DNA of 64,000 nt from Gammaproteobacteria bacterium (GTDB taxonomy: Bacteria; Pseudomonadota; Gammaproteobacteria; JAADJB01). A program made the translations under genes and the position numbers. Numbering within the stretch: position 1 is the stretch's first letter; the number at the start of each line of letters is the position of its first letter. Under the pieces are notes generated by a model that did not search any database, had not been told where the DNA came from, and saw only the letters and a program-made list of their open reading frames with translations. Of this stretch, positions 1 through 64,000 are shown piece after piece. The DNA lies in assembly GCA_013151035.1 (NCBI GenBank), contig JAADJB010000023.1, positions 1 through 64,000 of the forward strand. Reading direction: 5' to 3'.

Positions 1-91
1 GGGCAGGATGCTCTACCCTAATCCCCTGAAAAACGATCTCTCTTGTTACGAATCCGCTATATTTTACCCACTAATTTTCCTGAAGAGCCAA

Positions 92-631
92 TTATTTAAA
101 GGCAGGAATATCTTCTGGTAAGCCTACCCTCATAAAATACCTAGCAAATGCCTGTGAAAGATGTTCCCTATATGGAGGAAGTAGCCTAACCCTTTCCCCA
201 ACTTGTGAAACAAAATTAATAACCGATTCCTTTGGTGTTGTATATATTCGCCTAAAATCAATTATCGAGGTGGCTATTGAAATATCACCATCACAAGCGA
301 TCATATGGAATGCTGGTTCCTTACCTTGCCTAATCGTTTCAAAGCGACTTTTTTTCTCATTATCATGCATTGTTGAAGGGAACACATCACCTAGATCAAC
401 CACCGGACATACTATAAGCATCTCAACTTTGGCATGAGCGAGATCACAAGACTGCGTTAAAACAATAACATTCGCCTCCAAAAAATCAGCAGAAACATCC
501 GGCATTTCACCAGCATCTATATTTGCAGGTATTGTATAAGGCAAATGAATAAATATAGGGTAGCGGTGCAAAATGTCACCTTGCTGCAAATCTGCCCCAT
601 TGATCTGTTCATACCATGGGTATGAAGACAC
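92..631 (-). CDS. Uncharacterised protein with VLTQSCDL motif
   Basis: A 179-residue soluble protein that I cannot assign a function. An N-terminal QGDI motif, a central VLTQSCDLAHAKV segment (residues about 57-69) and a C-terminal PPYREHLSQAFARYFMRVGLP-like block recall a recurring family of uncharacterised bacterial proteins. No signal peptide or membrane segment is visible. The start is GTG, supported by a strong GGAAGGGAG ribosome binding site 8-9 bases upstream. It is the last gene of a three-gene minus-strand operon, 16 bases after the 102-residue gene. Codon use is visibly AT-richer than the tol-pal block, consistent with horizontal acquisition. That it belongs to an accessory or defence cassette is inference only. 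Confidence 0.75.
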   Translation of the reverse strand: MSSYPWYEQINGADLQQGDILHRYPIFIHLPYTIPANIDAGEMPDVSADFLEANVIVLTQSCDLAHAKVEMLIVCPVVDLGDVFPSTMHDNEKKSRFETIRQGKEPAFHMIACDGDISIATSIIDFRRIYTTPKESVINFVSQVGERVRLLPPYREHLSQAFARYFMRVGLPEDIPAFK

Positions 632-647
632 TAAGATGCTCCCTTCC

Positions 648-956
648 TCAATCTAACAAACTTGTACAGAATTCCATTTTTCTAATCGATCTAACCTTTA
701 CATTAACTCTATGTTTCTTAGGCAGGTTAGCAACAAAATCATCATATTGATGGCTTTCACTAAAAGATGGCAGTTGTGTTCCTACCGTTGGGCTGATGTG
801 TTCATGATAAATACTGGGGGGCTCAACATAAAAATTGAAGCCAGCTTCTACGTCATTAGGCAATACCCCACCTGCAATACAAAGAGACAGTACTCCTATT
901 GCACTACAGGTTCCCATACCATTCATATTAGATATTAACTCATCGGAATATGTCAT
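648..956 (-). CDS. Small hypothetical protein
   Basis: A 102-residue protein with no family that I recognise. The N-terminal half has a short hydrophobic stretch (about residues 15-32, including SAIGVLSLCIAGGVLP), possibly a weak membrane or buried segment. The C-terminal half is basic (LPKKHRVNVKVRSIRK). A GGGAG ribosome binding site overlaps the last codons of the upstream TIGR04255-like gene, and the ATG follows its TGA by 2-5 bases. This arrangement indicates translational coupling and supports reality of the gene despite its small size. It shares the AT-rich composition of its neighbours. Function unknown. Confidence 0.6.
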   Translation of the reverse strand: MTYSDELISNMNGMGTCSAIGVLSLCIAGGVLPNDVEAGFNFYVEPPSIYHEHISPTVGTQLPSFSESHQYDDFVANLPKKHRVNVKVRSIRKMEFCTSLLD

Positions 957-960
957 AACT

Positions 961-1707
961 TCACTCCCATGTAGGTCCCATTTTATTGATTGTTTCTGGT
1001 TTCAGCAGACCAAAAAACACAGTCTTTTCTATTTCATGAACTTCGTCTAAGTAAGACAATATACTATCTAAGTCATTCCCCACACCTAAATCTTTAATAG
1101 CATCCACATCAAGAACAGCTCCTTTAATTTTTTCTCCATCTTCCATAAAATAAGCTGATGGGATAATATTAATAAGAACATTTACTCCACCTATAGACGC
1201 CTCAGACCTTATATGTAATCCCTGGTCAGTCACAGGAAGATCACCTAACTGCAGGCCTACTTTCAGGGATGGGAAAACATTATCTGCATCTGGTTCGCTA
1301 GGAATAATATTTACGTACTTCAATGAGAATCTTTCAACCGTCTCAATTAACCCTGTCCCTTTCAGGCAATCGATTAATATTGAGATTAACTTTTTTTTCT
1401 CATCCCAGCCTATATATGGTCTTTTGATATGTAATGAAAAAAGATGATCACCTATCTGAACCTTACTAGAATCACCCTGCAAAGATACTAAAGGCCTGTA
1501 TCGTAAATCAGGATCCTGTTGCCTTATTTCTTTAGGGATTTGTTTTACAGGTAAATTTTCAAATTTAGGGAACTTTGACTTTAATTTACCAAAGATCATG
1601 CCAGGTAAAAGTTCAGAGACTTCCTTCTCAGAACTTGAAAATCTGACCTCAAAAACAGATTCGATAATTGGGTCTTGCTCAAGCCGTATAGGTATTCTTG
1701 TTTCCAC
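961..1707 (-). CDS. TIGR04255-like family protein
   Basis: A 248-residue protein whose N-terminus (IRLEQDPIIESVFEVRFSS) matches the pattern of TIGR04255-family proteins, which begin with a conserved 'PI-E-x-x-EVRF' strand. Members are sporadically distributed and functionally uncharacterised. The middle contains a LVSLQGDSSKVQIGDHLFSL segment, also typical of the family. No signal peptide or TM segment. The start is GTG (AAGG about 8 bases upstream). First gene of an operon with two unknowns. The AT-rich composition and its place just beyond a tRNA gene suggest accessory DNA. The family call is from recalled motif similarity, not a search. Confidence 0.65.
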   Translation of the reverse strand: METRIPIRLEQDPIIESVFEVRFSSSEKEVSELLPGMIFGKLKSKFPKFENLPVKQIPKEIRQQDPDLRYRPLVSLQGDSSKVQIGDHLFSLHIKRPYIGWDEKKKLISILIDCLKGTGLIETVERFSLKYVNIIPSEPDADNVFPSLKVGLQLGDLPVTDQGLHIRSEASIGGVNVLINIIPSAYFMEDGEKIKGAVLDVDAIKDLGVGNDLDSILSYLDEVHEIEKTVFFGLLKPETINKMGPTWE

Positions 1708-1816
1708 AAATGAACCTTATGTATGTTATGTGCCAATTCAATAAATCATGACTCATTATGATGCATTATGATGCATTACTAACCATAATAATAGCATACT
1801 AAATTAAATACAAAAA

Positions 1817-1858
1817 ACGTGACGCAAATGTGACAAAACAGCTCAAAATTGTCACGTT
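1817..1858. promoter_or_regulatory. Nested inverted repeats upstream of the accessory operon
   Basis: AACGTGAC (1817-1824) is repeated inverted as GTCACGTT (1851-1858). GTGACAA (1830-1836) is repeated inverted as TTGTCAC (1849-1855). Both lie about 110-150 bases upstream of the GTG start of the TIGR04255-like gene, in an otherwise AT-rich spacer. Nested dyads of this kind are plausible operator or activator sites. A TGGCAC hexamer (1730-1735, minus strand) resembles a sigma-54 -24 box, but the matching -12 GC is absent. The binding protein is unknown. Confidence 0.35.
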
Positions 1859-1865
1859 CCAAGAC

Positions 1866-1899
1866 ACAAAAAAAGGCTTAGCATTTCTGCTAAGCCTTT
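1866..1899 (-). terminator. Rho-independent terminator of tRNA-Lys
   Basis: On the minus strand an 11-bp perfect stem (1873-1883 pairing with 1888-1898, loop 1884-1887) is followed by a run of seven Ts. It lies 9 bases past the CCA end of the tRNA, so it ends the tRNA transcript and insulates the accessory operon beyond it. Confidence 0.88.
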
Positions 1900-1907
1900 G
1901 ATTTATT

Positions 1908-1983
1908 TGGTGGGCCGTGAGCGACTTGAACGCTCGACCATCGGATTAAAAGTCCGGTGCTCTACCAACTGAGCTAACGGCCC
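1908..1983 (-). tRNA. tRNA-Lys (anticodon UUU)
   Basis: The reverse strand gives a 76-nt cloverleaf beginning GGGCCGUUAGCUCAGUUGG and ending GGCCC-A-CCA, with the CCA encoded. The 7-bp acceptor stem pairs 1912-1918 with 1977-1983. The anticodon loop reads CUUUUAA, so the anticodon is UUU (Lys). The T-arm GUUCAAGUC is present. It follows queC, the position seen in Pseudomonas-like genomes, and has its own promoter and terminator. Confidence 0.97.
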
Positions 1984-1996
1984 TTGCGGGGCGCAT

Positions 1997-2026
1997 ATAA
2001 TACCCCAAGCGAGGGGGCTTTGGCAA
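1997..2026 (-). promoter_or_regulatory. Sigma-70 promoter of tRNA-Lys
   Basis: On the minus strand TTGCCA (-35, 2021-2026) and TATTAT (-10, 1997-2002) are separated by 18 bp. The -10 hexamer ends 13 bases before the tRNA 5' end. A GC-rich tract lies between -10 and the start, in the place of a stringent discriminator. Confidence 0.75.
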
Positions 2027-2060
2027 AGGAAAAGGGGCTACCTTGAGGATAAAAAAGGAT

Positions 2061-2741
2061 TTATTGATATCGTGTGGGATCTTCCACGCCCGCATCGGCA
2101 AAACCGGCGGCGCGCAGACGACAGGAATCACATACCCCACAGGCCTCTCCCTCTGTATTAGCGGCATAACAGGAGACGGTTTGGGCATAATCAATCCCGA
2201 GAACAGCCCCTGCCTGGATGATATCGGCCTTGCTCATATTGATCAGAGGGGCATGGATGGTAAAGGGTTCACCCTCAACCCCGGCCTTAGTGGCAAGATT
2301 CGCCATCTGCTGAAAGGCCTCAATATACTCAGGACGACAATCGGGATAACCGGAATAATCCACGGCATTGACCCCGATAAACAGGTCACTACACTGCAAT
2401 ACCTCGGCCCAACCTAGAGCCAATGACAGGAAAATAGTATTACGCGCAGGCACATAGGTTACCGGTATGCCTTCGGCGGGGGTATCTGGCACAGCAATAC
2501 TCATATCAGTCAGGGCGGAACCACCGATAGCACCCAAATCGAGCGCAATCACCTTGTGCTCTTTCGCACCCAGATGGTCTGCGATCTGCTTTGCTGCCAA
2601 CAACTCAGCATTATGACGCTGACCATAACTCAGGCTCAAGGCATAACAGACATAACCCTGTTCCTTCGCCATTGCCAACACGGTAGCTGAATCCAGTCCG
2701 CCCGAGAGTAGTATCAAGGCTCTTTTTTGTTTCTCACTCAT
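2061..2741 (-). CDS. queC: 7-cyano-7-deazaguanine synthase QueC
   Basis: QueC converts 7-carboxy-7-deazaguanine to preQ0 using ATP and ammonia in queuosine precursor synthesis, in the cytoplasm. The N-terminal PP-loop SGGLDS (residues 13-18) binds ATP. Cys191, Cys201, Cys204 and Cys207 form the zinc site in the CGVCDSC region. The length of 226 residues is normal. Its start overlaps the stop of queE by one base, so the two are cotranscribed and consecutive in the pathway. It ends the long tol-pal/que operon, about 80 bases before tRNA-Lys. Confidence 0.97.
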
Positions 2742-3406
2742 TACTTACCTGCTGTATCACCCCAGAGAATACGGTGCAACTGCAGTTGAAAACGCACTGG
2801 CAATTGATCCTGTAATATCCAGTCGGCCAGATCAGTTGCTGATATCTGATCAGCAACCGGTGAGAATAGAACCTCACAACGTGTATCCAGCGCATATTGC
2901 TTCATTATCTCTTTTGCCCAGTCATAATCAGCCCGCTTTGTAATCACAAACTTAAGCTGATCATTGGTCTGCAATTCATCGATATTGGCATAATCATTCT
3001 TGCTATCTTCACCTGAACCCGGGGTCTTGATATCCACAATACGACTGACTCTGTCATCCACTGCAGCAATACTCAGGCTACCACTGGTCTCCAGTGAGAC
3101 CTGATAACCCTGATCACAAAGCCTTTGCATCAACTCCAGACTCGCCTTTTGTGCCAGTGGCTCACCACCGGTCACGGTGACATAACGAGTATTATAGTGT
3201 TCCAACTGCGCCAGGATCTCATCCAGCAGCATCCACTGACCACCACTAAAGGCATATTCAGTATCGCAATAATGGCAACGCAGAGGGCAACCGGTCAGCC
3301 GAATAAAGACTGTAGGCAGACCACTCAATGAGGTTTCACCCTGTAGGGAATAGAAAATCTCGGTAATGCGTAGACGACCCTTGTTATCGACGGGCTGTTC
3401 TGCCAT
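2741..3406 (-). CDS. queE: 7-carboxy-7-deazaguanine synthase QueE
   Basis: A radical SAM enzyme that contracts 6-carboxy-tetrahydropterin to 7-carboxy-7-deazaguanine, the step before QueC. Cys40, Cys44 and Cys47 form the CX3CX2C [4Fe-4S] motif (CPLRCHYC), followed by a SAM-binding TGGEPL motif. With 221 residues it is of standard size. The N-terminal [11 protein letters not shown] is the family signature. It starts 2 bases after cpoB and overlaps queC, so the que pair rides on the tol-pal transcript. Confidence 0.96.
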
Positions 3407-3408
3407 CC

Positions 3409-4257
3409 CTAACGACCTTCACCCTTCATGCGTCGTAAACGTTCTTCTGCCAGACGCGCCGCCGTGGTGCCTGCGTACTGTGTCGACACCTGACCCAGGC
3501 GTGCGCGTGCCTCGCTATCATTATTTAATTCATAATAGATATAACCCATCTTAAGCCAGGCATCGGCTCGTTTACCACTATCCGGGTATTTATCCAGTAA
3601 TTTCTGAAACTCATTCAGTGACTGTTCAAAACGACGGGTCACATAGAAGGTCTCAGCCAACCAATATTGCGCATTATCGGTATAACTACTATTGGGAGTC
3701 TCCAGTAATACACGTCGAAATCCTCTCGCCGCATCATCATAACGTGCCTCACGCAGCAGACCCAGGGCATGATCGTATAACTCATTCCTGCCCCCATCCT
3801 TCTTTACCACTACCGGCTTTGATACTGGAGCCACATTATCGACTGGCGGGCTTGCTACGATGGCACCACTGTTCACCATTGTTGTCGTAATACCGCCAGT
3901 CATCGACGGTGGCACCTCGGCCTTGCCACTACCGGTACGCGTCATTTCCAGATAATGTAACCGCCGATCAATATCCACGTACAGATCACGCTGACGTTTC
4001 TGAATCTGCTGAACCTGATTGCTCTGCATCTCGATCTCACCACGCAATACCCGCATATCCTGCTGCAACTGCTCCAGCATGCTCAACATTTCCAGCATAC
4101 TATTATTCGGTGCCTGAGGCTCCATCGAAGAGGGTATTCCAGCTTCAACAACTTGTGGCGACTCTGCGACTACATTGCCGACGGAAAACAATAATAGCAT
4201 CGGGATCAGCCTGCGCGAGATCTTTGCTCGAACTGAATTTTCTTTTATTGACATCAA
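3409..4257 (-). CDS. cpoB: Cell division coordinator CpoB (YbgF)
   Basis: A periplasmic protein that links peptidoglycan synthesis (PBP1B/LpoB in E. coli) to Tol-driven outer membrane constriction. The N-terminal signal peptide ends around VVA-ES (residue about 32). A glutamine-rich coiled coil follows (about 50-105, the trimerisation region), then a linker. The C-terminal TPR repeats (about 158-280) are of the tol-pal YbgF type (ELYDHALGLLREARYDDAARGF). The gene starts ATG ATG, and either can serve. It lies directly after pal, the conserved order, and 2 bases before queE. Confidence 0.93.
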   Translation of the reverse strand: MMSIKENSVRAKISRRLIPMLLLFSVGNVVAESPQVVEAGIPSSMEPQAPNNSMLEMLSMLEQLQQDMRVLRGEIEMQSNQVQQIQKRQRDLYVDIDRRLHYLEMTRTGSGKAEVPPSMTGGITTTMVNSGAIVASPPVDNVAPVSKPVVVKKDGGRNELYDHALGLLREARYDDAARGFRRVLLETPNSSYTDNAQYWLAETFYVTRRFEQSLNEFQKLLDKYPDSGKRADAWLKMGYIYYELNNDSEARARLGQVSTQYAGTTAARLAEERLRRMKGEGR

Positions 4258-4259
4258 TC

Positions 4260-4856
4260 TTACTCCTGGTAGGAAATCTCAACCCTGCGATTGAAATACC
4301 ACGCCTCATCATCATGGCCATCCAGATCCGGTTTTTCTTCACCATAACTGGTCAACGTGAGTTGGTCGGCATTCACTCCATGCAATTCCAGCAAACGACG
4401 CACGGCCTGTGCTCTGCGTTCACCCAGACTCACATTATATTCACGCGAACCCCGTTCATCGGTATGGCCTTCCAGATTAACTTTCATCGCACGATGCCTG
4501 ACCAGGTACTCCGCATGCAAGGCAATAACCGCCTGGCCATCGGCATTGATCTCACTGCTATCATAGGCAAAATAAACCTTACGCTTGGCCAATGGACTAT
4601 CTGGATCACGCCAGGCATCCGAACTCATCATATAATCCTGTTTAGCACCACTGACATGAACATCATCACCCTGATCGGCACCACGACCTTGCCCGTTAGC
4701 ACCATCATAACCCTGCCCCGCAATATCACCGGCAACAGAAGAACCCGACGGGTCAGCATGATCAATCACAATCAGGTCACCATGCTTACCCCCATGACAA
4801 GCGGATAAAAACCCGATACTCATCAACAACAACACCCATAATTTTTTGTTATTCAT
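4260..4856 (-). CDS. pal: Peptidoglycan-associated lipoprotein Pal
   Basis: An outer membrane lipoprotein that anchors the membrane to peptidoglycan and receives TolA/TolB signals. The lipobox LSAC places the lipidated cysteine at residue 20. A Gly/Asp-rich disordered linker follows (21-85, including DIAGQGYDGANGQGRGADQGD). The C-terminal OmpA-like domain (about 90-198) carries the peptidoglycan-binding GHTDERG and the NVSLGERRA motifs. At 198 residues it is slightly longer than E. coli Pal because of the linker. It sits between tolB and cpoB in the operon. Confidence 0.97.
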   Translation of the reverse strand: MNNKKLWVLLLMSIGFLSACHGGKHGDLIVIDHADPSGSSVAGDIAGQGYDGANGQGRGADQGDDVHVSGAKQDYMMSSDAWRDPDSPLAKRKVYFAYDSSEINADGQAVIALHAEYLVRHRAMKVNLEGHTDERGSREYNVSLGERRAQAVRRLLELHGVNADQLTLTSYGEEKPDLDGHDDEAWYFNRRVEISYQE

Positions 4857-4889
4857 CCCTTTTACTCCTTAAATAAAATCGTTGCATCA

Positions 4890-6191
4890 TCACTTTGTTC
4901 TCAGATAGGGTGACCACGATGGATCTCTAACCTCACCACTGGCACGTTTTAATTGCTGGCTAATTTTGGCATCGACCGAGATCGCCGACAATACTCCGCG
5001 CCCATCCACCTGGGTAGCAAAGATGATCATATCACCATTGGGTGAAAAACCTGGCGATTCATCCAGCTTTCCGCTACTAACCAGACGTAACACCCCACTC
5101 TCCATATTAATTACACCAATCTGAAAACGTCCGCGATTGCCATGCACCATCGCGATATACTTACCATCCGGTGAGAAGCTGGCATCGGCATTATAATTAC
5201 CTTCAAAACTGATACGTTTAGCATGTCCGCCCTGTACCGGGATCTTGTAGAGCTGTGGTTTACCTCCACGATCCGAGGTGAAGACAATATATTCACCTTG
5301 CGGTGACCATGCGGGTTCCGTATCAATCGCTGGGCTACGTGTCAGACGATGTAATTTTTCACTGGCAATATTCAAAATATAAATCTCAGGATTACCATCC
5401 TTTGACAAGGTCAGTGCCAGACTCTGCCCATCCGGTGACCAGCTTGGCGCACCATTAATCCCGGGGAAAGAAGGCATCACCTTACGCGAGCCCTGCTCTA
5501 CATCCTGCACATAGATATGCGAGCGCTTGTTTTTAAAAGAGACATAAGCCAAGCGACGACCATCCGGTGACCAGGCCGGTGACATAATGGGTTGCCTTGA
5601 GGTCAGGATCTCTTGCTCAGCATAGCCATCCGCATCCGCAATCTGCAACTGATAGCGTTTAGCGGCCTGTTGACCGGTGGAGGTCACATAGGCAATCTGG
5701 GTATTAAAGGCACCCGGACGACCGGTCAAAACCTCATAAACAATATCACTGATATGGTGTGCGGCCCTACGCAACTGGTCGACTGTAATCGGGATATTAC
5801 GCCCTTCCAGCATCTTGGAACTAAGGACATCATAGAGGCGGAACTTAACCACATAGGCATTACCCCCCACCCGTTTAATAACCCCGGTCAGCAGGTTATC
5901 AACCCCCAACGCACGCCATTCAGAAAAATGAATAGCACTGCCCTGCACTGATGGTGCTGGCATTTTATCTACCGCTAAAGGTGAAAATTTACCACTACGA
6001 TACAGATCATCGGCAACAATCCCGGCAACTCCCTGTTGCTGACTGAACACTCCGGTCTCATCTCGAAAGGACTGAATCGCTATCGGCAGGGCACCTTGCA
6101 TACCCTTGGTAATCTCGATCTGCAACAAGGCATGAGCATTAGAGATTGTGCACAATAAGAGCACCAAAGAAATTCTAAATAAATTTTTCAT
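4890..6191 (-). CDS. tolB: Tol-Pal system protein TolB
   Basis: A periplasmic beta-propeller that binds Pal and TolA. The signal peptide (about 1-21, cleaved after SNAHA) is followed by the N-terminal alpha/beta domain. A six-bladed propeller (about 170-430) shows repeated 'SPDG' turns (SPDGR, SPDGQ, SPQGE, SPDGK, SPNGD), each preceded by W or F. The length of 433 residues is normal. A 92-base spacer with a REP-like palindrome separates it from tolA, so it may have a weakened or separate expression level. Confidence 0.97.
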   Translation of the reverse strand: MKNLFRISLVLLLCTISNAHALLQIEITKGMQGALPIAIQSFRDETGVFSQQQGVAGIVADDLYRSGKFSPLAVDKMPAPSVQGSAIHFSEWRALGVDNLLTGVIKRVGGNAYVVKFRLYDVLSSKMLEGRNIPITVDQLRRAAHHISDIVYEVLTGRPGAFNTQIAYVTSTGQQAAKRYQLQIADADGYAEQEILTSRQPIMSPAWSPDGRRLAYVSFKNKRSHIYVQDVEQGSRKVMPSFPGINGAPSWSPDGQSLALTLSKDGNPEIYILNIASEKLHRLTRSPAIDTEPAWSPQGEYIVFTSDRGGKPQLYKIPVQGGHAKRISFEGNYNADASFSPDGKYIAMVHGNRGRFQIGVINMESGVLRLVSSGKLDESPGFSPNGDMIIFATQVDGRGVLSAISVDAKISQQLKRASGEVRDPSWSPYLRTK

Positions 6192-6198
6192 ATCACTT

Positions 6199-6220
6199 GG
6201 TGCGTGGTACGCACCCTACC
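6199..6220. repeat. REP-like palindrome, family 2, copy 1
   Basis: GGTGCGTGGTACGCACC is a near-perfect palindrome (GTGCGT / ACGCAC around GGT), followed by CTACC. The same 22-mer recurs at 12207, 15132, 15160, 15189 (partial), 17962 and 33693, always between genes. This copy lies in the tolB-tolA spacer. Confidence 0.85.
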
Positions 6221-6283
6221 CCCTGATTTAAATCCCTGCCTACGCGAAAATGACAACAAATCACATAAAATACTCATAACAAT

Positions 6284-7306
6284 CTATCCACCAGGGGTAA
6301 AGACGAAACTAACATCCCGAAAGGCATTAAACAACTCGGGGTCAGAAGGCACCGGCAGGGGTGCGGCACGAAACACCGCTTGCTCAACCGACTGATCAAA
6401 GGCGCTGTCCCCACTACTGCGTGTAATCTGCACCGACTGTACATCACCACCAGGAATCAACCGTACCCGCACCACACAGGACTTACCCTTTTGATTACCC
6501 GCATATTGTAACCAGTTACGCTGAACCTTACTTTTAATCGCGGCAATATATTCATTAATCAGACGTGCATTGCGTTGCTGTTGTTCTCGCGCGATATTTG
6601 CCTGTAGCTCACGCTCTGCCTCACGCCGCAAGGCCTGTTCTGCCTGCTTGCGTTTATGCGCAGCCACAGCCTTGCGCTGTTTCTCAGCCTCCTGCTCGGC
6701 CTTGAGTTTACGCGCAAGAATTTCCTTGCGTTGTTGTTCAGCCTCTTGCTGAATTTTACGCTGACGTTTTTCTTCCAGCTTGCGCTTGCGTTCAACCTGG
6801 GCCAGACGCTGCTCTTCTACCTTCCGTTTACGCTCTACTTCAACTTGCTTGTCCTTAATCTGCTGCAGACGCTTATTCTCTAATACCGCCTGACGTTTAC
6901 GTTCACGCTGTTTTTTTAGCTCTCGTTTCTCGGCAGCAATACGTTTTTTATCAATCTTCTTGCTGAGCGCACTGGCCTCATTTTTTTTACGTTTTGCCTC
7001 AGCCAGGCGTTGCTCTTCGCGTTGACGCTGCTTCTTTGCCAGCTGCGCCTGCTCACGTAACACCTTAACCCGTTGTTGCTCGACATCTCGCTTACGCTGT
7101 TCCAGATTCCGTAACTTCTGTAATTCACTATCCAGCTGACTGGCATCAATCACCATTGCCTCCACTGGCTTAACCGATGATGACTCAACCCGGGTCGGTA
7201 GTGGGCGCGACTTATCCGGCACGATAAAGAACAGACTAATCAATAGTAGGTGTCCCAGCAGAGAGATCATTAAACCCCGACGATTGCCTTGAAGAGAATA
7301 CTTCAT
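6284..7306 (-). CDS. tolA: Tol-Pal system protein TolA
   Basis: An inner-membrane-anchored protein that spans the periplasm and transmits TolQR proton-motive work to Pal/TolB. One N-terminal TM helix (about 13-30, SLLGHLLLISLFFIV) is followed by a very long charged helical domain II (about 50-245) rich in KR-EQ-A repeats. The globular TonB-like domain III (about 250-340) contains GKSCVVRVRLIPGG and DQSVEQAV. Total 340 residues. The start codon overlaps the tolR stop (ATGA), indicating coupling. Confidence 0.95.
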   Translation of the reverse strand: MKYSLQGNRRGLMISLLGHLLLISLFFIVPDKSRPLPTRVESSSVKPVEAMVIDASQLDSELQKLRNLEQRKRDVEQQRVKVLREQAQLAKKQRQREEQRLAEAKRKKNEASALSKKIDKKRIAAEKRELKKQRERKRQAVLENKRLQQIKDKQVEVERKRKVEEQRLAQVERKRKLEEKRQRKIQQEAEQQRKEILARKLKAEQEAEKQRKAVAAHKRKQAEQALRREAERELQANIAREQQQRNARLINEYIAAIKSKVQRNWLQYAGNQKGKSCVVRVRLIPGGDVQSVQITRSSGDSAFDQSVEQAVFRAAPLPVPSDPELFNAFRDVSFVFTPGG

Positions 7307-7740
7307 AAACTCTTCTCGTTATCCGGCATATCAGTCATCAGACCAACGCTAGGGGCACCCGCATTCTGTAATAAGGTCATGACATGCACCACCTTGCCAT
7401 AACCCACATTATTGTCTCCCCGCACCAACACTGGGGTTCCTGGTCGCATCTGTAGATAAGCAGCCGCACGATTCACCAGTAACTGCGGCGGAATCGCCTG
7501 ATTCGGCAGCTCACCAATATTGAGATATAACTGCCCCTGGGCATCCACTGTTGCAATCAGAGGGTCTTTACTATTAGCCTCAAGGATCTCTGCCGAGGCC
7601 CGTGGCAAATCGACCTTAACCCCCTGACTCAACAACGGCGCAGTAATCATAAAGATCACCAGCAGCACCAACATCACATCAATGTAGGGAACCACATTGA
7701 TATCGGATATGGGACGTTTGCGGATGCGGGTACGCGCCAC
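7303..7740 (-). CDS. tolR: Tol-Pal system protein TolR
   Basis: An ExbD/TolR-family stator component. The N-terminal cytoplasmic basic stretch precedes one TM helix (about 18-40) with the proton-conducting Asp in PYIDVMLVLLVIF (Asp about residue 21). A periplasmic dimerisation domain follows. 145 residues is normal. It begins directly after the tolQ stop and overlaps tolA. Confidence 0.96.
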   Translation of the reverse strand: MARTRIRKRPISDINVVPYIDVMLVLLVIFMITAPLLSQGVKVDLPRASAEILEANSKDPLIATVDAQGQLYLNIGELPNQAIPPQLLVNRAAAYLQMRPGTPVLVRGDNNVGYGKVVHVMTLLQNAGAPSVGLMTDMPDNEKSL

Positions 7741-8436
7741 CTAGGATTCCTCCTCACTACTAATCTCATGCGGTTGGCGTTGCAGTACTGAGGAAAACTC
7801 CTCTAAAAAATTATCATATTTATTTTCCAAACGCTCGGTATCATTGGAATAGCGGTTATAGGCAATCACCGCAGGGATCGCGGCAAACAAACCCATAGCG
7901 GTAGCAACCAAAGCCTCGGCGATACCGGGTGCAACCATTGCCAGGGTGGCCTGTTGCACATCACCTAAGGAATGAAAGGCATTCATAATGCCCCATACCG
8001 TACCAAACAAACCGATATAAGGACTAATCGAACCTACCGTCGCAAGAAACGTGAGGTTGTCTTCCAAACACTCAATCTCACGTGAAAGAGCAACGCGCAT
8101 AGCACGCTGGGCACCTTCCAATACGGCCATCGGATCAATACCCGGCTGTTGATTGAGACGGGCAAACTCTTTAAAACCCATCTCAAAGATATTATCCATA
8201 CCACGCCTTTTTTTATGGCGCATACCTAAATCTTTATATAGCTGGCTTAAATCAATCCCGGACCAGAAGTTTTCTTCAAAACAATCGGCTTCCTTACGTG
8301 ATTGTTGCAGCAACTTCCATTTATTGTAGATCACAGCCCAGGAGGCAATAGAAGCAAGCAACAGAATCAGCATCACCATTTGTACCATGAAGCTGGCGCC
8401 TTGTAACAGACTGAACAGCGATAAATCAGTCGACAT
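7741..8436 (-). CDS. tolQ: Tol-Pal system protein TolQ
   Basis: A MotA/TolQ/ExbB-family inner membrane channel subunit that powers TolA. Three TM helices are visible: about residues 13-35, 130-155 and 165-190 (the last with EALVATAMGLFAAIPAV). I place the start at 8436 (MSTDLSLFS) instead of a longer upstream frame, because GGGAG lies 7-8 bases before that ATG. The protein is then 231 residues, the usual size. The start overlaps the end of ybgC by about 11 bases, the conserved arrangement. Confidence 0.95.
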   Translation of the reverse strand: MSTDLSLFSLLQGASFMVQMVMLILLLASIASWAVIYNKWKLLQQSRKEADCFEENFWSGIDLSQLYKDLGMRHKKRRGMDNIFEMGFKEFARLNQQPGIDPMAVLEGAQRAMRVALSREIECLEDNLTFLATVGSISPYIGLFGTVWGIMNAFHSLGDVQQATLAMVAPGIAEALVATAMGLFAAIPAVIAYNRYSNDTERLENKYDNFLEEFSSVLQRQPHEISSEEES

Positions 8437-8851
8437 TCGAGATCTCCCGTAATAGATCATCCGGGATGGGGCAGGGTTTCATATCATCAACCCTCAGGGC
8501 TGCAATACGAATAGATGCCTTGCACAACACGCACGGCTCTCCCCCATCCATTTTTATAATATCCTGCTGAAAGACCATACTCGCCTTACGCAGATCCTTA
8601 ATACTACTCACTACCTGCAAGGCATCATTAAACCGTGCCGGTTGCATAAAATCGATCTGTGCCGAACGCACAACAAAGATAACTGATTGCTGCTCGCGTA
8701 ATACATCCTGTTCAATCCCCATACTGCGTAACCATTCCGTACGCGCACGCTCCATAAAACGCAGGTAGTTGGCATAATAAACCACCCCGGCACTATCGGT
8801 ATCCTCGTAGTAGACCCGCACCGGCCAGGAAAATTCCCTACTCACTACCAT
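8426..8851 (-). CDS. ybgC: Acyl-CoA thioesterase YbgC
   Basis: A hot-dog-fold thioesterase of the 4HBT family, commonly the first gene of the tol-pal operon. The catalytic region YYEDTDSAGVVYYANYL (about residues 14-30) carries the active-site Asp. 141 residues. In E. coli the product hydrolyses short-chain and malonyl-type acyl-CoAs at the inner membrane. The spacer upstream (8852-9068) is filled by a long structured repeat, so a promoter for ybgC-tol may lie in or before that element. Confidence 0.93.
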   Translation of the reverse strand: MVVSREFSWPVRVYYEDTDSAGVVYYANYLRFMERARTEWLRSMGIEQDVLREQQSVIFVVRSAQIDFMQPARFNDALQVVSSIKDLRKASMVFQQDIIKMDGGEPCVLCKASIRIAALRVDDMKPCPIPDDLLREISNVD

Positions 8852-8867
8852 TGCCTCGTTAACTCAA

Positions 8868-9029
8868 GAGATATGATCTGCTTTGCTCTATCAGAGACCG
8901 TTGCCCGCACGACTGCATGGATGCAGGAGGTAGAGCAACGCAGGAGCAGTTGCCGAAAAGACGCGGGCATCGAGCCACCATGGATGGTTTCACGGCGTGT
9001 CTCTGATAGAGCAGAGCGGATCATGTCTC
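8868..9029 (+). repeat. Long-stem structured repeat, copy A
   Basis: A 31-bp arm (8868-8898) pairs with 8999-9029. The three imperfect positions are all U.G on the plus strand. The core between the arms carries a closing CCGT/ACGG pair, an ACCAT-GG-ATGGT hairpin, and the first hairpin (GCCCGC/GCGGGC) split by an inserted module at 8913-8956. The module itself forms two hairpins, with loops containing AUGGAU and CAGGAG. The outer flanks GTTAACTCAA on the left and CTCGAA-TACCAAGCATAT on the right are shared with copy C. It lies between ruvB and ybgC, both on the minus strand. Confidence 0.9.
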
Positions 9030-9068
9030 GAACATACCAAGCATATATTCCAATGAAATAACCACCCA

Positions 9069-10112
9069 TTACCCCAAACCCAACTCATCACCCTGCGGCA
9101 CCGACAAACCCAGATGCTGATAGGCACTAGCCATTGCCACCCGCCCTCTCGCTGTACGCATTAACAAACCCTGCTGAATCAAATAAGGCTCAATCACATC
9201 CTCAATGGTACCGCGTTCCTCACCAATCGCCGCCGCCAGACTATCAACACCCACCGGGCCACCAGCAAACTTATCAATAATGGCACGCAGCAGATGATGA
9301 TCCATCACATCCAGACCCTTGTCATCCACACCCAGCATCTTCATTGCCTTGGTAACCACCTCATTGCTGATAGTACCATCATGTTTAACCTCAGCATAAT
9401 CACGCACCCGGCGTAACAAACGATTGGCAATCCGTGGTGTACCACGAGAACGTCGCGCCAGCTCATCAGCCCCGGCATCATCAATGGTCACCCCCAGTAT
9501 CTCAGCGGAACGCCGGATAATATAGGCCAGATCCTTTACCTGATAAAACTCCAGGCGCTGAACAATACCAAAACGATCCCGCAGGGGAGAGGTCAACAGA
9601 CCTGCACGCGTGGTGGCACCGACCAGGGTAAAAGGTGGCAGATCAATCTTGATCGAACGCGCCGCCGGCCCCTCACCGATCATAATATCCAGCTGATGAT
9701 CCTCCATTGCCGGATACAACACCTCCTCAACCACCGGGCTCAGGCGATGAATCTCATCAATAAACAACACATCATTCGGTTCCAAATTAGTCAACAGAGC
9801 CGCAAGATCCCCCGCCCGTTCCAGCACCGGACCCGAGGTCTGACGCAGGTTGACTCCCATCTCATTAGCAATAATATGCGCCAGTGTGGTCTTGCCCAAC
9901 CCCGGCGGGCCAAAGATCAACACATGATCCAACGCCTCTTCACGTCTTTTCGCCGCATGAATAAAGATCTCCATTTGCTCACGCACCGCCACCTGCCCAA
10001 TGTACTCCGCCAGCGATTGAGGACGCAAGGCACGATCAACCCGCTGTTCTTCAATACCCGTCGGTGCATTTGAAATTAGACGATCTTCTTCTATCATTAT
10101 CTGCTCATTCAC
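9069..10112 (-). CDS. ruvB: Holliday junction helicase RuvB
   Basis: An AAA+ hexameric motor that drives branch migration with RuvA at Holliday junctions. Walker A is GPPGLGKTT (about residues 69-77) and Walker B is DEIHRL. The sensor/arginine finger region [18 protein letters not shown] follows, then a C-terminal winged helix. 347 residues is standard. It follows ruvA after a 195-base spacer that holds repeat copy B. In most relatives ruvA and ruvB nearly abut, so the repeat has been inserted or has expanded here. Confidence 0.98.
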
Positions 10113-10183
10113 TGCTATCCCGTTAAGGATTTATTTAATTACTGTAATAACATGATGTTTATCAAAAAAATACGTTTGGTAAG

Positions 10184-10303
10184 TTCGAGATATGAAGCGA
10201 CTATTATTAACAGAGACCGTCAGCCGCAGGGATGCGGCTGTCGAGCCACCATGGATGGTTTCACGGCGAGTCTTTGTTAATAATAGTCGCTTCATATCTC
10301 GAA
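10184..10303 (+). repeat. Long-stem structured repeat, copy B
   Basis: A 34-bp arm (10184-10217) pairs with 10270-10303, with a single non-Watson-Crick position, a plus-strand G.U. The arm sequence is unlike the arms of copies A, C, D and E, yet the core is conserved: AGCCGCA-GGGA-TGCGGCT and ACCAT-GG-ATGGT hairpins, then CACGGCG. It ends 4 bases before the ruvA stop codon. Confidence 0.92.
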
Positions 10304-10307
10304 TTCA

Positions 10308-10910
10308 TCACTTAACAATCCCCTGTAAAGCCTGACGAATAATCTCCTCACTACTCAAGCCCTCACCATCCACCGCCCGCACCATCTTGTTCGCATCCGC
10401 TTCCTTATATCCCAGCGACACCAAGGCATCAACTGCATCACTCATTACACTGGCAGCAGATCCCCGTGATTGACCACCCGCAACCGATGTTGCTGAACTC
10501 AAATCCCACTTGGCAATCCGGTCGCGCATCTCCATTACCAACCGTCCAGCCGTCTTTTTACCCACCCCGGGCAGACGTGTCAACGCCGTCAGATCTTCAC
10601 TCTCAATATGAAGAATAAACTCATCCACTGGAAAACCGGAAAGGATAGTCAGTGCCAGCTTGGCACCCACTCCATTAATCTTGATCAGGTAACGAAATAA
10701 ACGACGTTCTGTCTCAGCATAAAAGGCATACAGGATCTGTGCATCTTCACGCACATGCAAATGGGTATACAGAGTTAGTTTTGCCCCGACATCAGGAAGA
10801 TCATAGAAGGTACTCATCGGCGCCTCCAGTTCATAACCCACACCTTGCACATCGAGTAACAGAAAGGGAGCCTGTTTCTCCAGCAACACGCCATGCAGAC
10901 GACCGATCAT
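10308..10910 (-). CDS. ruvA: Holliday junction DNA helicase subunit RuvA
   Basis: A tetrameric junction-binding protein that targets RuvB. The N-terminal OB fold (1-63) is followed by tandem helix-hairpin-helix motifs (about 70-130, including [19 protein letters not shown]). The C-terminal UBA-like domain III binds RuvB. 200 residues is normal. The start overlaps the ruvC stop by 4 bases (ATGA). Confidence 0.97.
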
Positions 10911-11410
10911 TTTGCCCCCTGAGAAGAAAGACTATCCAGGGTTTGACGAACATGACTATGACACAAAGCAACAGCCAAGGCATCGGCTGCATCCTCCTGT
11001 GGGATACCGGATAATTTTAACAAGGCAGTCACCATGTGTTGAACCTGTTGTTTACTGGCATTCCCTTTCCCCACCACCGCCTGTTTTATCTCTGTCGGGG
11101 CAAATTCAGCCACCGACAAGGACTGCATCACCCCGGCACAAATCGCAGCCCCGCGCGCCTGTCCCAGTTTCAATGCCGAGTCTGCATTGCGGTGCATAAA
11201 TACCCGCTCAATCGCCATCTCATCCGGCTTGTATTGTTCAATCACCTCGGTCAGATCCTCAAATATCAACTTCAAACGATCCGCCAGAGACCCCCCCTTT
11301 ATGCGCAGACAACCACTGGCGATATAGACATTCTTCCGCGCCTGCACCTCGATAATACCGTAACCGGTAATCCTGGAACCAGGGTCAACACCAAGGATAC
11401 GTAGTGACAT
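10907..11410 (-). CDS. ruvC: Crossover junction endonuclease RuvC
   Basis: A Holliday junction resolvase of the RNase H-like fold. Acidic catalytic residues are visible in [11 protein letters not shown] (Asp8), MAIERVF (Glu67) and [13 protein letters not shown] (near residues 139-142). 167 residues. It is coupled to ruvA by ATGA overlap and follows yebC after 14 bases. Confidence 0.97.
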
Positions 11411-11424
11411 CGTTACAGCTATGG

Positions 11425-12168
11425 CTATAACTGCGCCAGGATTTCTTCTGAGATATCTGCATTGGAAGAAACCTCCTGCACATCATCCAGCTCCTCCAGC
11501 ATATTGATTAGACGCATCATCTTCTCCGCATCCTTCAAATCCAGTTCAGCCGAGGTCGATGCCTGCATACTGACCTCAGCCAGTTCGGGTTTCAGACCAG
11601 CCGCAATCATAGCATCCTTCACATTCACAAATTCATGGGGATCGGTTAATACATCAATGGAACCATCATCATTAGTCACCACATCATCCGCACTGGCCTC
11701 CAGCGCCGCATCCATAATGGCATCCTCATCGCTGCCTGCCGGATAGCTTATCATTCCGGTCTTGGTAAACAGATAAGATACCGAGCCATCCGTACCCATA
11801 TTACCACCACTCTTGGAAAAGGCATGGCGCACCTCAGCAACGGTACGATTCTTGTTATCGGTCAGGCAATCCACCATCACCGCAACACCACCCGGGCCAT
11901 AACCCTCATAACGAGCCTCTTCGTAATTCACACCCTCCAGAGTACCTGCACCACGCTTGACTGCGCGGTCAATGGTATCCTTGGACATATTGCCTGACAG
12001 CCCCTTATCAATCGCCAGGCGCAGGCGTGGGTTGGAGTCCGGATCATCACCGCCCATTCTTGCAGCAACCGTGATCTCACGGATCAGGCGTGTAAATAAT
12101 TTGCCGCGCTTGGCATCTTGTGCACCTTTACGGTGCTGGATATTTGCCCATTTACTATGTCCAGCCAT
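11425..12168 (-). CDS. yebC: YebC/PmpR family transcriptional regulator
   Basis: A member of the TACO1/YebC family. Members act as DNA-binding regulators, and some assist translation of polyproline stretches. The signature [21 protein letters not shown] opens the protein. The middle contains [20 protein letters not shown] and the typical [15 protein letters not shown]. 247 residues is standard. It is the usual upstream neighbour of ruvCAB. Confidence 0.95.
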
Positions 12169-12206
12169 GATTCTTTACCTTGATTTTTGTTTAACAATTC
12201 AGTCAT

Positions 12207-12228
12207 GGTGCGTGGTACGCACCCTACC
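12207..12228. repeat. REP-like palindrome, family 2, copy 2
   Basis: GGTGCGTGGTACGCACC followed by CTACC, identical to the copy at 6199. It lies in the spacer between nadA and yebC. Confidence 0.85.
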
Positions 12229-12230
12229 CA

Positions 12231-13325
12231 TTACGGTGATACCTCCAGCATCCGCTGCAATGCCAACCTTGCCTGATCAGCGGTATCGGTCGGCACGCTA
12301 ATCTTGTTCACCACATGACCCTCTACCAGATTCTCTAACACCCACAACAGATGCGCCGGATCAATACGGAACATAGTGGAACACATACAAACTGTTGGCG
12401 ACATAAAGTGCACCGACTTGCCTTCACCACAAAACTGCTCATGTAAACGATTGACCAGATTCAACTCGGTTCCTACCAACCAGCGCGTGTCGGGTGCAGA
12501 ATCAGCAATGGTCTTGATAATATATTCGGTAGACCCGACATAATCTGATTTCTGACAGACCTCAAACGAGGACTCTGGATGAGAGATAATCTTTGCATCC
12601 GGGTATTGCTGTTTGAAATTATCAATATGCTCCGGCTTGAACATCTGATGCACCGAACAAAAACCCTTCCACAGAATAACTCTGGCATCCAGAATCTGTT
12701 GCTCAGTTAGACCACCCATAGGCAGGTCATAATCCCATACCACCATCTCATCCAGTGGAATATCCATACTGTAACCGGTATTTCTACCCAAATGCTGGTC
12801 GGGGAAAAACAGGATTTTGTCACGTTGATGAAACGCCCACTCCATCACATGCCGGGCATTAGTCGAAGTACAAACAACACCCCCATGACGACCACAAAAC
12901 CCCTTCAAATTAGCATCCGAATTAATATAGGTAATCGGTGTGATCTGCTCATCCGGTTTCAACACCGACTTCAGTTCTAACCAACAGCGTTCAACCTTCG
13001 CCAGATCAGCCATATCCGCCATTGAACAACCTGCCGACAGATCGGGAAGGATAGCTGATTGCTCTGGACGCGACAGGATATCCGCCACCTCTGCCATAAA
13101 ATGCACACCACAGAAGACGATAAATTCTGCCGATGATTGCGCAGCCTGACGCGACAGCTTGAGCGAATCACCGGAGAAATCGGCATGCTGAAACACCTCA
13201 TCACGTTGATAATGATGCCCGAGGATAATCAGTCGATCCGCCAGCGCTGCACGCGCCGCACGAATACGCTGCTGGCATTCCTGCTCATCAATCTGTTGAA
13301 CAATATCCATCGCAAGTGCTGCCAT
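12231..13325 (-). CDS. nadA: Quinolinate synthase NadA
   Basis: NadA condenses iminoaspartate with dihydroxyacetone phosphate to quinolinate in de novo NAD synthesis, using a [4Fe-4S] cluster. Motifs seen are LGHHYQRDEV (near residue 36), the first cluster Cys in GCSMAD, the second in VVCTSTNA and the third in TVCMCSTMF. 364 residues. The start lies 3 bases after the aspS stop, so it is cotranscribed. Its place between aspS and yebC is unusual. In Pseudomonas and E. coli nadA sits on the far side of the tol-pal cluster, beside the tRNA-Lys. Confidence 0.97.
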   Translation of the reverse strand: MAALAMDIVQQIDEQECQQRIRAARAALADRLIILGHHYQRDEVFQHADFSGDSLKLSRQAAQSSAEFIVFCGVHFMAEVADILSRPEQSAILPDLSAGCSMADMADLAKVERCWLELKSVLKPDEQITPITYINSDANLKGFCGRHGGVVCTSTNARHVMEWAFHQRDKILFFPDQHLGRNTGYSMDIPLDEMVVWDYDLPMGGLTEQQILDARVILWKGFCSVHQMFKPEHIDNFKQQYPDAKIISHPESSFEVCQKSDYVGSTEYIIKTIADSAPDTRWLVGTELNLVNRLHEQFCGEGKSVHFMSPTVCMCSTMFRIDPAHLLWVLENLVEGHVVNKISVPTDTADQARLALQRMLEVSP

Positions 13326-13328
13326 TAA

Positions 13329-15110
13329 TTAACTCTCAATAACCGGTTTCTTATGCAGACGAATATGTAGCTCACGCAATTGCTGATCACTCACCGTAGC
13401 TGGCGCATCGGTTAATAGACAAGCCGCTGTCTGGGTCTTGGGGAAAGCCATCACTTCACGAATAGAGGCTGCCCCCGTCATCAACATCACCAGACGATCA
13501 ATACCAAAGGCAATACCGCCATGAGGAGGACAACCATGCTTCAGGGCTGTTAACAGGAAGCCAAACTGACGTTCCGCCTCATCATCATCGATGCCCAATG
13601 ATTTAAACACCTGCTGCTGAACCTCGGCATCATGGATACGGATTGAACCACCGCCCACCTCGGTACCATTTAACACCATGTCATAGGCACGGGATTCACA
13701 CAGACCCGGAGAAGATTCCAGCATATCCAGGTGTTCCGTCCTGACCGCCGTAAAGGGATGATGCAACGAGGTCCAGCGAGCCGACTTCTCGTCCCACTCG
13801 AACATCGGGAAATCAACCACCCATAGTGGTTTCCAACCATGCTCAACCAGACCAAGATCATGACCCAGTTTGATACGTAAGGCACCTAACGCCTCATTAA
13901 CAATGGTTGCCTTGTCCGCACCAAAGAAGATCAGATCGCCATCCGCTGCCTCGGTACGTTGCAGGATGGCATCGACCACCTCGTCCGGCAGGAATTTAAG
14001 GATCGGTGATTGCAAACCCTCACGCCCGTCGGCAATGCAATTAATCTTGATATAAGCCAGACCGCGTGCACCATAAACTGCGACATATTTGGTGTAATCG
14101 TCGATCTCCTTACGACTAAGACTCTTACCACCCGGCACCCGCAATGCCGCAACACGACCTTGCTTATCCTTCGCCGGGCCAGAAAACACCTTGAACTCGA
14201 CATCTTTCATCACATCGCCAAGATCAACCAACTCCAGAGGGATACGCAAATCCGGTTTATCGCTACCATAACGCAACATCGCCTCGGCATAACTCATGCG
14301 CGGGAACGGCTCATGCAATGGAATTTCCAACACTTCAGCAAACAGATGACGCATCATTTCTTCCATCATCGACATGATCTGGTCTTCATCCAGGAATGAG
14401 GTTTCGATATCCAGCTGGGTAAATTCAGGTTGGCGATCAGCACGCAGATCCTCATCACGGAAACAGCGTACGATCTGGTAATAACGATCCATACCCGAGA
14501 CCATTAACAACTGCTTAAATATCTGTGGTGACTGCGGCAAGGCAAAAAAGGCACCCTCATGGGTACGGCTTGGCACCAGATAATCGCGCGCACCCTCAGG
14601 GGTTGCCTTGGTCAGGATAGGTGTCTCAATATCGAGAAAGCCCTTGTTATCCAGAAACTGACGGATCATGCTGGAGACCCTGGCACGAATACGAATACGT
14701 TCCAGCATCTCGGGACGACGCAGGTCAATATAACGATAACGCAAACGTAACTCTTCCGAGGTGTCGGTATCATCAATCTGAAAAGGCGGTGTCTCGGAAC
14801 GATTAAGAATCACCAGATCCTTCGCCAGGATCTCGATTTCACCCGTTGGCATATCCGAGTTGACCGTACCCTCGGGACGATTTCTGACCAGACCTTTTAT
14901 CTGCAACACATATTCACTACGCACACGCTCTGCATCGCGGAATATCTCGGCACGATCCGGGTCAAACACCACCTGTAACAAACCCTCACGATCACGCAGA
15001 TCAATAAAGATCACTCCGCCATGATCCCGACGTCGATGCACCCAACCACAAACTGTAATTTCTTCATCCAACTGGGACGTATTTAATTCACCACAATAAT
15101 GACTTCGCAC
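13329..15110 (-). CDS. aspS: Aspartyl-tRNA synthetase
   Basis: A class IIb synthetase that charges tRNA-Asp. The N-terminal OB anticodon-binding domain (1-110, [23 protein letters not shown]) is followed by motif 2 ([18 protein letters not shown]), the bacterial GAD insertion domain (about 290-420) and motif 3 ([15 protein letters not shown]). 593 residues is the bacterial type. Whether it also charges tRNA-Asn cannot be told from this window. It heads the nadA-yebC-ruv series, downstream of fmdB. Confidence 0.98.
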
Positions 15111-15131
15111 TGCATTGTTTCCTTCTTAATG

Positions 15132-15204
15132 GGTGCGTGGTACGCACCCTACCGTTTATGGTGCGTGGTACGCACCCTACCGTTTATGATGCGTGGTACG
15201 CACC
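15132..15204. repeat. Triple tandem REP-like palindrome, family 2
   Basis: Three units lie head to tail: 15132-15153 and 15160-15181 (both full 22-mers), then 15189-15204 (partial, ATGCGTGGTACGCACCA). CGTTTATG spacers separate them. They fill the fmdB-aspS spacer and form a local cluster, as REP elements often do. Confidence 0.88.
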
Positions 15205-15208
15205 AAGG

Positions 15209-15433
15209 TTATTTTTTAGCGTTATCCGAACTCGCTATATTCTTTTTACTACCCTGTTTGAAATCAGTCTCATACCAGCCATTCCCCTTCAAACGAAAGG
15301 CAGCAGCAGAGATAATCTTTTTCAACGCCGGTTTTCTGCATTTTGGACAATCCGTCAACGGATCATCACTCATCTTCTGTATCTTTTCCAACTGATGCTC
15401 ACAGTTTTCGCATCGGTATTCATAAATCGGCAT
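15209..15433 (-). CDS. FmdB family zinc ribbon protein
   Basis: A 74-residue putative regulatory protein. It opens MPIYEYRCENCEH with two CXXC knuckles (CENC and CPKC) forming a zinc ribbon, then a basic KKIISAAAFRLKGNGWYETDF segment that is the family signature. I chose 15433 as the start because a GAGGGG ribosome binding site lies 8 bases upstream. Longer upstream frames lack one. Genes of this family often precede aspS. The function is not established. Confidence 0.93.
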   Translation of the reverse strand: MPIYEYRCENCEHQLEKIQKMSDDPLTDCPKCRKPALKKIISAAAFRLKGNGWYETDFKQGSKKNIASSDNAKK

Positions 15434-15514
15434 AAAACAACCCCTCAACAATATCATCCCATTATATAGTGTGGTCAAAGGGGATGCGAGAATCATTTAT
15501 CAATATACGCTATC

Positions 15515-17317
15515 ATGGCATCCATCATGCACACCCGTCATACCGAACTTCCTGAATCCCGCTCCAATAGTAACGACCTGCACACCCTACGCACCCTGTT
15601 CCCGTTTCTGTGGCAATACCGGGGCCGCGTACTGCTTGCTATCAGTTGCCTGATCCTCGCCAAGGTTGCCAATGTCGGCATTCCCCTACTATTAAAAGAG
15701 ATCGTGGATCAGCTTAATATCAATGAAAAACAACCGCTTATCATCCTGCCACTCGCCCTTTTACTCGCCTATGGCAGCCTGCGTCTCACCAGCTCTCTAT
15801 TCAATGAGCTACGCGACGCCATCTTTGCCAAGGTGCGCCATGGGGCAACACGCAGCGTCTCGGTCAAATTACTGCAACATCTTTACCAGCTATCCCTGCG
15901 TTTTCACCTAGATCGCAAGACCGGCGGTATCTCACGCGATATGGAGCGGGGAACCCGTAGTGTCAGTTCACTACTCAACTATATGGCCTTCAGCATCCTG
16001 CCGACCCTGGTCGAGATCACCCTGATAGCGATTATTCTGCTGAGTAATTATGACCTGCGTTTCACCCTCATTGCCCTGAGCTCAGTAATTGTCTATATCC
16101 TCTTTACCTTTCGTATCACCCAATGGCGCATGCAATTCCGCACCACTATGAACCGTATGGATTCACAGGCCAACACCCGTGCCATTGATGGTATGATTAA
16201 TTATGAAACGATAAAATATTTTAATAATCAAGACCTTGAACTAAGACGCTACGATGAAAGTCTGGCTGGCTGGGAACAGGCCGCAGTGAAGTCACAGACC
16301 TCGATGGCAGCCCTTAATTTTGGTCAGAGCGCCATTATTGCCGTCGCCGTCACCCTGATAATGATCCTCGCTGCCGATGGTGTGGTGGATGGCACCCTTA
16401 CCATTGGTGACCTGGTTGCCGTCAACGCTTTTCTAATCCAGCTATTTATCCCACTCAACTTCCTCGGTATTGTCTACAGCCAACTCAAACACGCCATTGT
16501 CGATATGCAGTGTATGTTTGACCTGATGGAAGAAAAACCCGAAATTGAAGATATCACCGATGCCCCTGAGCTGGATATCAGTGATGCCTCTATTCACTTC
16601 AATCACGTTGATTTTGCCTACAATCCTGAACGCCCCATCCTCAAGGATATCAACTTCGAAATCCAGACCGGACACAAGGTTGCCATTGTGGGCCCCAGCG
16701 GCTCTGGAAAATCTACCCTGTCACGCCTATTATTTCGTTTTTATGATGTCAGCGCAGGTGAGATCCTGATAAACAAGCAAGACATCAGCAAAGTTAGGCA
16801 GGAAAGCCTGCGTGCCAACATCGGCATCGTGCCACAAGACACCCTGTTATTTAATGACAGTCTGTACTACAACATTGCCTATGCCAGGGTCGGTGCCAGC
16901 ATGGAGGATGTGATAGAGGCTGCATGCAAGGCCAATATCCACCAATTCATCGAATCCCTGCCCGAGGGTTACGATACCGTTGTCGGCGAACGAGGGCTCA
17001 AACTGTCCGGCGGAGAAAAACAACGAGTCGCTATCGCCCGTACCATCCTCAAGAATCCAAAGATCCTGATCTTCGATGAAGCGACCTCTAACCTGGATTC
17101 ACAATCTGAACAGGTTATCCTCAAGACCTTACGCCAGGCAGCAGAACATCATACCAGCCTGGTCATTGCCCATCGCCTGTCGACTATTATTGATGCCGAT
17201 AATATCCTGGTGATGGATAAGGGGCGGATTGTTGAGCAAGGCACCCATCAGCAGTTGTTGCAGGGAGATGGACTGTATAGTCAATTGTGGGCATTACAGC
17301 AACAGGAAGAAAAATAA
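15515..17317 (+). CDS. Atm1/HMT1-type ABC exporter (TMD-NBD half transporter)
   Basis: A 600-residue half transporter with six TM helices (about 35-325) fused to an ATPase domain. Walker A is GPSGSGKST from residue 393, the signature LSGGEKQR is at about 497-504, and Walker B is ILIFDEAT, followed by a switch His (IAHRLST). The membrane part resembles the mitochondrial Atm1 / bacterial heavy-metal or glutathione-conjugate exporters (e.g. RTRAIDGMINYETIKYFNN-like segment). It likely exports glutathione-linked metal or sulfur species, which is inference from family. It is transcribed divergently from fmdB. No clear ribosome binding site precedes the ATG. Confidence 0.88.
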   Translation: MASIMHTRHTELPESRSNSNDLHTLRTLFPFLWQYRGRVLLAISCLILAKVANVGIPLLLKEIVDQLNINEKQPLIILPLALLLAYGSLRLTSSLFNELRDAIFAKVRHGATRSVSVKLLQHLYQLSLRFHLDRKTGGISRDMERGTRSVSSLLNYMAFSILPTLVEITLIAIILLSNYDLRFTLIALSSVIVYILFTFRITQWRMQFRTTMNRMDSQANTRAIDGMINYETIKYFNNQDLELRRYDESLAGWEQAAVKSQTSMAALNFGQSAIIAVAVTLIMILAADGVVDGTLTIGDLVAVNAFLIQLFIPLNFLGIVYSQLKHAIVDMQCMFDLMEEKPEIEDITDAPELDISDASIHFNHVDFAYNPERPILKDINFEIQTGHKVAIVGPSGSGKSTLSRLLFRFYDVSAGEILINKQDISKVRQESLRANIGIVPQDTLLFNDSLYYNIAYARVGASMEDVIEAACKANIHQFIESLPEGYDTVVGERGLKLSGGEKQRVAIARTILKNPKILIFDEATSNLDSQSEQVILKTLRQAAEHHTSLVIAHRLSTIIDADNILVMDKGRIVEQGTHQQLLQGDGLYSQLWALQQQEEK

Positions 17318-17355
17318 GAGGTCAGCAGGTTTCATCGCACGGAGCATTAATAGGA

Positions 17356-17505
17356 GTTCGTGGAACTCTTCGAGGGGACACAGCAGATAAAGCCTGCTAT
17401 GTCCCCGGCCTGTGCCGGCCTAAAAATAGACACCGACCCGCATCACATTGAACCGGGGACATAGCAAGGCTTTATCTGCTGTGTCCCCTTAAGCACGTAC
17501 CACAG
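17356..17505. repeat. 150-bp palindromic repeat (BIME-like), copy 1
   Basis: Two 37-38 bp arms (17372-17408 and 17453-17490) are inverted copies of each other, differing by one inserted base. Each arm also folds on itself (GGGGACA-AGCA / TGCT-TGTCCCC). A 44-base centre lies between. A second copy at 18150-18301 differs by one substitution and a 2-base insertion. Confidence 0.92.
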
Positions 17506-17528
17506 GCTCAAAAATGAACAGGGGAACC

Positions 17529-17761
17529 CTACTTACGTCTAGCCACACCGATCAGCCCCAAAAGACCTGAGCCAAATAACCACATTGCTGCGGGTACAGG
17601 TACCGCACTGACATCGCCCGAGCGCACAGCCCATGCATAGATGTCAAAAGTCTTATCGAAGTAATCTTGCTCACCATTACTCATATCGAACCCCCCGCGT
17701 AAACAGGAAAAGGTCCAGACTCCGTGGCCGACCAATAGACGCTAGACTGAAAACACGCAAT
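17529..17761 (-). pseudogene. Frameshifted remnant of a DUF1566/Lcl-type PEP-CTERM protein
   Basis: The 3' part encodes YAWAVRSGDVSAVPVPAAMW followed by LFGSGLLGLIGVARRK. This is a gammaproteobacterial PEP-CTERM-like sorting tail: a VPVPAA motif, one TM helix and a basic end. Just upstream on the same strand but in another frame, residues FQSSVYWSATESG (about 17722-17761) match the YWSxTE motif that precedes such tails in DUF1566 proteins. The gene is therefore frameshifted between about 17700 and 17730, and its 5' end is missing: no homologous coding sequence is seen beyond 17765. A few codons of a second such tail (AGA CGT) survive near 18331-18336, beside the second BIME copy. Confidence 0.75.
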
Positions 17762-17765
17762 AATC

Positions 17766-17961
17766 ATACCCATAATAACAATATCAATGAGTTATGATTA
17801 GTTGAATTTAACAGATAAACCAAAGTGTAAAGAAATATGACAGAATAATTGGTATAAATTAATTTATTATTAATATTTATCAATGGGTTATTGTTATATT
17901 TCAGGCTCTGGATCAAGCGTAAGATAAATCGACAATATTACACATTTTTACAATCTGGAAT
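17766..17961. other. AT-rich noncoding stretch
   Basis: Very AT-rich sequence with no credible gene. A weak dyad TGTAAA-N5-ATGACA lies near 17825-17842. I see no sigma-54 or sigma-70 promoter that I would defend. It probably represents the decayed 5' region of the PEP-CTERM gene. Confidence 0.4.
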
Positions 17962-17983
17962 GGTGCGCGGTGCGCACCCTACC
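17962..17983. repeat. REP-like palindrome, family 2, variant
   Basis: GGTGCGCGGTGCGCACC followed by CTACC. It differs from the other copies by T-to-C and A-to-G changes at paired positions of the palindrome (GTGCGC / GCGCAC), so the dyad is kept. Confidence 0.85.
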
Positions 17984-18036
17984 GGGTAGCAGGTTTCGGC
18001 GCATGGTAATCAACCGGATCGGATAACACCATCCGA

Positions 18037-18123
18037 GGCTGGGTGGTTACAGACAGGCAGCAGGATGTTGGCCGCAGGGACGGATTCACGGCGACCCTGA
18101 TGAATGTCTGTAAGCAGCCAGCC
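18037..18123 (+). repeat. Long-stem structured repeat, divergent copy F
   Basis: The left arm (18037-18064) and right arm (18095-18123) are imperfectly complementary and unrelated in sequence to the other copies. The core keeps TTGGCCGCAGGGA-CGGATTCACGGCG, a shortened form of the family core with the two hairpins collapsed. TTTCGGCGCA (17994-18003) and TTTCGGCACA (18126-18135) flank the region and may be a target duplication. Confidence 0.7.
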
Positions 18124-18149
18124 GATTTCGGCACACAGAGATAATATGG

Positions 18150-18301
18150 GTTCGTGGAACTCTTCGAGGGGACACAGCAGATAAAGCCTGCTATGTCCCC
18201 GGCCTGTGCCAGCCTAAAAATAGACACCGACCCGCATCACACATTGAACCGGGGACATAGCAAGGCTTTATCTGCTGTGTCCCCTTAAGCACGTACCACA
18301 G
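18150..18301. repeat. Palindromic repeat (BIME-like), copy 2
   Basis: Near-identical direct copy of 17356-17505: one substitution and a 2-base insertion over 150 bases. The similarity extends past the right end in degraded form (GGGGACCCTATTACGTCT, 18316-18333), matching the 3' end of the PEP-CTERM remnant next to copy 1. Confidence 0.92.
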
Positions 18302-18341
18302 ACCCAGAGATAAGCATGGGGACCCTATTACGTCTAAAAGC

Positions 18342-18941
18342 TTAGCCTTCTTCCAGCTTTTTGCGCCTTTCCTCGGTCTGTTTATAAAGCACATGCTTGA
18401 CCAGCAGCTCCTGCTCTTCATCACTTAAGTGGGCAAACTTCACCGCAACGCGATAAGGATGATCGGTATTATTGCTCGCATCGCAACTCACAACCGAACC
18501 AATACTCAACAAGCCTAGATAAGAAGGGAATAAAACAATCTTGATCTCCAGAAAATCATCCACCTTTTGCGGGGTAGCTGTACTAAAGGCTATACCATTG
18601 GCACTAATACTCACATCACAGGTGTTTTTTTCCGGTACTTCCAGTTCTTCAACCAGAAACATCCTTGCCAACATATTCAACTTACCATCCAGCGATTCCA
18701 GATAACGCGCCAGATCAGAAGATATATCACGAATAGAATGTAACAAGTGCCCCATCTGCCGAGAGGTTGCGGCAAAACTGGCAGCCGCAGTAAAGCGGTT
18801 AGGGACATCATTCTCCATCTTATCCAGATAGGCAGAGGCATCAACTGTTGATAGTTCTCTGTACTCCAGCACGACGCTATCATCAACCCGAAAAAATTCG
18901 CGGCGCTCATCAACCCCTTGTGTATCAGTATCTCCACTCAT
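18342..18941 (-). CDS. PilZ domain protein encoded with motAB
   Basis: A 199-residue cytoplasmic protein. The N-terminal RREFFRVDD carries the RxxxR signature of c-di-GMP-binding PilZ domains (Arg14 and Arg18). An insertion of about 85 residues, mostly helical, follows. The second motif is SISANGIAFS, in which Ser replaces the usual Asp/Asn before x-S-x-x-G. It starts 17 bases after motB, so it shares the stator operon. YcgR-type PilZ proteins brake flagellar stators, and a similar role is a reasonable inference. Because of the altered second motif, c-di-GMP binding is uncertain. Confidence 0.8.
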   Translation of the reverse strand: MSGDTDTQGVDERREFFRVDDSVVLEYRELSTVDASAYLDKMENDVPNRFTAAASFAATSRQMGHLLHSIRDISSDLARYLESLDGKLNMLARMFLVEELEVPEKNTCDVSISANGIAFSTATPQKVDDFLEIKIVLFPSYLGLLSIGSVVSCDASNNTDHPYRVAVKFAHLSDEEQELLVKHVLYKQTEERRKKLEEG

Positions 18942-18958
18942 ACATTGCCCCCATATTA

Positions 18959-20155
18959 TTATTGCATTTCATAATCACTATTATTTATAACATCACCGAG
19001 CCCGGTATCAATCATGGCACCTTCATCAATGAAGTCGCCCGTACCGTTCTCCAGCACAATCTCAACCCGACGATTCTTGGCACGACTTTCCCAATCCACA
19101 TTGGGCACCAATGGCATGGTCTCGGCATGACCTTCTATTAACAAACGCTCGGCAGGTATTGAAGAGGTTGCCAGGATCTCTTGCACCACCGAGACAGCAC
19201 GTGCAGCAGACAATTCCCAATTGGAACGAAAACGTTCATTATGAATAGGGATATCATCAGTGTGTCCCGCCACCACGATCTTGCCTTTGGATTTCATCAG
19301 CACATGAGTGACACGCGCCAAAATAGGTAGAAAATCATCTCTAAGCTCAGCCCGGGCGGATGGAAATGAGGCTTGTTCCTTGATCCGGATAATAATCTTC
19401 AATTGTTCAGTATCAACCTCAACGGCACCACTTTCAATATCCGATTTCAATGCGTTACGGATATCATCTGCATTCCGATCCAGTTTTTGTTGCTGTTCAC
19501 CGGCTTGCATAGACTCAAACTGTTCTACTGCCAGTTGCTTCTCCTGAGCCTGTTTACCTTCTAACTGCTCTATTGCAAACTTCTTTTCCTGTGACTGCTG
19601 AGCCTCCAGTGACGCAAGTGCATATTCCTTGTCACGCGGTGACATATTCTCCATCTGCTCTTGTGCAAACTGCTTGCCATGTGCCTGTATTGCCTCTAAT
19701 TGTTCAAGTATAGAACGCTTCTCATGCGCCTGGATATCTTCCAACTGTTCCAATGCATATGCCTTCTCATCGCCCTGACGTTTCCCACGATCCATCATAT
19801 CGCCTTCGCCCTCACGCGAAATCTTGTATTTGGAGGCACTCATATCCAGATGCTGCTTGAGATCATTAGTGGTGCTTTGACGCACCTCATTGAGCGGCGT
19901 AGGATCCGGTCGACCAGCACTGAACTCGGTTGCAATCACATTCACACCCTTAGGCGGTTCCTTAACCTTGATCTCACGCTGAACACCAAAGGCCTCCGAC
20001 ATGGAACCCGCCAGTTGTTTGAACTTTAATAAATCCATCTCAGAAAAAGACAGTAATAAGACAAAGAAACACATCAACAAGGACATGAGATCGGCAAAGG
20101 TCATCACCCATGCGGGCAAGCCTTCATCCGGTTTCTTGACAGGGACATCATCCAT
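18959..20155 (-). CDS. motB: Flagellar stator protein MotB/PomB with enlarged linker
   Basis: The peptidoglycan-anchored stator subunit. A short N-terminus (EGLPAWVMTFADLMSLLMCF) leads into one TM helix (about 20-38) carrying the ion-binding Asp (Asp22). A plug region follows. The C-terminal OmpA-like domain (about 255-380) contains AGHTDDIP and the NRRVEIVLE motif. It has 398 residues, compared with about 310-320 for PomB. The excess is a linker with six 15-residue tandem repeats (residues 130-219). It overlaps no neighbour: motA lies 13 bases upstream and the PilZ gene 17 bases downstream. Confidence 0.92.
   Translation of the reverse strand: MDDVPVKKPDEGLPAWVMTFADLMSLLMCFFVLLLSFSEMDLLKFKQLAGSMSEAFGVQREIKVKEPPKGVNVIATEFSAGRPDPTPLNEVRQSTTNDLKQHLDMSASKYKISREGEGDMMDRGKRQGDEKAYALEQLEDIQAHEKRSILEQLEAIQAHGKQFAQEQMENMSPRDKEYALASLEAQQSQEKKFAIEQLEGKQAQEKQLAVEQFESMQAGEQQQKLDRNADDIRNALKSDIESGAVEVDTEQLKIIIRIKEQASFPSARAELRDDFLPILARVTHVLMKSKGKIVVAGHTDDIPIHNERFRSNWELSAARAVSVVQEILATSSIPAERLLIEGHAETMPLVPNVDWESRAKNRRVEIVLENGTGDFIDEGAMIDTGLGDVINNSDYEMQ
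19499..19768 (-). repeat. Six tandem 45-bp repeats inside motB
   Basis: They encode residues 130-219 as six units of exactly 15 residues: EKAYALEQLEDIQAH, EKRSILEQLEAIQAH, GKQFAQEQMENMSPR, DKEYALASLEAQQSQ, EKKFAIEQLEGKQAQ, EKQLAVEQFESMQAG. The consensus is EKxxALEQLExxQAQ. A 15-residue period is the pentadecad (15/4), associated with slightly right-handed coiled coils. The units have diverged, so this is not a recent slippage expansion. Confidence 0.9.
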
Positions 20156-20168
20156 TTAACAACCCCAA

Positions 20169-20942
20169 TTAATCCGGTGCTTTAACATCGGCTTCACTAC
20201 TGCGTTGCTTACCCGGCAGGTAATTCTTCAACATCTCTTCAATAACGCGCGGGCTAACACCATCCTGAATACCATTAATAATATCCAGTACAATGGCCTT
20301 ATTCTTACGCTCTTCACCACTGCGATGCGCCAGCTTATCGGCAACAGGCAAGGCAAATACTGTTGCAATAATGGCACCATATAATGTTGTTAATAGTGCT
20401 ACTGCCATCGCCGGGCCAATCTGCTTGGGGTCATCCATATTAGATAACATCTGCACCAGACCAATCAGGGTACCGATCATCCCCATTGCAGGGGCTACAT
20501 CACCCATTGCCTTGAAGATCGCCTGCCCCAATTCATGGCGTTCAATGGTTAGATTGATATCCTTATTCAATAAGCCACGCACCAGACTACTGTCATGACC
20601 ATCCACACACAACTGTATCCCCTTACTCAAAAAGGGATTATCAACCTCCTGACGTTCCAGACTGAGAATGCCTTCTTTACGCGCCACATTGGCGAGCATC
20701 AGCCCCTCTTCAATCAGTTTTGCAGAATCAACGGGCTTGTGTAAAAAGGCATTCATTGCAACCTTGAAGGCACTCAGAAAATGAGGCAAGGGAAACTTAA
20801 TCAAGGTCACCAGAATAGTGCCACCGACTACAATTAATACTGATGCTGGATTAATAAAGAGGAGTACACTACCGCCAACAAAAATAGCACCAACGATAAT
20901 ACCAAAGGCACCCACCAAACCAATAAGCGTGGCTAGATCCAT
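20169..20942 (-). CDS. motA: Flagellar stator protein MotA/PomA
   Basis: The ion-channel subunit of the flagellar stator. Four TM helices are visible (about 5-22, 30-50, 150-170, 180-200). The large cytoplasmic loop carries charged residues that contact FliG, and KAMGDVAPAMGMIGTLIGLV is the MotA/TolQ signature. 257 residues, close to PomA. Whether it uses sodium or protons cannot be settled from this sequence. It is the first gene of motA-motB-pilZ. Confidence 0.95.
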   Translation of the reverse strand: MDLATLIGLVGAFGIIVGAIFVGGSVLLFINPASVLIVVGGTILVTLIKFPLPHFLSAFKVAMNAFLHKPVDSAKLIEEGLMLANVARKEGILSLERQEVDNPFLSKGIQLCVDGHDSSLVRGLLNKDINLTIERHELGQAIFKAMGDVAPAMGMIGTLIGLVQMLSNMDDPKQIGPAMAVALLTTLYGAIIATVFALPVADKLAHRSGEERKNKAIVLDIINGIQDGVSPRVIEEMLKNYLPGKQRSSEADVKAPD

Positions 20943-21032
20943 AAAAAAATCCTTTTATCTAAAATACTGAAGAGCCATATCCTGCAATATGAATCTCAGA
21001 AAACCATGAAAAAACGGGCTTAATCTGGCAAG

Positions 21033-23051
21033 CTAAATCTTGAACCGCCCGACCAATGTCTGTAATTCAACACCTAATCGTGCAAGTTCTTCATTGGCAG
21101 ATGCTATTTGTTGCGCCCCATTGGAAGTTTCATTAGCCATATCAGAGATATTGGTAATATTACGATTAACCTCTTCGGCCGTAGCACTCTGTTGTTCTGC
21201 GGCACTGGCAATCTGGGTACTCATATCATTGATACGCGAGACCGCTGTCGATATCACCGATAATGATGACCCCGCTTTAGTGGCCTGCTCAACCACCAAA
21301 TGAACCTCGGAACTACTTTGATTCATCACCTCCACTGCCTGGCGTGACCCGGCCTGGAGCTTGTTAATCACCTGATTAATCTCCTCTGTAGATTGTTGGG
21401 TACGACCTGCGAGGGTTCGCACCTCATCAGCAACCACGGCAAAACCACGACCCTGATCACCTGCACGAGCAGCCTCAATAGCTGCATTCAAAGCCAACAG
21501 ATTGGTTTGTTCAGCAATGCCTTTAATCACATCCAGCACGGTATTGATATTTTCACTATCCTGTTCCAGTTGATGAATGACACCCACCGCACCCTCAATT
21601 TGACCCGCCAACTGTTGTACCGCATTAATGGCATCATCAACCTGCTGACGACCTTCGGCTGTCTCTGCATTAGCCTCCTCAGCGGCCTGTGCGGTACCTG
21701 TAATATTTCTACTCACCTCATGCACAGTCGCACTCATCTCGTTCATTGCCGTAGCAACCTGTTCTGTCTGTGCCTGCTGTTCATAGATATTTTGCCCGGT
21801 CTGTTCAGTAATGGCTGTGAGATCCTCAACCGAACGACCAATATGTTCCGATGATCCACCAATATCTTGCACAATACCCCGCAAACTATTCTTCATATCA
21901 TTAATGGCATGAGTCAAATCAGCCAGTTCATCATGCCCTTTTACCTCCAGATCATCCCCAGTAAGGTCGCCTGAGGCAATGGCCTTGGCACGCGCCACTG
22001 CCGTTTGTAGTGGCACACTGATCATACGACTCACCACGATAGAGACAAATATGCCGGCAACAAGCGCTAATAATGCACCAGCGATCATAACGGTTTTCAT
22101 CTGTGCCGTTTCACCCTCCAGCACAGATTTATCAACACTAGCCAACTGATTCTGTGAGACACGCATATCCTCAAGAATAGTCATAATAGCCTTTGCCTTG
22201 GGAGCGGCTTTACTGCCTAACCAGTAATTAGCCAGATTCCAGTCTTTATTACGACGCAATTCAAACATTTTAGCGGGTAGGGAAGCAAACTCTTTACGCG
22301 TATTTTCATAAATACGCCATTGTTCTTCCTGCCGACCACTAAACAGATCTGTTATATCCGATATTTGCTCAAAGCGTGCCTCATTAACCTCCCACTTAGC
22401 CAGGAATTTATCAGCAAAAGCGGCATCACCAGAAAGTAAATAGGCACGAATATTCGCCAGGCCTATGGCGAAAGAACCACGGCTATCCGCCAGCAATTTT
22501 AATAAACGCTTACGTTCCGGTGTTACCTCCATATCAGATTCATCATCAATAATAGTACTGATCGCCATAAGAATCTTTGCCGCCCGTGGTGCCGCCTCGG
22601 TAAGCAATAAATTCAGCGCAGGGACATTAGCCGGTGTATGAGCAATAGCCTCAACCTCCTGTTGAGCCTTCCGCAATTCACCCACCAAGCGTTTCATATC
22701 ATCAAGTTTTTTAATATTACCCGGATCAGTCCATGCACGGGAGAAATCATTCATCTCGACCAATGCGGCATCAATCAGGTCCCAACCACGTAAACGCTCG
22801 GCCTTGAATTTTTCGGCAGCCTGCGGATTTTTGCCCAGAATCATATAACCACGCAGACCGGCGAGAGAAAGATGAACACCATCAGCCAGTTGCATACCTG
22901 CCATCACTGTTGGCAGACGCAGATCAATCAACCGATGCTCAATACTGGAGACATTATTTAACTTTACAATATTATTAACCGACATAACGGCAACTAACGC
23001 CAACACAACACCAAATCCAACGAATAATTTATTCTGAATACTCAACTTCAT
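21033..23051 (-). CDS. Methyl-accepting chemotaxis protein
   Basis: A transmembrane chemoreceptor. TM1 (about 10-30) is followed by a large, mostly helical periplasmic region (about 31-322, of the size and style of a helical bimodular HBM sensor). TM2 (about 325-347), a HAMP segment and the signalling domain follow. The hairpin tip contains [20 protein letters not shown] and [16 protein letters not shown] chose ATG at 23051 with GGGGA upstream, over a GTG 18 bases earlier that lacks a site. 672 residues. No C-terminal CheR-binding pentapeptide is present. The ligand is unknown. It sits 90 bases upstream of motA on the same strand. Confidence 0.93.
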
Positions 23052-23145
23052 ATTAAATAATATCCCCACGTAATAATAGCTTTTGAAAACCGCAAAAAGC
23101 GATTGTCACAAGATAAAACTAACTCAGCTAAATGTCCATACCTTA

Positions 23146-25722
23146 TTACCCCTTATCAAACACTAATTGCTCCCCATCCAGGCTCACATGGATATGATCA
23201 CCAGCGGCAAACTCACCCGACAATAACGCCTGTGCCAGGCTGTTCTCAAGTCGATTCTGTATCACACGTTTTAATGGCCGCGCTCCATAGACCGGATCAA
23301 AACCGGCATCACCGATGCTATCCAGTACTGCCTCATCCAGATCAATCTCAATATCATGTTCAGCCAAACGGCTACGCAGACCCGCCAATTGAATATCAGT
23401 AATAGCCCGAATCTGCTCACGCAACAAGGGATGGAATACCACTAAGTCATCAATACGATTAATAAATTCAGGGCGGAAGTGATTACCCACCACCTCCAGC
23501 ACGGCAGACTTCATGGTCTGATAATTACCCTCTCCAGCCAACTCCTGAATCTGTTGACTACCGAGATTGGAGGTCATTACAATCACCGTATTACGAAAAT
23601 CCACCGTACGACCATGCCCATCGGTCAGACGACCATCATCCAATACCTGTAACAATACGTTAAACACATCGGGATGTGCCTTTTCCACCTCATCCAGCAA
23701 CACCACCGAATAAGGTTTACGCCGTACTGCCTCGGTTAGATAACCACCTTCCTCATAACCGACATAACCCGGAGGGGCTCCGATTAGGCGCGCCACCGAA
23801 TGTTTTTCCATGAATTCAGACATATCCACCCGCACCATTGCCTCTTCCGTATCAAACAAAAAGGCAGCAAGAGCATTGGTCAGTTCCGTTTTACCCACAC
23901 CGGTCGGCCCTAAAAACAAAAAGGAACCATTCGGACGTTTGGGATCAGACAAACCCGCGCGCGAACGACGAATAGCATTAGAGACAATTTCTACCGCCTC
24001 GTCCTGACCCACCACACGTTTATGTAACTCATCCTCCATGCGCAGTAACTTGCTACGTTCACCCTCTAACATGCGGGTAACAGGGATACCTGTCCACTTC
24101 GACACCACCTCAGCGATCTCTTCCTCACTCACCTTATTGCGCAATAATTTCATATCGTGCATCTCTGCCTGAGAGGCCATATCCAGCTGCTTCTCCAGAT
24201 CCGGGATACGACCATATTGCAACTCAGACATACGCGTCAGATCACCGGCACGACGTGCCGTTTCCAGCTCCTTACGCGCAGTCTCCAGTTCACCCTTAAT
24301 ATGATGCGTACCCTGTACGGCTGCCTTTTCTGCCTTCCATATTTCTTCCAGATCAGAAAACTCACGGCTCAGACTGCTAATTTCGTCCTCCAGTATGGCT
24401 AAACGTTTGAGTGAACCTTCATCATCTTCCTTACGCAAAGCCTCACGCTCAATCTTCAGCTGAATCAGACGACGTTCCTGTCGATCCATCTCCTCTGGCT
24501 TGGAGTCAATTTCCATACGAATCCGACTGGCCGCCTCATCAATCAGGTCAATCGCCTTATCCGGTAACTGACGGTCGGTAATATAACGCTGTGATAAGGT
24601 CGTCGCCGCAACAATCGCAGGGTCGGTAATATCGACACCATGATGTACCTCATAGCGTTCCTTCAAACCACGCAGAATAGCGATGGTATCCTCGGCACTG
24701 GGTTCATCCACCAGCACCTTCTGGAAACGACGTTCAAGTGCCGCATCCTTCTCGACATACTGGCGGTATTCATCCAACGTAGTCGCCCCGACACAATGTA
24801 ACTCACCGCGTGCCAACGCAGGTTTCAACATATTACCCGCGTCCATAGCTCCCTCGGCCTTACCCGCACCAACCATGGTATGTAGCTCATCAATAAACAG
24901 AATAACCTGCCCTTCCTGCTTGGCAAGATCATTCAACACGGCCTTGAGACGTTCCTCAAACTCACCACGAAACTTGGCACCGGCAATTAGCGATCCCATG
25001 TCCATAGACAACAAACGCTTGCCCTTCATTCCTTCAGGCACCTCACCATTAACAATACGCTGCGCCAGACCTTCGATAATAGCGGTCTTGCCGACACCCG
25101 GTTCACCGATCAATACCGGGTTATTCTTGGTGCGACGCTGCAACACCTGAATAGTACGTCGAATCTCATCATCACGACCAATGACCGGATCCAGCTTGCC
25201 CTGTTCGGCACGTTCGGTCATATCAATGGTGTATTTTTCCAGCGCCTGGCGTTGATCCTCCGCATTGGGATTATCAACCTTTTGACCACCCCGTAGATTT
25301 TCAATGGCCATCTCAAGTGATTTTTTCTCCGCACCTGCCTTCGTCAGCAAATCGCTTACCGCTGATTTAATACCTAACAAGGCGAGCACAAATAGTTCGC
25401 TGGAGATATATTGATCCTTGCGTTTTTGTGCCAGCTTATCGGTCATATTTAATACACGGGTCAGATCATTGGATATACTGACATCCCCATCTGTACCCGA
25501 AACCTGGGGCAGATTATCCAACAACTCACCTAAATGTGAACGCAATAGATTAATATTAACACTCGCCTGCATTAGCAGATGACGCACACTGCCTCCTTCC
25601 TGATCCAGCAACGCCACCATGACATGAACCGGATCAATCATGGCATGATCACGCCCGACAGCCAGACTCTGGGCATCAGCCAGAGCCAATTGAAATTTAC
25701 TGGTTAATTTATCCATCCGCAT
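23146..25722 (-). CDS. clpB: ATP-dependent disaggregase ClpB
   Basis: A Hsp100 chaperone that reactivates aggregated proteins with DnaK. The N-domain (1-150) precedes NBD1 with Walker A GEPGVGKT (about 206-213). The coiled-coil middle domain (about 410-525) is followed by NBD2 with Walker [10 protein letters not shown] (about 606) and arginine-finger region. 858 residues is the full-length form. An internal start for ClpB-short may exist but was not identified. A sigma-32 promoter precedes it. Confidence 0.98.
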
Positions 25723-25753
25723 GTTTGCTTCCTCTCAATAGCTATTATCTATA

Positions 25754-25781
25754 AGATAGGGGCGAAATTGAGAAATTCAAG
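25754..25781 (-). promoter_or_regulatory. Sigma-32 (heat shock) promoter of clpB
   Basis: On the minus strand CTTGAA (-35, 25776-25781) and CCCCTATCT (-10, 25754-25762) are spaced by 13 bp, close to the RpoH consensus CTTGAAA-N13-15-CCCCATNT. It lies 32 bases upstream of the clpB start and within 12 bases of the divergent sensor kinase start. Confidence 0.8.
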
Positions 25782-25791
25782 GATTTAATAT

Positions 25792-27933
25792 ATGGATCAG
25801 CAGAGTAACTCACCGAGTCATATGAAAAATGATTTTCATATCCCATGGTGGAAAAGCCTTGTCTTCAGGATCCCTGTTGCATCGCTCTTGCTGGTTATGC
25901 TTCTGATATCCATCTCTTATGCCGCACTGTATCAGGTCACTCGACCCAATCTTGAAAAAACAGCGAACACATTATACGCCGAATCAGGTGAACGCCTGAT
26001 TGCCTCTATCTATCAACAAACAGCAATTGCATCAACCCTAGCCAGGACTATTGCCAATGTTATGAGTCAATTGCCAAAAAACAGCAAACAGATTAAAGAG
26101 ATATTTCCGCAACTACTTCAGGTCGACAAGGAGTTTAACCCCTACATCGCTGGAGGTGGCATGTGGCCTGAACCCAGGTTATTCACCCCCGATACAGAAC
26201 GTTCCAGCTTTTTCTGGGGCAAGGACAAACAAGGAAACGCCTATTTCGTTAATGATTACAATAACCCTGATGGCCCCGGTTATCATCATGAAGAATGGTA
26301 CGTTCCTGTCAGACATCTACCCAGGGACGGTGTCTACTGGTCCAGAGCATATACAGACCCCTACACCAGGCAACCGATGATCACCGTCTCTGCTCCCATG
26401 TACCGCAAAGAGGCATTTTATGGCGTGGTCACAATTGATCTTTATCTGGGCAGATTACAACAATTATTAATCGAATCATCCCTGATCTTCAATGGCTATT
26501 CATTTATCATTGACAGAAATAATTATTTTGTTGGCAAACCACCTGATAAATTACTAAGCCAATCCCCTACTGATTCCTTATTTGATGTAATCACTATTAT
26601 CCCCGGGGCTCAGGATATATTACAGGCAATCAATACCTATAGAGCAAAACAAATACAAACATCACTAACATCGAATAACACACTGATGGAAACTGCCCGA
26701 TTAATCACGCAGGAAAGTCCCGGCATTGATACTAATGAGGCCTATTTTATTGCCTCACATCTAACTAGTGCCCATCCGGAAAACTACTTTGAGAACCATC
26801 TCATCAACTCTTTATCCATTGCCAATAATTCCAGGGATGTCAATTTATTTGAACTACCCGGACTCAACTGGACTCTTGTCACCGTTGCGCCAACAGCATT
26901 TAAAGATTCGTCATTCACAGCTATCGTCAAGATGAATTTTATCACGCAGTTGGTTGGTATTATCTTTGTTTCAATTATTGGTTTTATCTTACTGCAAGGC
27001 GCACTCATTCAACCACTGGACAAGATAACCCGAATACTGCGAACATCAACCAATGATGAACAAAAAACAATAATTATCAACCAGAAAAACGAATTAGGCG
27101 CTATCGCATTCTGGCATAATCGATATGTATTGGAAAAAAGCCAACTCAACCTCTCTCTCAATAAAAAGGTAAAGGCGCGGACAGCAGAGCTACAAATAGC
27201 CAAAGAGGAAGCGGAACAGGCAAACAAGGGGAAAAGCCGTTTCCTTGCCAATATGTCACATGAATTACGCACCCCTATGCACGGCATTCTTGGCTATACA
27301 GACCTGTGCCTGCATCAGGATCAGAATAAAAAAACCAGAGAATTCCTTGGCCATATCAAGAGTAGTGCCATTCGCCTGACAGGACTACTCAATGACCTGC
27401 TTGATCTGGCAAAACTAGAAGCTGGAAAAACCGAGCCTTCTTTTAATAAGAACGATCTTACCCAGCTGGTGCATCAGTGCATCACTGAAGTACACACCCT
27501 CAGTAACGATAAAAAAATAAATATAACAGTCAATACCGATCAATCCGTCACCGGCCTGTTCGACAAAAAATTAATGATTCAGGTTGTCATCAATTTGTTA
27601 TCTAATGCTATTAAATTCAGCCCGGAAAATAGTTGCATAAAGATCAATATCGAGACAGTCAGTGAGCGACTCAATAATAAAGAACAAATAGTTCTAAAAC
27701 TCAGCGTAATAGATCAGGGTATTGGCATCCCCGAAAACGAACTAAAAACGGTTTTCGATAAATTCGTCCAGAGCAGTAATACTAAAACAAAGGCGGGGGG
27801 TACCGGGCTAGGTTTACCTATTGCCAGGGAAATACTCAATATTCACAAAGGAAGGATATGGGCAGAAAGCCCGGTTGAGCAAGATACCGGCACAGCATTC
27901 CATCTAGTAATACCAGCATTAATGCAGGGTTGA
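25792..27933 (+). CDS. Cache-domain sensor histidine kinase
   Basis: A 713-residue membrane kinase. TM1 (about 24-47) precedes a large periplasmic sensor of double-Cache type (about 50-375, with WYVPVRHLPRDGVYWSRAYT-like ligand-pocket segments). TM2 (about 385-405) and a HAMP-like linker follow. The HisKA domain has FLANMSHELRTPMHGI with the phosphorylated His490. The HATPase carries NLLSNAIKFSP (N box), DQGIGIP (G1) and GGTGLGLPIAREI (G2). No response regulator is encoded beside it, so its partner is elsewhere. It runs divergent from clpB and overlaps the convergent ZIP gene by 15 bases. Confidence 0.93.
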   Translation: MDQQSNSPSHMKNDFHIPWWKSLVFRIPVASLLLVMLLISISYAALYQVTRPNLEKTANTLYAESGERLIASIYQQTAIASTLARTIANVMSQLPKNSKQIKEIFPQLLQVDKEFNPYIAGGGMWPEPRLFTPDTERSSFFWGKDKQGNAYFVNDYNNPDGPGYHHEEWYVPVRHLPRDGVYWSRAYTDPYTRQPMITVSAPMYRKEAFYGVVTIDLYLGRLQQLLIESSLIFNGYSFIIDRNNYFVGKPPDKLLSQSPTDSLFDVITIIPGAQDILQAINTYRAKQIQTSLTSNNTLMETARLITQESPGIDTNEAYFIASHLTSAHPENYFENHLINSLSIANNSRDVNLFELPGLNWTLVTVAPTAFKDSSFTAIVKMNFITQLVGIIFVSIIGFILLQGALIQPLDKITRILRTSTNDEQKTIIINQKNELGAIAFWHNRYVLEKSQLNLSLNKKVKARTAELQIAKEEAEQANKGKSRFLANMSHELRTPMHGILGYTDLCLHQDQNKKTREFLGHIKSSAIRLTGLLNDLLDLAKLEAGKTEPSFNKNDLTQLVHQCITEVHTLSNDKKINITVNTDQSVTGLFDKKLMIQVVINLLSNAIKFSPENSCIKINIETVSERLNNKEQIVLKLSVIDQGIGIPENELKTVFDKFVQSSNTKTKAGGTGLGLPIAREILNIHKGRIWAESPVEQDTGTAFHLVIPALMQG

Positions 27934-28713
27934 ATGGGTAAAATAAATCACCAACACACCCAGGGTAATTAATGACACCTGCTGCACTGTCGCACTCAAC
28001 TGCACACGTTTATGCAAACCCGGAATAAGATCAGCCACAGCAATATAGATAAAACTGGAGGCGGCAATGGCTAATATATAAGGCAGCGCAGCCTGTGCAT
28101 CCAGCAGGCTATAATAGGCTATCACCGCACCAACCAGGGTAGCCAGACTTGCCAGCATATTGTAAACCAGCGCCTTCATTCTGGAATAACCACTGTGCAA
28201 CAATATTGCAAAGTCACCCACCTCTTGCGGTATCTCATGTGCCGCCACCGCCATACTGGTCACAACACCCAGATGAATATCGGTCAAAAAGGCAGCGGCG
28301 ATGAGAATACCGTCCACCAGATTATGGATACCATCACCTACCAGAATCATCACACCCGTAGCCGATTTACGTGCCTGTTCATGTTCATCCGCACCATGAA
28401 CCTCACAGTGCTCTGCATGACAATGCCGCCACAACACCATCTTTTCCAACAGAAAAAACCCTAACAAACCAATCAATACACTCCCCGTAATCAGGTGAAA
28501 ATCTTCAACCCCGGGCGATCCCAGCGCATGTGGCAATAAACCCAGAAAGGCCGCACCAAGCAATGCACCAATGGCAAAACTAACAAAATGAGGGAGCAAC
28601 CGGGTACGCAGATTTTCTGGAAACAGGAGGAATAGCGAGGCCGCAGCCACACTTAACAGACCACCCAATAGGGAAAATAACAGGATCCAGGATAAGATCG
28701 GCATGGTTGACAC
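27919..28713 (-). CDS. ZIP family metal transporter
   Basis: An inner membrane divalent metal importer of the ZIP/SLC39 family, with eight predicted TM helices over 264 residues. A histidine-rich cytoplasmic loop (HCHAEHCEVHGADEHEQ, about 97-113) lies between TM3 and TM4. TM4 carries GDGIHNLVDGI and TM5 AAHEIPQEVGDFAIL, the metal-coordinating HNxxD and HEIPxE motifs. The EVGD form resembles the LIV-1-like branch. The substrate is likely Zn2+ or another divalent metal. No metalloregulator site was recognised. Confidence 0.92.
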   Translation of the reverse strand: MSTMPILSWILLFSLLGGLLSVAAASLFLLFPENLRTRLLPHFVSFAIGALLGAAFLGLLPHALGSPGVEDFHLITGSVLIGLLGFFLLEKMVLWRHCHAEHCEVHGADEHEQARKSATGVMILVGDGIHNLVDGILIAAAFLTDIHLGVVTSMAVAAHEIPQEVGDFAILLHSGYSRMKALVYNMLASLATLVGAVIAYYSLLDAQAALPYILAIAASSFIYIAVADLIPGLHKRVQLSATVQQVSLITLGVLVIYFTHSTLH

Positions 28714-28817
28714 TCAAATCAATTAAAAACAAGAGGGAAATAATACGCAGAGTATAAAGCATTCCACCACAGATTTTTAATCATTAAATATTTTTTATTG
28801 CTGCCCCGTTAACTCAA

Positions 28818-28979
28818 GAGACAGGGATTACGCTTATCTACCAGAGACCCTTGCCCGCATGGACGCGGGCGTGGAGCCTACACGCCTACATGGATGTAGG
28901 TAGGTAGAGCAATGCAGGAGCAATTGCCGACGGATGTATTCACGGCGTGTCTCTGGTAGAGAAGCGTGATTCATGTCTC
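28818..28979 (+). repeat. Long-stem structured repeat, copy C
   Basis: A 31-bp arm (28818-28848) pairs with 28949-28979. Of four imperfect positions, two are plus-strand G.U wobbles. The first hairpin GCCCGC-ATGGAC-GCGGGC is intact. A 45-base module (28886-28930), homologous to that in copy A, is inserted in the second hairpin instead of the first. Flanks GTTAACTCAA and CTCGAATTTACCAAGCATAT match copy A. It ends about 25 bases before the pgeF stop. Confidence 0.9.
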
Positions 28980-29004
28980 GAATTTACCAAGCATATTTTA
29001 TCTT

Positions 29005-29754
29005 TCAAGGAGACGTTAACCAGACAAGACTCGCCATACGTCCGGTGACACCATCACGGCGATAGGAATAAAAACGCTCCTTATCGGCATAGGTGCATAA
29101 GCCGCCACCATAGATAGCACTGACCCCGCAGGACTGCAAACGCTGTCGCGCCAATTCATAGATATCCATTAACCAACGCTCGCCATCTTTAACAAAGCCC
29201 CGTTTTGCCATCACCGAATGAGCGACAAATGTGCTATAAACATCATCACCCACCTGAAAATGTTCAGGACCAATAGCAGGCCCCAACCAGGCCATCAACT
29301 GCCCGGCATCCGCGCCCATCGTCTTCAAGGTTTGCTCAATCACCCCGTTAGCAAGACCACGCCAACCGGCATGAACCGCTACCACCTGTCGACCCTGCTG
29401 ATCACAAAGCAATAAGGGCAGACAATCCGCAGTCAATACCGCACAGACCTGACCTGCTTGACGGGTATAGACAGCATCAGCCACAGGAGAAGTATCAGAG
29501 CAAGGCAACTCAACAACTACACGCCCATGCACCTGCTGTAACCAGATTGGTGTCGAGGGCAAGGCCAGTCGTTGTTGTAAAACCTGGCGGTTTTGTGCCA
29601 CACAAGCCGGGCTATCACCAACATGGTCGCCCAGATTAAGGGTGTCGTAAGGGCAATCACTATCGCCACCCACACGCGTCGTCACACAGGCATGAACATT
29701 GGATGGCGCGGGCCAGTCAGGAACGATCAGATCCAGACAATATTCATCAGACAA
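29005..29754 (-). CDS. pgeF: Peptidoglycan editing factor / purine nucleoside phosphorylase-like PgeF (YfiH)
   Basis: A cytoplasmic member of the DUF152/laccase-domain family. In E. coli it removes wrongly incorporated amino acids from UDP-MurNAc peptides, and relatives act on purine nucleosides. The motifs LTADCLPLLL and VAVHAGWRGLANGV (zinc-binding His and Cys) are present, and a third metal His lies in PAIGPEHFQVG. 249 residues. It follows rluD directly, the conserved bamD-rluD-pgeF neighbourhood, and is followed by repeat copy C. Confidence 0.92.
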   Translation of the reverse strand: MSDEYCLDLIVPDWPAPSNVHACVTTRVGGDSDCPYDTLNLGDHVGDSPACVAQNRQVLQQRLALPSTPIWLQQVHGRVVVELPCSDTSPVADAVYTRQAGQVCAVLTADCLPLLLCDQQGRQVVAVHAGWRGLANGVIEQTLKTMGADAGQLMAWLGPAIGPEHFQVGDDVYSTFVAHSVMAKRGFVKDGERWLMDIYELARQRLQSCGVSAIYGGGLCTYADKERFYSYRRDGVTGRMASLVWLTSP

Positions 29755-30717
29755 CTACTGATCCACTTCAAAGTCACGCCGCAAGACCTCGATCATCTCC
29801 TGCATATCAGCCGGCACTGGCATATTCCATTCCATCCCTTCACCCGTCACGGGATGGATTAATGCCAGACGCGTAGCATGCAATGCCTGATGCCGGAAAT
29901 GTTGCAGTGCCTGCCGCAGCTCATCAGAGGCACCCTTGGGTTGACGTAATCGCCCCCCGTAAACCATATCCCCTAACATGGGATAATGAATATGCATCAT
30001 GTGTACGCGAATCTGATGGGTACGACCACTCTCAAGTCGTAACCGTAAACGACTGTGTGCCCGATAGCGTTCCACCACCCGATAATGCGTCACCGACTCA
30101 CGTCCACCTTCAACCACAGACATACGCTTACGTTCCACCGGATGCCGCCCAATTGGTGCATCCACAGTACCCCCAGAGGGCATCACACCCGATACCAGCG
30201 CCTCATATTCGCGTTCAATATCACGCGCTTGCAGTTGTTGCACCAGATAATTATGCGCCAACAAGGTACGTGCAACCATCAACAGACCACTGGTATCCTT
30301 ATCCAGTCGATGCACAATACCGGCACGCGGCACACCGGCAAGTGCCGCATCATGATGTAATAAGGCATTCTGCAGAGTACCACTCGAATGGCCTGCCCCA
30401 GGATGCACAACCAGTCCAACCGGCTTATTGATGATAAGCAAGCTGTCATCCTCATACACAACATCGAGATCAATCGGCTCCGGCTCACAATGAACCTCTT
30501 CCTCAATCTCGGCATCAATCGTTATCGCTTCGCCACCCTTAACCTTATCTTTGGGACGAACAGCCGGCTTACCGTTCAGCAATACCTGTTGATTACGCAC
30601 CCACTGCTGCAAACGGCTACGGGAATAATCCGGAAATAATTCAGCCAGCACCTGATCCAGCCGCCGACCGCTACAATCCTCCGGAACCTCACCACTCAAT
30701 TCAATCTTGCCTAACAT
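29755..30717 (-). CDS. rluD: 23S rRNA pseudouridine synthase RluD
   Basis: It modifies uridines of helix 69 in 23S rRNA (1911/1915/1917 in E. coli). The N-terminal S4 domain (about 17-75, GRRLDQVLAELFPDYSRSRL) is followed by the catalytic core with HRLDKDTSGLLMVAR, whose Asp is the nucleophile, and by the RTHQIRVHM motif. 320 residues. It runs divergent from bamD, as in many gammaproteobacteria. Confidence 0.96.
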   Translation of the reverse strand: MLGKIELSGEVPEDCSGRRLDQVLAELFPDYSRSRLQQWVRNQQVLLNGKPAVRPKDKVKGGEAITIDAEIEEEVHCEPEPIDLDVVYEDDSLLIINKPVGLVVHPGAGHSSGTLQNALLHHDAALAGVPRAGIVHRLDKDTSGLLMVARTLLAHNYLVQQLQARDIEREYEALVSGVMPSGGTVDAPIGRHPVERKRMSVVEGGRESVTHYRVVERYRAHSRLRLRLESGRTHQIRVHMMHIHYPMLGDMVYGGRLRQPKGASDELRQALQHFRHQALHATRLALIHPVTGEGMEWNMPVPADMQEMIEVLRRDFEVDQ

Positions 30718-30755
30718 TCTTTATACAACCCCTTTAACCACCGGAAATATCCTCG

Positions 30756-30790
30756 CTGCCCGTCAACTCAAGAGACGGGGATTGCTCTTC
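30756..30790. repeat. Half copy (left arm only) of the long-stem repeat
   Basis: CTGCCCGTCAACTCAAGAGA followed by CGGGGATTGCTCTTCT matches the left flank and first half of the arm of copies C and E. No core or right arm follows. The fragment is bracketed by a short inverted repeat (CCGGAAATA at 30741, TATTTTCCGG at 30791). It lies in the rluD-bamD divergent spacer. Confidence 0.75.
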
Positions 30791-30860
30791 TATTTTCCGG
30801 TATACTTCACAATATACAAACGTCATAATATACCTTCTAAAAATCAACAATCAACGAGAC

Positions 30861-31613
30861 ATGAGAAATATGCGCGCACTCAAACTCATCCCGATCATCC
30901 TCCTGATCCTGATCACAGGTTGTTCCCTGCTCCCCGAACAGATCGATGAAACCAAAAGCTGGTCTGCACAAAGAATTTATGAACGTGCCCAGGAGGCCAT
31001 GCGCAATCAAAATTACGAGGCCGCCATTAAATACTTTGAGAGCCTGGAAGCACGCTATCCCTTTGGCCGCTACGCGCAACAAGCACTCATTGAGACCGCC
31101 TACGCCTATTACAAGTTCAGTGAGCCTGATTCCGCCGTGGCAACCGCAGATCGTTTTATCAAGATATATCCTCAACATCCTCATACCGACTACGCCTACT
31201 ACCTAAAAGGCCTTGCCAATTTTTCCCGTGGCGATAACTTTATCGACAAGTACCTGCCAAGAGACCCATCGGAACGCGATCCGGGTGCTTCACGTCAGTC
31301 CTTTCTTGATTTTGCCGAGCTAATCAAACGCTTCCCGCGTAGCCAATATGCCAAGGATGCTGGTCTACGCATGGCTTTTTTACGCAATAATCTGGGGTGG
31401 TATGAAGTTCATGTTGCTGACTATTACATGCGCCGTGGCGCTCATATTGCCGCAATCAATCGTTGTAAACACGTCCTGAACAACTACCCGCAAACTCCAG
31501 CCATTCCCAGGGCGCTGGAAATCATGATCGAGGCCTACAAGATACTGGACATGGATGACCTGGCAGCCGATGCCCAGAAGGTACTGGATCTAAACACCCT
31601 ATCCGGGACGTAG
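30861..31613 (+). CDS. bamD: Outer membrane assembly lipoprotein BamD
   Basis: An essential lipoprotein of the BAM complex, which inserts beta-barrels in the outer membrane. The signal peptide ends in the lipobox LITGC (Cys21). TPR repeats cover about 35-240 (RAQEAMRNQNYEAAIKYFE is the first). 250 residues is normal. A second in-frame Met (residue 4) is an alternative start. It is convergent with glnB, 11 bases apart, and no terminator is evident between them. Confidence 0.96.
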   Translation: MRNMRALKLIPIILLILITGCSLLPEQIDETKSWSAQRIYERAQEAMRNQNYEAAIKYFESLEARYPFGRYAQQALIETAYAYYKFSEPDSAVATADRFIKIYPQHPHTDYAYYLKGLANFSRGDNFIDKYLPRDPSERDPGASRQSFLDFAELIKRFPRSQYAKDAGLRMAFLRNNLGWYEVHVADYYMRRGAHIAAINRCKHVLNNYPQTPAIPRALEIMIEAYKILDMDDLAADAQKVLDLNTLSGT

Positions 31614-31624
31614 GAACGCATCAC

Positions 31625-32002
<378 letters not shown>

Positions 32003-33676
32003 TCAGTCACTGTCCGATAGTATACTGATATTATCAGAGTTAGTATAACCTGAGGTTAACGGGTAACGCCGATCACGACCAAAGGCCCGCGAGGTAATAC
32101 GGATACCCGGTGGTGCCTGACGACGTTTATATTCATTACGATCAACCTTAGTGGCAATATCATTGACCACCGATGCCTCATAACCCATAGCAATAATATC
32201 CGCCACGCAGAGATCACGCTCGACATACATCTCCAGTATCGGATCCAGCACCTCGTAGGCAGGCAGACTGTCTTCATCCTTCTGATCCGGAGCTAACTCA
32301 GCCGATGGTGGCCGATCAATGACCCGTTGCGGGATAATTTCCTGCTCCCGATTCAACCATCGGGACAAGGCATAGACCATCATTTTAGGTAGATCCTTAA
32401 TTGGCGCAAAACCACCCGCCATATCGCCATACAGGGTTGCATAACCGACCGACATTTCACTCTTGTTACCTGTCGTCAACAACACCCGGTTATTCTTATT
32501 GGCAATCGCCATCAAAATTACACCACGACAACGCGCCTGTATATTCTCTTCCGTCGCATCCACCGGACGACCGGCAAACTCATCCTGCAATAGATTCAGA
32601 AAGCCATGAAAGACATTAGCAATCTCAATTACACTGTATTTCACACCCAGCGTCTGCGCCTGCTGGCAGGCATCCTGCTGACTCATATCGGCAGTATATT
32701 CAGATGGCATCATAACCACCTCCACCGCATCAGCACCCAGTGCATCCACAGCAAGCGCCAGGGTCAGGGCAGAATCAATCCCACCTGATAACCCGATCAC
32801 CACCCCAGGGAAACGATTTTTACGCACATAATCACGAATACCGAGGACAATAAGCTGATAGATTACCGCCTCAGGCGCAAGATCCAAAGCAATCTCACCC
32901 GCTACCGGCTCAACTTCATCACCCCTCTGAAAGACTACCGGATACAAGCCTTCAACTGCCAATGGTGCACGTTGAGTCACCCTGCCACCCCGGTTCATCA
33001 CCAGAGATTCACCATCAAACACCAATTCATCCTGACCACCCACCAGATTGACATAAACCACCGGGACACCAATCTGCGCCACACGCTGCCGCAAGATCAC
33101 CTCACGTTCTTCTTTCTTACCAATATTAAATGGAGAGGCATTTAAATTAAGCAAAATCTCGGCTCCCGCATCACGCGCCTGCAAAGCCGGGCCCGTCTGC
33201 CAGATATCCTCACAGATAGTCACACCCAGACGAACCCCGGAGACCTCAACAACACAGGGAGAATCCCCCGCTGAAAAATAACGCATCTCATCAAACACAC
33301 CATAATTTGGCAGGCACTGTTTATCGTAACTCGCCACTATGCCACCATCATGGATAACGGACACCGTATTATAAAGATCGTTTTGTTGTCTCCGGGGATG
33401 TCCGACAAAGAGGTGGATATCTTCAACCTCAGCACAGATACGCGCCAGGGCAGCATCAATCTGACGATACAAGCCCTGACGCATCAACAGATCCTCCGGA
33501 GGATAACCCGACAAGGTCAGCTCCGGAAACACAATCACCTGCGCACCCAGTTCATCTCGCGCCTTAATTGCCGCATCAATAATGATCTGCGTATTCGCCG
33601 CCACATCACCAACCCGTAGATTGACCTGCGCCATTACGATACATAGGGGGATTTTATTATTTGATACCACGACCAC
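32003..33676 (-). CDS. nadE: Glutamine-dependent NAD+ synthetase
   Basis: It amidates nicotinate adenine dinucleotide to NAD+ using glutamine. The N-terminal nitrilase-like glutaminase domain (about 10-260) has the triad Glu (FPELTLSGYPPEDLL), Lys and Cys (VTICEDIWQ). The C-terminal ATP-pyrophosphatase domain (about 270-557) has the PP-loop VIGLSGGIDSALTLALA. 557 residues. Several GTG codons near the start (33676 or 33670) are possible, and a GAGG lies at the site. It pairs with the window's nadA as NAD biosynthesis and is followed by glnB. Confidence 0.96.
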   Translation of the reverse strand: MVVVSNNKIPLCIVMAQVNLRVGDVAANTQIIIDAAIKARDELGAQVIVFPELTLSGYPPEDLLMRQGLYRQIDAALARICAEVEDIHLFVGHPRRQQNDLYNTVSVIHDGGIVASYDKQCLPNYGVFDEMRYFSAGDSPCVVEVSGVRLGVTICEDIWQTGPALQARDAGAEILLNLNASPFNIGKKEEREVILRQRVAQIGVPVVYVNLVGGQDELVFDGESLVMNRGGRVTQRAPLAVEGLYPVVFQRGDEVEPVAGEIALDLAPEAVIYQLIVLGIRDYVRKNRFPGVVIGLSGGIDSALTLALAVDALGADAVEVVMMPSEYTADMSQQDACQQAQTLGVKYSVIEIANVFHGFLNLLQDEFAGRPVDATEENIQARCRGVILMAIANKNNRVLLTTGNKSEMSVGYATLYGDMAGGFAPIKDLPKMMVYALSRWLNREQEIIPQRVIDRPPSAELAPDQKDEDSLPAYEVLDPILEMYVERDLCVADIIAMGYEASVVNDIATKVDRNEYKRRQAPPGIRITSRAFGRDRRYPLTSGYTNSDNISILSDSD

Positions 33677-33692
33677 CTCATTAGCAACCCAT

Positions 33693-33714
33693 GGTGCGTA
33701 ATACGCACCCTACC
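33693..33714. repeat. REP-like palindrome, family 2, variant
   Basis: GGTGCGTAATACGCACC followed by CTACC. The loop bases GG are changed to AA relative to the other copies and the arms are intact. It lies just upstream of nadE, next to long-stem repeat copy D. Confidence 0.85.
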
Positions 33715-33743
33715 ATCTCCCATACCTTCCCAAATAACTGTGA

Positions 33744-33857
33744 GAGATAGGGCTTGCTCTTCTTTATCAGAGACCGTTGGCCGCATGGACGCGGCCATCG
33801 AGCCACCATGGATGGTTTCACGGCGTGTCTCTGATAAAGGAGAACAAGCCCTATCTC
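33744..33857 (+). repeat. Long-stem structured repeat, copy D
   Basis: A 31-bp arm (33744-33774) pairs with 33827-33857, with two imperfect positions: one plus-strand U.G and one C.A. The core has hairpins GGCCGC-ATGGAC-GCGGCC and ACCAT-GG-ATGGT, then CACGGCG. The right arm ends 4 bases before the sucD stop codon. Confidence 0.92.
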
Positions 33858-33861
33858 GGAT

Positions 33862-34728
33862 TTACAGGACTTCCTTCATCCGCATACCCATCTCCGTGGG
33901 CGAACGCACCACCGACACCCCGGCAGCCTCTAACGCCGCAATCTTCTGCTCAGCAGTCCCTTTACCACCACTAATAATCGCACCGGCATGCCCCATGCGT
34001 TTACCCGCAGGGGCCGTCACACCAGCAATATAGGCAACCACCGGCTTACTCATCTCCGTCTTGATAAAATCAGCCGCCTGCTCCTCAGCCTGACCACCAA
34101 TTTCACCGACCATAATAACACCACGGGTTGCCGGATCCTGTTCGAACATCTCCAGGCAATCAATAAAACAGAGACCATGAATCGGATCACCGCCGATCCC
34201 CACACAAGTGCTCTGCCCCAGACCCGCAAGGCTGGTTTGATGTACCGCCTCATAGGTCAGGGTACCTGAACGTGACACCACACCAATCGCTCCAGGCTGA
34301 TGAATCACACCCGGCATAATACCAATCTTGCATTCCCCAGGGGTAATGACACCCGGACAATTCGGCCCGATCAAATACGTATCACTACCTTGCAGGGCTG
34401 CCTTTACCTTAAGCATATCCTGCACCGGCAAACCCTCCGTAATACACACCACCACCTCAATACCCGCATCAGCCGCCTCAAGGATCGCATCGGCAGCAAA
34501 GGGTGCAGGCACATAGATCATGGTCGCATTGGCTCCCGTCTCCGCCACCGCCTGATACACCGTATCAAACACCGGCAACCCCAAATGCTGCTGCCCACCC
34601 TTACCTGGAGTAACACCGCCAAGTAGTTGTGTACCATAGGCCAGTGCCTGCTCAGAATGAAAGGTGCCTTGACTACCAGTAAAGCCCTGACAAATAACCC
34701 GGGTATCCTTATTAATTAATATACTCAT
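33862..34728 (-). CDS. sucD: Succinyl-CoA synthetase alpha subunit
   Basis: It catalyses the substrate-level phosphorylation step of the TCA cycle. The CoA-binding Rossmann domain ([18 protein letters not shown]) is at the N-terminus. The phosphorylated His lies near [14 protein letters not shown] and [18 protein letters not shown], the latter carrying the active-site His. 288 residues. It overlaps sucC by 4 bases (ATGA). The stop is directly followed by repeat copy D. Confidence 0.97.
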
Positions 34729-35888
34729 GCTGCCACCATCGCCACGACCTTTTTTGCCGCCTCGCTTAAATCACTAATTGCCACTACATTCAGCCCTGAA
34801 TCTTGTAACAGGGCTCGACCCTGCTCAACATTCGTCCCTTCCAGACGCACCACCACCGGCAGTTCCGTCCCAACCTCACGTACCGCAGTAATAATACCCT
34901 CGGCAATCAAATCACAACGCACAATACCACCAAAGATATTAACCAGGATGGCGCGCACCTTACTATCCGACAAAATCAGCTTAAATGCCTCGGTCACGCG
35001 CGCAGCTGTTGCGCCACCACCGACATCAAGGAAATTAGCCGGTTCACCACCCTGTAGTTTAATCAGATCCATCGTCGCCATCGCCAAACCGGCACCATTC
35101 ACCATGCAGGCGATATTACCCTCCAGGGTGATGTAATTGAGTTCATGCTCACTGGCAATGCGTTCCTTTTCATCCTCCTGACTAATGTCCCGTATCTCCA
35201 GCAACGCCTTTTGGCGAAACAACGCGTTATCATCCAGATTGATCTTGGCATCAAGCGCTAACAAATCACCTGACTCAGTAATCACCAGTGGGTTAATCTC
35301 CAACAAGGAGATATCCTTATCCTGAAACAACCGATATAGCCCCAGCATAATACGTGTCAACTGTCCTAGTTGAGCCCCTTTCAAGCCCAGACCCACACCC
35401 AGTTTCCGGCACTGATAGGCTTGTAGACCCGCAGCAGGATCCACCTGTTCAGTTAGAATAGCATCCGGATCATTACTCGCCACCTCCTCAATATTCATCC
35501 CACCAGCCCGGCACGCCATGAATACAATACGTTCACTGGCACGATCAACCAGGGCACCAAGATACAATTCCTGCTCCATCGCAACCGGTGTCTCAATCAG
35601 CACCTCGTGTATCGGCAAACCCTCCGTCCCGGTTTGCGGTGTCACCAGATAACTGCCCAGCAAAGCCTCCGCCTTGTCAGCTAAGGCATCAAGACCGGAT
35701 ATCAACTCGACACCACCGCCCTTGCCACGTCCCCCGGCATGAACCTGCGCCTTAATGACCCATTGATCACCACCCAGTTCGCGTGCCGCTGCCAGTACCG
35801 CCTCTACCGTACCCGCAACCTGTCCCGCTGGTGTGGGTATGCCGTACTGATTAAATAGCTGTTTAGCCTGATATTCATGCAAATTCAT
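34725..35888 (-). CDS. sucC: Succinyl-CoA synthetase beta subunit
   Basis: The nucleotide- and succinate-binding subunit. It opens [20 protein letters not shown], the usual start. The N-terminal ATP-grasp domain (about 1-240) has [12 protein letters not shown]. The C-terminal domain carries [16 protein letters not shown] and the phosphate-site motif. 387 residues is normal. The sucCD pair stands apart from other TCA genes here. Confidence 0.97.
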
Positions 35889-36016
35889 ATTATCTTCCCA
35901 GGATCAATTAGAGGTTCCATAACAGGCATTGTGCAGAAAAAATCAGGTCTTGCCAAATATTTCACTGCAAAAAATGCTAAGGTAAGTCCTGAATCACAAA
36001 ACGGGTTAATAAACAC

Positions 36017-36241
36017 ATGTTCAAAACACTGGTCTTACTCGCAGCCCTCTGGCTTGCCATACGTCTGCTACGTAATTGGCTAGAACAACGTAACGCTAGT
36101 CTGACATCAGAAAAACAAAAAAATGGTAGCATGGTTCAATGTCACTACTGTGGCACCTATATCCCGGAACAAGATTCAATTTATAGCGATGGTAATCACT
36201 ACTGTTGCAATGACCATCGTGACAATGAAAATGAATCATGA
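36017..36241 (+). CDS. PP0621-type small membrane protein with a zinc-binding tail
   Basis: A 74-residue protein. An N-terminal TM helix (about 3-20) is followed by a charged linker and a treble-clef-like CHYCGTYIPEQDS...YCCNDH segment. The CXXC plus CC...H pattern suggests one metal site. Such PP0621-like proteins commonly precede pilS-pilR. Its last codon overlaps the pilS start (ATGA), so it is cotranslated with the pilus regulators. Role unknown. Confidence 0.85.
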   Translation: MFKTLVLLAALWLAIRLLRNWLEQRNASLTSEKQKNGSMVQCHYCGTYIPEQDSIYSDGNHYCCNDHRDNENES

Positions 36242-37839
36242 AGCAAAACTCCGGCGTAAATTCACACCTACATAGCGATGACACCCTGACCTGGAAGCCG
36301 CTGGGCTTGCTCACGTTATACCGGATTGCCCTGGCAACTTTATTGCTGATTCTGTTTTTTTTCGCCTCCGATTATCTGCCGCTGGGAAGCCGCAAACCCG
36401 GGCTTTTCACCCTGATTGGCTTCGCTTACCTGTTATTTGCCTTTAGTGCCGCACTCACCGCACAGCTACGCCGCCCTAACTACAAACTACAGGTATTTAC
36501 CCAGATCGTTATTGATTGCCTGGTCATCACCTTATTACTCTATACCAGTGGTGGACAACAAAGTGGACTCGGTTTTCTACTCATCGTTGCTGTTGCCACC
36601 GGCAGCTTGTTAATGCCGGAACGCATTGCCTTCCTGTTTGCGGCTATTGCCACGCTTGCCATACTCGGTGAACAGAGTTATAGCTTGCTACAAGGCTATA
36701 ATCTTGGTCAACACGGATTCATACAGGCAGGAATTCTAGGTGTTGCTTTATTTACCACCGCATCGCTTGCCTATATCCTGGCAAAAAGAGCCCATACCAG
36801 TGAAGCACTGGCAGAACAACGTGGCATTGATCTCGCTAACCTTGCCACATTAAATGAACACATCATCCAGCAACTACCGTCAGGCGTTATTGTTGTCGAT
36901 CAACAACAACAGATTCGTCTGGCAAACCAGACCGCTCGCAAGATATTATCTCTGGTTCAGCGCAATCAGTCATTGCATCATGTGGCACCTGAACTGGAAC
37001 AACAACTCAAACAGTGGCAACAAAACTCGGCTCTAACCGCCAAGCAATTTCATGTACAGGGTAATAATCAGACATTAACACCCAGCTTCACCCACCTGGG
37101 TGATGGCTCAGCCATACTCATCTTTATTGAAGATTCAGCCAAACTGGCACAACAATCACAGCAAATCAAACTGGCGGCCCTGGGGCAATTAACCGCCAGC
37201 ATTGCCCATGAAATCCGTAATCCACTGGGGGCAATCAGCCATGCAGGCCAATTACTCAACGAATCCAGCCATCTTGATGCCGATGACAAGCGCCTGATTG
37301 AGATCATTCAAAATCATAGCCAACGGGTTAATCGCATTATTGAAAGCATCCTTCAGGTATCCAGAAGAAGCCCCGCTCAATCACAAATATTCCAACTGAA
37401 GACATGGTTAAAAAGCTTTGTTAATGAGTGGCAACAAAGTGACCCTGACAACACATGGATTATTAATACCCGGATGGAGAATGATAAGCTGGAGATACAC
37501 TTTGACCCCGGACATTTGCATCAGGTGTTATGGAACCTGTGTCAAAACGCACGTAAGCACAGTGTTAACAGTCGTAAACAACAGATTGATATCCGTGCAG
37601 GCATTGATAATGACAACCAGCAACTCTGGCTTAAGGTCATTGATTATGGTGAAGAGATTGATGCCACAACAGTCAGCAATCTATTTGAACCCTTCTTTAC
37701 TACTGCCACAGATGGTACCGGACTTGGTTTGTATATCGCCAGAGAGATTTGTGAAAGCAATCAGGCTCAACTGGAGTATCATCCATCGAGTAGCGGAGGT
37801 AACTGTTTTTGCATCCACTTTACGCGTAAAATAGAATAA
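36238..37839 (+). CDS. pilS: Type IV pilus sensor histidine kinase PilS
   Basis: A polar membrane kinase that senses pilin level and phosphorylates PilR. Six N-terminal TM helices (about 25-185) lead to a PAS-like linker (about 205-300). The HisKA motif SIAHEIRNPLGAISHAG has His324. The HATPase region contains LWNLCQNARKHS and GTGLGLYIAREI. 533 residues, normal. It overlaps pilR by one base and the small upstream gene by 4 bases. Confidence 0.95.
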   Translation: MKQNSGVNSHLHSDDTLTWKPLGLLTLYRIALATLLLILFFFASDYLPLGSRKPGLFTLIGFAYLLFAFSAALTAQLRRPNYKLQVFTQIVIDCLVITLLLYTSGGQQSGLGFLLIVAVATGSLLMPERIAFLFAAIATLAILGEQSYSLLQGYNLGQHGFIQAGILGVALFTTASLAYILAKRAHTSEALAEQRGIDLANLATLNEHIIQQLPSGVIVVDQQQQIRLANQTARKILSLVQRNQSLHHVAPELEQQLKQWQQNSALTAKQFHVQGNNQTLTPSFTHLGDGSAILIFIEDSAKLAQQSQQIKLAALGQLTASIAHEIRNPLGAISHAGQLLNESSHLDADDKRLIEIIQNHSQRVNRIIESILQVSRRSPAQSQIFQLKTWLKSFVNEWQQSDPDNTWIINTRMENDKLEIHFDPGHLHQVLWNLCQNARKHSVNSRKQQIDIRAGIDNDNQQLWLKVIDYGEEIDATTVSNLFEPFFTTATDGTGLGLYIAREICESNQAQLEYHPSSSGGNCFCIHFTRKIE

Positions 37840-39209
37840 TGAAAAAACCCATCGCACTTATTATTGATGATGAACCGGATATCCGTGAACTGTTAGAGAT
37901 AACCCTTGGCCGCATGAATATTGATACCCGTGCTGCCGCAGATCTTAAACATGCCTATACCCTGCTAAAGGAACAGGATTTTGACCTGTGCCTAACGGAT
38001 ATGTGTCTGCCCGATGGCGACGGTCTGGAATTTGTACACCATATACAGGAACAGGGCATTGATATTCCAATTGCAGTGATTACCGCTCATGGTAGTGCCG
38101 AGAGTGCTGTGCAAGCACTAAAATCAGGGGCCTTTGATTTTGTCTCTAAACCGGTCGATCTACAGGCACTCAGGAATATGGTCAACTCTGCCCTATGCCT
38201 GTCCAACCCGAATCAGGGAGAACAGCCTGATCGCCGTAGCCGTGACACCCTGATTGGTGACTCCAGGGTTATGCAGGAAATCAGAGCAACTATCACTAAA
38301 CTGGCTCGTAGTCAGGCTCCAGTATATATTAGTGGTGAATCCGGTACCGGCAAAGAACTGGTTGCCCACCTGATCCATGATAAAGGCCCTCGTGCAAAGA
38401 AAAACTTTATCCCCGTTAACTGTGGTGCCATCCCTACTGATTTAATGGAAAGTGAACTCTTTGGCCATAAAAAAGGCAGTTTTAGTGGCGCCATTGCCGA
38501 TAAGGACGGCCTGTTTCAGGTTGCCGATGGTGGCACCCTGTTTCTTGATGAAGTCGCTGAACTACCATTACACATGCAGGTAAAGCTACTACGGGCAATA
38601 CAGGAACGCCGCATTCGTGCCGTCGGTAGTAATACCGAAACCAGTGTAGACATCCGTATCCTCTCGGCGACTCACAAGAACCTGGCACAACTGGTTGAAG
38701 AAGGTAGCTTCCGCCAGGATCTATATTATCGACTTAATGTCATCGAACTCAAGGTACCCAGCCTACGAGATCGATATGAGGATATCCCGATATTAGCTCA
38801 ACACATACTCGAAAAAATGGGGCAGCGTCTGACTACCCGCCTACCCACATTGAGCAAACAGGCTATTAGTGCCCTTAACAGCTACCACTTCCCCGGCAAT
38901 GTCAGGGAGCTGGAAAACATCCTGGAACGTGCCACCACCCTGTGTGAAAGTGAGCAGATCAGTCAGGATATCCTTGGCTTACCAACCAGCACCAGCGGAG
39001 AACCCCCTCGGCAAAGCATTAATCCCCCGGCCACCGACAGCCTCGAACCGGGTTCGATACCACTAGAAGATTATCTGGAAAACGTAGAAAAAGAAGTGAT
39101 CCTCAACGCGCTGGAGAAAACCCGTCATAACAAGACAGCCGCCGCCAAACTATTGGGAGTCAGCTTTCGTGCCCTACGCTATAAGCTCAAAAAGCTGGAA
39201 CTGGATTAA
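37839..39209 (+). CDS. pilR: Sigma-54-dependent response regulator PilR
   Basis: It activates pilA transcription with RpoN. The receiver domain has Asp54 (LCLTDMCLPDGD). The AAA+ domain has Walker A GESGTGKE. The sigma-54-contact loop reads GSFSGA (residues 213-218) instead of the usual GAFTGA or GSFTGA. Walker B is GGTLFLDEV. The C-terminal Fis-type HTH (NKTAAAKLLGVSFRALRYKL) binds DNA. 456 residues. It is followed by 330 bases and then pilA with a clear -24/-12 promoter. Confidence 0.96.
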   Translation: MKKPIALIIDDEPDIRELLEITLGRMNIDTRAAADLKHAYTLLKEQDFDLCLTDMCLPDGDGLEFVHHIQEQGIDIPIAVITAHGSAESAVQALKSGAFDFVSKPVDLQALRNMVNSALCLSNPNQGEQPDRRSRDTLIGDSRVMQEIRATITKLARSQAPVYISGESGTGKELVAHLIHDKGPRAKKNFIPVNCGAIPTDLMESELFGHKKGSFSGAIADKDGLFQVADGGTLFLDEVAELPLHMQVKLLRAIQERRIRAVGSNTETSVDIRILSATHKNLAQLVEEGSFRQDLYYRLNVIELKVPSLRDRYEDIPILAQHILEKMGQRLTTRLPTLSKQAISALNSYHFPGNVRELENILERATTLCESEQISQDILGLPTSTSGEPPRQSINPPATDSLEPGSIPLEDYLENVEKEVILNALEKTRHNKTAAAKLLGVSFRALRYKLKKLELD

Positions 39210-39434
39210 ATCCGGAGAAACCCTTTGAGCCCATGTGACGCAAATGGTCACATTCTGACCCTTTACAGCATAAACAAACACTGACCTTTTTTGTCTCTTC
39301 ACCAAAACCAGCACTAAAAAACCATATTCAATATTATTAAAATAAAATAATAAATATATAACCACATGATTAAAAACAACATTAAATATATATTTAGAAA
39401 AAAACAGCCGCTACAACCCCAACTCACAAAAAAC
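39210..39434. promoter_or_regulatory. pilA upstream region with an inverted repeat
   Basis: An AT-rich leader of about 225 bases with no gene. TGTGAC and GTCACA flank GCAAATG (39234-39252), a perfect 6-bp dyad. It is about 190 bases upstream of the sigma-54 promoter, a workable enhancer distance for PilR. A second GTCA-like half site (TCTGACC) follows within 10 bases. Binding by PilR is not shown. Confidence 0.4.
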
Positions 39435-39450
39435 TGGCACGCATCATGCT
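39435..39450 (+). promoter_or_regulatory. Sigma-54 (-24/-12) promoter of pilA
   Basis: TGGCAC-N5-ATGCT with GG and GC spaced by exactly 10 bases, close to the consensus TGGCAC-N5-TTGCW. It lies about 90 bases upstream of the pilA ATG. PilR, encoded just upstream, is the expected activator. Confidence 0.9.
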
Positions 39451-39542
39451 TTAGTAATTCATAACAACAGGATGTTGCTTTTAAAACGGATTTTTAAAAC
39501 AGATTTAAATACATTACTTACATACTCTCAAGGAGATTTACC

Positions 39543-39974
39543 ATGCAAATGCAAATGCCCACTCAACAGAAAGGTTTCACCCTTATTGAATTAATGATCG
39601 TTGTTGCCATTATCGGTATTCTGGCCGCAATCGCTATCCCTTCCTATCAGGACTACACCAAGAAAGCACGCTTCTCCGAAGTAAAATCCATGACCGGTGG
39701 TTACAAACTAGCGGTTGAACTCTGTATACAGGATCAGGGTGTTGCCATTGGTGGCACCGTCGCAAACTGTGGCACCGGCTCTAATGGTGTTCCGGCTGCA
39801 ATCACAACCAATCGTGGTAATGTTGCCTCTATCGCTGTTTCAGGTGCTGGTGCGATCACGTCGACAGCTGTTTCAGCTGCGGGTGGTTACACCTACATTA
39901 TGACACCTGCTGTTGCTGCAGGCGGCATCGACTGGACTATCACAGGTACCTGTTCAGCGGCTGGTTACTGCTAA
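39543..39974 (+). CDS. pilA: Type IV major pilin PilA
   Basis: A prepilin with a 10-residue leader ending in KG, cleaved before the methylated Phe of [20 protein letters not shown]. Glu5 of the mature protein is present. Mature length is about 133 residues, a type IVa pilin. Four Cys lie in the globular part (at [21 protein letters not shown]), so at least one C-terminal disulfide loop is likely. A ribosome binding site (AAGGAG) lies 7 bases upstream. It is followed by a strong terminator. Confidence 0.95.
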
Positions 39975-40002
39975 AAGATCCACCTGGTCTTAAACAAGAC
40001 CA

Positions 40003-40034
40003 CAAAAAGGCCCCTCTTCGGAGGGGTCTTTTTT
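40003..40034 (+). terminator. Rho-independent terminator of pilA
   Basis: The stem GGCCCCTC / GAGGGGTC (one G.U) with a UUCG tetraloop (40017-40020) is followed by six Ts. It isolates pilA from pilBCD. Confidence 0.93.
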
Positions 40035-40158
40035 ATGCCGGTTCAATAAAGGTAATGAAATAATTAATCAACACATCCTTGTTTATACCCTGCTAAACAG
40101 GTTATATTTGAACCGTTGAAAGTCCCCGTACAAATCCAGAGAAAAGACCTTAATACAT

Positions 40159-41868
40159 ATGGCTAGCACAGAAACAAATATCGCACTGAGTGGTCTGGCT
40201 AAACGGCTGGTTACTGATAAGCTAATGAGCCCCGAAGATGCCGCTCATGCGCAAGAAGAATCCAGCAAGAAACGTCAACCTTTTGTGCGTTACCTGATTG
40301 AGAACAAGCTTACCGATAGTTATTCCATTGCCTGGTCTGCCTGCCAGGAGTTTGGTATTCCCCTGTTTGATCTTGATAGTATTGATGTCGATTCGTCTGC
40401 CGCCAACATGGTCGATGAAAAACTAATTCGTCAGCATCATGCGATCCCCTTGTTCAAACGCGGTTCACGCCTGTTTGTTGCCGTATCCGATCCCACTAAT
40501 CTGCAAGCACTGGATGAGTTCAAGTTCCACACGGGTAATACTACCGAACCGATCCTGGTAGAAGAAGACAAGCTTCAGGCAGTCATTGAAGCAATGATGG
40601 AATCCATGAATTCCAACATGACCGACCTGCTGGATGATGACCTGGAAAATCTTGACATCACCTCTGGCGAAGAAGAGGAAGACGATGATGATGAATCCGG
40701 TATCGACGACACCCCCGTTGTTCGCTTTGTAAACAAGATCCTGCTGGACGCCATCAATAAAGGTGCCTCGGATATTCACATTGAGCCCTATGAAAAAGAC
40801 TTTCGGGTTCGTTTTCGCCAGGATGGTGTACTCTCCGAGATTACTCACCCGCCACAGGCACTGGCCAAACGCATTGTTGCCCGCCTCAAGGTCATGAGTC
40901 GCATGGATATTGCCGAACGTCGATTACCACAGGATGGTCGCATCAAGATGCATCTATCCAAGACCCGTTCCATTGATTTTCGTGTCAATTCCTGTCCCAC
41001 TCTGTTTGGTGAAAAAGTCGTATTACGCATCCTGGATCCCAGCAGTGCCAAATTGGGTATTGATGCACTTGGCTACGAAGATGAGCAAAAGAAATTATTC
41101 ATGGAGGCACTGGAAAAACCCTACGGCATGTTACTGGTGACCGGACCAACGGGTAGTGGTAAAACGGTTTCGTTGTATACCGGCCTGAACATTCTAAACA
41201 CCGAAGATCGCAATATCTCCACCTGTGAAGACCCTGTTGAAATCAACCTGTCCGGCATTAACCAGGTCAACATGAACCCCAAGGCAGGCCTGACCTTTGC
41301 CTCAGCCCTACGCGCCTTTCTACGTCAAGATCCTGATATCATCATGGTCGGTGAGATTCGTGATACTGAAACTGCCGAGATTGCCGTCAAGGCGGCGCAA
41401 ACAGGTCACATGGTTTTGTCTACCCTGCATACCAATGATGCCCCGCAGACACTGACACGTCTCACTAATATGGGTATCCCGAACTATAACCTGGCAACCG
41501 CCGTTAATTTAATTATTGCCCAACGACTGGCTCGCAGACTCTGTAAAAACTGCAAAGAACAGGATGATATCCCGGAAGATGAATTACGTGCCCAAGGTTT
41601 TGAAGAAGAACTCATCCCTAACATGAAGGCCTACAAAGCAGTCGGGTGCGAACAATGCAAGGGTGGCTATAAAGGTCGTGTCGGTATATACCAGGTTATG
41701 CCTATCTCTGAAGAGATGAAGCGTCTGATTATGGAAGATGCCAATTCCATCGAGCTGGCTGATCAAGCTAAAAAGGAAGGCATCCCCGATCTACGTGTAT
41801 CCGGGTTACGCAAGGTAGCACAAGGTGTCACCAGCCTTGAAGAAATCAATCGGGTTACCAAGGATTAA
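40159..41868 (+). CDS. pilB: Type IV pilus assembly ATPase PilB
   Basis: A hexameric extension motor. The N-terminal MshEN-like domain (about 1-165) precedes an acidic linker (EEEEDDDDESG). The GspE core has Walker A GPTGSGKT (329-336), an Asp box and DPDIIMVGEIRD, then His box HMVLSTLHTNDAP. The CKNCKEQ...CEQCKGG tetracysteine zinc site is present. 569 residues. The first gene of pilBCD-coaE. Confidence 0.96.
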   Translation: MASTETNIALSGLAKRLVTDKLMSPEDAAHAQEESSKKRQPFVRYLIENKLTDSYSIAWSACQEFGIPLFDLDSIDVDSSAANMVDEKLIRQHHAIPLFKRGSRLFVAVSDPTNLQALDEFKFHTGNTTEPILVEEDKLQAVIEAMMESMNSNMTDLLDDDLENLDITSGEEEEDDDDESGIDDTPVVRFVNKILLDAINKGASDIHIEPYEKDFRVRFRQDGVLSEITHPPQALAKRIVARLKVMSRMDIAERRLPQDGRIKMHLSKTRSIDFRVNSCPTLFGEKVVLRILDPSSAKLGIDALGYEDEQKKLFMEALEKPYGMLLVTGPTGSGKTVSLYTGLNILNTEDRNISTCEDPVEINLSGINQVNMNPKAGLTFASALRAFLRQDPDIIMVGEIRDTETAEIAVKAAQTGHMVLSTLHTNDAPQTLTRLTNMGIPNYNLATAVNLIIAQRLARRLCKNCKEQDDIPEDELRAQGFEEELIPNMKAYKAVGCEQCKGGYKGRVGIYQVMPISEEMKRLIMEDANSIELADQAKKEGIPDLRVSGLRKVAQGVTSLEEINRVTKD

Positions 41869-41904
41869 TCCAGTCACATACAACTCATTAGAGGGTTTCT
41901 AATT

Positions 41905-43128
41905 TTGGCAACAAAAAAAAAGGCACTAAGTAAGTTTAACTGGGAAGGCACCAACAAGGCCGGTAAGAAGGTTAAGGGAATAACTGAGGCCAAAAGCCCG
42001 GCTATGGTCAAGGCCGAACTGCGACGCAAGGGCATTACCCCAATCAAGGTGAAGAAGAAATCGGATTTTTTTGCGAATGCACGATCACCAAAGCCGATAT
42101 TACCCAAGGACATTTCTATCTTCACTCGCCAACTGGCAACCATGATGGCCGCCGGGGTACCGCTGGTTCAATCCTTTGACATTATCGGCAGTGGGCATGA
42201 CAACGCCAGCATGCAAAAACTCATCATGGAGGTTAAGGCTGATGTTGAAGGCGGTAGCAACCTGGCTGAGGCCTTGTCCAAACACCCCTTATACTTCGAT
42301 GATCTAGTTTGCAATCTGGTTGAGGCAGGTGAACAGGCGGGTGTACTTGATACCCTGTTGGACAAGATTGCAACCTACAAGGAAAAAACCGAACTTTTAA
42401 AGAGCAAGATCAAAAAGGCTCTGTTCTATCCGGTAGCGGTACTGATCGTTGCCTTTATTGTTACTGCTATCCTGCTGATTTTTGTGGTTCCCCAGTTTGA
42501 AGAATTATTCAATGGCTTTGGTGCCGACCTTCCTGCCTTTACACAAATGGTGATTCGACTATCCGAATGGATGCAGGAATGGTGGTGGGCAGTACTCGGC
42601 ACACTCTGGGCAATAAAGAATGGTATCTCACAGGCCAACCGCCGATCCAAGGCCTTTAATCGAGGCGTTGACCGATTACTATTAAACTTACCTATCGTCG
42701 GTGAGATATTGAACAAGGCATGCATCGCGCGCTACGCACGCACCCTGGCAACCATGTTTGCTGCTGGCGTGCCATTGGTTGAGGCACTACAAAATGTGGC
42801 TGGCGCCACCGGCAACGTAGTTTATACCAATGCTATTTTAGCCATGAAGGATGAGGTCTCAACCGGAACACAACTACAAGAGGCAATGACCAGTGCCGAT
42901 GTTTTTCCGAACATGGTTATTCAAATGGTCGCCATTGGTGAGGAATCCGGCTCCCTGGATCACATGCTGGGCAAGGTGGCTGACTTCTATGAACAAGAGG
43001 TCGATGATGCTGTTGATGGTCTAAGTAGCCTGTTAGAACCTATTATCATGGCGGTACTAGGTGTACTTGTTGGTGGCTTGATCATCGCCATGTATCTACC
43101 CATATTCAAGATGGGTTCAGTGGTATAA
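41905..43128 (+). CDS. pilC: Type IV pilus inner membrane platform PilC
   Basis: The platform protein of the pilus motor. It has two cytoplasmic T2SSF domains, about 70-190 and 272-394, and three TM helices (around 170-195, 220-240 and 375-395). The start is TTG, with GAGG about 10 bases upstream. No ATG fits better. 407 residues. Confidence 0.95.
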   Translation: MATKKKALSKFNWEGTNKAGKKVKGITEAKSPAMVKAELRRKGITPIKVKKKSDFFANARSPKPILPKDISIFTRQLATMMAAGVPLVQSFDIIGSGHDNASMQKLIMEVKADVEGGSNLAEALSKHPLYFDDLVCNLVEAGEQAGVLDTLLDKIATYKEKTELLKSKIKKALFYPVAVLIVAFIVTAILLIFVVPQFEELFNGFGADLPAFTQMVIRLSEWMQEWWWAVLGTLWAIKNGISQANRRSKAFNRGVDRLLLNLPIVGEILNKACIARYARTLATMFAAGVPLVEALQNVAGATGNVVYTNAILAMKDEVSTGTQLQEAMTSADVFPNMVIQMVAIGEESGSLDHMLGKVADFYEQEVDDAVDGLSSLLEPIIMAVLGVLVGGLIIAMYLPIFKMGSVV

Positions 43129-43139
43129 AAGAGAATACT

Positions 43140-44021
43140 ATGGAAGCTTTGATTGAACTATTACAACAAAACCAGAACTTGCTCATCATCAGCACCTTAA
43201 TACTGGGTTTAATGGTCGGTAGCTTTCTCAACGTAGTGATCTATCGACTACCCAAAAAGCTGAACCAGGAATGGACACACCAGTGCAAGGTTCTGCTAAA
43301 TCCGGAACATAACGAAGAACCACCCAAGGCGATTAGCTTACTCTGGCCTGGCTCTCATTGCCCCCACTGTAAGCATGAAATTACCGCACTACAGAACATA
43401 CCGATATTGAGTTATCTGTTACTCCGTGGTCAATGCGCAAACTGCAAACAAGCTATTTCACCGCGCTACCCGATCATTGAGGCCATCACAGGCCTATTAT
43501 CCGGCTTGCTTGCCTGGCACTTTGGTTTTAGCTGGGCACTACTAGGTACTCTGTTGTTATTCTGGTCACTGATCTCACTCACCATGATTGATATTGATCA
43601 TCAGATCCTGCCCGATGTCATCACCCTGCCGTTACTCTGGATTGGCATACTGTTCAATTACCATAGCATCTATATCAGCCTGCAAGACAGCATACTCGGG
43701 GCAGTATTGGGTTATCTCTCACTGTGGGGCATCTTCCACCTGTTCCGTCTGCTAACAGGCAAAGAGGGGATGGGTTATGGTGACTTCAAACTACTCGCCG
43801 TACTCGGTGCCTGGATGGGATGGAAACTCCTTCCTACTATTATCCTGTTATCCTCCCTGGTCGGTGCTGTTGTTGGTATTGCTATGATCCTGATCCTTGG
43901 TCGTGACCGTCAGATCCCCATTCCTTTTGGCCCTTACCTGGCTGGCGCAGGTATCATTGCATTATTTCAAGGGGATGCAATCACCAGTGCCTACCTTAAC
44001 TGGGCTGGACTTGCTTACTGA
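43140..44021 (+). CDS. pilD: Prepilin peptidase PilD
   Basis: An aspartyl membrane protease that cleaves and N-methylates prepilins. The zinc site is CPHC...CANC (about 75-105). Catalytic aspartates lie in DIDHQILPD and GYGDFKLLA. Eight TM helices are predicted over 293 residues. It overlaps coaE by one base. Confidence 0.97.
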   Translation: MEALIELLQQNQNLLIISTLILGLMVGSFLNVVIYRLPKKLNQEWTHQCKVLLNPEHNEEPPKAISLLWPGSHCPHCKHEITALQNIPILSYLLLRGQCANCKQAISPRYPIIEAITGLLSGLLAWHFGFSWALLGTLLLFWSLISLTMIDIDHQILPDVITLPLLWIGILFNYHSIYISLQDSILGAVLGYLSLWGIFHLFRLLTGKEGMGYGDFKLLAVLGAWMGWKLLPTIILLSSLVGAVVGIAMILILGRDRQIPIPFGPYLAGAGIIALFQGDAITSAYLNWAGLAY

Positions 44022-44620
44022 TGCTGCGCATTGGTCTCACGGGGGGTATCGCTAGCGGAAAAAGTGAAGCAGCCCGATTATTTGCTTCATTCAATACACC
44101 CATCATTGATGCCGATGAAATTGCCCATCAACTAACTCAGGCAGGACAGACGACACTAACCCGTATCAGCCAATGTTTTGGGAAAGAATATATCCACAGT
44201 AATGGCACACTGGATCGTAGCCGATTACGCACATTGATATTCGCAGATAATAACAAGCGCCAACAACTTGAGGCTATTCTACATCCCCTGATCCACCAAG
44301 GTATGAGCGAACAACTGGCACGCCTGCACGACCCTTATTGCATCCTTGTTATTCCTTTATTATTTGAAACCGGATTTACTGACCTCATTGATCGCATACT
44401 GGTTATTGATACTCCGGAACAGAACCAACGACAACGAGCCAGTCAACGCGACAAGACTTCTACTGCCAGTATACAGGCGATTATCGACAGCCAGACGACA
44501 CGCCAGGAGCGCATCAGCAAAGCCGATGACATTATTTATAATGATGCTAACCTGGAGCATCTATATCAACAGGTAGAGATACTTGATAATAAATATCGAG
44601 ACCTCGCCAGAGCTAGATAA
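44021..44620 (+). CDS. coaE: Dephospho-CoA kinase
   Basis: It phosphorylates dephospho-CoA in the last step of CoA synthesis. P-loop GGIASGKS (residues 8-15), IIDADEIAH (substrate binding) and a lid Arg region are present. 199 residues. It ends the pilBCD-coaE transcript. Confidence 0.95.
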   Translation: MLRIGLTGGIASGKSEAARLFASFNTPIIDADEIAHQLTQAGQTTLTRISQCFGKEYIHSNGTLDRSRLRTLIFADNNKRQQLEAILHPLIHQGMSEQLARLHDPYCILVIPLLFETGFTDLIDRILVIDTPEQNQRQRASQRDKTSTASIQAIIDSQTTRQERISKADDIIYNDANLEHLYQQVEILDNKYRDLARAR

Positions 44621-44624
44621 TACT

Positions 44625-44665
44625 GGACAAGCATAGAAAACACGCATAAAGTCTATGCTTGTTCC
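44625..44665. terminator. Long hairpin after coaE, possible terminator
   Basis: A 13-bp stem (GGACAAGCATAGA / TCTATGCTTG-TTCC, one bulge) has a 14-base loop. The T-tract is weak, so intrinsic termination is uncertain. It could instead stabilise the 3' end of the pil-coaE mRNA. Confidence 0.5.
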
Positions 44666-44699
44666 CGTGCGGGGGCAGGGGGAATTGAGGAATAATCAT

Positions 44700-44968
44700 T
44701 AAGGAACCTCTGATCAATTATATATTGTGACTGCGTGACCTGAAGAGTGCAGTTGCAAGGCGCAATTCGAAGCTAATGGCCTGAGTCCTTGGCGAGAGTT
44801 GTAACGTAGCAAATGTGCGCTTCAGACCGCGCCCGTAGGGGCTTACAGGTCTGTCCGTGCTCGGCGTTATGATTTTTTACCAGACCCAGGCATGGCTTCA
44901 AAACCATGCCTTGATCACGAACAGACCTGTAAGCCAGGCATAACATATAATTGATCAGGGGTTCCTTA
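44700..44968. mobile_element. MITE-like element with 24-bp terminal inverted repeats
   Basis: TAAGGAACCTCTGATCAATTATAT (given in two parts: 44700-44723) is inverted at 44945-44968 with a single difference. The element is 269 bp and codes for no credible protein. A TA dinucleotide at each end is compatible with a TA-type target duplication, as in IS630-like elements. Internal inverted repeats (CTTACAGGTCTGT near 44853 and its complement near 44921; AGGCATGG/CCATGCCT near 44890) add structure. It sits between coaE and zapD. Confidence 0.8.
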
Positions 44969-44971
44969 GTA

Positions 44972-45802
44972 ATGAAAAATGCTGCCAGCAACATACCGGA
45001 AGACTCTCCTGTGGCCGAATCACCACAAACAGCTCAACACAAAATTATCTATGAACAGCCTCTAAACGAACGTATACGCGCCTTTTTACGACTAGAGGCA
45101 CTGTTCCAGCAAGTCCGTTATCACCTATCCGGTAATAATGCCTGGGACAGTCGCGCTGCACTCTCGGGGTTTCTTGAAATACTGGATATCTTTACCCGTA
45201 GCGACCTCAAAACCGAAGTAATGAAAGAACTGGATCGACACACCGTCAATCTTGCCCGATTGGAAAAAAACCCACAGGTTGATCGTCAGCAACTCGCTCT
45301 CATCCTTGACGAGATGGATACACTAATTGACCAACTGCACAATCTGGGTGGACAACTCATTGCACCATTAAAAGACCACGAACTCATAAACAACATTCAG
45401 CAACGCAATAGCATACCCGGTGGCAGTTGTGATTTTGATCTGCCCACCTACCATTTCTGGTTACAACAACCAGCAGAGAAACGACTCCATGATATTGCAT
45501 CCTGGCTATCTCACTTTGATGCCATTGCGCAATCAATAAAACTGATTCTACGACTTACCCGGGACAGCAATCTATTCACCAGTGAACTTGCCAAAAAAGG
45601 CTTCTGGCAAAAAAATCTTGATGCCAACAGCCCATGTCAGATGGTAAGAGTTGCATTACCCACAGACTCCCCCTTCTTTGCCGAGATCAGCGGCGGACGC
45701 CATCGTTTCAGCGTACGTTTTCTTCAACAGATATCACCACAGGAAAGACCCTGCAAGGCAGATCAAGACATCAGTTTCGAGATTTCTTGCTGTATCATAT
45801 AG
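44972..45802 (+). CDS. zapD: Cell division protein ZapD
   Basis: It cross-links FtsZ protofilaments at the division ring. The protein has the typical YEQPLNERIRAFLRLEALFQQ-like start (about residues 25-45), an all-helical N-terminal region and a C-terminal beta domain. I set the start at 44972 (ATGAAAAATGCT), giving 276 residues. The AGGGG ribosome binding site lies in the right inverted repeat of the MITE. The 3' end overlaps the convergent protease gene by 8 bases. No yacG follows. Confidence 0.9.
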   Translation: MKNAASNIPEDSPVAESPQTAQHKIIYEQPLNERIRAFLRLEALFQQVRYHLSGNNAWDSRAALSGFLEILDIFTRSDLKTEVMKELDRHTVNLARLEKNPQVDRQQLALILDEMDTLIDQLHNLGGQLIAPLKDHELINNIQQRNSIPGGSCDFDLPTYHFWLQQPAEKRLHDIASWLSHFDAIAQSIKLILRLTRDSNLFTSELAKKGFWQKNLDANSPCQMVRVALPTDSPFFAEISGGRHRFSVRFLQQISPQERPCKADQDISFEISCCII

Positions 45803-47186
45803 GGGACACAACGCGAAAACAGCCAATCCGGCCATTACGACACTCCAACACTATTGCACCATCCATATTGTCATCAAATATCACCTGCAACTCGCTCAGA
45901 GTATGAACCTCTTTCTCATTTGCCTTCACAATCAATTCACCTGCGAACCATTCCATTTCATCTGCCTGTGTACCCTGATGTATGTGTGTAACCACCAACG
46001 TTGGCCTTTCCTGCTCAATAGTTTGTAACATATCAATCTGTGCGTTGGCATCCACTTCACGCATTGCCTCGATAATGTCTATACTTAATTCCTGGATAAC
46101 CATACCAAAAATCTCAAGGTATTTTCTCTCATCAATAATGGGGTTAGAGACGACACTTCTCTCAGGGTTACGCATAGCAATAGCTTGCACTGTATGTAAC
46201 TCACCCTCTCTAAGATAAGCCATCTCAACAGATTGACCTATGGGTATCAGTTTTATTACATCGTATATATTTTTATGTCTAAAAGAACCTTCTTTACCAA
46301 TAACAATACCATGACGATCAAACTCCACACCATTAACAGACAAAATAACATCACGCTTCTTCATCTTTGCCGCTTCAAGAAAACCACATGGTTTGATACT
46401 GGCAACGATTACACCTTTTGCTACTGATTGTTTTAACAGAGCGTTAAAGTTTTCTGTATTTTTTTGCAACATACCACCGAACCCGGAAAATTGAGGTTCA
46501 TTATGCTGCAACAAGTTATCAATAATAATTTTTACAAATCCTGCCGGCGTTATAAAACCAATATTGTCCGCATCAATGATGACCGAGGTATTCAAACCAA
46601 CCACATTGCCATCTTCATCAATACTTGGCCCACCCGAATTACCTGGATTGATAGCGGCATTCGTTACAAATCTTTCTGTTGTATATTCTGAACCTGATAC
46701 AAAGTTGGTTATTTCACCCCCGGTAATATTGGGCTCGACCATGCCCATAGGGTATCCAATTGCCTTTATTTTTTCACCGCGTGATGGGCTTGATCCTTCC
46801 CTCAGTTGAAGGTACTCAATATTCCTCAGCGCAAGCTTTTTAAAACGAAGTAATTCCTTCACGGTGAGCTTAAGTAAAGCCACATCAGGATCAAGTTTTT
46901 TCACCAGCCCAACAAGCTCTGCTTTAAATCTTTCTTCACTTGTAAGCATTGAACTTATTTCAATCTTTACCGCATTCCTGGCCACATGAGCATTAGTGAC
47001 GATATAACCTTCAAGATCACCATACTTAACGAAAAAGCCTGAGCCTGACCAGGTTCCGGGTATCCTGATGGCAGGGTTCAATACCGATTGAATATCTTCT
47101 TCTATATTACCTTCAACATGGATCTGCACGACACCACTCATCATGTCACGGGCAATATCACTAAACTTATTGTTATTTATTGACAT
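45795..47186 (-). CDS. Deg/HtrA-type serine protease with two PDZ-like domains, no signal peptide
   Basis: A 463-residue trypsin-fold protease. The triad is His67 (VTNAHVA), Asp101 (DPDVALLKL) and Ser184 (NPGNSGGPS). A first PDZ-like region spans about 235-330 (GVIVASIKPCGFLEAAKMKK). A second spans about 360-455 (GELIVKANEKEVHTLSELQ). Unlike DegP/DegS, it has no signal peptide or TM helix, so a cytoplasmic location is likely, as in some Deg-like proteins of plants. It overlaps the Nudix gene by 10 bases. Composition is AT-richer than the neighbours. It occupies the place where yacG is usually found. Confidence 0.85.
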   Translation of the reverse strand: MSINNNKFSDIARDMMSGVVQIHVEGNIEEDIQSVLNPAIRIPGTWSGSGFFVKYGDLEGYIVTNAHVARNAVKIEISSMLTSEERFKAELVGLVKKLDPDVALLKLTVKELLRFKKLALRNIEYLQLREGSSPSRGEKIKAIGYPMGMVEPNITGGEITNFVSGSEYTTERFVTNAAINPGNSGGPSIDEDGNVVGLNTSVIIDADNIGFITPAGFVKIIIDNLLQHNEPQFSGFGGMLQKNTENFNALLKQSVAKGVIVASIKPCGFLEAAKMKKRDVILSVNGVEFDRHGIVIGKEGSFRHKNIYDVIKLIPIGQSVEMAYLREGELHTVQAIAMRNPERSVVSNPIIDERKYLEIFGMVIQELSIDIIEAMREVDANAQIDMLQTIEQERPTLVVTHIHQGTQADEMEWFAGELIVKANEKEVHTLSELQVIFDDNMDGAIVLECRNGRIGCFRVVSPI

Positions 47187-48175
47187 GCTTTATACCCGGA
47201 AACCCCATACAAACCTGTTATCGCGGCAATACCTTGTGCACCACAAGCCCTGACCTCACCTAGATCGACAGGCAACATCCCTCCCAGGGCATAGACCGGA
47301 AATCCGACATCACGAATCAACCCTGCCAAAGCAGCCATCCCGATAGGCACAGCATGGGGATGACTCTGTGTTACCTTGACTGGAGACAAGACGACAAAAT
47401 CCACACCAATACGAGCCGCCTGTAATAAATCATCTCGCGTATGACAGGAGGCTGCAACCCATTGCGCCTCGCCCAGAGGTCTTTCTGATAATGACCACAA
47501 GCGATCCCCATTCAGATGAACTCCTTGCGCACCACAGGCAGAAACCATTGCTGCATCGGCATTCAATAATATATCTGCACCATATTCCTGACACAACTGA
47601 ACAACAGGGCCAGCATAATCCTGATAATCTTTTGCTGAAAGTAGCGGATCACGATATTGCACCAGACGCACACCCGCTTCCAGACTAATACGCAAATCAT
47701 CCAGAAACATCGGTTGACTATAAGGTGTTGAATCCGGGGTAATCAGATAACGATCTGACAATCTAATGGCATGAATAATCGCTCGGTTAGCCTGTGGAAA
47801 TGAATATTCAGCCAATAAATCCTGCGACACCCATTGCACAGGCTGACCTTCACAGGCATGCATCACACCCTGAAATTCATCCACCAGCCAGACATCAAGC
47901 AAGACCTTGCGGTCGGGATAACAATAAGGAATCTGAATCAAGGGATGAGCCGCAACCACCTCAAGATCAAGCTCTTCTTTTATCTCACGCAATAGAGCCT
48001 GATAAGACGACTCACCTGACTCCAACTTCCCTCCGGGAAACTCCCACAAATCACCCTGATCAACATTATCAGGACGCTTTGCAATTAAGACCCGAGCCCT
48101 CTTATCACGAATAACCGCAACGGCTACACGCAAGCAATCAGGATCGATATTCTGCGTTGATGCGTACATAATCAT
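47177..48175 (-). CDS. Nudix hydrolase (MutT) fused to a thiamine-phosphate-synthase-like domain
   Basis: A fusion of an 8-oxo-dGTPase-type Nudix domain and a ThiE-like TIM barrel. The Nudix box GGKLESGESSYQALLREIKEELDL spans about residues 45-68 (quoted here as GGKLESGES...REIKEEL). The barrel (about 130-330) has VQYRDP, ILLNADA, GVHLNGD, FVVLSPV and ALGG motifs. The VQYRDP form lacks the Lys of VQYRDK in active ThiE. Start 48175 or 48169 (ATG) overlaps the argJ 3' end. Function of the second domain is unproven. 332 residues. Confidence 0.88.
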   Translation of the reverse strand: MIMYASTQNIDPDCLRVAVAVIRDKRARVLIAKRPDNVDQGDLWEFPGGKLESGESSYQALLREIKEELDLEVVAAHPLIQIPYCYPDRKVLLDVWLVDEFQGVMHACEGQPVQWVSQDLLAEYSFPQANRAIIHAIRLSDRYLITPDSTPYSQPMFLDDLRISLEAGVRLVQYRDPLLSAKDYQDYAGPVVQLCQEYGADILLNADAAMVSACGAQGVHLNGDRLWSLSERPLGEAQWVAASCHTRDDLLQAARIGVDFVVLSPVKVTQSHPHAVPIGMAALAGLIRDVGFPVYALGGMLPVDLGEVRACGAQGIAAITGLYGVSGYKACQ

Positions 48176-49328
48176 ATGAGAAATCACAGGTCCACATGGA
48201 TTCTTCAACCTCACCCCGACCCAATTCTACCCGGATAGTAATCTCATTCTGTGACATAACGTGTTGACCCTGCTCCTCGCTATAATCCGGATCAGGATCA
48301 CCTCCGCGTATAATGCGAACATTACCCAGGTAAAGATCGACAGTAGCAATATCCAAGCCATCAACATCCGCTCGACCCACCGCGGCAAGAATACGACCCC
48401 AGTTCGGATCACTGGCAAACAGCGCCGTCTTTACCAGGGGTGAGTGGGCAATGGCATCCGCCACCGCCAAACATTCTGCACTATCGGCACCGCCCGCAAC
48501 CGTCACTGTAACAAACTTGGTCGCGCCCTCACCATCACGAACAATGGCCTGTGCCAATTCCACACAAAGTTCAACCAGTAGCCGACAAAAATCACCCCAT
48601 GCCGCATCGCCAGCAACGAGACCCACACCTGAACACCCGGTCGCCATCAACACACAAGAGTCATTAGTAGAGGTATCACCATCCACCGTAATCCGGTTAA
48701 ACGATTGATCAACCGCCGCATGCAGGGCATCTTGTAACAGATTAATCTCGATATCAGCATCCGTCGCAATGAAAGACAGCATGGTCGCCATATCAGGGCG
48801 AATCATGCCGGAACCCTTGGCGATACCTGTCAAGGTAATGCTTCTACCATTGACCTGCATCTGCCGGGAACAGGCTTTGGCAACAGTATCAGTGGTTAAA
48901 ATACCGTGTGCCGCTGCCTCCCAGCCATCAACATCCAGGGCATTCAGAGCAGGCTGAATACCGGCTTCAAGCCTGGATATGGGTAATTGTTCACCAATCA
49001 CCCCGGTTGAAAAGGGCAACACCTGCTGTGTTGTACAAGTCACTAGCTGCGCCAGCACCTCACAGGATTTTTCAGCATTCAATAAACCCTGATCACCGGT
49101 TCCGGCATTGGCATTACCCGTATTAACCAAAAGATAACGAGGCAGCGTTTGCTGAAGATGTGCCCTCGCCAACTGAACCGGGGCTGCACAAAAGACGTTA
49201 CGAGTAAAAACCGCAGCGCAGTGCGCACCCTTGGCAATCTCAATCACCACCAGATCACGCTGATCCGCATAACGAATCCCGGCCTCAACCGTACCCAGAC
49301 GAATACCCTTAACTGGTAATAATTTCAA
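48138..49328 (-). CDS. argJ: Glutamate N-acetyltransferase / amino-acid N-acetyltransferase
   Basis: The ornithine-cycle enzyme of arginine synthesis. It recycles the acetyl group between acetylornithine and glutamate. The autocleavage site is in KGSGMIRPDMATMLSF, with Thr182 as the nucleophile. 396 residues. The C-terminus (YDYVRINAEYRS) is the normal end. It overlaps the Nudix gene by about 38 bases, consistent with coupling. Confidence 0.96.
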   Translation of the reverse strand: MKLLPVKGIRLGTVEAGIRYADQRDLVVIEIAKGAHCAAVFTRNVFCAAPVQLARAHLQQTLPRYLLVNTGNANAGTGDQGLLNAEKSCEVLAQLVTCTTQQVLPFSTGVIGEQLPISRLEAGIQPALNALDVDGWEAAAHGILTTDTVAKACSRQMQVNGRSITLTGIAKGSGMIRPDMATMLSFIATDADIEINLLQDALHAAVDQSFNRITVDGDTSTNDSCVLMATGCSGVGLVAGDAAWGDFCRLLVELCVELAQAIVRDGEGATKFVTVTVAGGADSAECLAVADAIAHSPLVKTALFASDPNWGRILAAVGRADVDGLDIATVDLYLGNVRIIRGGDPDPDYSEEQGQHVMSQNEITIRVELGRGEVEESMWTCDFSYDYVRINAEYRS

Positions 49329-49358
49329 TGCTACCTCACTACTGCCCCGTTAACTCAG

Positions 49359-49472
49359 GAGGCAGGGATCGCTCTTCTCTGGCAGAGACCGTTGCCCGCA
49401 GGGATGCGGGCATCGAGCCTACACGGATGTATTCACGGCGTGTCTCTGATAGAGAAGAGCGATTCATGCCTC
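49359..49472 (+). repeat. Long-stem structured repeat, copy E
   Basis: A 31-bp arm (49359-49389) pairs with 49442-49472, with four imperfect positions of which two are plus-strand G.U. Hairpin 1 is GCCCGCA-GGGA-TGCGGGC. Hairpin 2 is TACA-CGGA-TGTA. The right arm ends 11 bases before the secA stop. It is the simplest copy and I used it as the reference for the core. Confidence 0.92.
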
Positions 49473-49483
49473 GGATTAAAAAG

Positions 49484-52231
49484 TTAACTCAACTTACCAT
49501 GACACTGCTTATATTTCTTACCCGAACCACAAGGACAAGGGTGATTTCTTCCAACCTTTTTATTTTGTCGCACAAAGGGAGAATGATCCCCCGTATCTTC
49601 GGCATCTTCAGCGTCAGGATCGTGAATCTTTGTCGTCTCCGGATTATTAAAATCAGCATGCCGAAAACTCATAGGGGTCTGTTTCGTCCTGCGTTGCTCC
49701 ATTGCCTGCACATCTTCCTCTGCACGCACCTGCACCTTGGAGATAATTCCCACCACCTCATGCTTGATACGTTCAAGCAGATCGGTGAACATTTCAAATG
49801 ATTCCTTCTTATATTCCTGCTTGGGATTTTTCTGTGCATAACTACGCAAATGAATACCCTGGCGTAGATAATCCATTGCTGCCAGGTGTTCCTTCCAGCT
49901 ACCATCCAGCACTTGCAACATCACCGACTTTTCAAAATGGCGCACGACATCACTGCCCGCCTGTGTCTCTTTATCCTTATAGGCATTGACCACCTCATCC
50001 AGTATCTTGTTACGCAAGGTCTCTTCATGCAGATTATCATCCTCATCCAGCCACTGCTGAATCGGCATGGGCTGGGCAAAGTCCTGTTCAATCGCCTGTT
50101 CCAGGCCTGCAACATCCCACATCTCATCCAGACTACCCGGGGGAATAAAGTTATTAATCAAATGGGTAAGTACATCTGTCCGCATAACATCCACGACATC
50201 AGAGACATCATCAGCTGCCATTAACTCATTACGGCGGGTATAGACCACTCGACGCTGATCATTCGCGACATCATCAAACTCCAACAGACTTTTACGGATA
50301 CCAAAATTCTGTGCCTCAACCTTACGTTGTGCATTCTCAATGGCCTTGGTGACCCATGGATGTTCAATAGCCTCACCCTCTTCCATGCCCAGTTTCTGCA
50401 TTAACCCGGACATCCTGTCAGAGGCAAAGATGCGCATTAAATTATCGTTTAAGGAAAGATAAAAGCGACTGGATCCAACGTCACCCTGTCGACCTGAACG
50501 CCCTCTTAACTGATTATCAACCCGTCTTGATTCATGGCGCTCGGTACCGATAATATGCAACCCGCCTTTTTCCAGCACCAGATTATGCCGTTGCTGCCAG
50601 GCATCCCTTATGGCACTTTCCTGTTCAGCAGATATTTCACCAGCACCCTTCAGCTCCTCATCCAGGCTACCACCCAACACGATATCCGTACCTCGACCAG
50701 CCATATTGGTCGCAATGGTTATCGCACCAGGCGCACCGGCCTGGGCAACAATATGCGCCTCTCTTTCATGTTGTTTGGCATTCAACACCTCATGTTTAAC
50801 GCCATCTTTCTGCAACAAACCGGAGAGTAACTCTGATGTTTCAATAGATGCTGTACCAACCAGCACAGGCTGCCCCCGCTGCTGACAATCCTTAACATCA
50901 TCCTTGATCGCCTGGAACTTTTCCTCGGTCGTCAGGTATACCAGATCCCCGTGGTCAGTACGATTCATACCCTGATGAGTAGGAATCACCAACACTTCTA
51001 GACCATAGATTTGTTGAAACTCATAGGCTTCAGTATCAGCCGTACCGGTCATACCTGATAATTTTTTATACAGGCGGAAATAATTCTGGAAGGTGATTGA
51101 AGCCAGCGTTTGGTTTTCACTCTGGATCTGCAAACCTTCTTTAGCCTCAAGTGCTTGATGCAGCCCCTCTGACCAGCGTCGACCCGGCATCGTGCGCCCA
51201 GTAAACTCATCAACAATCACAATTTGCTGATCCTGAACAATATAATCTACATCTTTATGAAATAACACATGGGCACGCAGAGAGGCCATCACATGATGCA
51301 TTAAACCCAGATTAGTCGCATCGTACAGACTTTCACCTTCACCAAGAAGTCCTTCATCCATCAACAAATCTTCTACATGTTGATGACCATCTTCACTGAG
51401 ATGAATCTGCTTATGTTCTTCATCGACGTTATAATCTCCGGCTCCATATTCATCTTCTCCCTCCGCTTTTTCTTCTCGCTTTTCCTGTCGAGTCAACGCA
51501 GGAACCAACTGATTAACCTGCGTATACAAATCACCCGCATCATCGGCCGGCCCGGAGATAACCAGTGGCGTGCGCGCCTCATCAATCAGGATGGAATCAA
51601 CCTCATCAACAACAGCAAAGTGCAAATCTCTTTGCATCTTGTCTTCCAGTCGAAAGGCCATATTGTCACGCAGATAATCAAAACCAAATTCATTATTGGT
51701 GCCATAGACAATATCACAGGCATAGGCCGCCTGTTTCTCAGTAGCATCCTGACCCGCAACAATAACGCCCGTTTTCAGCCCAAGGAAATCGTATAAACGC
51801 CCCATCCACTCGGCATCACGACTCGCCAAATAATCATTAACGGTAACCACATGAACACCATGCCCCGGCAAGGCATTCAAATAAACAGCCAATGTCGCCA
51901 CCAGGGTCTTGCCTTCTCCCGTCTTCATCTCGGCTATCTTGCCTTGATGCAGGGCCATACCACCAATCAGCTGCACATCAAAATGACGCATATCCAACAC
52001 GCGCTTACTGGCCTCACGCACAACAGCAAAGACCTCTGGTAGAAGTATATCCAACTCTTCCCCTGATTCCAGACGAGAACGAAAATCATCCGTTTTCCCC
52101 TTTAATGCCTCGTCACTTAAAGCAGCAATGCCTTCTTCCAACGCATTAATCTTATCGACCGTCAGCATCATCTTTTTAATCAGACGATCATTACGACTAC
52201 CAAATATCTTTTTTATTAATTTACCAAGCAT
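49484..52231 (-). CDS. secA: Preprotein translocase ATPase SecA
   Basis: The motor for Sec-dependent export, bound to SecYEG. Walker A is in [15 protein letters not shown] and Walker B in [15 protein letters not shown]. The PPXD, HSD and helical wing regions follow in order. The C-terminal zinc/SecB-binding [14 protein letters not shown] is intact. 915 residues. It lies upstream of argJ, the canonical order. Confidence 0.98.
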
Positions 52232-52273
52232 GAATAATACCGAATAATTGTGATTATAACTGCAAGCCTGCCA

Positions 52274-53206
52274 CTACCCGCGCGCACTATTAACATAACG
52301 CACAGGATCGACTGTCTTGCCATTCTTTAACACTTCAAAATGAACATGGGGCCCGGTCGAACGACCACTTGACCCCATCAATGCCACACACTGACCTTTC
52401 TTGACTGTATCACCAATAACGACCAAATTCTTTTGATTATGAGCGTAACGTGTTACATAGCCATTACCATGATTCACCTCAACCATATTACCGTAACCTG
52501 AACGTTGACCAGACCAGGTCACCACACCAGCCGCTACCGTAATAATATCACTCCCCATCTTACCCGCGTAATCAACGCCCTTGTGTATTGCCTGACGACC
52601 ACTGAAAGGATCGGTGCGTTGACCAAAACGAGAAGATAACCAGCCTTTATTAATCGGCCTACCGCTAGGCATCCCCTGATCCACTAAATTCTGGTTAAGA
52701 ATCATTGCCTCTAGCACCAATAACTGCTGTTGACGATCATCCATCTGTAGCGATAACTCACGCATGGTGACAATAAAATCCTCAATTGATATGGCCTGCA
52801 GATATTCAGCGGTATTAGCACCACCCACTGCGGGCATCTCGGCAAAATTAAATTCCCCATAATCCAGCTGGGCAATCTCAGTGAGATGCTGACCAAAGGC
52901 ATTCATTCTCACCATCTGTGCCTGTATTTGCCCCAGACGTAATGCCAATGCATCCAGATTAATCTGTGAAACATGCTCCATCTGCGCCAATTCCTGTTGC
53001 TGCGCATTGAGCAAGGACTGCCAGTCATTAACCGTAATAAGAGGCTGTTCCTCAGCGACGCGCTGCCCCAGATAATAACCAGAGACAAATAATAGCGTGA
53101 ATACCAAAGCAATAAGACTAACCATTAACAGGAAGGGGCGTGATTCAGAAAGATTGATACTTCCAGGTCTTCCCTTAACCTTGCTAAAGAGTATGATATC
53201 GATCAT
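52274..53206 (-). CDS. M23 family zinc metallopeptidase (LytM)
   Basis: A membrane-anchored peptidoglycan hydrolase or envelope regulator. One TM helix (about 28-48) precedes a coiled coil (about 60-160). The M23 domain (about 190-305) has HKGVDYAG and HVHFEV, the metal-binding H-x(n)-D and HxH motifs. 310 residues. A family member lies between secA and lpxC in Pseudomonas too. Divergent from dciA. Confidence 0.93.
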   Translation of the reverse strand: MIDIILFSKVKGRPGSINLSESRPFLLMVSLIALVFTLLFVSGYYLGQRVAEEQPLITVNDWQSLLNAQQQELAQMEHVSQINLDALALRLGQIQAQMVRMNAFGQHLTEIAQLDYGEFNFAEMPAVGGANTAEYLQAISIEDFIVTMRELSLQMDDRQQQLLVLEAMILNQNLVDQGMPSGRPINKGWLSSRFGQRTDPFSGRQAIHKGVDYAGKMGSDIITVAAGVVTWSGQRSGYGNMVEVNHGNGYVTRYAHNQKNLVVIGDTVKKGQCVALMGSSGRSTGPHVHFEVLKNGKTVDPVRYVNSARG

Positions 53207-53326
53207 AGACTGGTTTAATACTCAAATCAGGCGACAGTTAACGACGACGCATTCGTAGCGAAATTATATTAGAAATCAAGCAACTTATCTCTAAAATTCT
53301 GCAAAAAAGACGATAAAACAACCACT

Positions 53327-53779
53327 ATGCCCAGTAAACACCCTATTCGTATCCAGCAACTCATTAAAAATGGGCGTTATCCCCAACTCAAACAATTACA
53401 ACGACAGATAAAACAGTCAGACAATCTCACTGATCTACTGCATGAAATCATCCCGTTTGCCATGCATCAACATTGTCAGGCAGGCATACTGCACGATAAA
53501 TTACTGGTTATCATCACCAACTCCGCAGCATGGGCAACACGCTTACGCTACCTGACACCACAGATTATCCAGCACATGAAAAAGCGTTATCGTGCACCGA
53601 TCAACAAGATTCAGGTAAAAATCCGTCCACAAGCCAAAGAACCCCAAAAACCAACCCGACAGGCCACAACCCTATCAAAGGAAAACGCTGAATTACTGAA
53701 AAAAACCGCAAATTCTATTCAAGACCCGGAACTCGCTGAGGCATTATTAAAACTATCACGCCTCTCCCCTCATTCCTGA
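53327..53779 (+). CDS. dciA: DciA/DUF721 family protein
   Basis: A 150-residue protein. The N-terminal KH-like DUF721 domain (about 10-95) has the LLVIITNSAAWATRLRYL strand, and the C-terminal part is a basic, helical tail. DciA loads or assists the replicative helicase DnaB in bacteria that lack DnaC. It is in its usual place next to lpxC/secA but on the opposite strand. Assignment rests on this context and the domain pattern. Confidence 0.8.
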   Translation: MPSKHPIRIQQLIKNGRYPQLKQLQRQIKQSDNLTDLLHEIIPFAMHQHCQAGILHDKLLVIITNSAAWATRLRYLTPQIIQHMKKRYRAPINKIQVKIRPQAKEPQKPTRQATTLSKENAELLKKTANSIQDPELAEALLKLSRLSPHS

Positions 53780-53793
53780 CAGACATTAACCCT

Positions 53794-54705
53794 CTACATC
53801 GCTGCGACCGGTTGAACAAACGAGATCGGTGCCAATTCATCATCTTCAAAGGTCACTGATTCCCAGGCATCCTGCTGACACAACAAGGCATTCAATAACT
53901 TGTTATTCAGTGTATGACCCGATTTATAACCATGAAATGAACCAATCAGACTATGGCCCAGCAAATAAAGATCGCCAATTGCATCCAAAATCTTGTGTTT
54001 CACAAACTCATCACTATAACGCAAGCCATCCTCATTCAGGATACGGTAGTCATCAAGCACGACGGCATTATCCAGACTCCCACCCAAGGCCAACTTGCGT
54101 TCGCGTAACTGTTCAATATCATTCATAAAACCAAAGGTGCGAGCACGACTCACTTCACGTACAAAGGAGGTCGTCGAAAAATCAACTTCAGCACACTGCC
54201 CACGTCCCTTGAAAACAGGGTGATCGAAATCAATCGTAAAGCCGACCTTAAAACCTTCAAAGGGTCTGAAACAGGCCCATTTGTCGCCATCACTCACTTT
54301 GATCTCTTGCTTGATACGGATAAAACGTTTCGCTGCCTTTTGTTCCTCGATTCCAGCTGACTGTATCAGAAAGACAAAGGGCCCGGCACTGCCATCCATA
54401 ATAGGCACCTCAGGGGCACTTAGATCAATATAGGCATTATCAATACCCAGCCCGGCACAGGCGGATAACAGATGTTCAACGGTAGAAATTTGTACATCAC
54501 CATTCACAATAGCTGTCGACAGACGTGTATCACCCACGTTTTCGGTCCGCGCCCGAATCTCCACTGGTTCATCCAGATCCGTGCGGCGAAAGACAATCCC
54601 TGTATCAACCGCCGCTGGACGCAGTGTCATATATATCTTCTCACCCGTGTGTAAACCCACACCGGTAGCGCGAATAATGTTCTTCAGGGTACGCTGACAA
54701 ATCAT
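53794..54705 (-). CDS. lpxC: UDP-3-O-acyl-N-acetylglucosamine deacetylase LpxC
   Basis: The committed step of lipid A synthesis. Zinc ligands are visible in [14 protein letters not shown] (His79), HKILDAIGD (His-xxx-Asp) and the C-terminal catalytic His in GHTLNNKL. I use the ATG at 54705 ([10 protein letters not shown]). This gives 303 residues, close to E. coli (305), and leaves out an upstream frame with no homology. It follows ftsZ after 168 bases. Confidence 0.97.
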
Positions 54706-54801
54706 ACTATGGGTAATCTCTTTGTAAAACCATCTGGAAATCATTGGCTAAAGCCAAACAATGGCGCGAATTCTACCATTAATCAGGGTAAGAAGCGACC
54801 C

Positions 54802-54837
54802 TGTTGGGTTACGCGATAAATCGCTAACCCAACCTAC
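54802..54837. repeat. Palindromic repeat in the lpxC-ftsZ spacer
   Basis: TGTTGGGTTACGCGATAAATCGCTAACCCAACCTAC (written here in part: GGGTTA, GCGAT, AAA, TCGC, TAACCC) is an imperfect palindrome. Its form, an AACCCAACCTAC end with a variable centre, is of a type seen widely in bacterial intergenic repeats. Only one copy is in this window. Confidence 0.65.
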
Positions 54838-54873
54838 ACAACCAACCATCAACCCAACAAAACCCTGTTAAAC

Positions 54874-56019
54874 TTAATCTGCCTGACGGCGCAAAAAGGC
54901 AGGAACATCCAGATAATCAAAATCTTCCTTCTTCATCACTCGAGGTTCTTCCATTTTGGTCGGATTTTTACGAATCATAGTAGGGATATCGTAATCCGTT
55001 GCAGCATCCACTGCTGCTGGTTTAACCATCGCAATAACCGGCGCTTCTTCCTGTTGCTTCTGCACATCCCCACCCAGCCCCGTTGCCACAACGGTCACAC
55101 GAACCTCATCCCCCAGTTCAGGATCAATGGCGGTACCAATCACAATGTTTGCATTAGGAGAGGCAAAGCTCTTAATGGTATCACCCACTGTAGAAAATTC
55201 ACGCAGCCCTAGATTCGACGCGGTCACATTAACCAGGATGCCACGCGCACCCGTCAGATTTACATTCTCCAGTAGCGGACTGGCCACCGCCGCCTCAGCA
55301 GCTTCTCTAGCACGATCAGCGCCTGTAGCCGAACCCGAACCCATCATAGCCATACCCATCTCTGACATCACTGTGCGCACATCAGCAAAATCGACATTCA
55401 TTTCACCTGGACGGGTAATTAAATCAGCAATACCTTGCACGGCACCCAACAAGACATCATTAGCCTCACCAAATGCTTCCATTAAACCGACATCCTCCGG
55501 CAACACATCCAGCAGATTTTCATTCGGTATCGTGATCAGCGAATCCACATGCTGACTCAGCTCAGCAATACCTGCCTCAGCCACCTTCATCCGTTTATCA
55601 CCCTCAAAACCAAAGGGTTTGGTCACAACAGCAACCGTCAGGATACCAAGCTCTTTTGCCACCTGGGCAACAACAGGTGCAGCACCCGTCCCGGTACCAC
55701 CACCCATGCCGGCAGTAATAAACAACATATCAGCACCACGGATCACCTCTTCCAGACGATCTCTGTCTTCCATTGCCGCCTTACGACCAACCTCTGGATC
55801 AGCACCCGCACCAAGCCCCTTGGTAATATCCGTCCCTAATTGCAAACAAACACCATCACTAATATCCATCATTGCCTGTGCATCAGTATTCGCACAAACA
55901 AACTCTACGGCCTCCACATTAGCATTAACCATGTGTTGAACAGCATTACCGCCACCACCACCAACACCGATCACCTTAATCACTGCACCCTGACTATAAC
56001 TATCGACTAACTCGTACAT
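54874..56019 (-). CDS. ftsZ: Cell division protein FtsZ
   Basis: The tubulin-like GTPase that forms the division ring. It has the tubulin signature GGGTGTGAAP (about 103-112) and the T7 synergy loop NVDFADVRTV. The C-terminal tail DVPAFLRRQAD binds FtsA/ZipA/ZapD. Start is ATG at 56019, with GGAGGGG 6 bases upstream, giving 381 residues. It follows ftsA. Confidence 0.98.
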   Translation of the reverse strand: MYELVDSYSQGAVIKVIGVGGGGGNAVQHMVNANVEAVEFVCANTDAQAMMDISDGVCLQLGTDITKGLGAGADPEVGRKAAMEDRDRLEEVIRGADMLFITAGMGGGTGTGAAPVVAQVAKELGILTVAVVTKPFGFEGDKRMKVAEAGIAELSQHVDSLITIPNENLLDVLPEDVGLMEAFGEANDVLLGAVQGIADLITRPGEMNVDFADVRTVMSEMGMAMMGSGSATGADRAREAAEAAVASPLLENVNLTGARGILVNVTASNLGLREFSTVGDTIKSFASPNANIVIGTAIDPELGDEVRVTVVATGLGGDVQKQQEEAPVIAMVKPAAVDAATDYDIPTMIRKNPTKMEEPRVMKKEDFDYLDVPAFLRRQAD

Positions 56020-56058
56020 AACAACCCCTCCAGGCATTATCAAACAACCGTATTCAAA

Positions 56059-57294
56059 TTAAAAATTACCCTGAAACCAACTCTTCATTCTCTCCAGAAC
56101 CCCCTTGATTCCGGTACCAAAACCACCCCCCACCGGAGGTTTATTACAATGTTCCAATCCGTACTTCAATAAACCAACACCCGTTGCATAAATCGGGTTA
56201 CGCACCACCTCAACCAGCCCACTAACATCCTGCGGCACACCAAGACGTACTGGCATATGAAATATCTCTTCTGCCAGATCAATCAAACCCTCAATCTTCG
56301 AACTACCCCCGGTCAGCACGATACCGGCAGCCACCAAATCCTCAAAACCACTACGCCTCAATTCAGACTGAATCAATATCATCAATTCTTCATAGCGTGG
56401 CCCCACCACCTCAACCAGGGTTTGGCGAGCCAGCCGACGCGCAGGCCTGTCACCCACACCGGGCACTTCAATCGTTTCATCGCCTCCGGCCAACTGCGAT
56501 AACACACAGGAATATTTAATCTTGATCTCTTCCGCAAACTGCGTTGGTGTCCTCAATGCCACAGCAATATCATTCGTCACCTGATCACCCGCCACCGGAA
56601 TAACAGCGGTATGACGAATAGACCCTCCTGTGAACACAGCAATATCAGTCGTACCACCACCGATGTCCACCAGACACACACCGAGATCTTTTTCATCCTC
56701 GGTTAATACTGAATAACTGGAGGCCAACTGTTCTAGAATGATGTCATCAACCTCCAGACCACAACGACGCACACATTTAATAATATTCTGGGCGGCACTC
56801 ACGGCACCAGTCACCAGGTGTACCTTTGCTTCCATACGTACACCCGACATACCAATGGGCTCACGAATACCTTCCTGACGATCAATAATATATTCCTGCG
56901 GCAAGATATGAAGAACACGTTGGTCAGCGGGGATAGCAACGGCACGCGCAGCATCAATGACACGCTCAACATCACCCTGCATCACCTCTTTATCGCGTAT
57001 CGCGACAATGCCGTGTGAATTCAAACTACGAATATGGCTACCGGCAATCCCGGCATAAACCGAATTAATCTGACACCCCGCCATCAATTCAGCCTCCTCA
57101 ACAGCGCGCTGAATAGACTTCACGGTCGATTCAATATTAATCACCACACCTTTCTTCAAACCCTGTGACTTGTGTGAACCAATACCAATAATTTCAACAT
57201 CACCATCAACAGTAATCTCACCGACAATTGCTACAATCTTGGAGGTGCCAATATCGAGACCAACAATCATGTCTTTCTCAGTCTTTTTTGACAT
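56059..57294 (-). CDS. ftsA: Cell division protein FtsA
   Basis: An actin-like membrane anchor for FtsZ. It has DIGTSKIVAIVGEI near the N-terminus (phosphate 1), LVDIGGGTTDIAVF (phosphate 2) and VLTGGSSKIEGL (adenosine). The C-terminal amphipathic helix is present (VLERMKSWFQGNF). 411 residues. It directly abuts the ftsQ stop. Confidence 0.97.
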   Translation of the reverse strand: MSKKTEKDMIVGLDIGTSKIVAIVGEITVDGDVEIIGIGSHKSQGLKKGVVINIESTVKSIQRAVEEAELMAGCQINSVYAGIAGSHIRSLNSHGIVAIRDKEVMQGDVERVIDAARAVAIPADQRVLHILPQEYIIDRQEGIREPIGMSGVRMEAKVHLVTGAVSAAQNIIKCVRRCGLEVDDIILEQLASSYSVLTEDEKDLGVCLVDIGGGTTDIAVFTGGSIRHTAVIPVAGDQVTNDIAVALRTPTQFAEEIKIKYSCVLSQLAGGDETIEVPGVGDRPARRLARQTLVEVVGPRYEELMILIQSELRRSGFEDLVAAGIVLTGGSSKIEGLIDLAEEIFHMPVRLGVPQDVSGLVEVVRNPIYATGVGLLKYGLEHCNKPPVGGGFGTGIKGVLERMKSWFQGNF

Positions 57295-58089
57295 TTATAA
57301 TCTCTCCTGCTGACGACCATTAGCCGCCTGTAAACTCCGATTATCCCAACGTACAGAAAAACCATTGCTATAACGCATATCCACAACATGCCGGCCATAT
57401 CGTTGCCCGGAAAACACCTGGGGGTACACTTCTACAAAACGCAACAACTGTTGATAAACATCCTTACGCCCCAACCTTAATTCAACACCACTATCCATCC
57501 ACAAATCCCAGGCACGACGTTTATCCAATACCAAACTCACAATCTTCCGGTCCATACCAGCAATTATTTTTTGCATAGCCTGATACTGCTTCAACACCAG
57601 TTTCAATTGCCCATCCGGCCCCTCCAGCACAGGCAAGTTATCCGGTAATAATCCTTGAGGATAAAACAACACACCTTGATCACTGACCAGACCATCGGCA
57701 CCCCAGCGCGCCAGGGCATGATGTTCCTGCACCTGAATCAACAGGCTATCAGGCCAGATACGTCGCACCGATACACGAGCAACCCAGGGCAACGCCTCAA
57801 TCCGTTCTTTCAAGGAATCAACATCCACCGAAAAGAAGCTATCACCCAGATGAGGACGCACAACCGCATCAATATCCGTTGTATCCAGCCATAAAAAATC
57901 ACCTGCCACTTGCACATCCTGCAACGGCAACAATTCAGGATCATGCAAGGCAATCCAGCCCCAGACAAAAACCCCGCCAACCATCGACACTAGTAATGAC
58001 CAGGATAAATAGCGCAATGACAGCGGCATAACAAAACCGCTCTTCCCACTGTTTCTTTTTGCCTGACCCTGCTTCTTTTTTTTAGCCAT
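57295..58089 (-). CDS. ftsQ: Cell division protein FtsQ
   Basis: A bitopic divisome scaffold that recruits FtsL/FtsB. A short basic cytoplasmic tail (1-27) precedes one TM helix (about 28-48) and a POTRA domain (about 60-130). The beta domain contains VLDKRRAWDLWMDSG. 264 residues. It lies 2 bases from ddlB. Confidence 0.93.
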   Translation of the reverse strand: MAKKKKQGQAKRNSGKSGFVMPLSLRYLSWSLLVSMVGGVFVWGWIALHDPELLPLQDVQVAGDFLWLDTTDIDAVVRPHLGDSFFSVDVDSLKERIEALPWVARVSVRRIWPDSLLIQVQEHHALARWGADGLVSDQGVLFYPQGLLPDNLPVLEGPDGQLKLVLKQYQAMQKIIAGMDRKIVSLVLDKRRAWDLWMDSGVELRLGRKDVYQQLLRFVEVYPQVFSGQRYGRHVVDMRYSNGFSVRWDNRSLQAANGRQQERL

Positions 58090-58091
58090 GA

Positions 58092-59051
58092 TCAGTTCAC
58101 CCTCTCTATCGCGTTATCCATAGCGCTCAATAAAATTTTCCACACCAGCTCATCAAACCCCATACCGGTCTGACATGCCGCCATCGGTACCAGACTATGA
58201 TCGGTCAAGCCAGGCACGGTATTAACCTCGATCAACCAGGGCTGCGCCTGTTTATCCAGCATAAAATCAACCCGCCCCCAACCCTCTGCACCAAGCACCT
58301 GAAAGGCCTGTCGGGCGATAACAACTAACAACTGCTCCTGTTGCGGCGGCAAACCACAAGGACATTGATACTCAGTAGAGTCCGACAGATACTTGGCATC
58401 AAAATCATAAAACTCATGGGGTGTTAGCAAACGAATCAATGGCAGATTCTCACCCGCTAGAATCGCCAGAGTATATTCATCGCCTTCAACCCAGCACTCC
58501 AACAGGATTTCATGGTCATAACGAAACGCCAATAAACAAGCTGTCTCCAGTTCATCTTTATCATTGACCTTGGTCATACCAATACTGGAACCTTCATGTG
58601 CCGGCTTGACGATGAGGGGTAGCCCCAGATTATCCACCAGGGCCGATGAATCAATCTCATCACCTTGCTGTAAACGAACAAACTCCGGAGTTGGCAGGCC
58701 TTCCGCCATCCATACCTGTTTGCTACGGACTTTATCCATTGCCAGCGCTGAGGCCAGCACATGGCTACCGGTATAAGGGAGACCTAATGTCTCCAGCAAA
58801 CCCTGTATAACGCCATCCTCACCACCACGCCCATGCAGGGCAATAAAGACCCGTGTAAACGCTTCACCCACCAGGGTCTGCACAAAACCCTGATCAGCAC
58901 TATCAATAGCATGCGCATCCACCTTTAAACGCAACAACGCATCGAGCACCGCCTGCCCACTCTTTAATGAGATGTCACGCTCCGCTGAACGCCCACCCAT
59001 CAACACGGCAACCTTACCAGCGCGATCAATATCCTGTGCCATCAACTGCAT
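58092..59051 (-). CDS. ddlB: D-alanine-D-alanine ligase DdlB
   Basis: An ATP-grasp ligase that supplies the D-Ala-D-Ala dipeptide for UDP-MurNAc-pentapeptide. It has KVAVLMGGRSAERDISL, HGRGGEDGVIQG and the C-terminal WGRVDFMLD / LIEVNTVPGLTDHSLVP motifs. 319 residues. The start overlaps the murB stop by about 10 bases, and MAQDID (59042) is an alternative start. Confidence 0.97.
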   Translation of the reverse strand: MQLMAQDIDRAGKVAVLMGGRSAERDISLKSGQAVLDALLRLKVDAHAIDSADQGFVQTLVGEAFTRVFIALHGRGGEDGVIQGLLETLGLPYTGSHVLASALAMDKVRSKQVWMAEGLPTPEFVRLQQGDEIDSSALVDNLGLPLIVKPAHEGSSIGMTKVNDKDELETACLLAFRYDHEILLECWVEGDEYTLAILAGENLPLIRLLTPHEFYDFDAKYLSDSTEYQCPCGLPPQQEQLLVVIARQAFQVLGAEGWGRVDFMLDKQAQPWLIEVNTVPGLTDHSLVPMAACQTGMGFDELVWKILLSAMDNAIERVN

Positions 59052-59941
59052 GAATCACCCACCACATGCACCTCGGGCATCAGGCATATACCATGCACCT
59101 GCTCAACCCTTTGCTGAATTTTGTGCATTAATAGCTCAATATCCAGCGCACTTGCATTACCACAATTAATAATAAAATTAGCATGCTTCTCTGACACACA
59201 AGCACCACCAATACAAACTCCTTTCATCCCGGCACTATCAATCAATTGTGCCGCATGGTGATGTTCCGGATTACGAAAGACCGAACCACAACTCGGTTGA
59301 TTAGTCGGCTGACTACTGGAACGCTGCTCTAGCAATTTTTTGATTCGCATTGATGCCTGCTCGGCATCACCAGGAGTCAACAGTAGATCTACCGATACAA
59401 ACCATTCCTGTGCTGGTCCTCGCACTGAACGGTAGGCCACCGCATATTCATCCGGTAAACGGGTATGCAGATTTCCGGCACGATCAATAGTCTCTACCGA
59501 CTTCACTCTGTCCCAGGTTTCTCCACCAAAGGCACCCGCATTCATTGCCAGCGCACCACCCATCGTGCCCGGTATACCCGCCAGAAATTCAAGCCCGGTC
59601 AACCCCTGCCGTGCGCCTTGTCTCGCCACTACCGCACAACTCGCACCGGCACCTGCGCGCAAGGTATTGTCAGCAACAAAACTCACCTCATTCATAACAC
59701 CATAAACAGCAATCACGACACCCTGAAAACCACCATCACGAACCAATACATTACTACCCAGCCCCAACCACATGACTGATTCATCTGACGGCAAGCCTTG
59801 TAAAAAAACAGCCAGATCCATCTGATCCTGTGGACGATAAAAACACCGTGCCGGCCCACCTACACGCCAACTGGTATGTGCTGACATGGGTTCATTCAGT
59901 AACAACTCACCCTGCAAATTTTTACTCTCCGCTACTATCAT
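59042..59941 (-). CDS. murB: UDP-N-acetylenolpyruvoylglucosamine reductase MurB
   Basis: A FAD-dependent reductase that makes UDP-MurNAc. I set the start at MIVAESKNL (59941), giving 299 residues. A longer frame would run antiparallel to no homologous sequence and overlap murC. FAD-binding THTSWRVGGPARCF-like start, GLGSNVLVRDGGFQG, and GIPGTMGGALAMNAGAFGGE are visible. A C-terminal catalytic Glu lies in PEVHVVGD. Type I MurB. The start overlaps the murC stop. Confidence 0.95.
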   Translation of the reverse strand: MIVAESKNLQGELLLNEPMSAHTSWRVGGPARCFYRPQDQMDLAVFLQGLPSDESVMWLGLGSNVLVRDGGFQGVVIAVYGVMNEVSFVADNTLRAGAGASCAVVARQGARQGLTGLEFLAGIPGTMGGALAMNAGAFGGETWDRVKSVETIDRAGNLHTRLPDEYAVAYRSVRGPAQEWFVSVDLLLTPGDAEQASMRIKKLLEQRSSSQPTNQPSCGSVFRNPEHHHAAQLIDSAGMKGVCIGGACVSEKHANFIINCGNASALDIELLMHKIQQRVEQVHGICLMPEVHVVGDSCS

Positions 59942-59942
59942 T

Positions 59943-61400
59943 TCATTGCACCCCAGGCTGTTCACAGCTTTCAACAAACCCGGCGGCCATGACACCGATA
60001 TTCCCCGCGCCCATAACCAACAACAGATCCTGATCCTGCAACAGATCCTGCAACACCGCTGGCACATCATCAACCGCTTCAACAAATACCGGATCAACAG
60101 CACCGCGCATCCGTATTGCACGACACAATGAACGTCCGTCAGCACCCGCAATCGGCACCTCACCGGCAGCGTATACCTCGGTCAATATCAATACATCTAT
60201 AACCGATAAAACCTGTGCAAAATCTTCAAATAATTCACGCGTACGGGTATAACGATGGGGTTGAAATACCGTCACAATACGTCGTTCAGGCCAACCCTCA
60301 CGCACCGCCTGCAAGGTGGCAGACAACTCACGGGGATGATGCGCATAGTCATCAATCATCAAGACCTTGCGCTGTCCCGAAAGAGTCAATTCACCATTCA
60401 TTTGAAAACGTCGGCTGATACCGGAAAAACGACTTAATCCACGCTGAATAGCCGCATCTGACACACCCAGTTCAAGCGCAATACTGACTGCCGCCAGGGC
60501 ATTCAGCACATTATGATTACCGGGCAGGTTCAACTTAACCGGAATACGATGATCATCATGGCTACGCAATACCGTAAAGTACATACAGGCACCTTGCTGA
60601 CGGATATCTATCGCACGCAGATCGGCATCCTCATGTTCAATACCATAGGTATGAACAGGCCGCGTCACCTGAGGCAACACCTCTTGCACTCCGACATCAT
60701 CCAGACACATCACTGCCAGACCATAAAAGGGAAGATGATGTAAAAACTCAACAAAGGTCTGACGCAGACGACCATAATCACCCTCATAGGTCTCCAGATG
60801 ATCGGCATCAATATTGGTGATTACCGCTAATACGGGCTGCAAATAAAGGAAGGAGGCATCACTCTCATCCGCTTCTGCAACCAGATATTTGCCGGTGCCC
60901 AGACGCGCATGACTGGCAATACTGTTCAAGCGACCACCAATAACAAAGGTCGGATCCAGGTCACCTTCTGCCAACAAACTGGCAACCAGACTGGTTGTTG
61001 TCGTCTTGCCATGTGTACCGGCGACCGCAATGCCGTAACGGAAACGCATCAACTCCGCCAACATCTCCGCCCGAGGCACAACCGGTATACGCCGTTCATG
61101 TGCCGCTTGTAGCTCCGGGTTATCCTCATTAATAGCGCTGGATACCACCACCACATCACTATTACAGACATTCTCACCAGCATGTCCCATAAACACCTGG
61201 GCACCGAGCTGTTGTAGATGCTGAATAACCGAATTACTGCGCAGATCCGAACCCGTCACCCGGTAGCCAAGATTGAGTAACACCTCGGCAATGCCGCTCA
61301 TACCCGCACCACCAATGCCGACAAAATGAACACAACGCGTACGTCCCATGGCATCGGCAATCACCGGACTTAGCGAGTCATTCAAGGTTTCATTACCCAT
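59943..61400 (-). CDS. murC: UDP-N-acetylmuramate--L-alanine ligase MurC
   Basis: It adds L-Ala to UDP-MurNAc. [19 protein letters not shown] (UDP-binding N-domain), P-loop [11 protein letters not shown] and [10 protein letters not shown] (ligase C-domain) are all visible. 485 residues. Stop overlaps the murB start and the start overlaps the murG end by 8 bases. Confidence 0.98.
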
Positions 61401-62490
61401 TCAGCACCTCCCCGCCCAGCGAGCTGTTCTGCAAACAGACCGCAGCAATATTCTGTGTTGCCTGTAACTGTGCCAGCGACCTTGCCACACAAGCCATATT
61501 CACCAAAGCGGTTCGATCGGCAATAAAATCCGTCAACAGCTCGACAACCGTATCCACCTGAAAATCAGTCTGTGATAACAGAATGGCAGCACCTTCGTCA
61601 CTTAAATAATGGGCATTCGCGCTTTGATGATCATCCACGGCATAGGGATAAGGCACCAGAATTGATGCCACACCCACCGCCGCCAACTCAGCAATAGTCA
61701 AGGCACCTGCTCGACATACCACCACATCCGCCCACGCATAGGCGGCCGCCATATCATCAATAAAGGCATCAAGCTGCACCTCCAGCCCCTGTTTATGGTA
61801 GGCCTGTTGTGCCTCAACCAAACCACGACGACCAGCCTGATGTCGCACCTCACAGGCACATTGCTTAAACACCTTTGGCATAAGCTCATTCAAGACCTGT
61901 GCGCCCAGACTGCCGCCCAGAACCAAAACCCGCAACAGACCACTACGCTGTACCAATCGTTGCTGCGGTGGAGCAATCGCACTAATATCCGCACGCACAG
62001 GATTACCTAGACACAAGGTCTTTCTTGATGCCCGCAAACTTCCGGGGAAGGCCTCCAGCGCACGCGTTGCCAAGGGTCTCAACCAACGATTAGTCAGACC
62101 AGCAATACGGTTTTGCTCATGGATAACCAGCGGGTAACGCATCAACCATGCCATCAAGCCACCGGGGCCAGAGACAAACCCACCCATACCCAGCACCACG
62201 CGCGGACGTGTTTTATGTAGAATTCTTGCCGCCTCGATCAACGCCTTGAACAAAATAAAAGGCGCTATCAACATCTTGAAGATACCTTTACCACGCAGAC
62301 CAGATACATTAATCCAGTGCATCGGTATATTGGCCTGGGTAACAATGCCTGCCTCCATACCCTGGTGCGTCCCCATCCAGATCACCGGCACACCCAAACC
62401 CATCAACTCATGGGCAACTGCCAGCGCAGGAAACACATGTCCACCCGTACCACCTGCCATAATCAAAACCGGAGCATCACAATGTTTCAT
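61393..62490 (-). CDS. murG: Lipid II synthase glycosyltransferase MurG
   Basis: It transfers GlcNAc to lipid I on the inner face of the membrane. GT28 signature: [20 protein letters not shown] at the N-terminus. The donor-binding segment [17 protein letters not shown] lies near residue 255, followed by [10 protein letters not shown]. 365 residues. Overlaps ftsW by 4 bases. Confidence 0.97.
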
Positions 62491-63701
62491 GTTCTTCTCC
62501 TGCGTCGCCGTACTGAGGGTTTTTTACTACCGGAACCCATGTTATCAAGACAACAACGCGTCTCATAATCAATACGCAGCAAGATAGCAATAGCCGCGCT
62601 CATCACAATCAGACTGCTACCACCGTAACTCATTAATGGCAGTGTTAAACCCTTGGTTGGCAAAATCCCCATGTTGACACCCATGTTGATCACACTCTGC
62701 ACCCCGATCCATACACCAATCCCGTAAGCCAGATAGCATGAGAAAACATCGCCCGCTTTTCTTGCAACCAGCGCGATTGAAAAGGCGCGCCAGACAATAA
62801 AGGCATACAAGGCAATAAGCACCAGCACACCCAACAATCCCATCTCTTCAGCATACACAGCAAAGACAAAATCGGTATGCGCCTCAGGCAAATAAAACAG
62901 CTTCTGAATACTGCCACCCAGACCAACACCAAACCACTCACCCCGGCCAATCGCGATCAGTGACTGGGTTAATTGAAAGCCGGTATCGAAAGGATCAGCC
63001 CAGGGATCAAGAAAACCCATAAAACGTCGCATACGATAAGGCGAAAATATCACCAGTAATGTCAGAACAGCCCCGACCAACATCAACAAGGCACCCATAA
63101 ACGGCAGCCGCACACCGGCAAGAAATATCATACTGATCACAGCAGCCAGCAATACCACCGTGGCACCAAAATCAGGCTCCATAATCAATAAAGCACAAGC
63201 CATTATTAATACCGCCATTGGCTTAATAAAACCCTGTAGGCTAGCTCGTACTTCATCTTCCTTGCGTACCAGATAACCTGCCAGATAGACCAGCAAAAAT
63301 AAACGTGCCGGCTCGGACACCTGTAGACTAAACAAGCCCATATTCATCCAGCGTTGACTACCATTAACCTCACGCCCGATACCCGGCACCAGCACCAATA
63401 GCAACAGACCCAGGGCAATAAATAAAAACGCCCGGTCATGTTTAAACCAGAAGGACATCCGCAGACGTAATACCGCAGCTCCAACCATCAGACCCAGCAC
63501 AGCAAACACCGCCTGCCTGGAAAAATAAAACCAGGGTTGTCCGACATGACGTTCCGAGATAGCCAATGAAGCCGATGCCACCATAACCACACCCAGGGTC
63601 AACAATGTAATCGCCACCAACAGCAAACGACAATCCAGCTGTGGACAACGCGCACCACTCGCAGTATCAAAAACAAACCGGCGTAGCAGGCGATCAATCA
63701 T
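62487..63701 (-). CDS. ftsW: Peptidoglycan glycosyltransferase FtsW
   Basis: A SEDS polymerase that acts at the septum with FtsI. Ten TM helices over 404 residues. It has the catalytic-region EPDFGATVVLL and the conserved SEPARLFLLVYLAGYL and GGSSL motifs. It overlaps murG and murD by 4 bases each. Confidence 0.96.
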   Translation of the reverse strand: MIDRLLRRFVFDTASGARCPQLDCRLLLVAITLLTLGVVMVASASLAISERHVGQPWFYFSRQAVFAVLGLMVGAAVLRLRMSFWFKHDRAFLFIALGLLLLVLVPGIGREVNGSQRWMNMGLFSLQVSEPARLFLLVYLAGYLVRKEDEVRASLQGFIKPMAVLIMACALLIMEPDFGATVVLLAAVISMIFLAGVRLPFMGALLMLVGAVLTLLVIFSPYRMRRFMGFLDPWADPFDTGFQLTQSLIAIGRGEWFGVGLGGSIQKLFYLPEAHTDFVFAVYAEEMGLLGVLVLIALYAFIVWRAFSIALVARKAGDVFSCYLAYGIGVWIGVQSVINMGVNMGILPTKGLTLPLMSYGGSSLIVMSAAIAILLRIDYETRCCLDNMGSGSKKPSVRRRRRRT

Positions 63702-64000
63702 GCCAATACACCTCGTACTGTTGTCACAAAGTCCTGGCCCCGTTCTTCATAACCGCTATACATATCAAAACTAGCGCAGGCAGGAGATAACAGCACGCCA
63801 TCCCCAGGCTGAGCCAGATCATTGGCACAACGAACCGCCTCTTGCATATCATTGACCCGAATAACCTTGACCACACTACCTAGTGCCGTTTCAATCAAGC
63901 CAGCATCCTCACCCATCAACAACAGCACGCGTACTTTATTCTTAACCACCTCACGCAAGGGTGAAAAATCAGCACCCTTGGCCTGACCACCGGCAATCAA
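63698..64000 (-). CDS. murD: UDP-N-acetylmuramoylalanine--D-glutamate ligase MurD, partial (3' end)
   Basis: Only the C-terminal 100 residues lie in the window. The gene continues past the right edge, so no start is seen. LIAGGQAKGADFSPL-like residues (here IAGGQAKGADFSPL) and LLSPACASFDMYSGYEERGQDF are the ligase C-domain signature. Order murD-ftsW-murG-murC is canonical dcw. Confidence 0.95.
   Translation of the reverse strand: MIAGGQAKGADFSPLREVVKNKVRVLLLMGEDAGLIETALGSVVKVIRVNDMQEAVRCANDLAQPGDGVLLSPACASFDMYSGYEERGQDFVTTVRGVLA

Follow-up and report, generated by a model that had tools for sequence, protein, structure and literature searches.

Five elements in a 64,000-nucleotide stretch of a gammaproteobacterial genome (contig JAADJB010000023.1, positions 1 to 64,000; hereafter the window) share a core that is closed by a long stem, and the arms of this stem differ between copies while remaining complementary within each copy. 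Two questions are raised by this locus, namely, what kind of element it contains and how the pairing of the arms is maintained.

Copies in the window and their fold

A covariance model, R1, was built from 36 copies, all from the source genome. With this model, the five copies were recovered at the positions given by the first-pass annotation (99-126 bits, E 8e-21 to 3e-27), and merely 33-48 bits were obtained on their opposite strand. The outer stem of 31-34 bp was likewise confirmed in all five, with single-strand folds of -72 to -92 kcal/mol. The inventory was incomplete, as a degenerate sixth copy and a left-arm fragment had been overlooked (Table 1). In the sixth copy, the stretch between the two GGA loops is deleted, and the arms resemble those of genome copy C33:20882. 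This copy adjoins another dispersed repeat family, a 200-bp direct repeat (17337-17531 and 18131-18327, spacing 794 bp) with inner inverted repeats (GGGGACACAGCAGATAAAGCCTGCTATGTCCCC). An Rfam scan of the window at the gathering threshold returned one tRNA and nothing else.

Table 1. Positions of the element copies and their parts in the window.
Feature	Position	Strand	Observation
Copy A (31-bp outer stem, hairpin 1 with nested insert, hairpin 2)	8868..9029	+	R1 107.4 bits; fold -91.7 kcal/mol
47-nt module in copy A	8910..8956	+	Hairpin-1 loop insert at CA^NGGA; from sequence
Copy B	10184..10303	+	R1 121.3 bits over 10187-10300
Degenerate sixth copy	18035..18125	+	R1 18.1 bits, E 0.05; from sequence
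Copy C	28818..28979	+	R1 99.0 bits
48-nt module in copy C	28883..28930	+	Hairpin-2 loop insert at CA^NGGA; from sequence
Left-arm fragment only (CGTCAACTCAAGAGACGGGGATTGCTCTTCT)	about 30761..30793	+	
Copy D, plain 114-nt form	33744..33857	+	R1 126.3 bits
Copy D hairpin 1, loop CATGGACG	33775..33799	+	Consensus fold helix 2, 99.1% of cells paired
Copy D hairpin 2, GAGCCACCATGGATGGTTTCACGGC	33800..33826	+	Consensus fold helices 3 and 4
Copy E, plain form	49359..49472	+	R1 121.2 bits

The element is a three-way fold of 114 nt, in which the long stem encloses a conserved two-hairpin core and the arms are particular to the genome and subfamily. The consensus core comprises two hairpins (loops CANGGAYG, then GAGC..CA.GGAYG..TTYACRGC). 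The core had been thought to close with CCGT/ACGG, but hairpin 2 was found to be closed by a GCC/GGC helix (columns 60-62 with 80-82). Copies A and C are longer than the others, reaching 162 nt, by one 47-48 nt module, which occupies the hairpin-1 loop in A and the hairpin-2 loop in C. The module of copy A contains two more GGA-loop hairpins, and the site occupied in copy C is identically occupied in copies L317, L326, L330, and L334. The module is also common to L066 and L077, and it enters hairpin 1 or hairpin 2 depending on the copy, as though insertion or recombination favoured the hairpin loop. Copies A and B are located inside the ruv gene cluster, A on the 3' side of ruvB and antisense to the genes, and B between ruvA and ruvB; the genes were named by reading the sequence.

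The covariation of the arms was borne out. In 36 diverse copies, the covariation score was 0.531, compared with 0.186 for shuffled arms and 0.07-0.10 when the partners were slid 1-3 columns out of register, and 96.5% of the pair cells were paired, compared with 78.7% (shuffled) and 35-46% (slid). Double-sided changes were found at 35 of the 46 pairs, and both sides were changed in 303 cells against 90 after shuffling; every shuffle was lower than the observed values, with kinship among the copies inflating the significance of the shuffles and leaving the slid control unaffected. When the stem pairs were numbered outward from the core with the first as 0, pair 10 was Watson-Crick in 94 of 98 copies and pair 14 in 90 of 98, compared with expectations of 47 and 36, respectively. 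The arm of copy B, previously described as completely different and still paired, is indeed paired (30/31 Watson-Crick), but only 12 of 31 positions per arm depart from the consensus.

Relation to YPAL/RU-2 and distribution of the family

The published Yersinia pestis RU-2 (= YPAL) sequence includes ...gcgccaaggatggcgcggctcgagcctacatggatgtatttacggcgtc..., and BLAST of RU-2 against the window matched all of the five copies except C (copy E at E 5e-7, B at 1e-4, A at 3e-4, and D at 1e-3). As judged from this similarity, the copies belong to a superfamily, YPAL/RU-2, of small palindromic repeats that are mobile but non-autonomous. The core is an already described one, with Ysr224 as its reverse-strand relative, and a match of this kind was among the outcomes named as refuting by the first-pass annotation. 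The shared features (PMC2759123, PMC2229807) are a core with two GGA-loop hairpins and GAGCCTACATGGATGTATTTACGGCGTC, in which a GGA-loop hairpin is followed by CGAGCCTACATGGATGTATTYACGGCGT, an outer inverted repeat around the core (31-34 bp here; the RU-2 fold also encloses the core), and a multicopy, intergenic occurrence without protein, with tens to about 100 copies in YPAL/RU-2 and approximately 105 here. In contrast, the arms and flanks are of unrelated sequence, and the stem described here is longer and nearly perfect. Neither the length of approximately 167 bp nor the conserved outer sequence of YPAL/RU-2 was found. As the similarity to RU-2 is limited to the core and the fold measures 114 or 162 nt, the element is regarded as a superfamily relative and not as YPAL proper.

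Reports of YPAL come from Yersinia and Erwinia and describe 3-26 bp target duplications beside dyad symmetry (PMC2229807, PMC2847712), and three YPAL matches in E. coli were listed in a Yersinia survey (PMC2847712). Ysr224 (RF02770), a Yersinia sRNA model, includes an opposite-strand core of YPAL type. It matched relatives at E 2e-9 and 1.5e-5, with scores below its gathering score of 70 bits (51 bits at best in other genomes, and no match at that level in the window); copies of the source genome were far below it (21 bits for L001). TwoAYGGAY (RF01731), which has two AYGGAY-loop hairpins on a basal stem and is a proposed CsrA binder (PMC4333381), was suspected from the loops and then rejected, as its model, searched against 12 copy-bearing loci, gave no match down to E 10. 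Bacterial MITEs such as ERIC/IRU and NEMIS/Correia are likewise small, non-coding, intergenic long-hairpin repeats, but appear to differ in sequence; TA target duplications are described for such repeats (PMC2229807). REP/BIME elements are also dispersed extragenic palindromes, but REPs measure 20-40 bp (PMC3733652), compared with the 114-nt three-way fold here. Among the extra arm matches, no larger element sharing the ends (a MITE-type parent) appeared; a mobilising gene was not found either. Based on the copy number and the YPAL literature, we infer that the element is mobile.

In the source genome, the core pattern matched 101 places, while the reversed-pattern control matched 0. The R1 search listed 137 places, some of which represent one copy counted on both strands, and the number of distinct copies was estimated from it at about 105. 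Most copies are located between ORFs, in short gaps between genes. In L318, L323, L325, L331, and L333, the inner stem and core are gone and a small perfect outer-arm hairpin is left (e.g., GAGACCGGGGTTGCCCCGGTCTC), a pattern typical of deletion within a palindrome. A retro-type 5' truncation was also considered; left-only fragments were commoner, but the right-end pattern is less sensitive, and no direction is claimed.

Among 369 genomes of the class, 29 from 26 genera carried the core, and in a second sample it was detected in 23 genomes of the same class and in 0 of about 260 genomes from other classes of the phylum. The carriers include Shewanella, Alteromonas, Marinobacter, Microbulbifer, Rheinheimera, Stenotrophomonas, Xanthomonas, and Sodalis, and the highest load was 573 matches in one complete genome (up to 2 mismatches). 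When R1 was applied to 40 loci of other genera, nearly all were recovered, with scores of up to 108 bits. The 62-nt core had no blastn match in E. coli, plasmids, or phages, a search that divergent copies may escape. The occurrence in many gammaproteobacterial genera beyond Yersinia and Erwinia is shown here; no description of this wider family was found in the open-access literature, and one may exist elsewhere. Inverted pairs with a spacing of about 190-250 bp, as well as clusters in direct tandem, were observed at L205, L164, L189, L112, and L144, in Marinimicrobium, Cellvibrionaceae, Saccharophagus, and other hosts.

Long stable hairpins between genes could also be transcription terminators or ordinary inverted repeats that arose independently at each site. 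This explanation has a negligible probability and is already refuted by the conservation of a 60-nt core across genera. Moreover, the reversed-pattern control had no matches, and neither strand has a U-tract directly after the stem.

Maintenance of stem pairing

The erosion of the sequence just outside the stem was taken as a rough measure of copy age. In old copies with eroded flanks, about 21 of 62 arm sites had changed, and still 28.2 of 31 pairs were Watson-Crick, compared with 27.1 in young copies and 19.5 when the arms were shuffled. Pairing is independent of copy age.

The consensus stem of one young subfamily contains five imperfect pairs. Within this subfamily, the imperfect pairs were changed at 15-25% of sites, compared with 3-6% for other arm sites and 3% for the core, and were 4-5 times as changeable as the remaining sites. 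The one-sided changes led to Watson-Crick pairs in 27 of 29 cases (18 in the right arm and 9 in the left arm), a count that derives mainly from one subfamily with members that are not fully independent and to which conversion between copies could have contributed a part. Resolution of the G.A cases needs transversions in all four, and G.T wobbles, which are harmless in RNA, were resolved as readily as the G.A mismatch. In addition, inverted arm duplications were found in two copies. The left flank of copy B (GGTAAGTTCGAG) equals the reverse complement of the family right flank (CTCGAACTTACC) at 9/9 positions, and in L336 the left half has been swapped for the inverted right half. Because the resolution is biased and proceeds through either arm, and because arms have been duplicated in inverted form, these patterns point to quasi-palindrome correction by template switching at the DNA level. 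In other systems, template switching is an established process by which hairpins arise and are maintained (PMC8794818; also PMC7202029 and PMC8604942).

Ectopic gene conversion between copies, instead of template switching within a copy, would also homogenise arms and cores. Cores and arms are indeed shuffled between subfamilies. Moreover, at one orthologous site in two sister species, the second elements of L344 and L346 have arms that differ and are yet self-complementary, within flanks about 90% identical; the difference reflects either replacement by conversion or re-insertion. However, conversion of one arm would usually break pairing, whereas the observed changes restore it, and the restored arm combinations are often particular to a single copy. 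Ectopic conversion is considered improbable as the explanation of the paired arms. The evidence favours a copying component, by template switching, in the preservation of the fold.

The account that we consider reasonably probable is a mobile repeat of YPAL/RU-2 type, the stem of which is kept by template switching together with purifying selection. The core and stem would be what a mobility system recognises, and copies would come to lie in gaps between genes and at operon joints and be transcribed there as a structured spacer. The stem of a young copy would be an imperfect palindrome, and during replication one arm may serve as the template for the other, a step for which the resolved pairs and inverted duplications provide direct sequence support. 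Mismatches and G.T pairs would be rewritten into perfect pairs in this manner, and a new mutation could reach both arms. The folded element is also under purifying selection.

Constraint on resident copies and the CsrA/RsmA reading

Five orthologous copies in sister species differed at 8 of 555 sites (1.4%), compared with 115 of 1160 sites in their flanks (9.9%; Fisher p 2e-12), in a sampling that demanded an intact core in both species and thus favours conserved copies. Selection also acts on resident copies. As template switching alone would not reduce the substitution rate of orthologues, selection must contribute. The earlier proposal of a fold preserved by selection or by a copying mechanism is well supported, but its addition that the sequence is not preserved goes too far, as the sister-species orthologues keep the sequence too. 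Some one-sided changes remained uncorrected in the orthologous copies, and correction is consequently slow.

These results also bear on whether the fold serves mobility alone, as folded single-stranded DNA or RNA, with selection on the mobile masters and with residents as neutral leftovers that retain the arms with which they arrived. The many subfamilies with common arms and cores, the high copy number that varies from genome to genome, and the existence of tandem, nested, and truncated copies would agree with it. However, orthologous copies are constrained after insertion, old copies with unique and heavily changed arms pair as well as young ones, and imperfect pairs in young copies are resolved in either direction. 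Mobility as the only role of the fold is thus doubtful.

The orientation of the copies was also determined. In the source genome, the GGA strand was antisense to co-directional flanking genes at a ratio of 62:11, while no preference was found in other genomes (39:29 and 25:23), and orientation toward genes was dropped as a general rule. As other genomes lack such a preference, the bias in the source genome probably reflects local history or local selection. At L001, L014, L015, and L022, the neighbouring gene seems to end at a TAA from the right end of the element (reverse complement GGTAAGTTCGAG), and an element-supplied TAA may partly explain the preference. Orientation by replication strand, suggested by contig-wise consistency, was rejected because both strands are mixed along the complete genome with 573 copies.

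Selection on RNA structure could instead keep each copy, with the GGA strand transcribed and its CANGGAYG hairpins binding CsrA/RsmA, either at sites in mRNAs or jointly as a dispersed sponge, and with compensatory mutations maintaining the stem. The CANGGAYG loops of both hairpins are in line with the CsrA/RsmA/RsmE consensus. The CANGGANG/CANGGAYG loop of hairpin 1 is present in 92 of 101 copies of the source genome and, among 147 elements of other genomes, in 96; CsrA is encoded in the source genome, and the orthologous copies are conserved. TwoAYGGAY, another two-hairpin AYGGAY RNA, matched the CsrA motif in a published scan (PMC4333381). An excess of G.T over A.C was also found on the GGA strand (191 vs 67), but much of it is inherited from one subfamily consensus. 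In addition, G.U forms good RNA pairs, and yet these positions were converted to Watson-Crick pairs at a high rate. Two further points count against this reading, namely, that the relative known from Yersinia, Ysr224, is located on the opposite strand and that other genomes have no orientation preference. Since the antisense orientation in the source genome argues against sense-strand CsrA sites, CsrA binding was kept as a rival only and is judged unlikely, although somewhat less so than the conversion and mobility-only explanations.

A combination of both is more speculative still. The core might be a mobile CsrA/RsmA site, that is, a gammaproteobacteria-wide selfish repeat that has acquired the CANGGANG hairpin, the presenting stem of which would be kept intact by template switching at the DNA level. 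If this long shot were true, genomes with tens to hundreds of copies would hold a dispersed RNA reservoir for a global regulator.

A repeat described from Yersinia is now tied to a family that occurs across many gammaproteobacterial genera, with up to hundreds of copies per genome. With more than 100 copies in one genome, the element offers a natural setting in which to test how perfect pairing is retained in long hairpins. Moreover, covariation, which is usually taken as a sign of selection on RNA, seems here to result largely from arm-to-arm copying of DNA, and this calls for caution in covariation-based RNA discovery.
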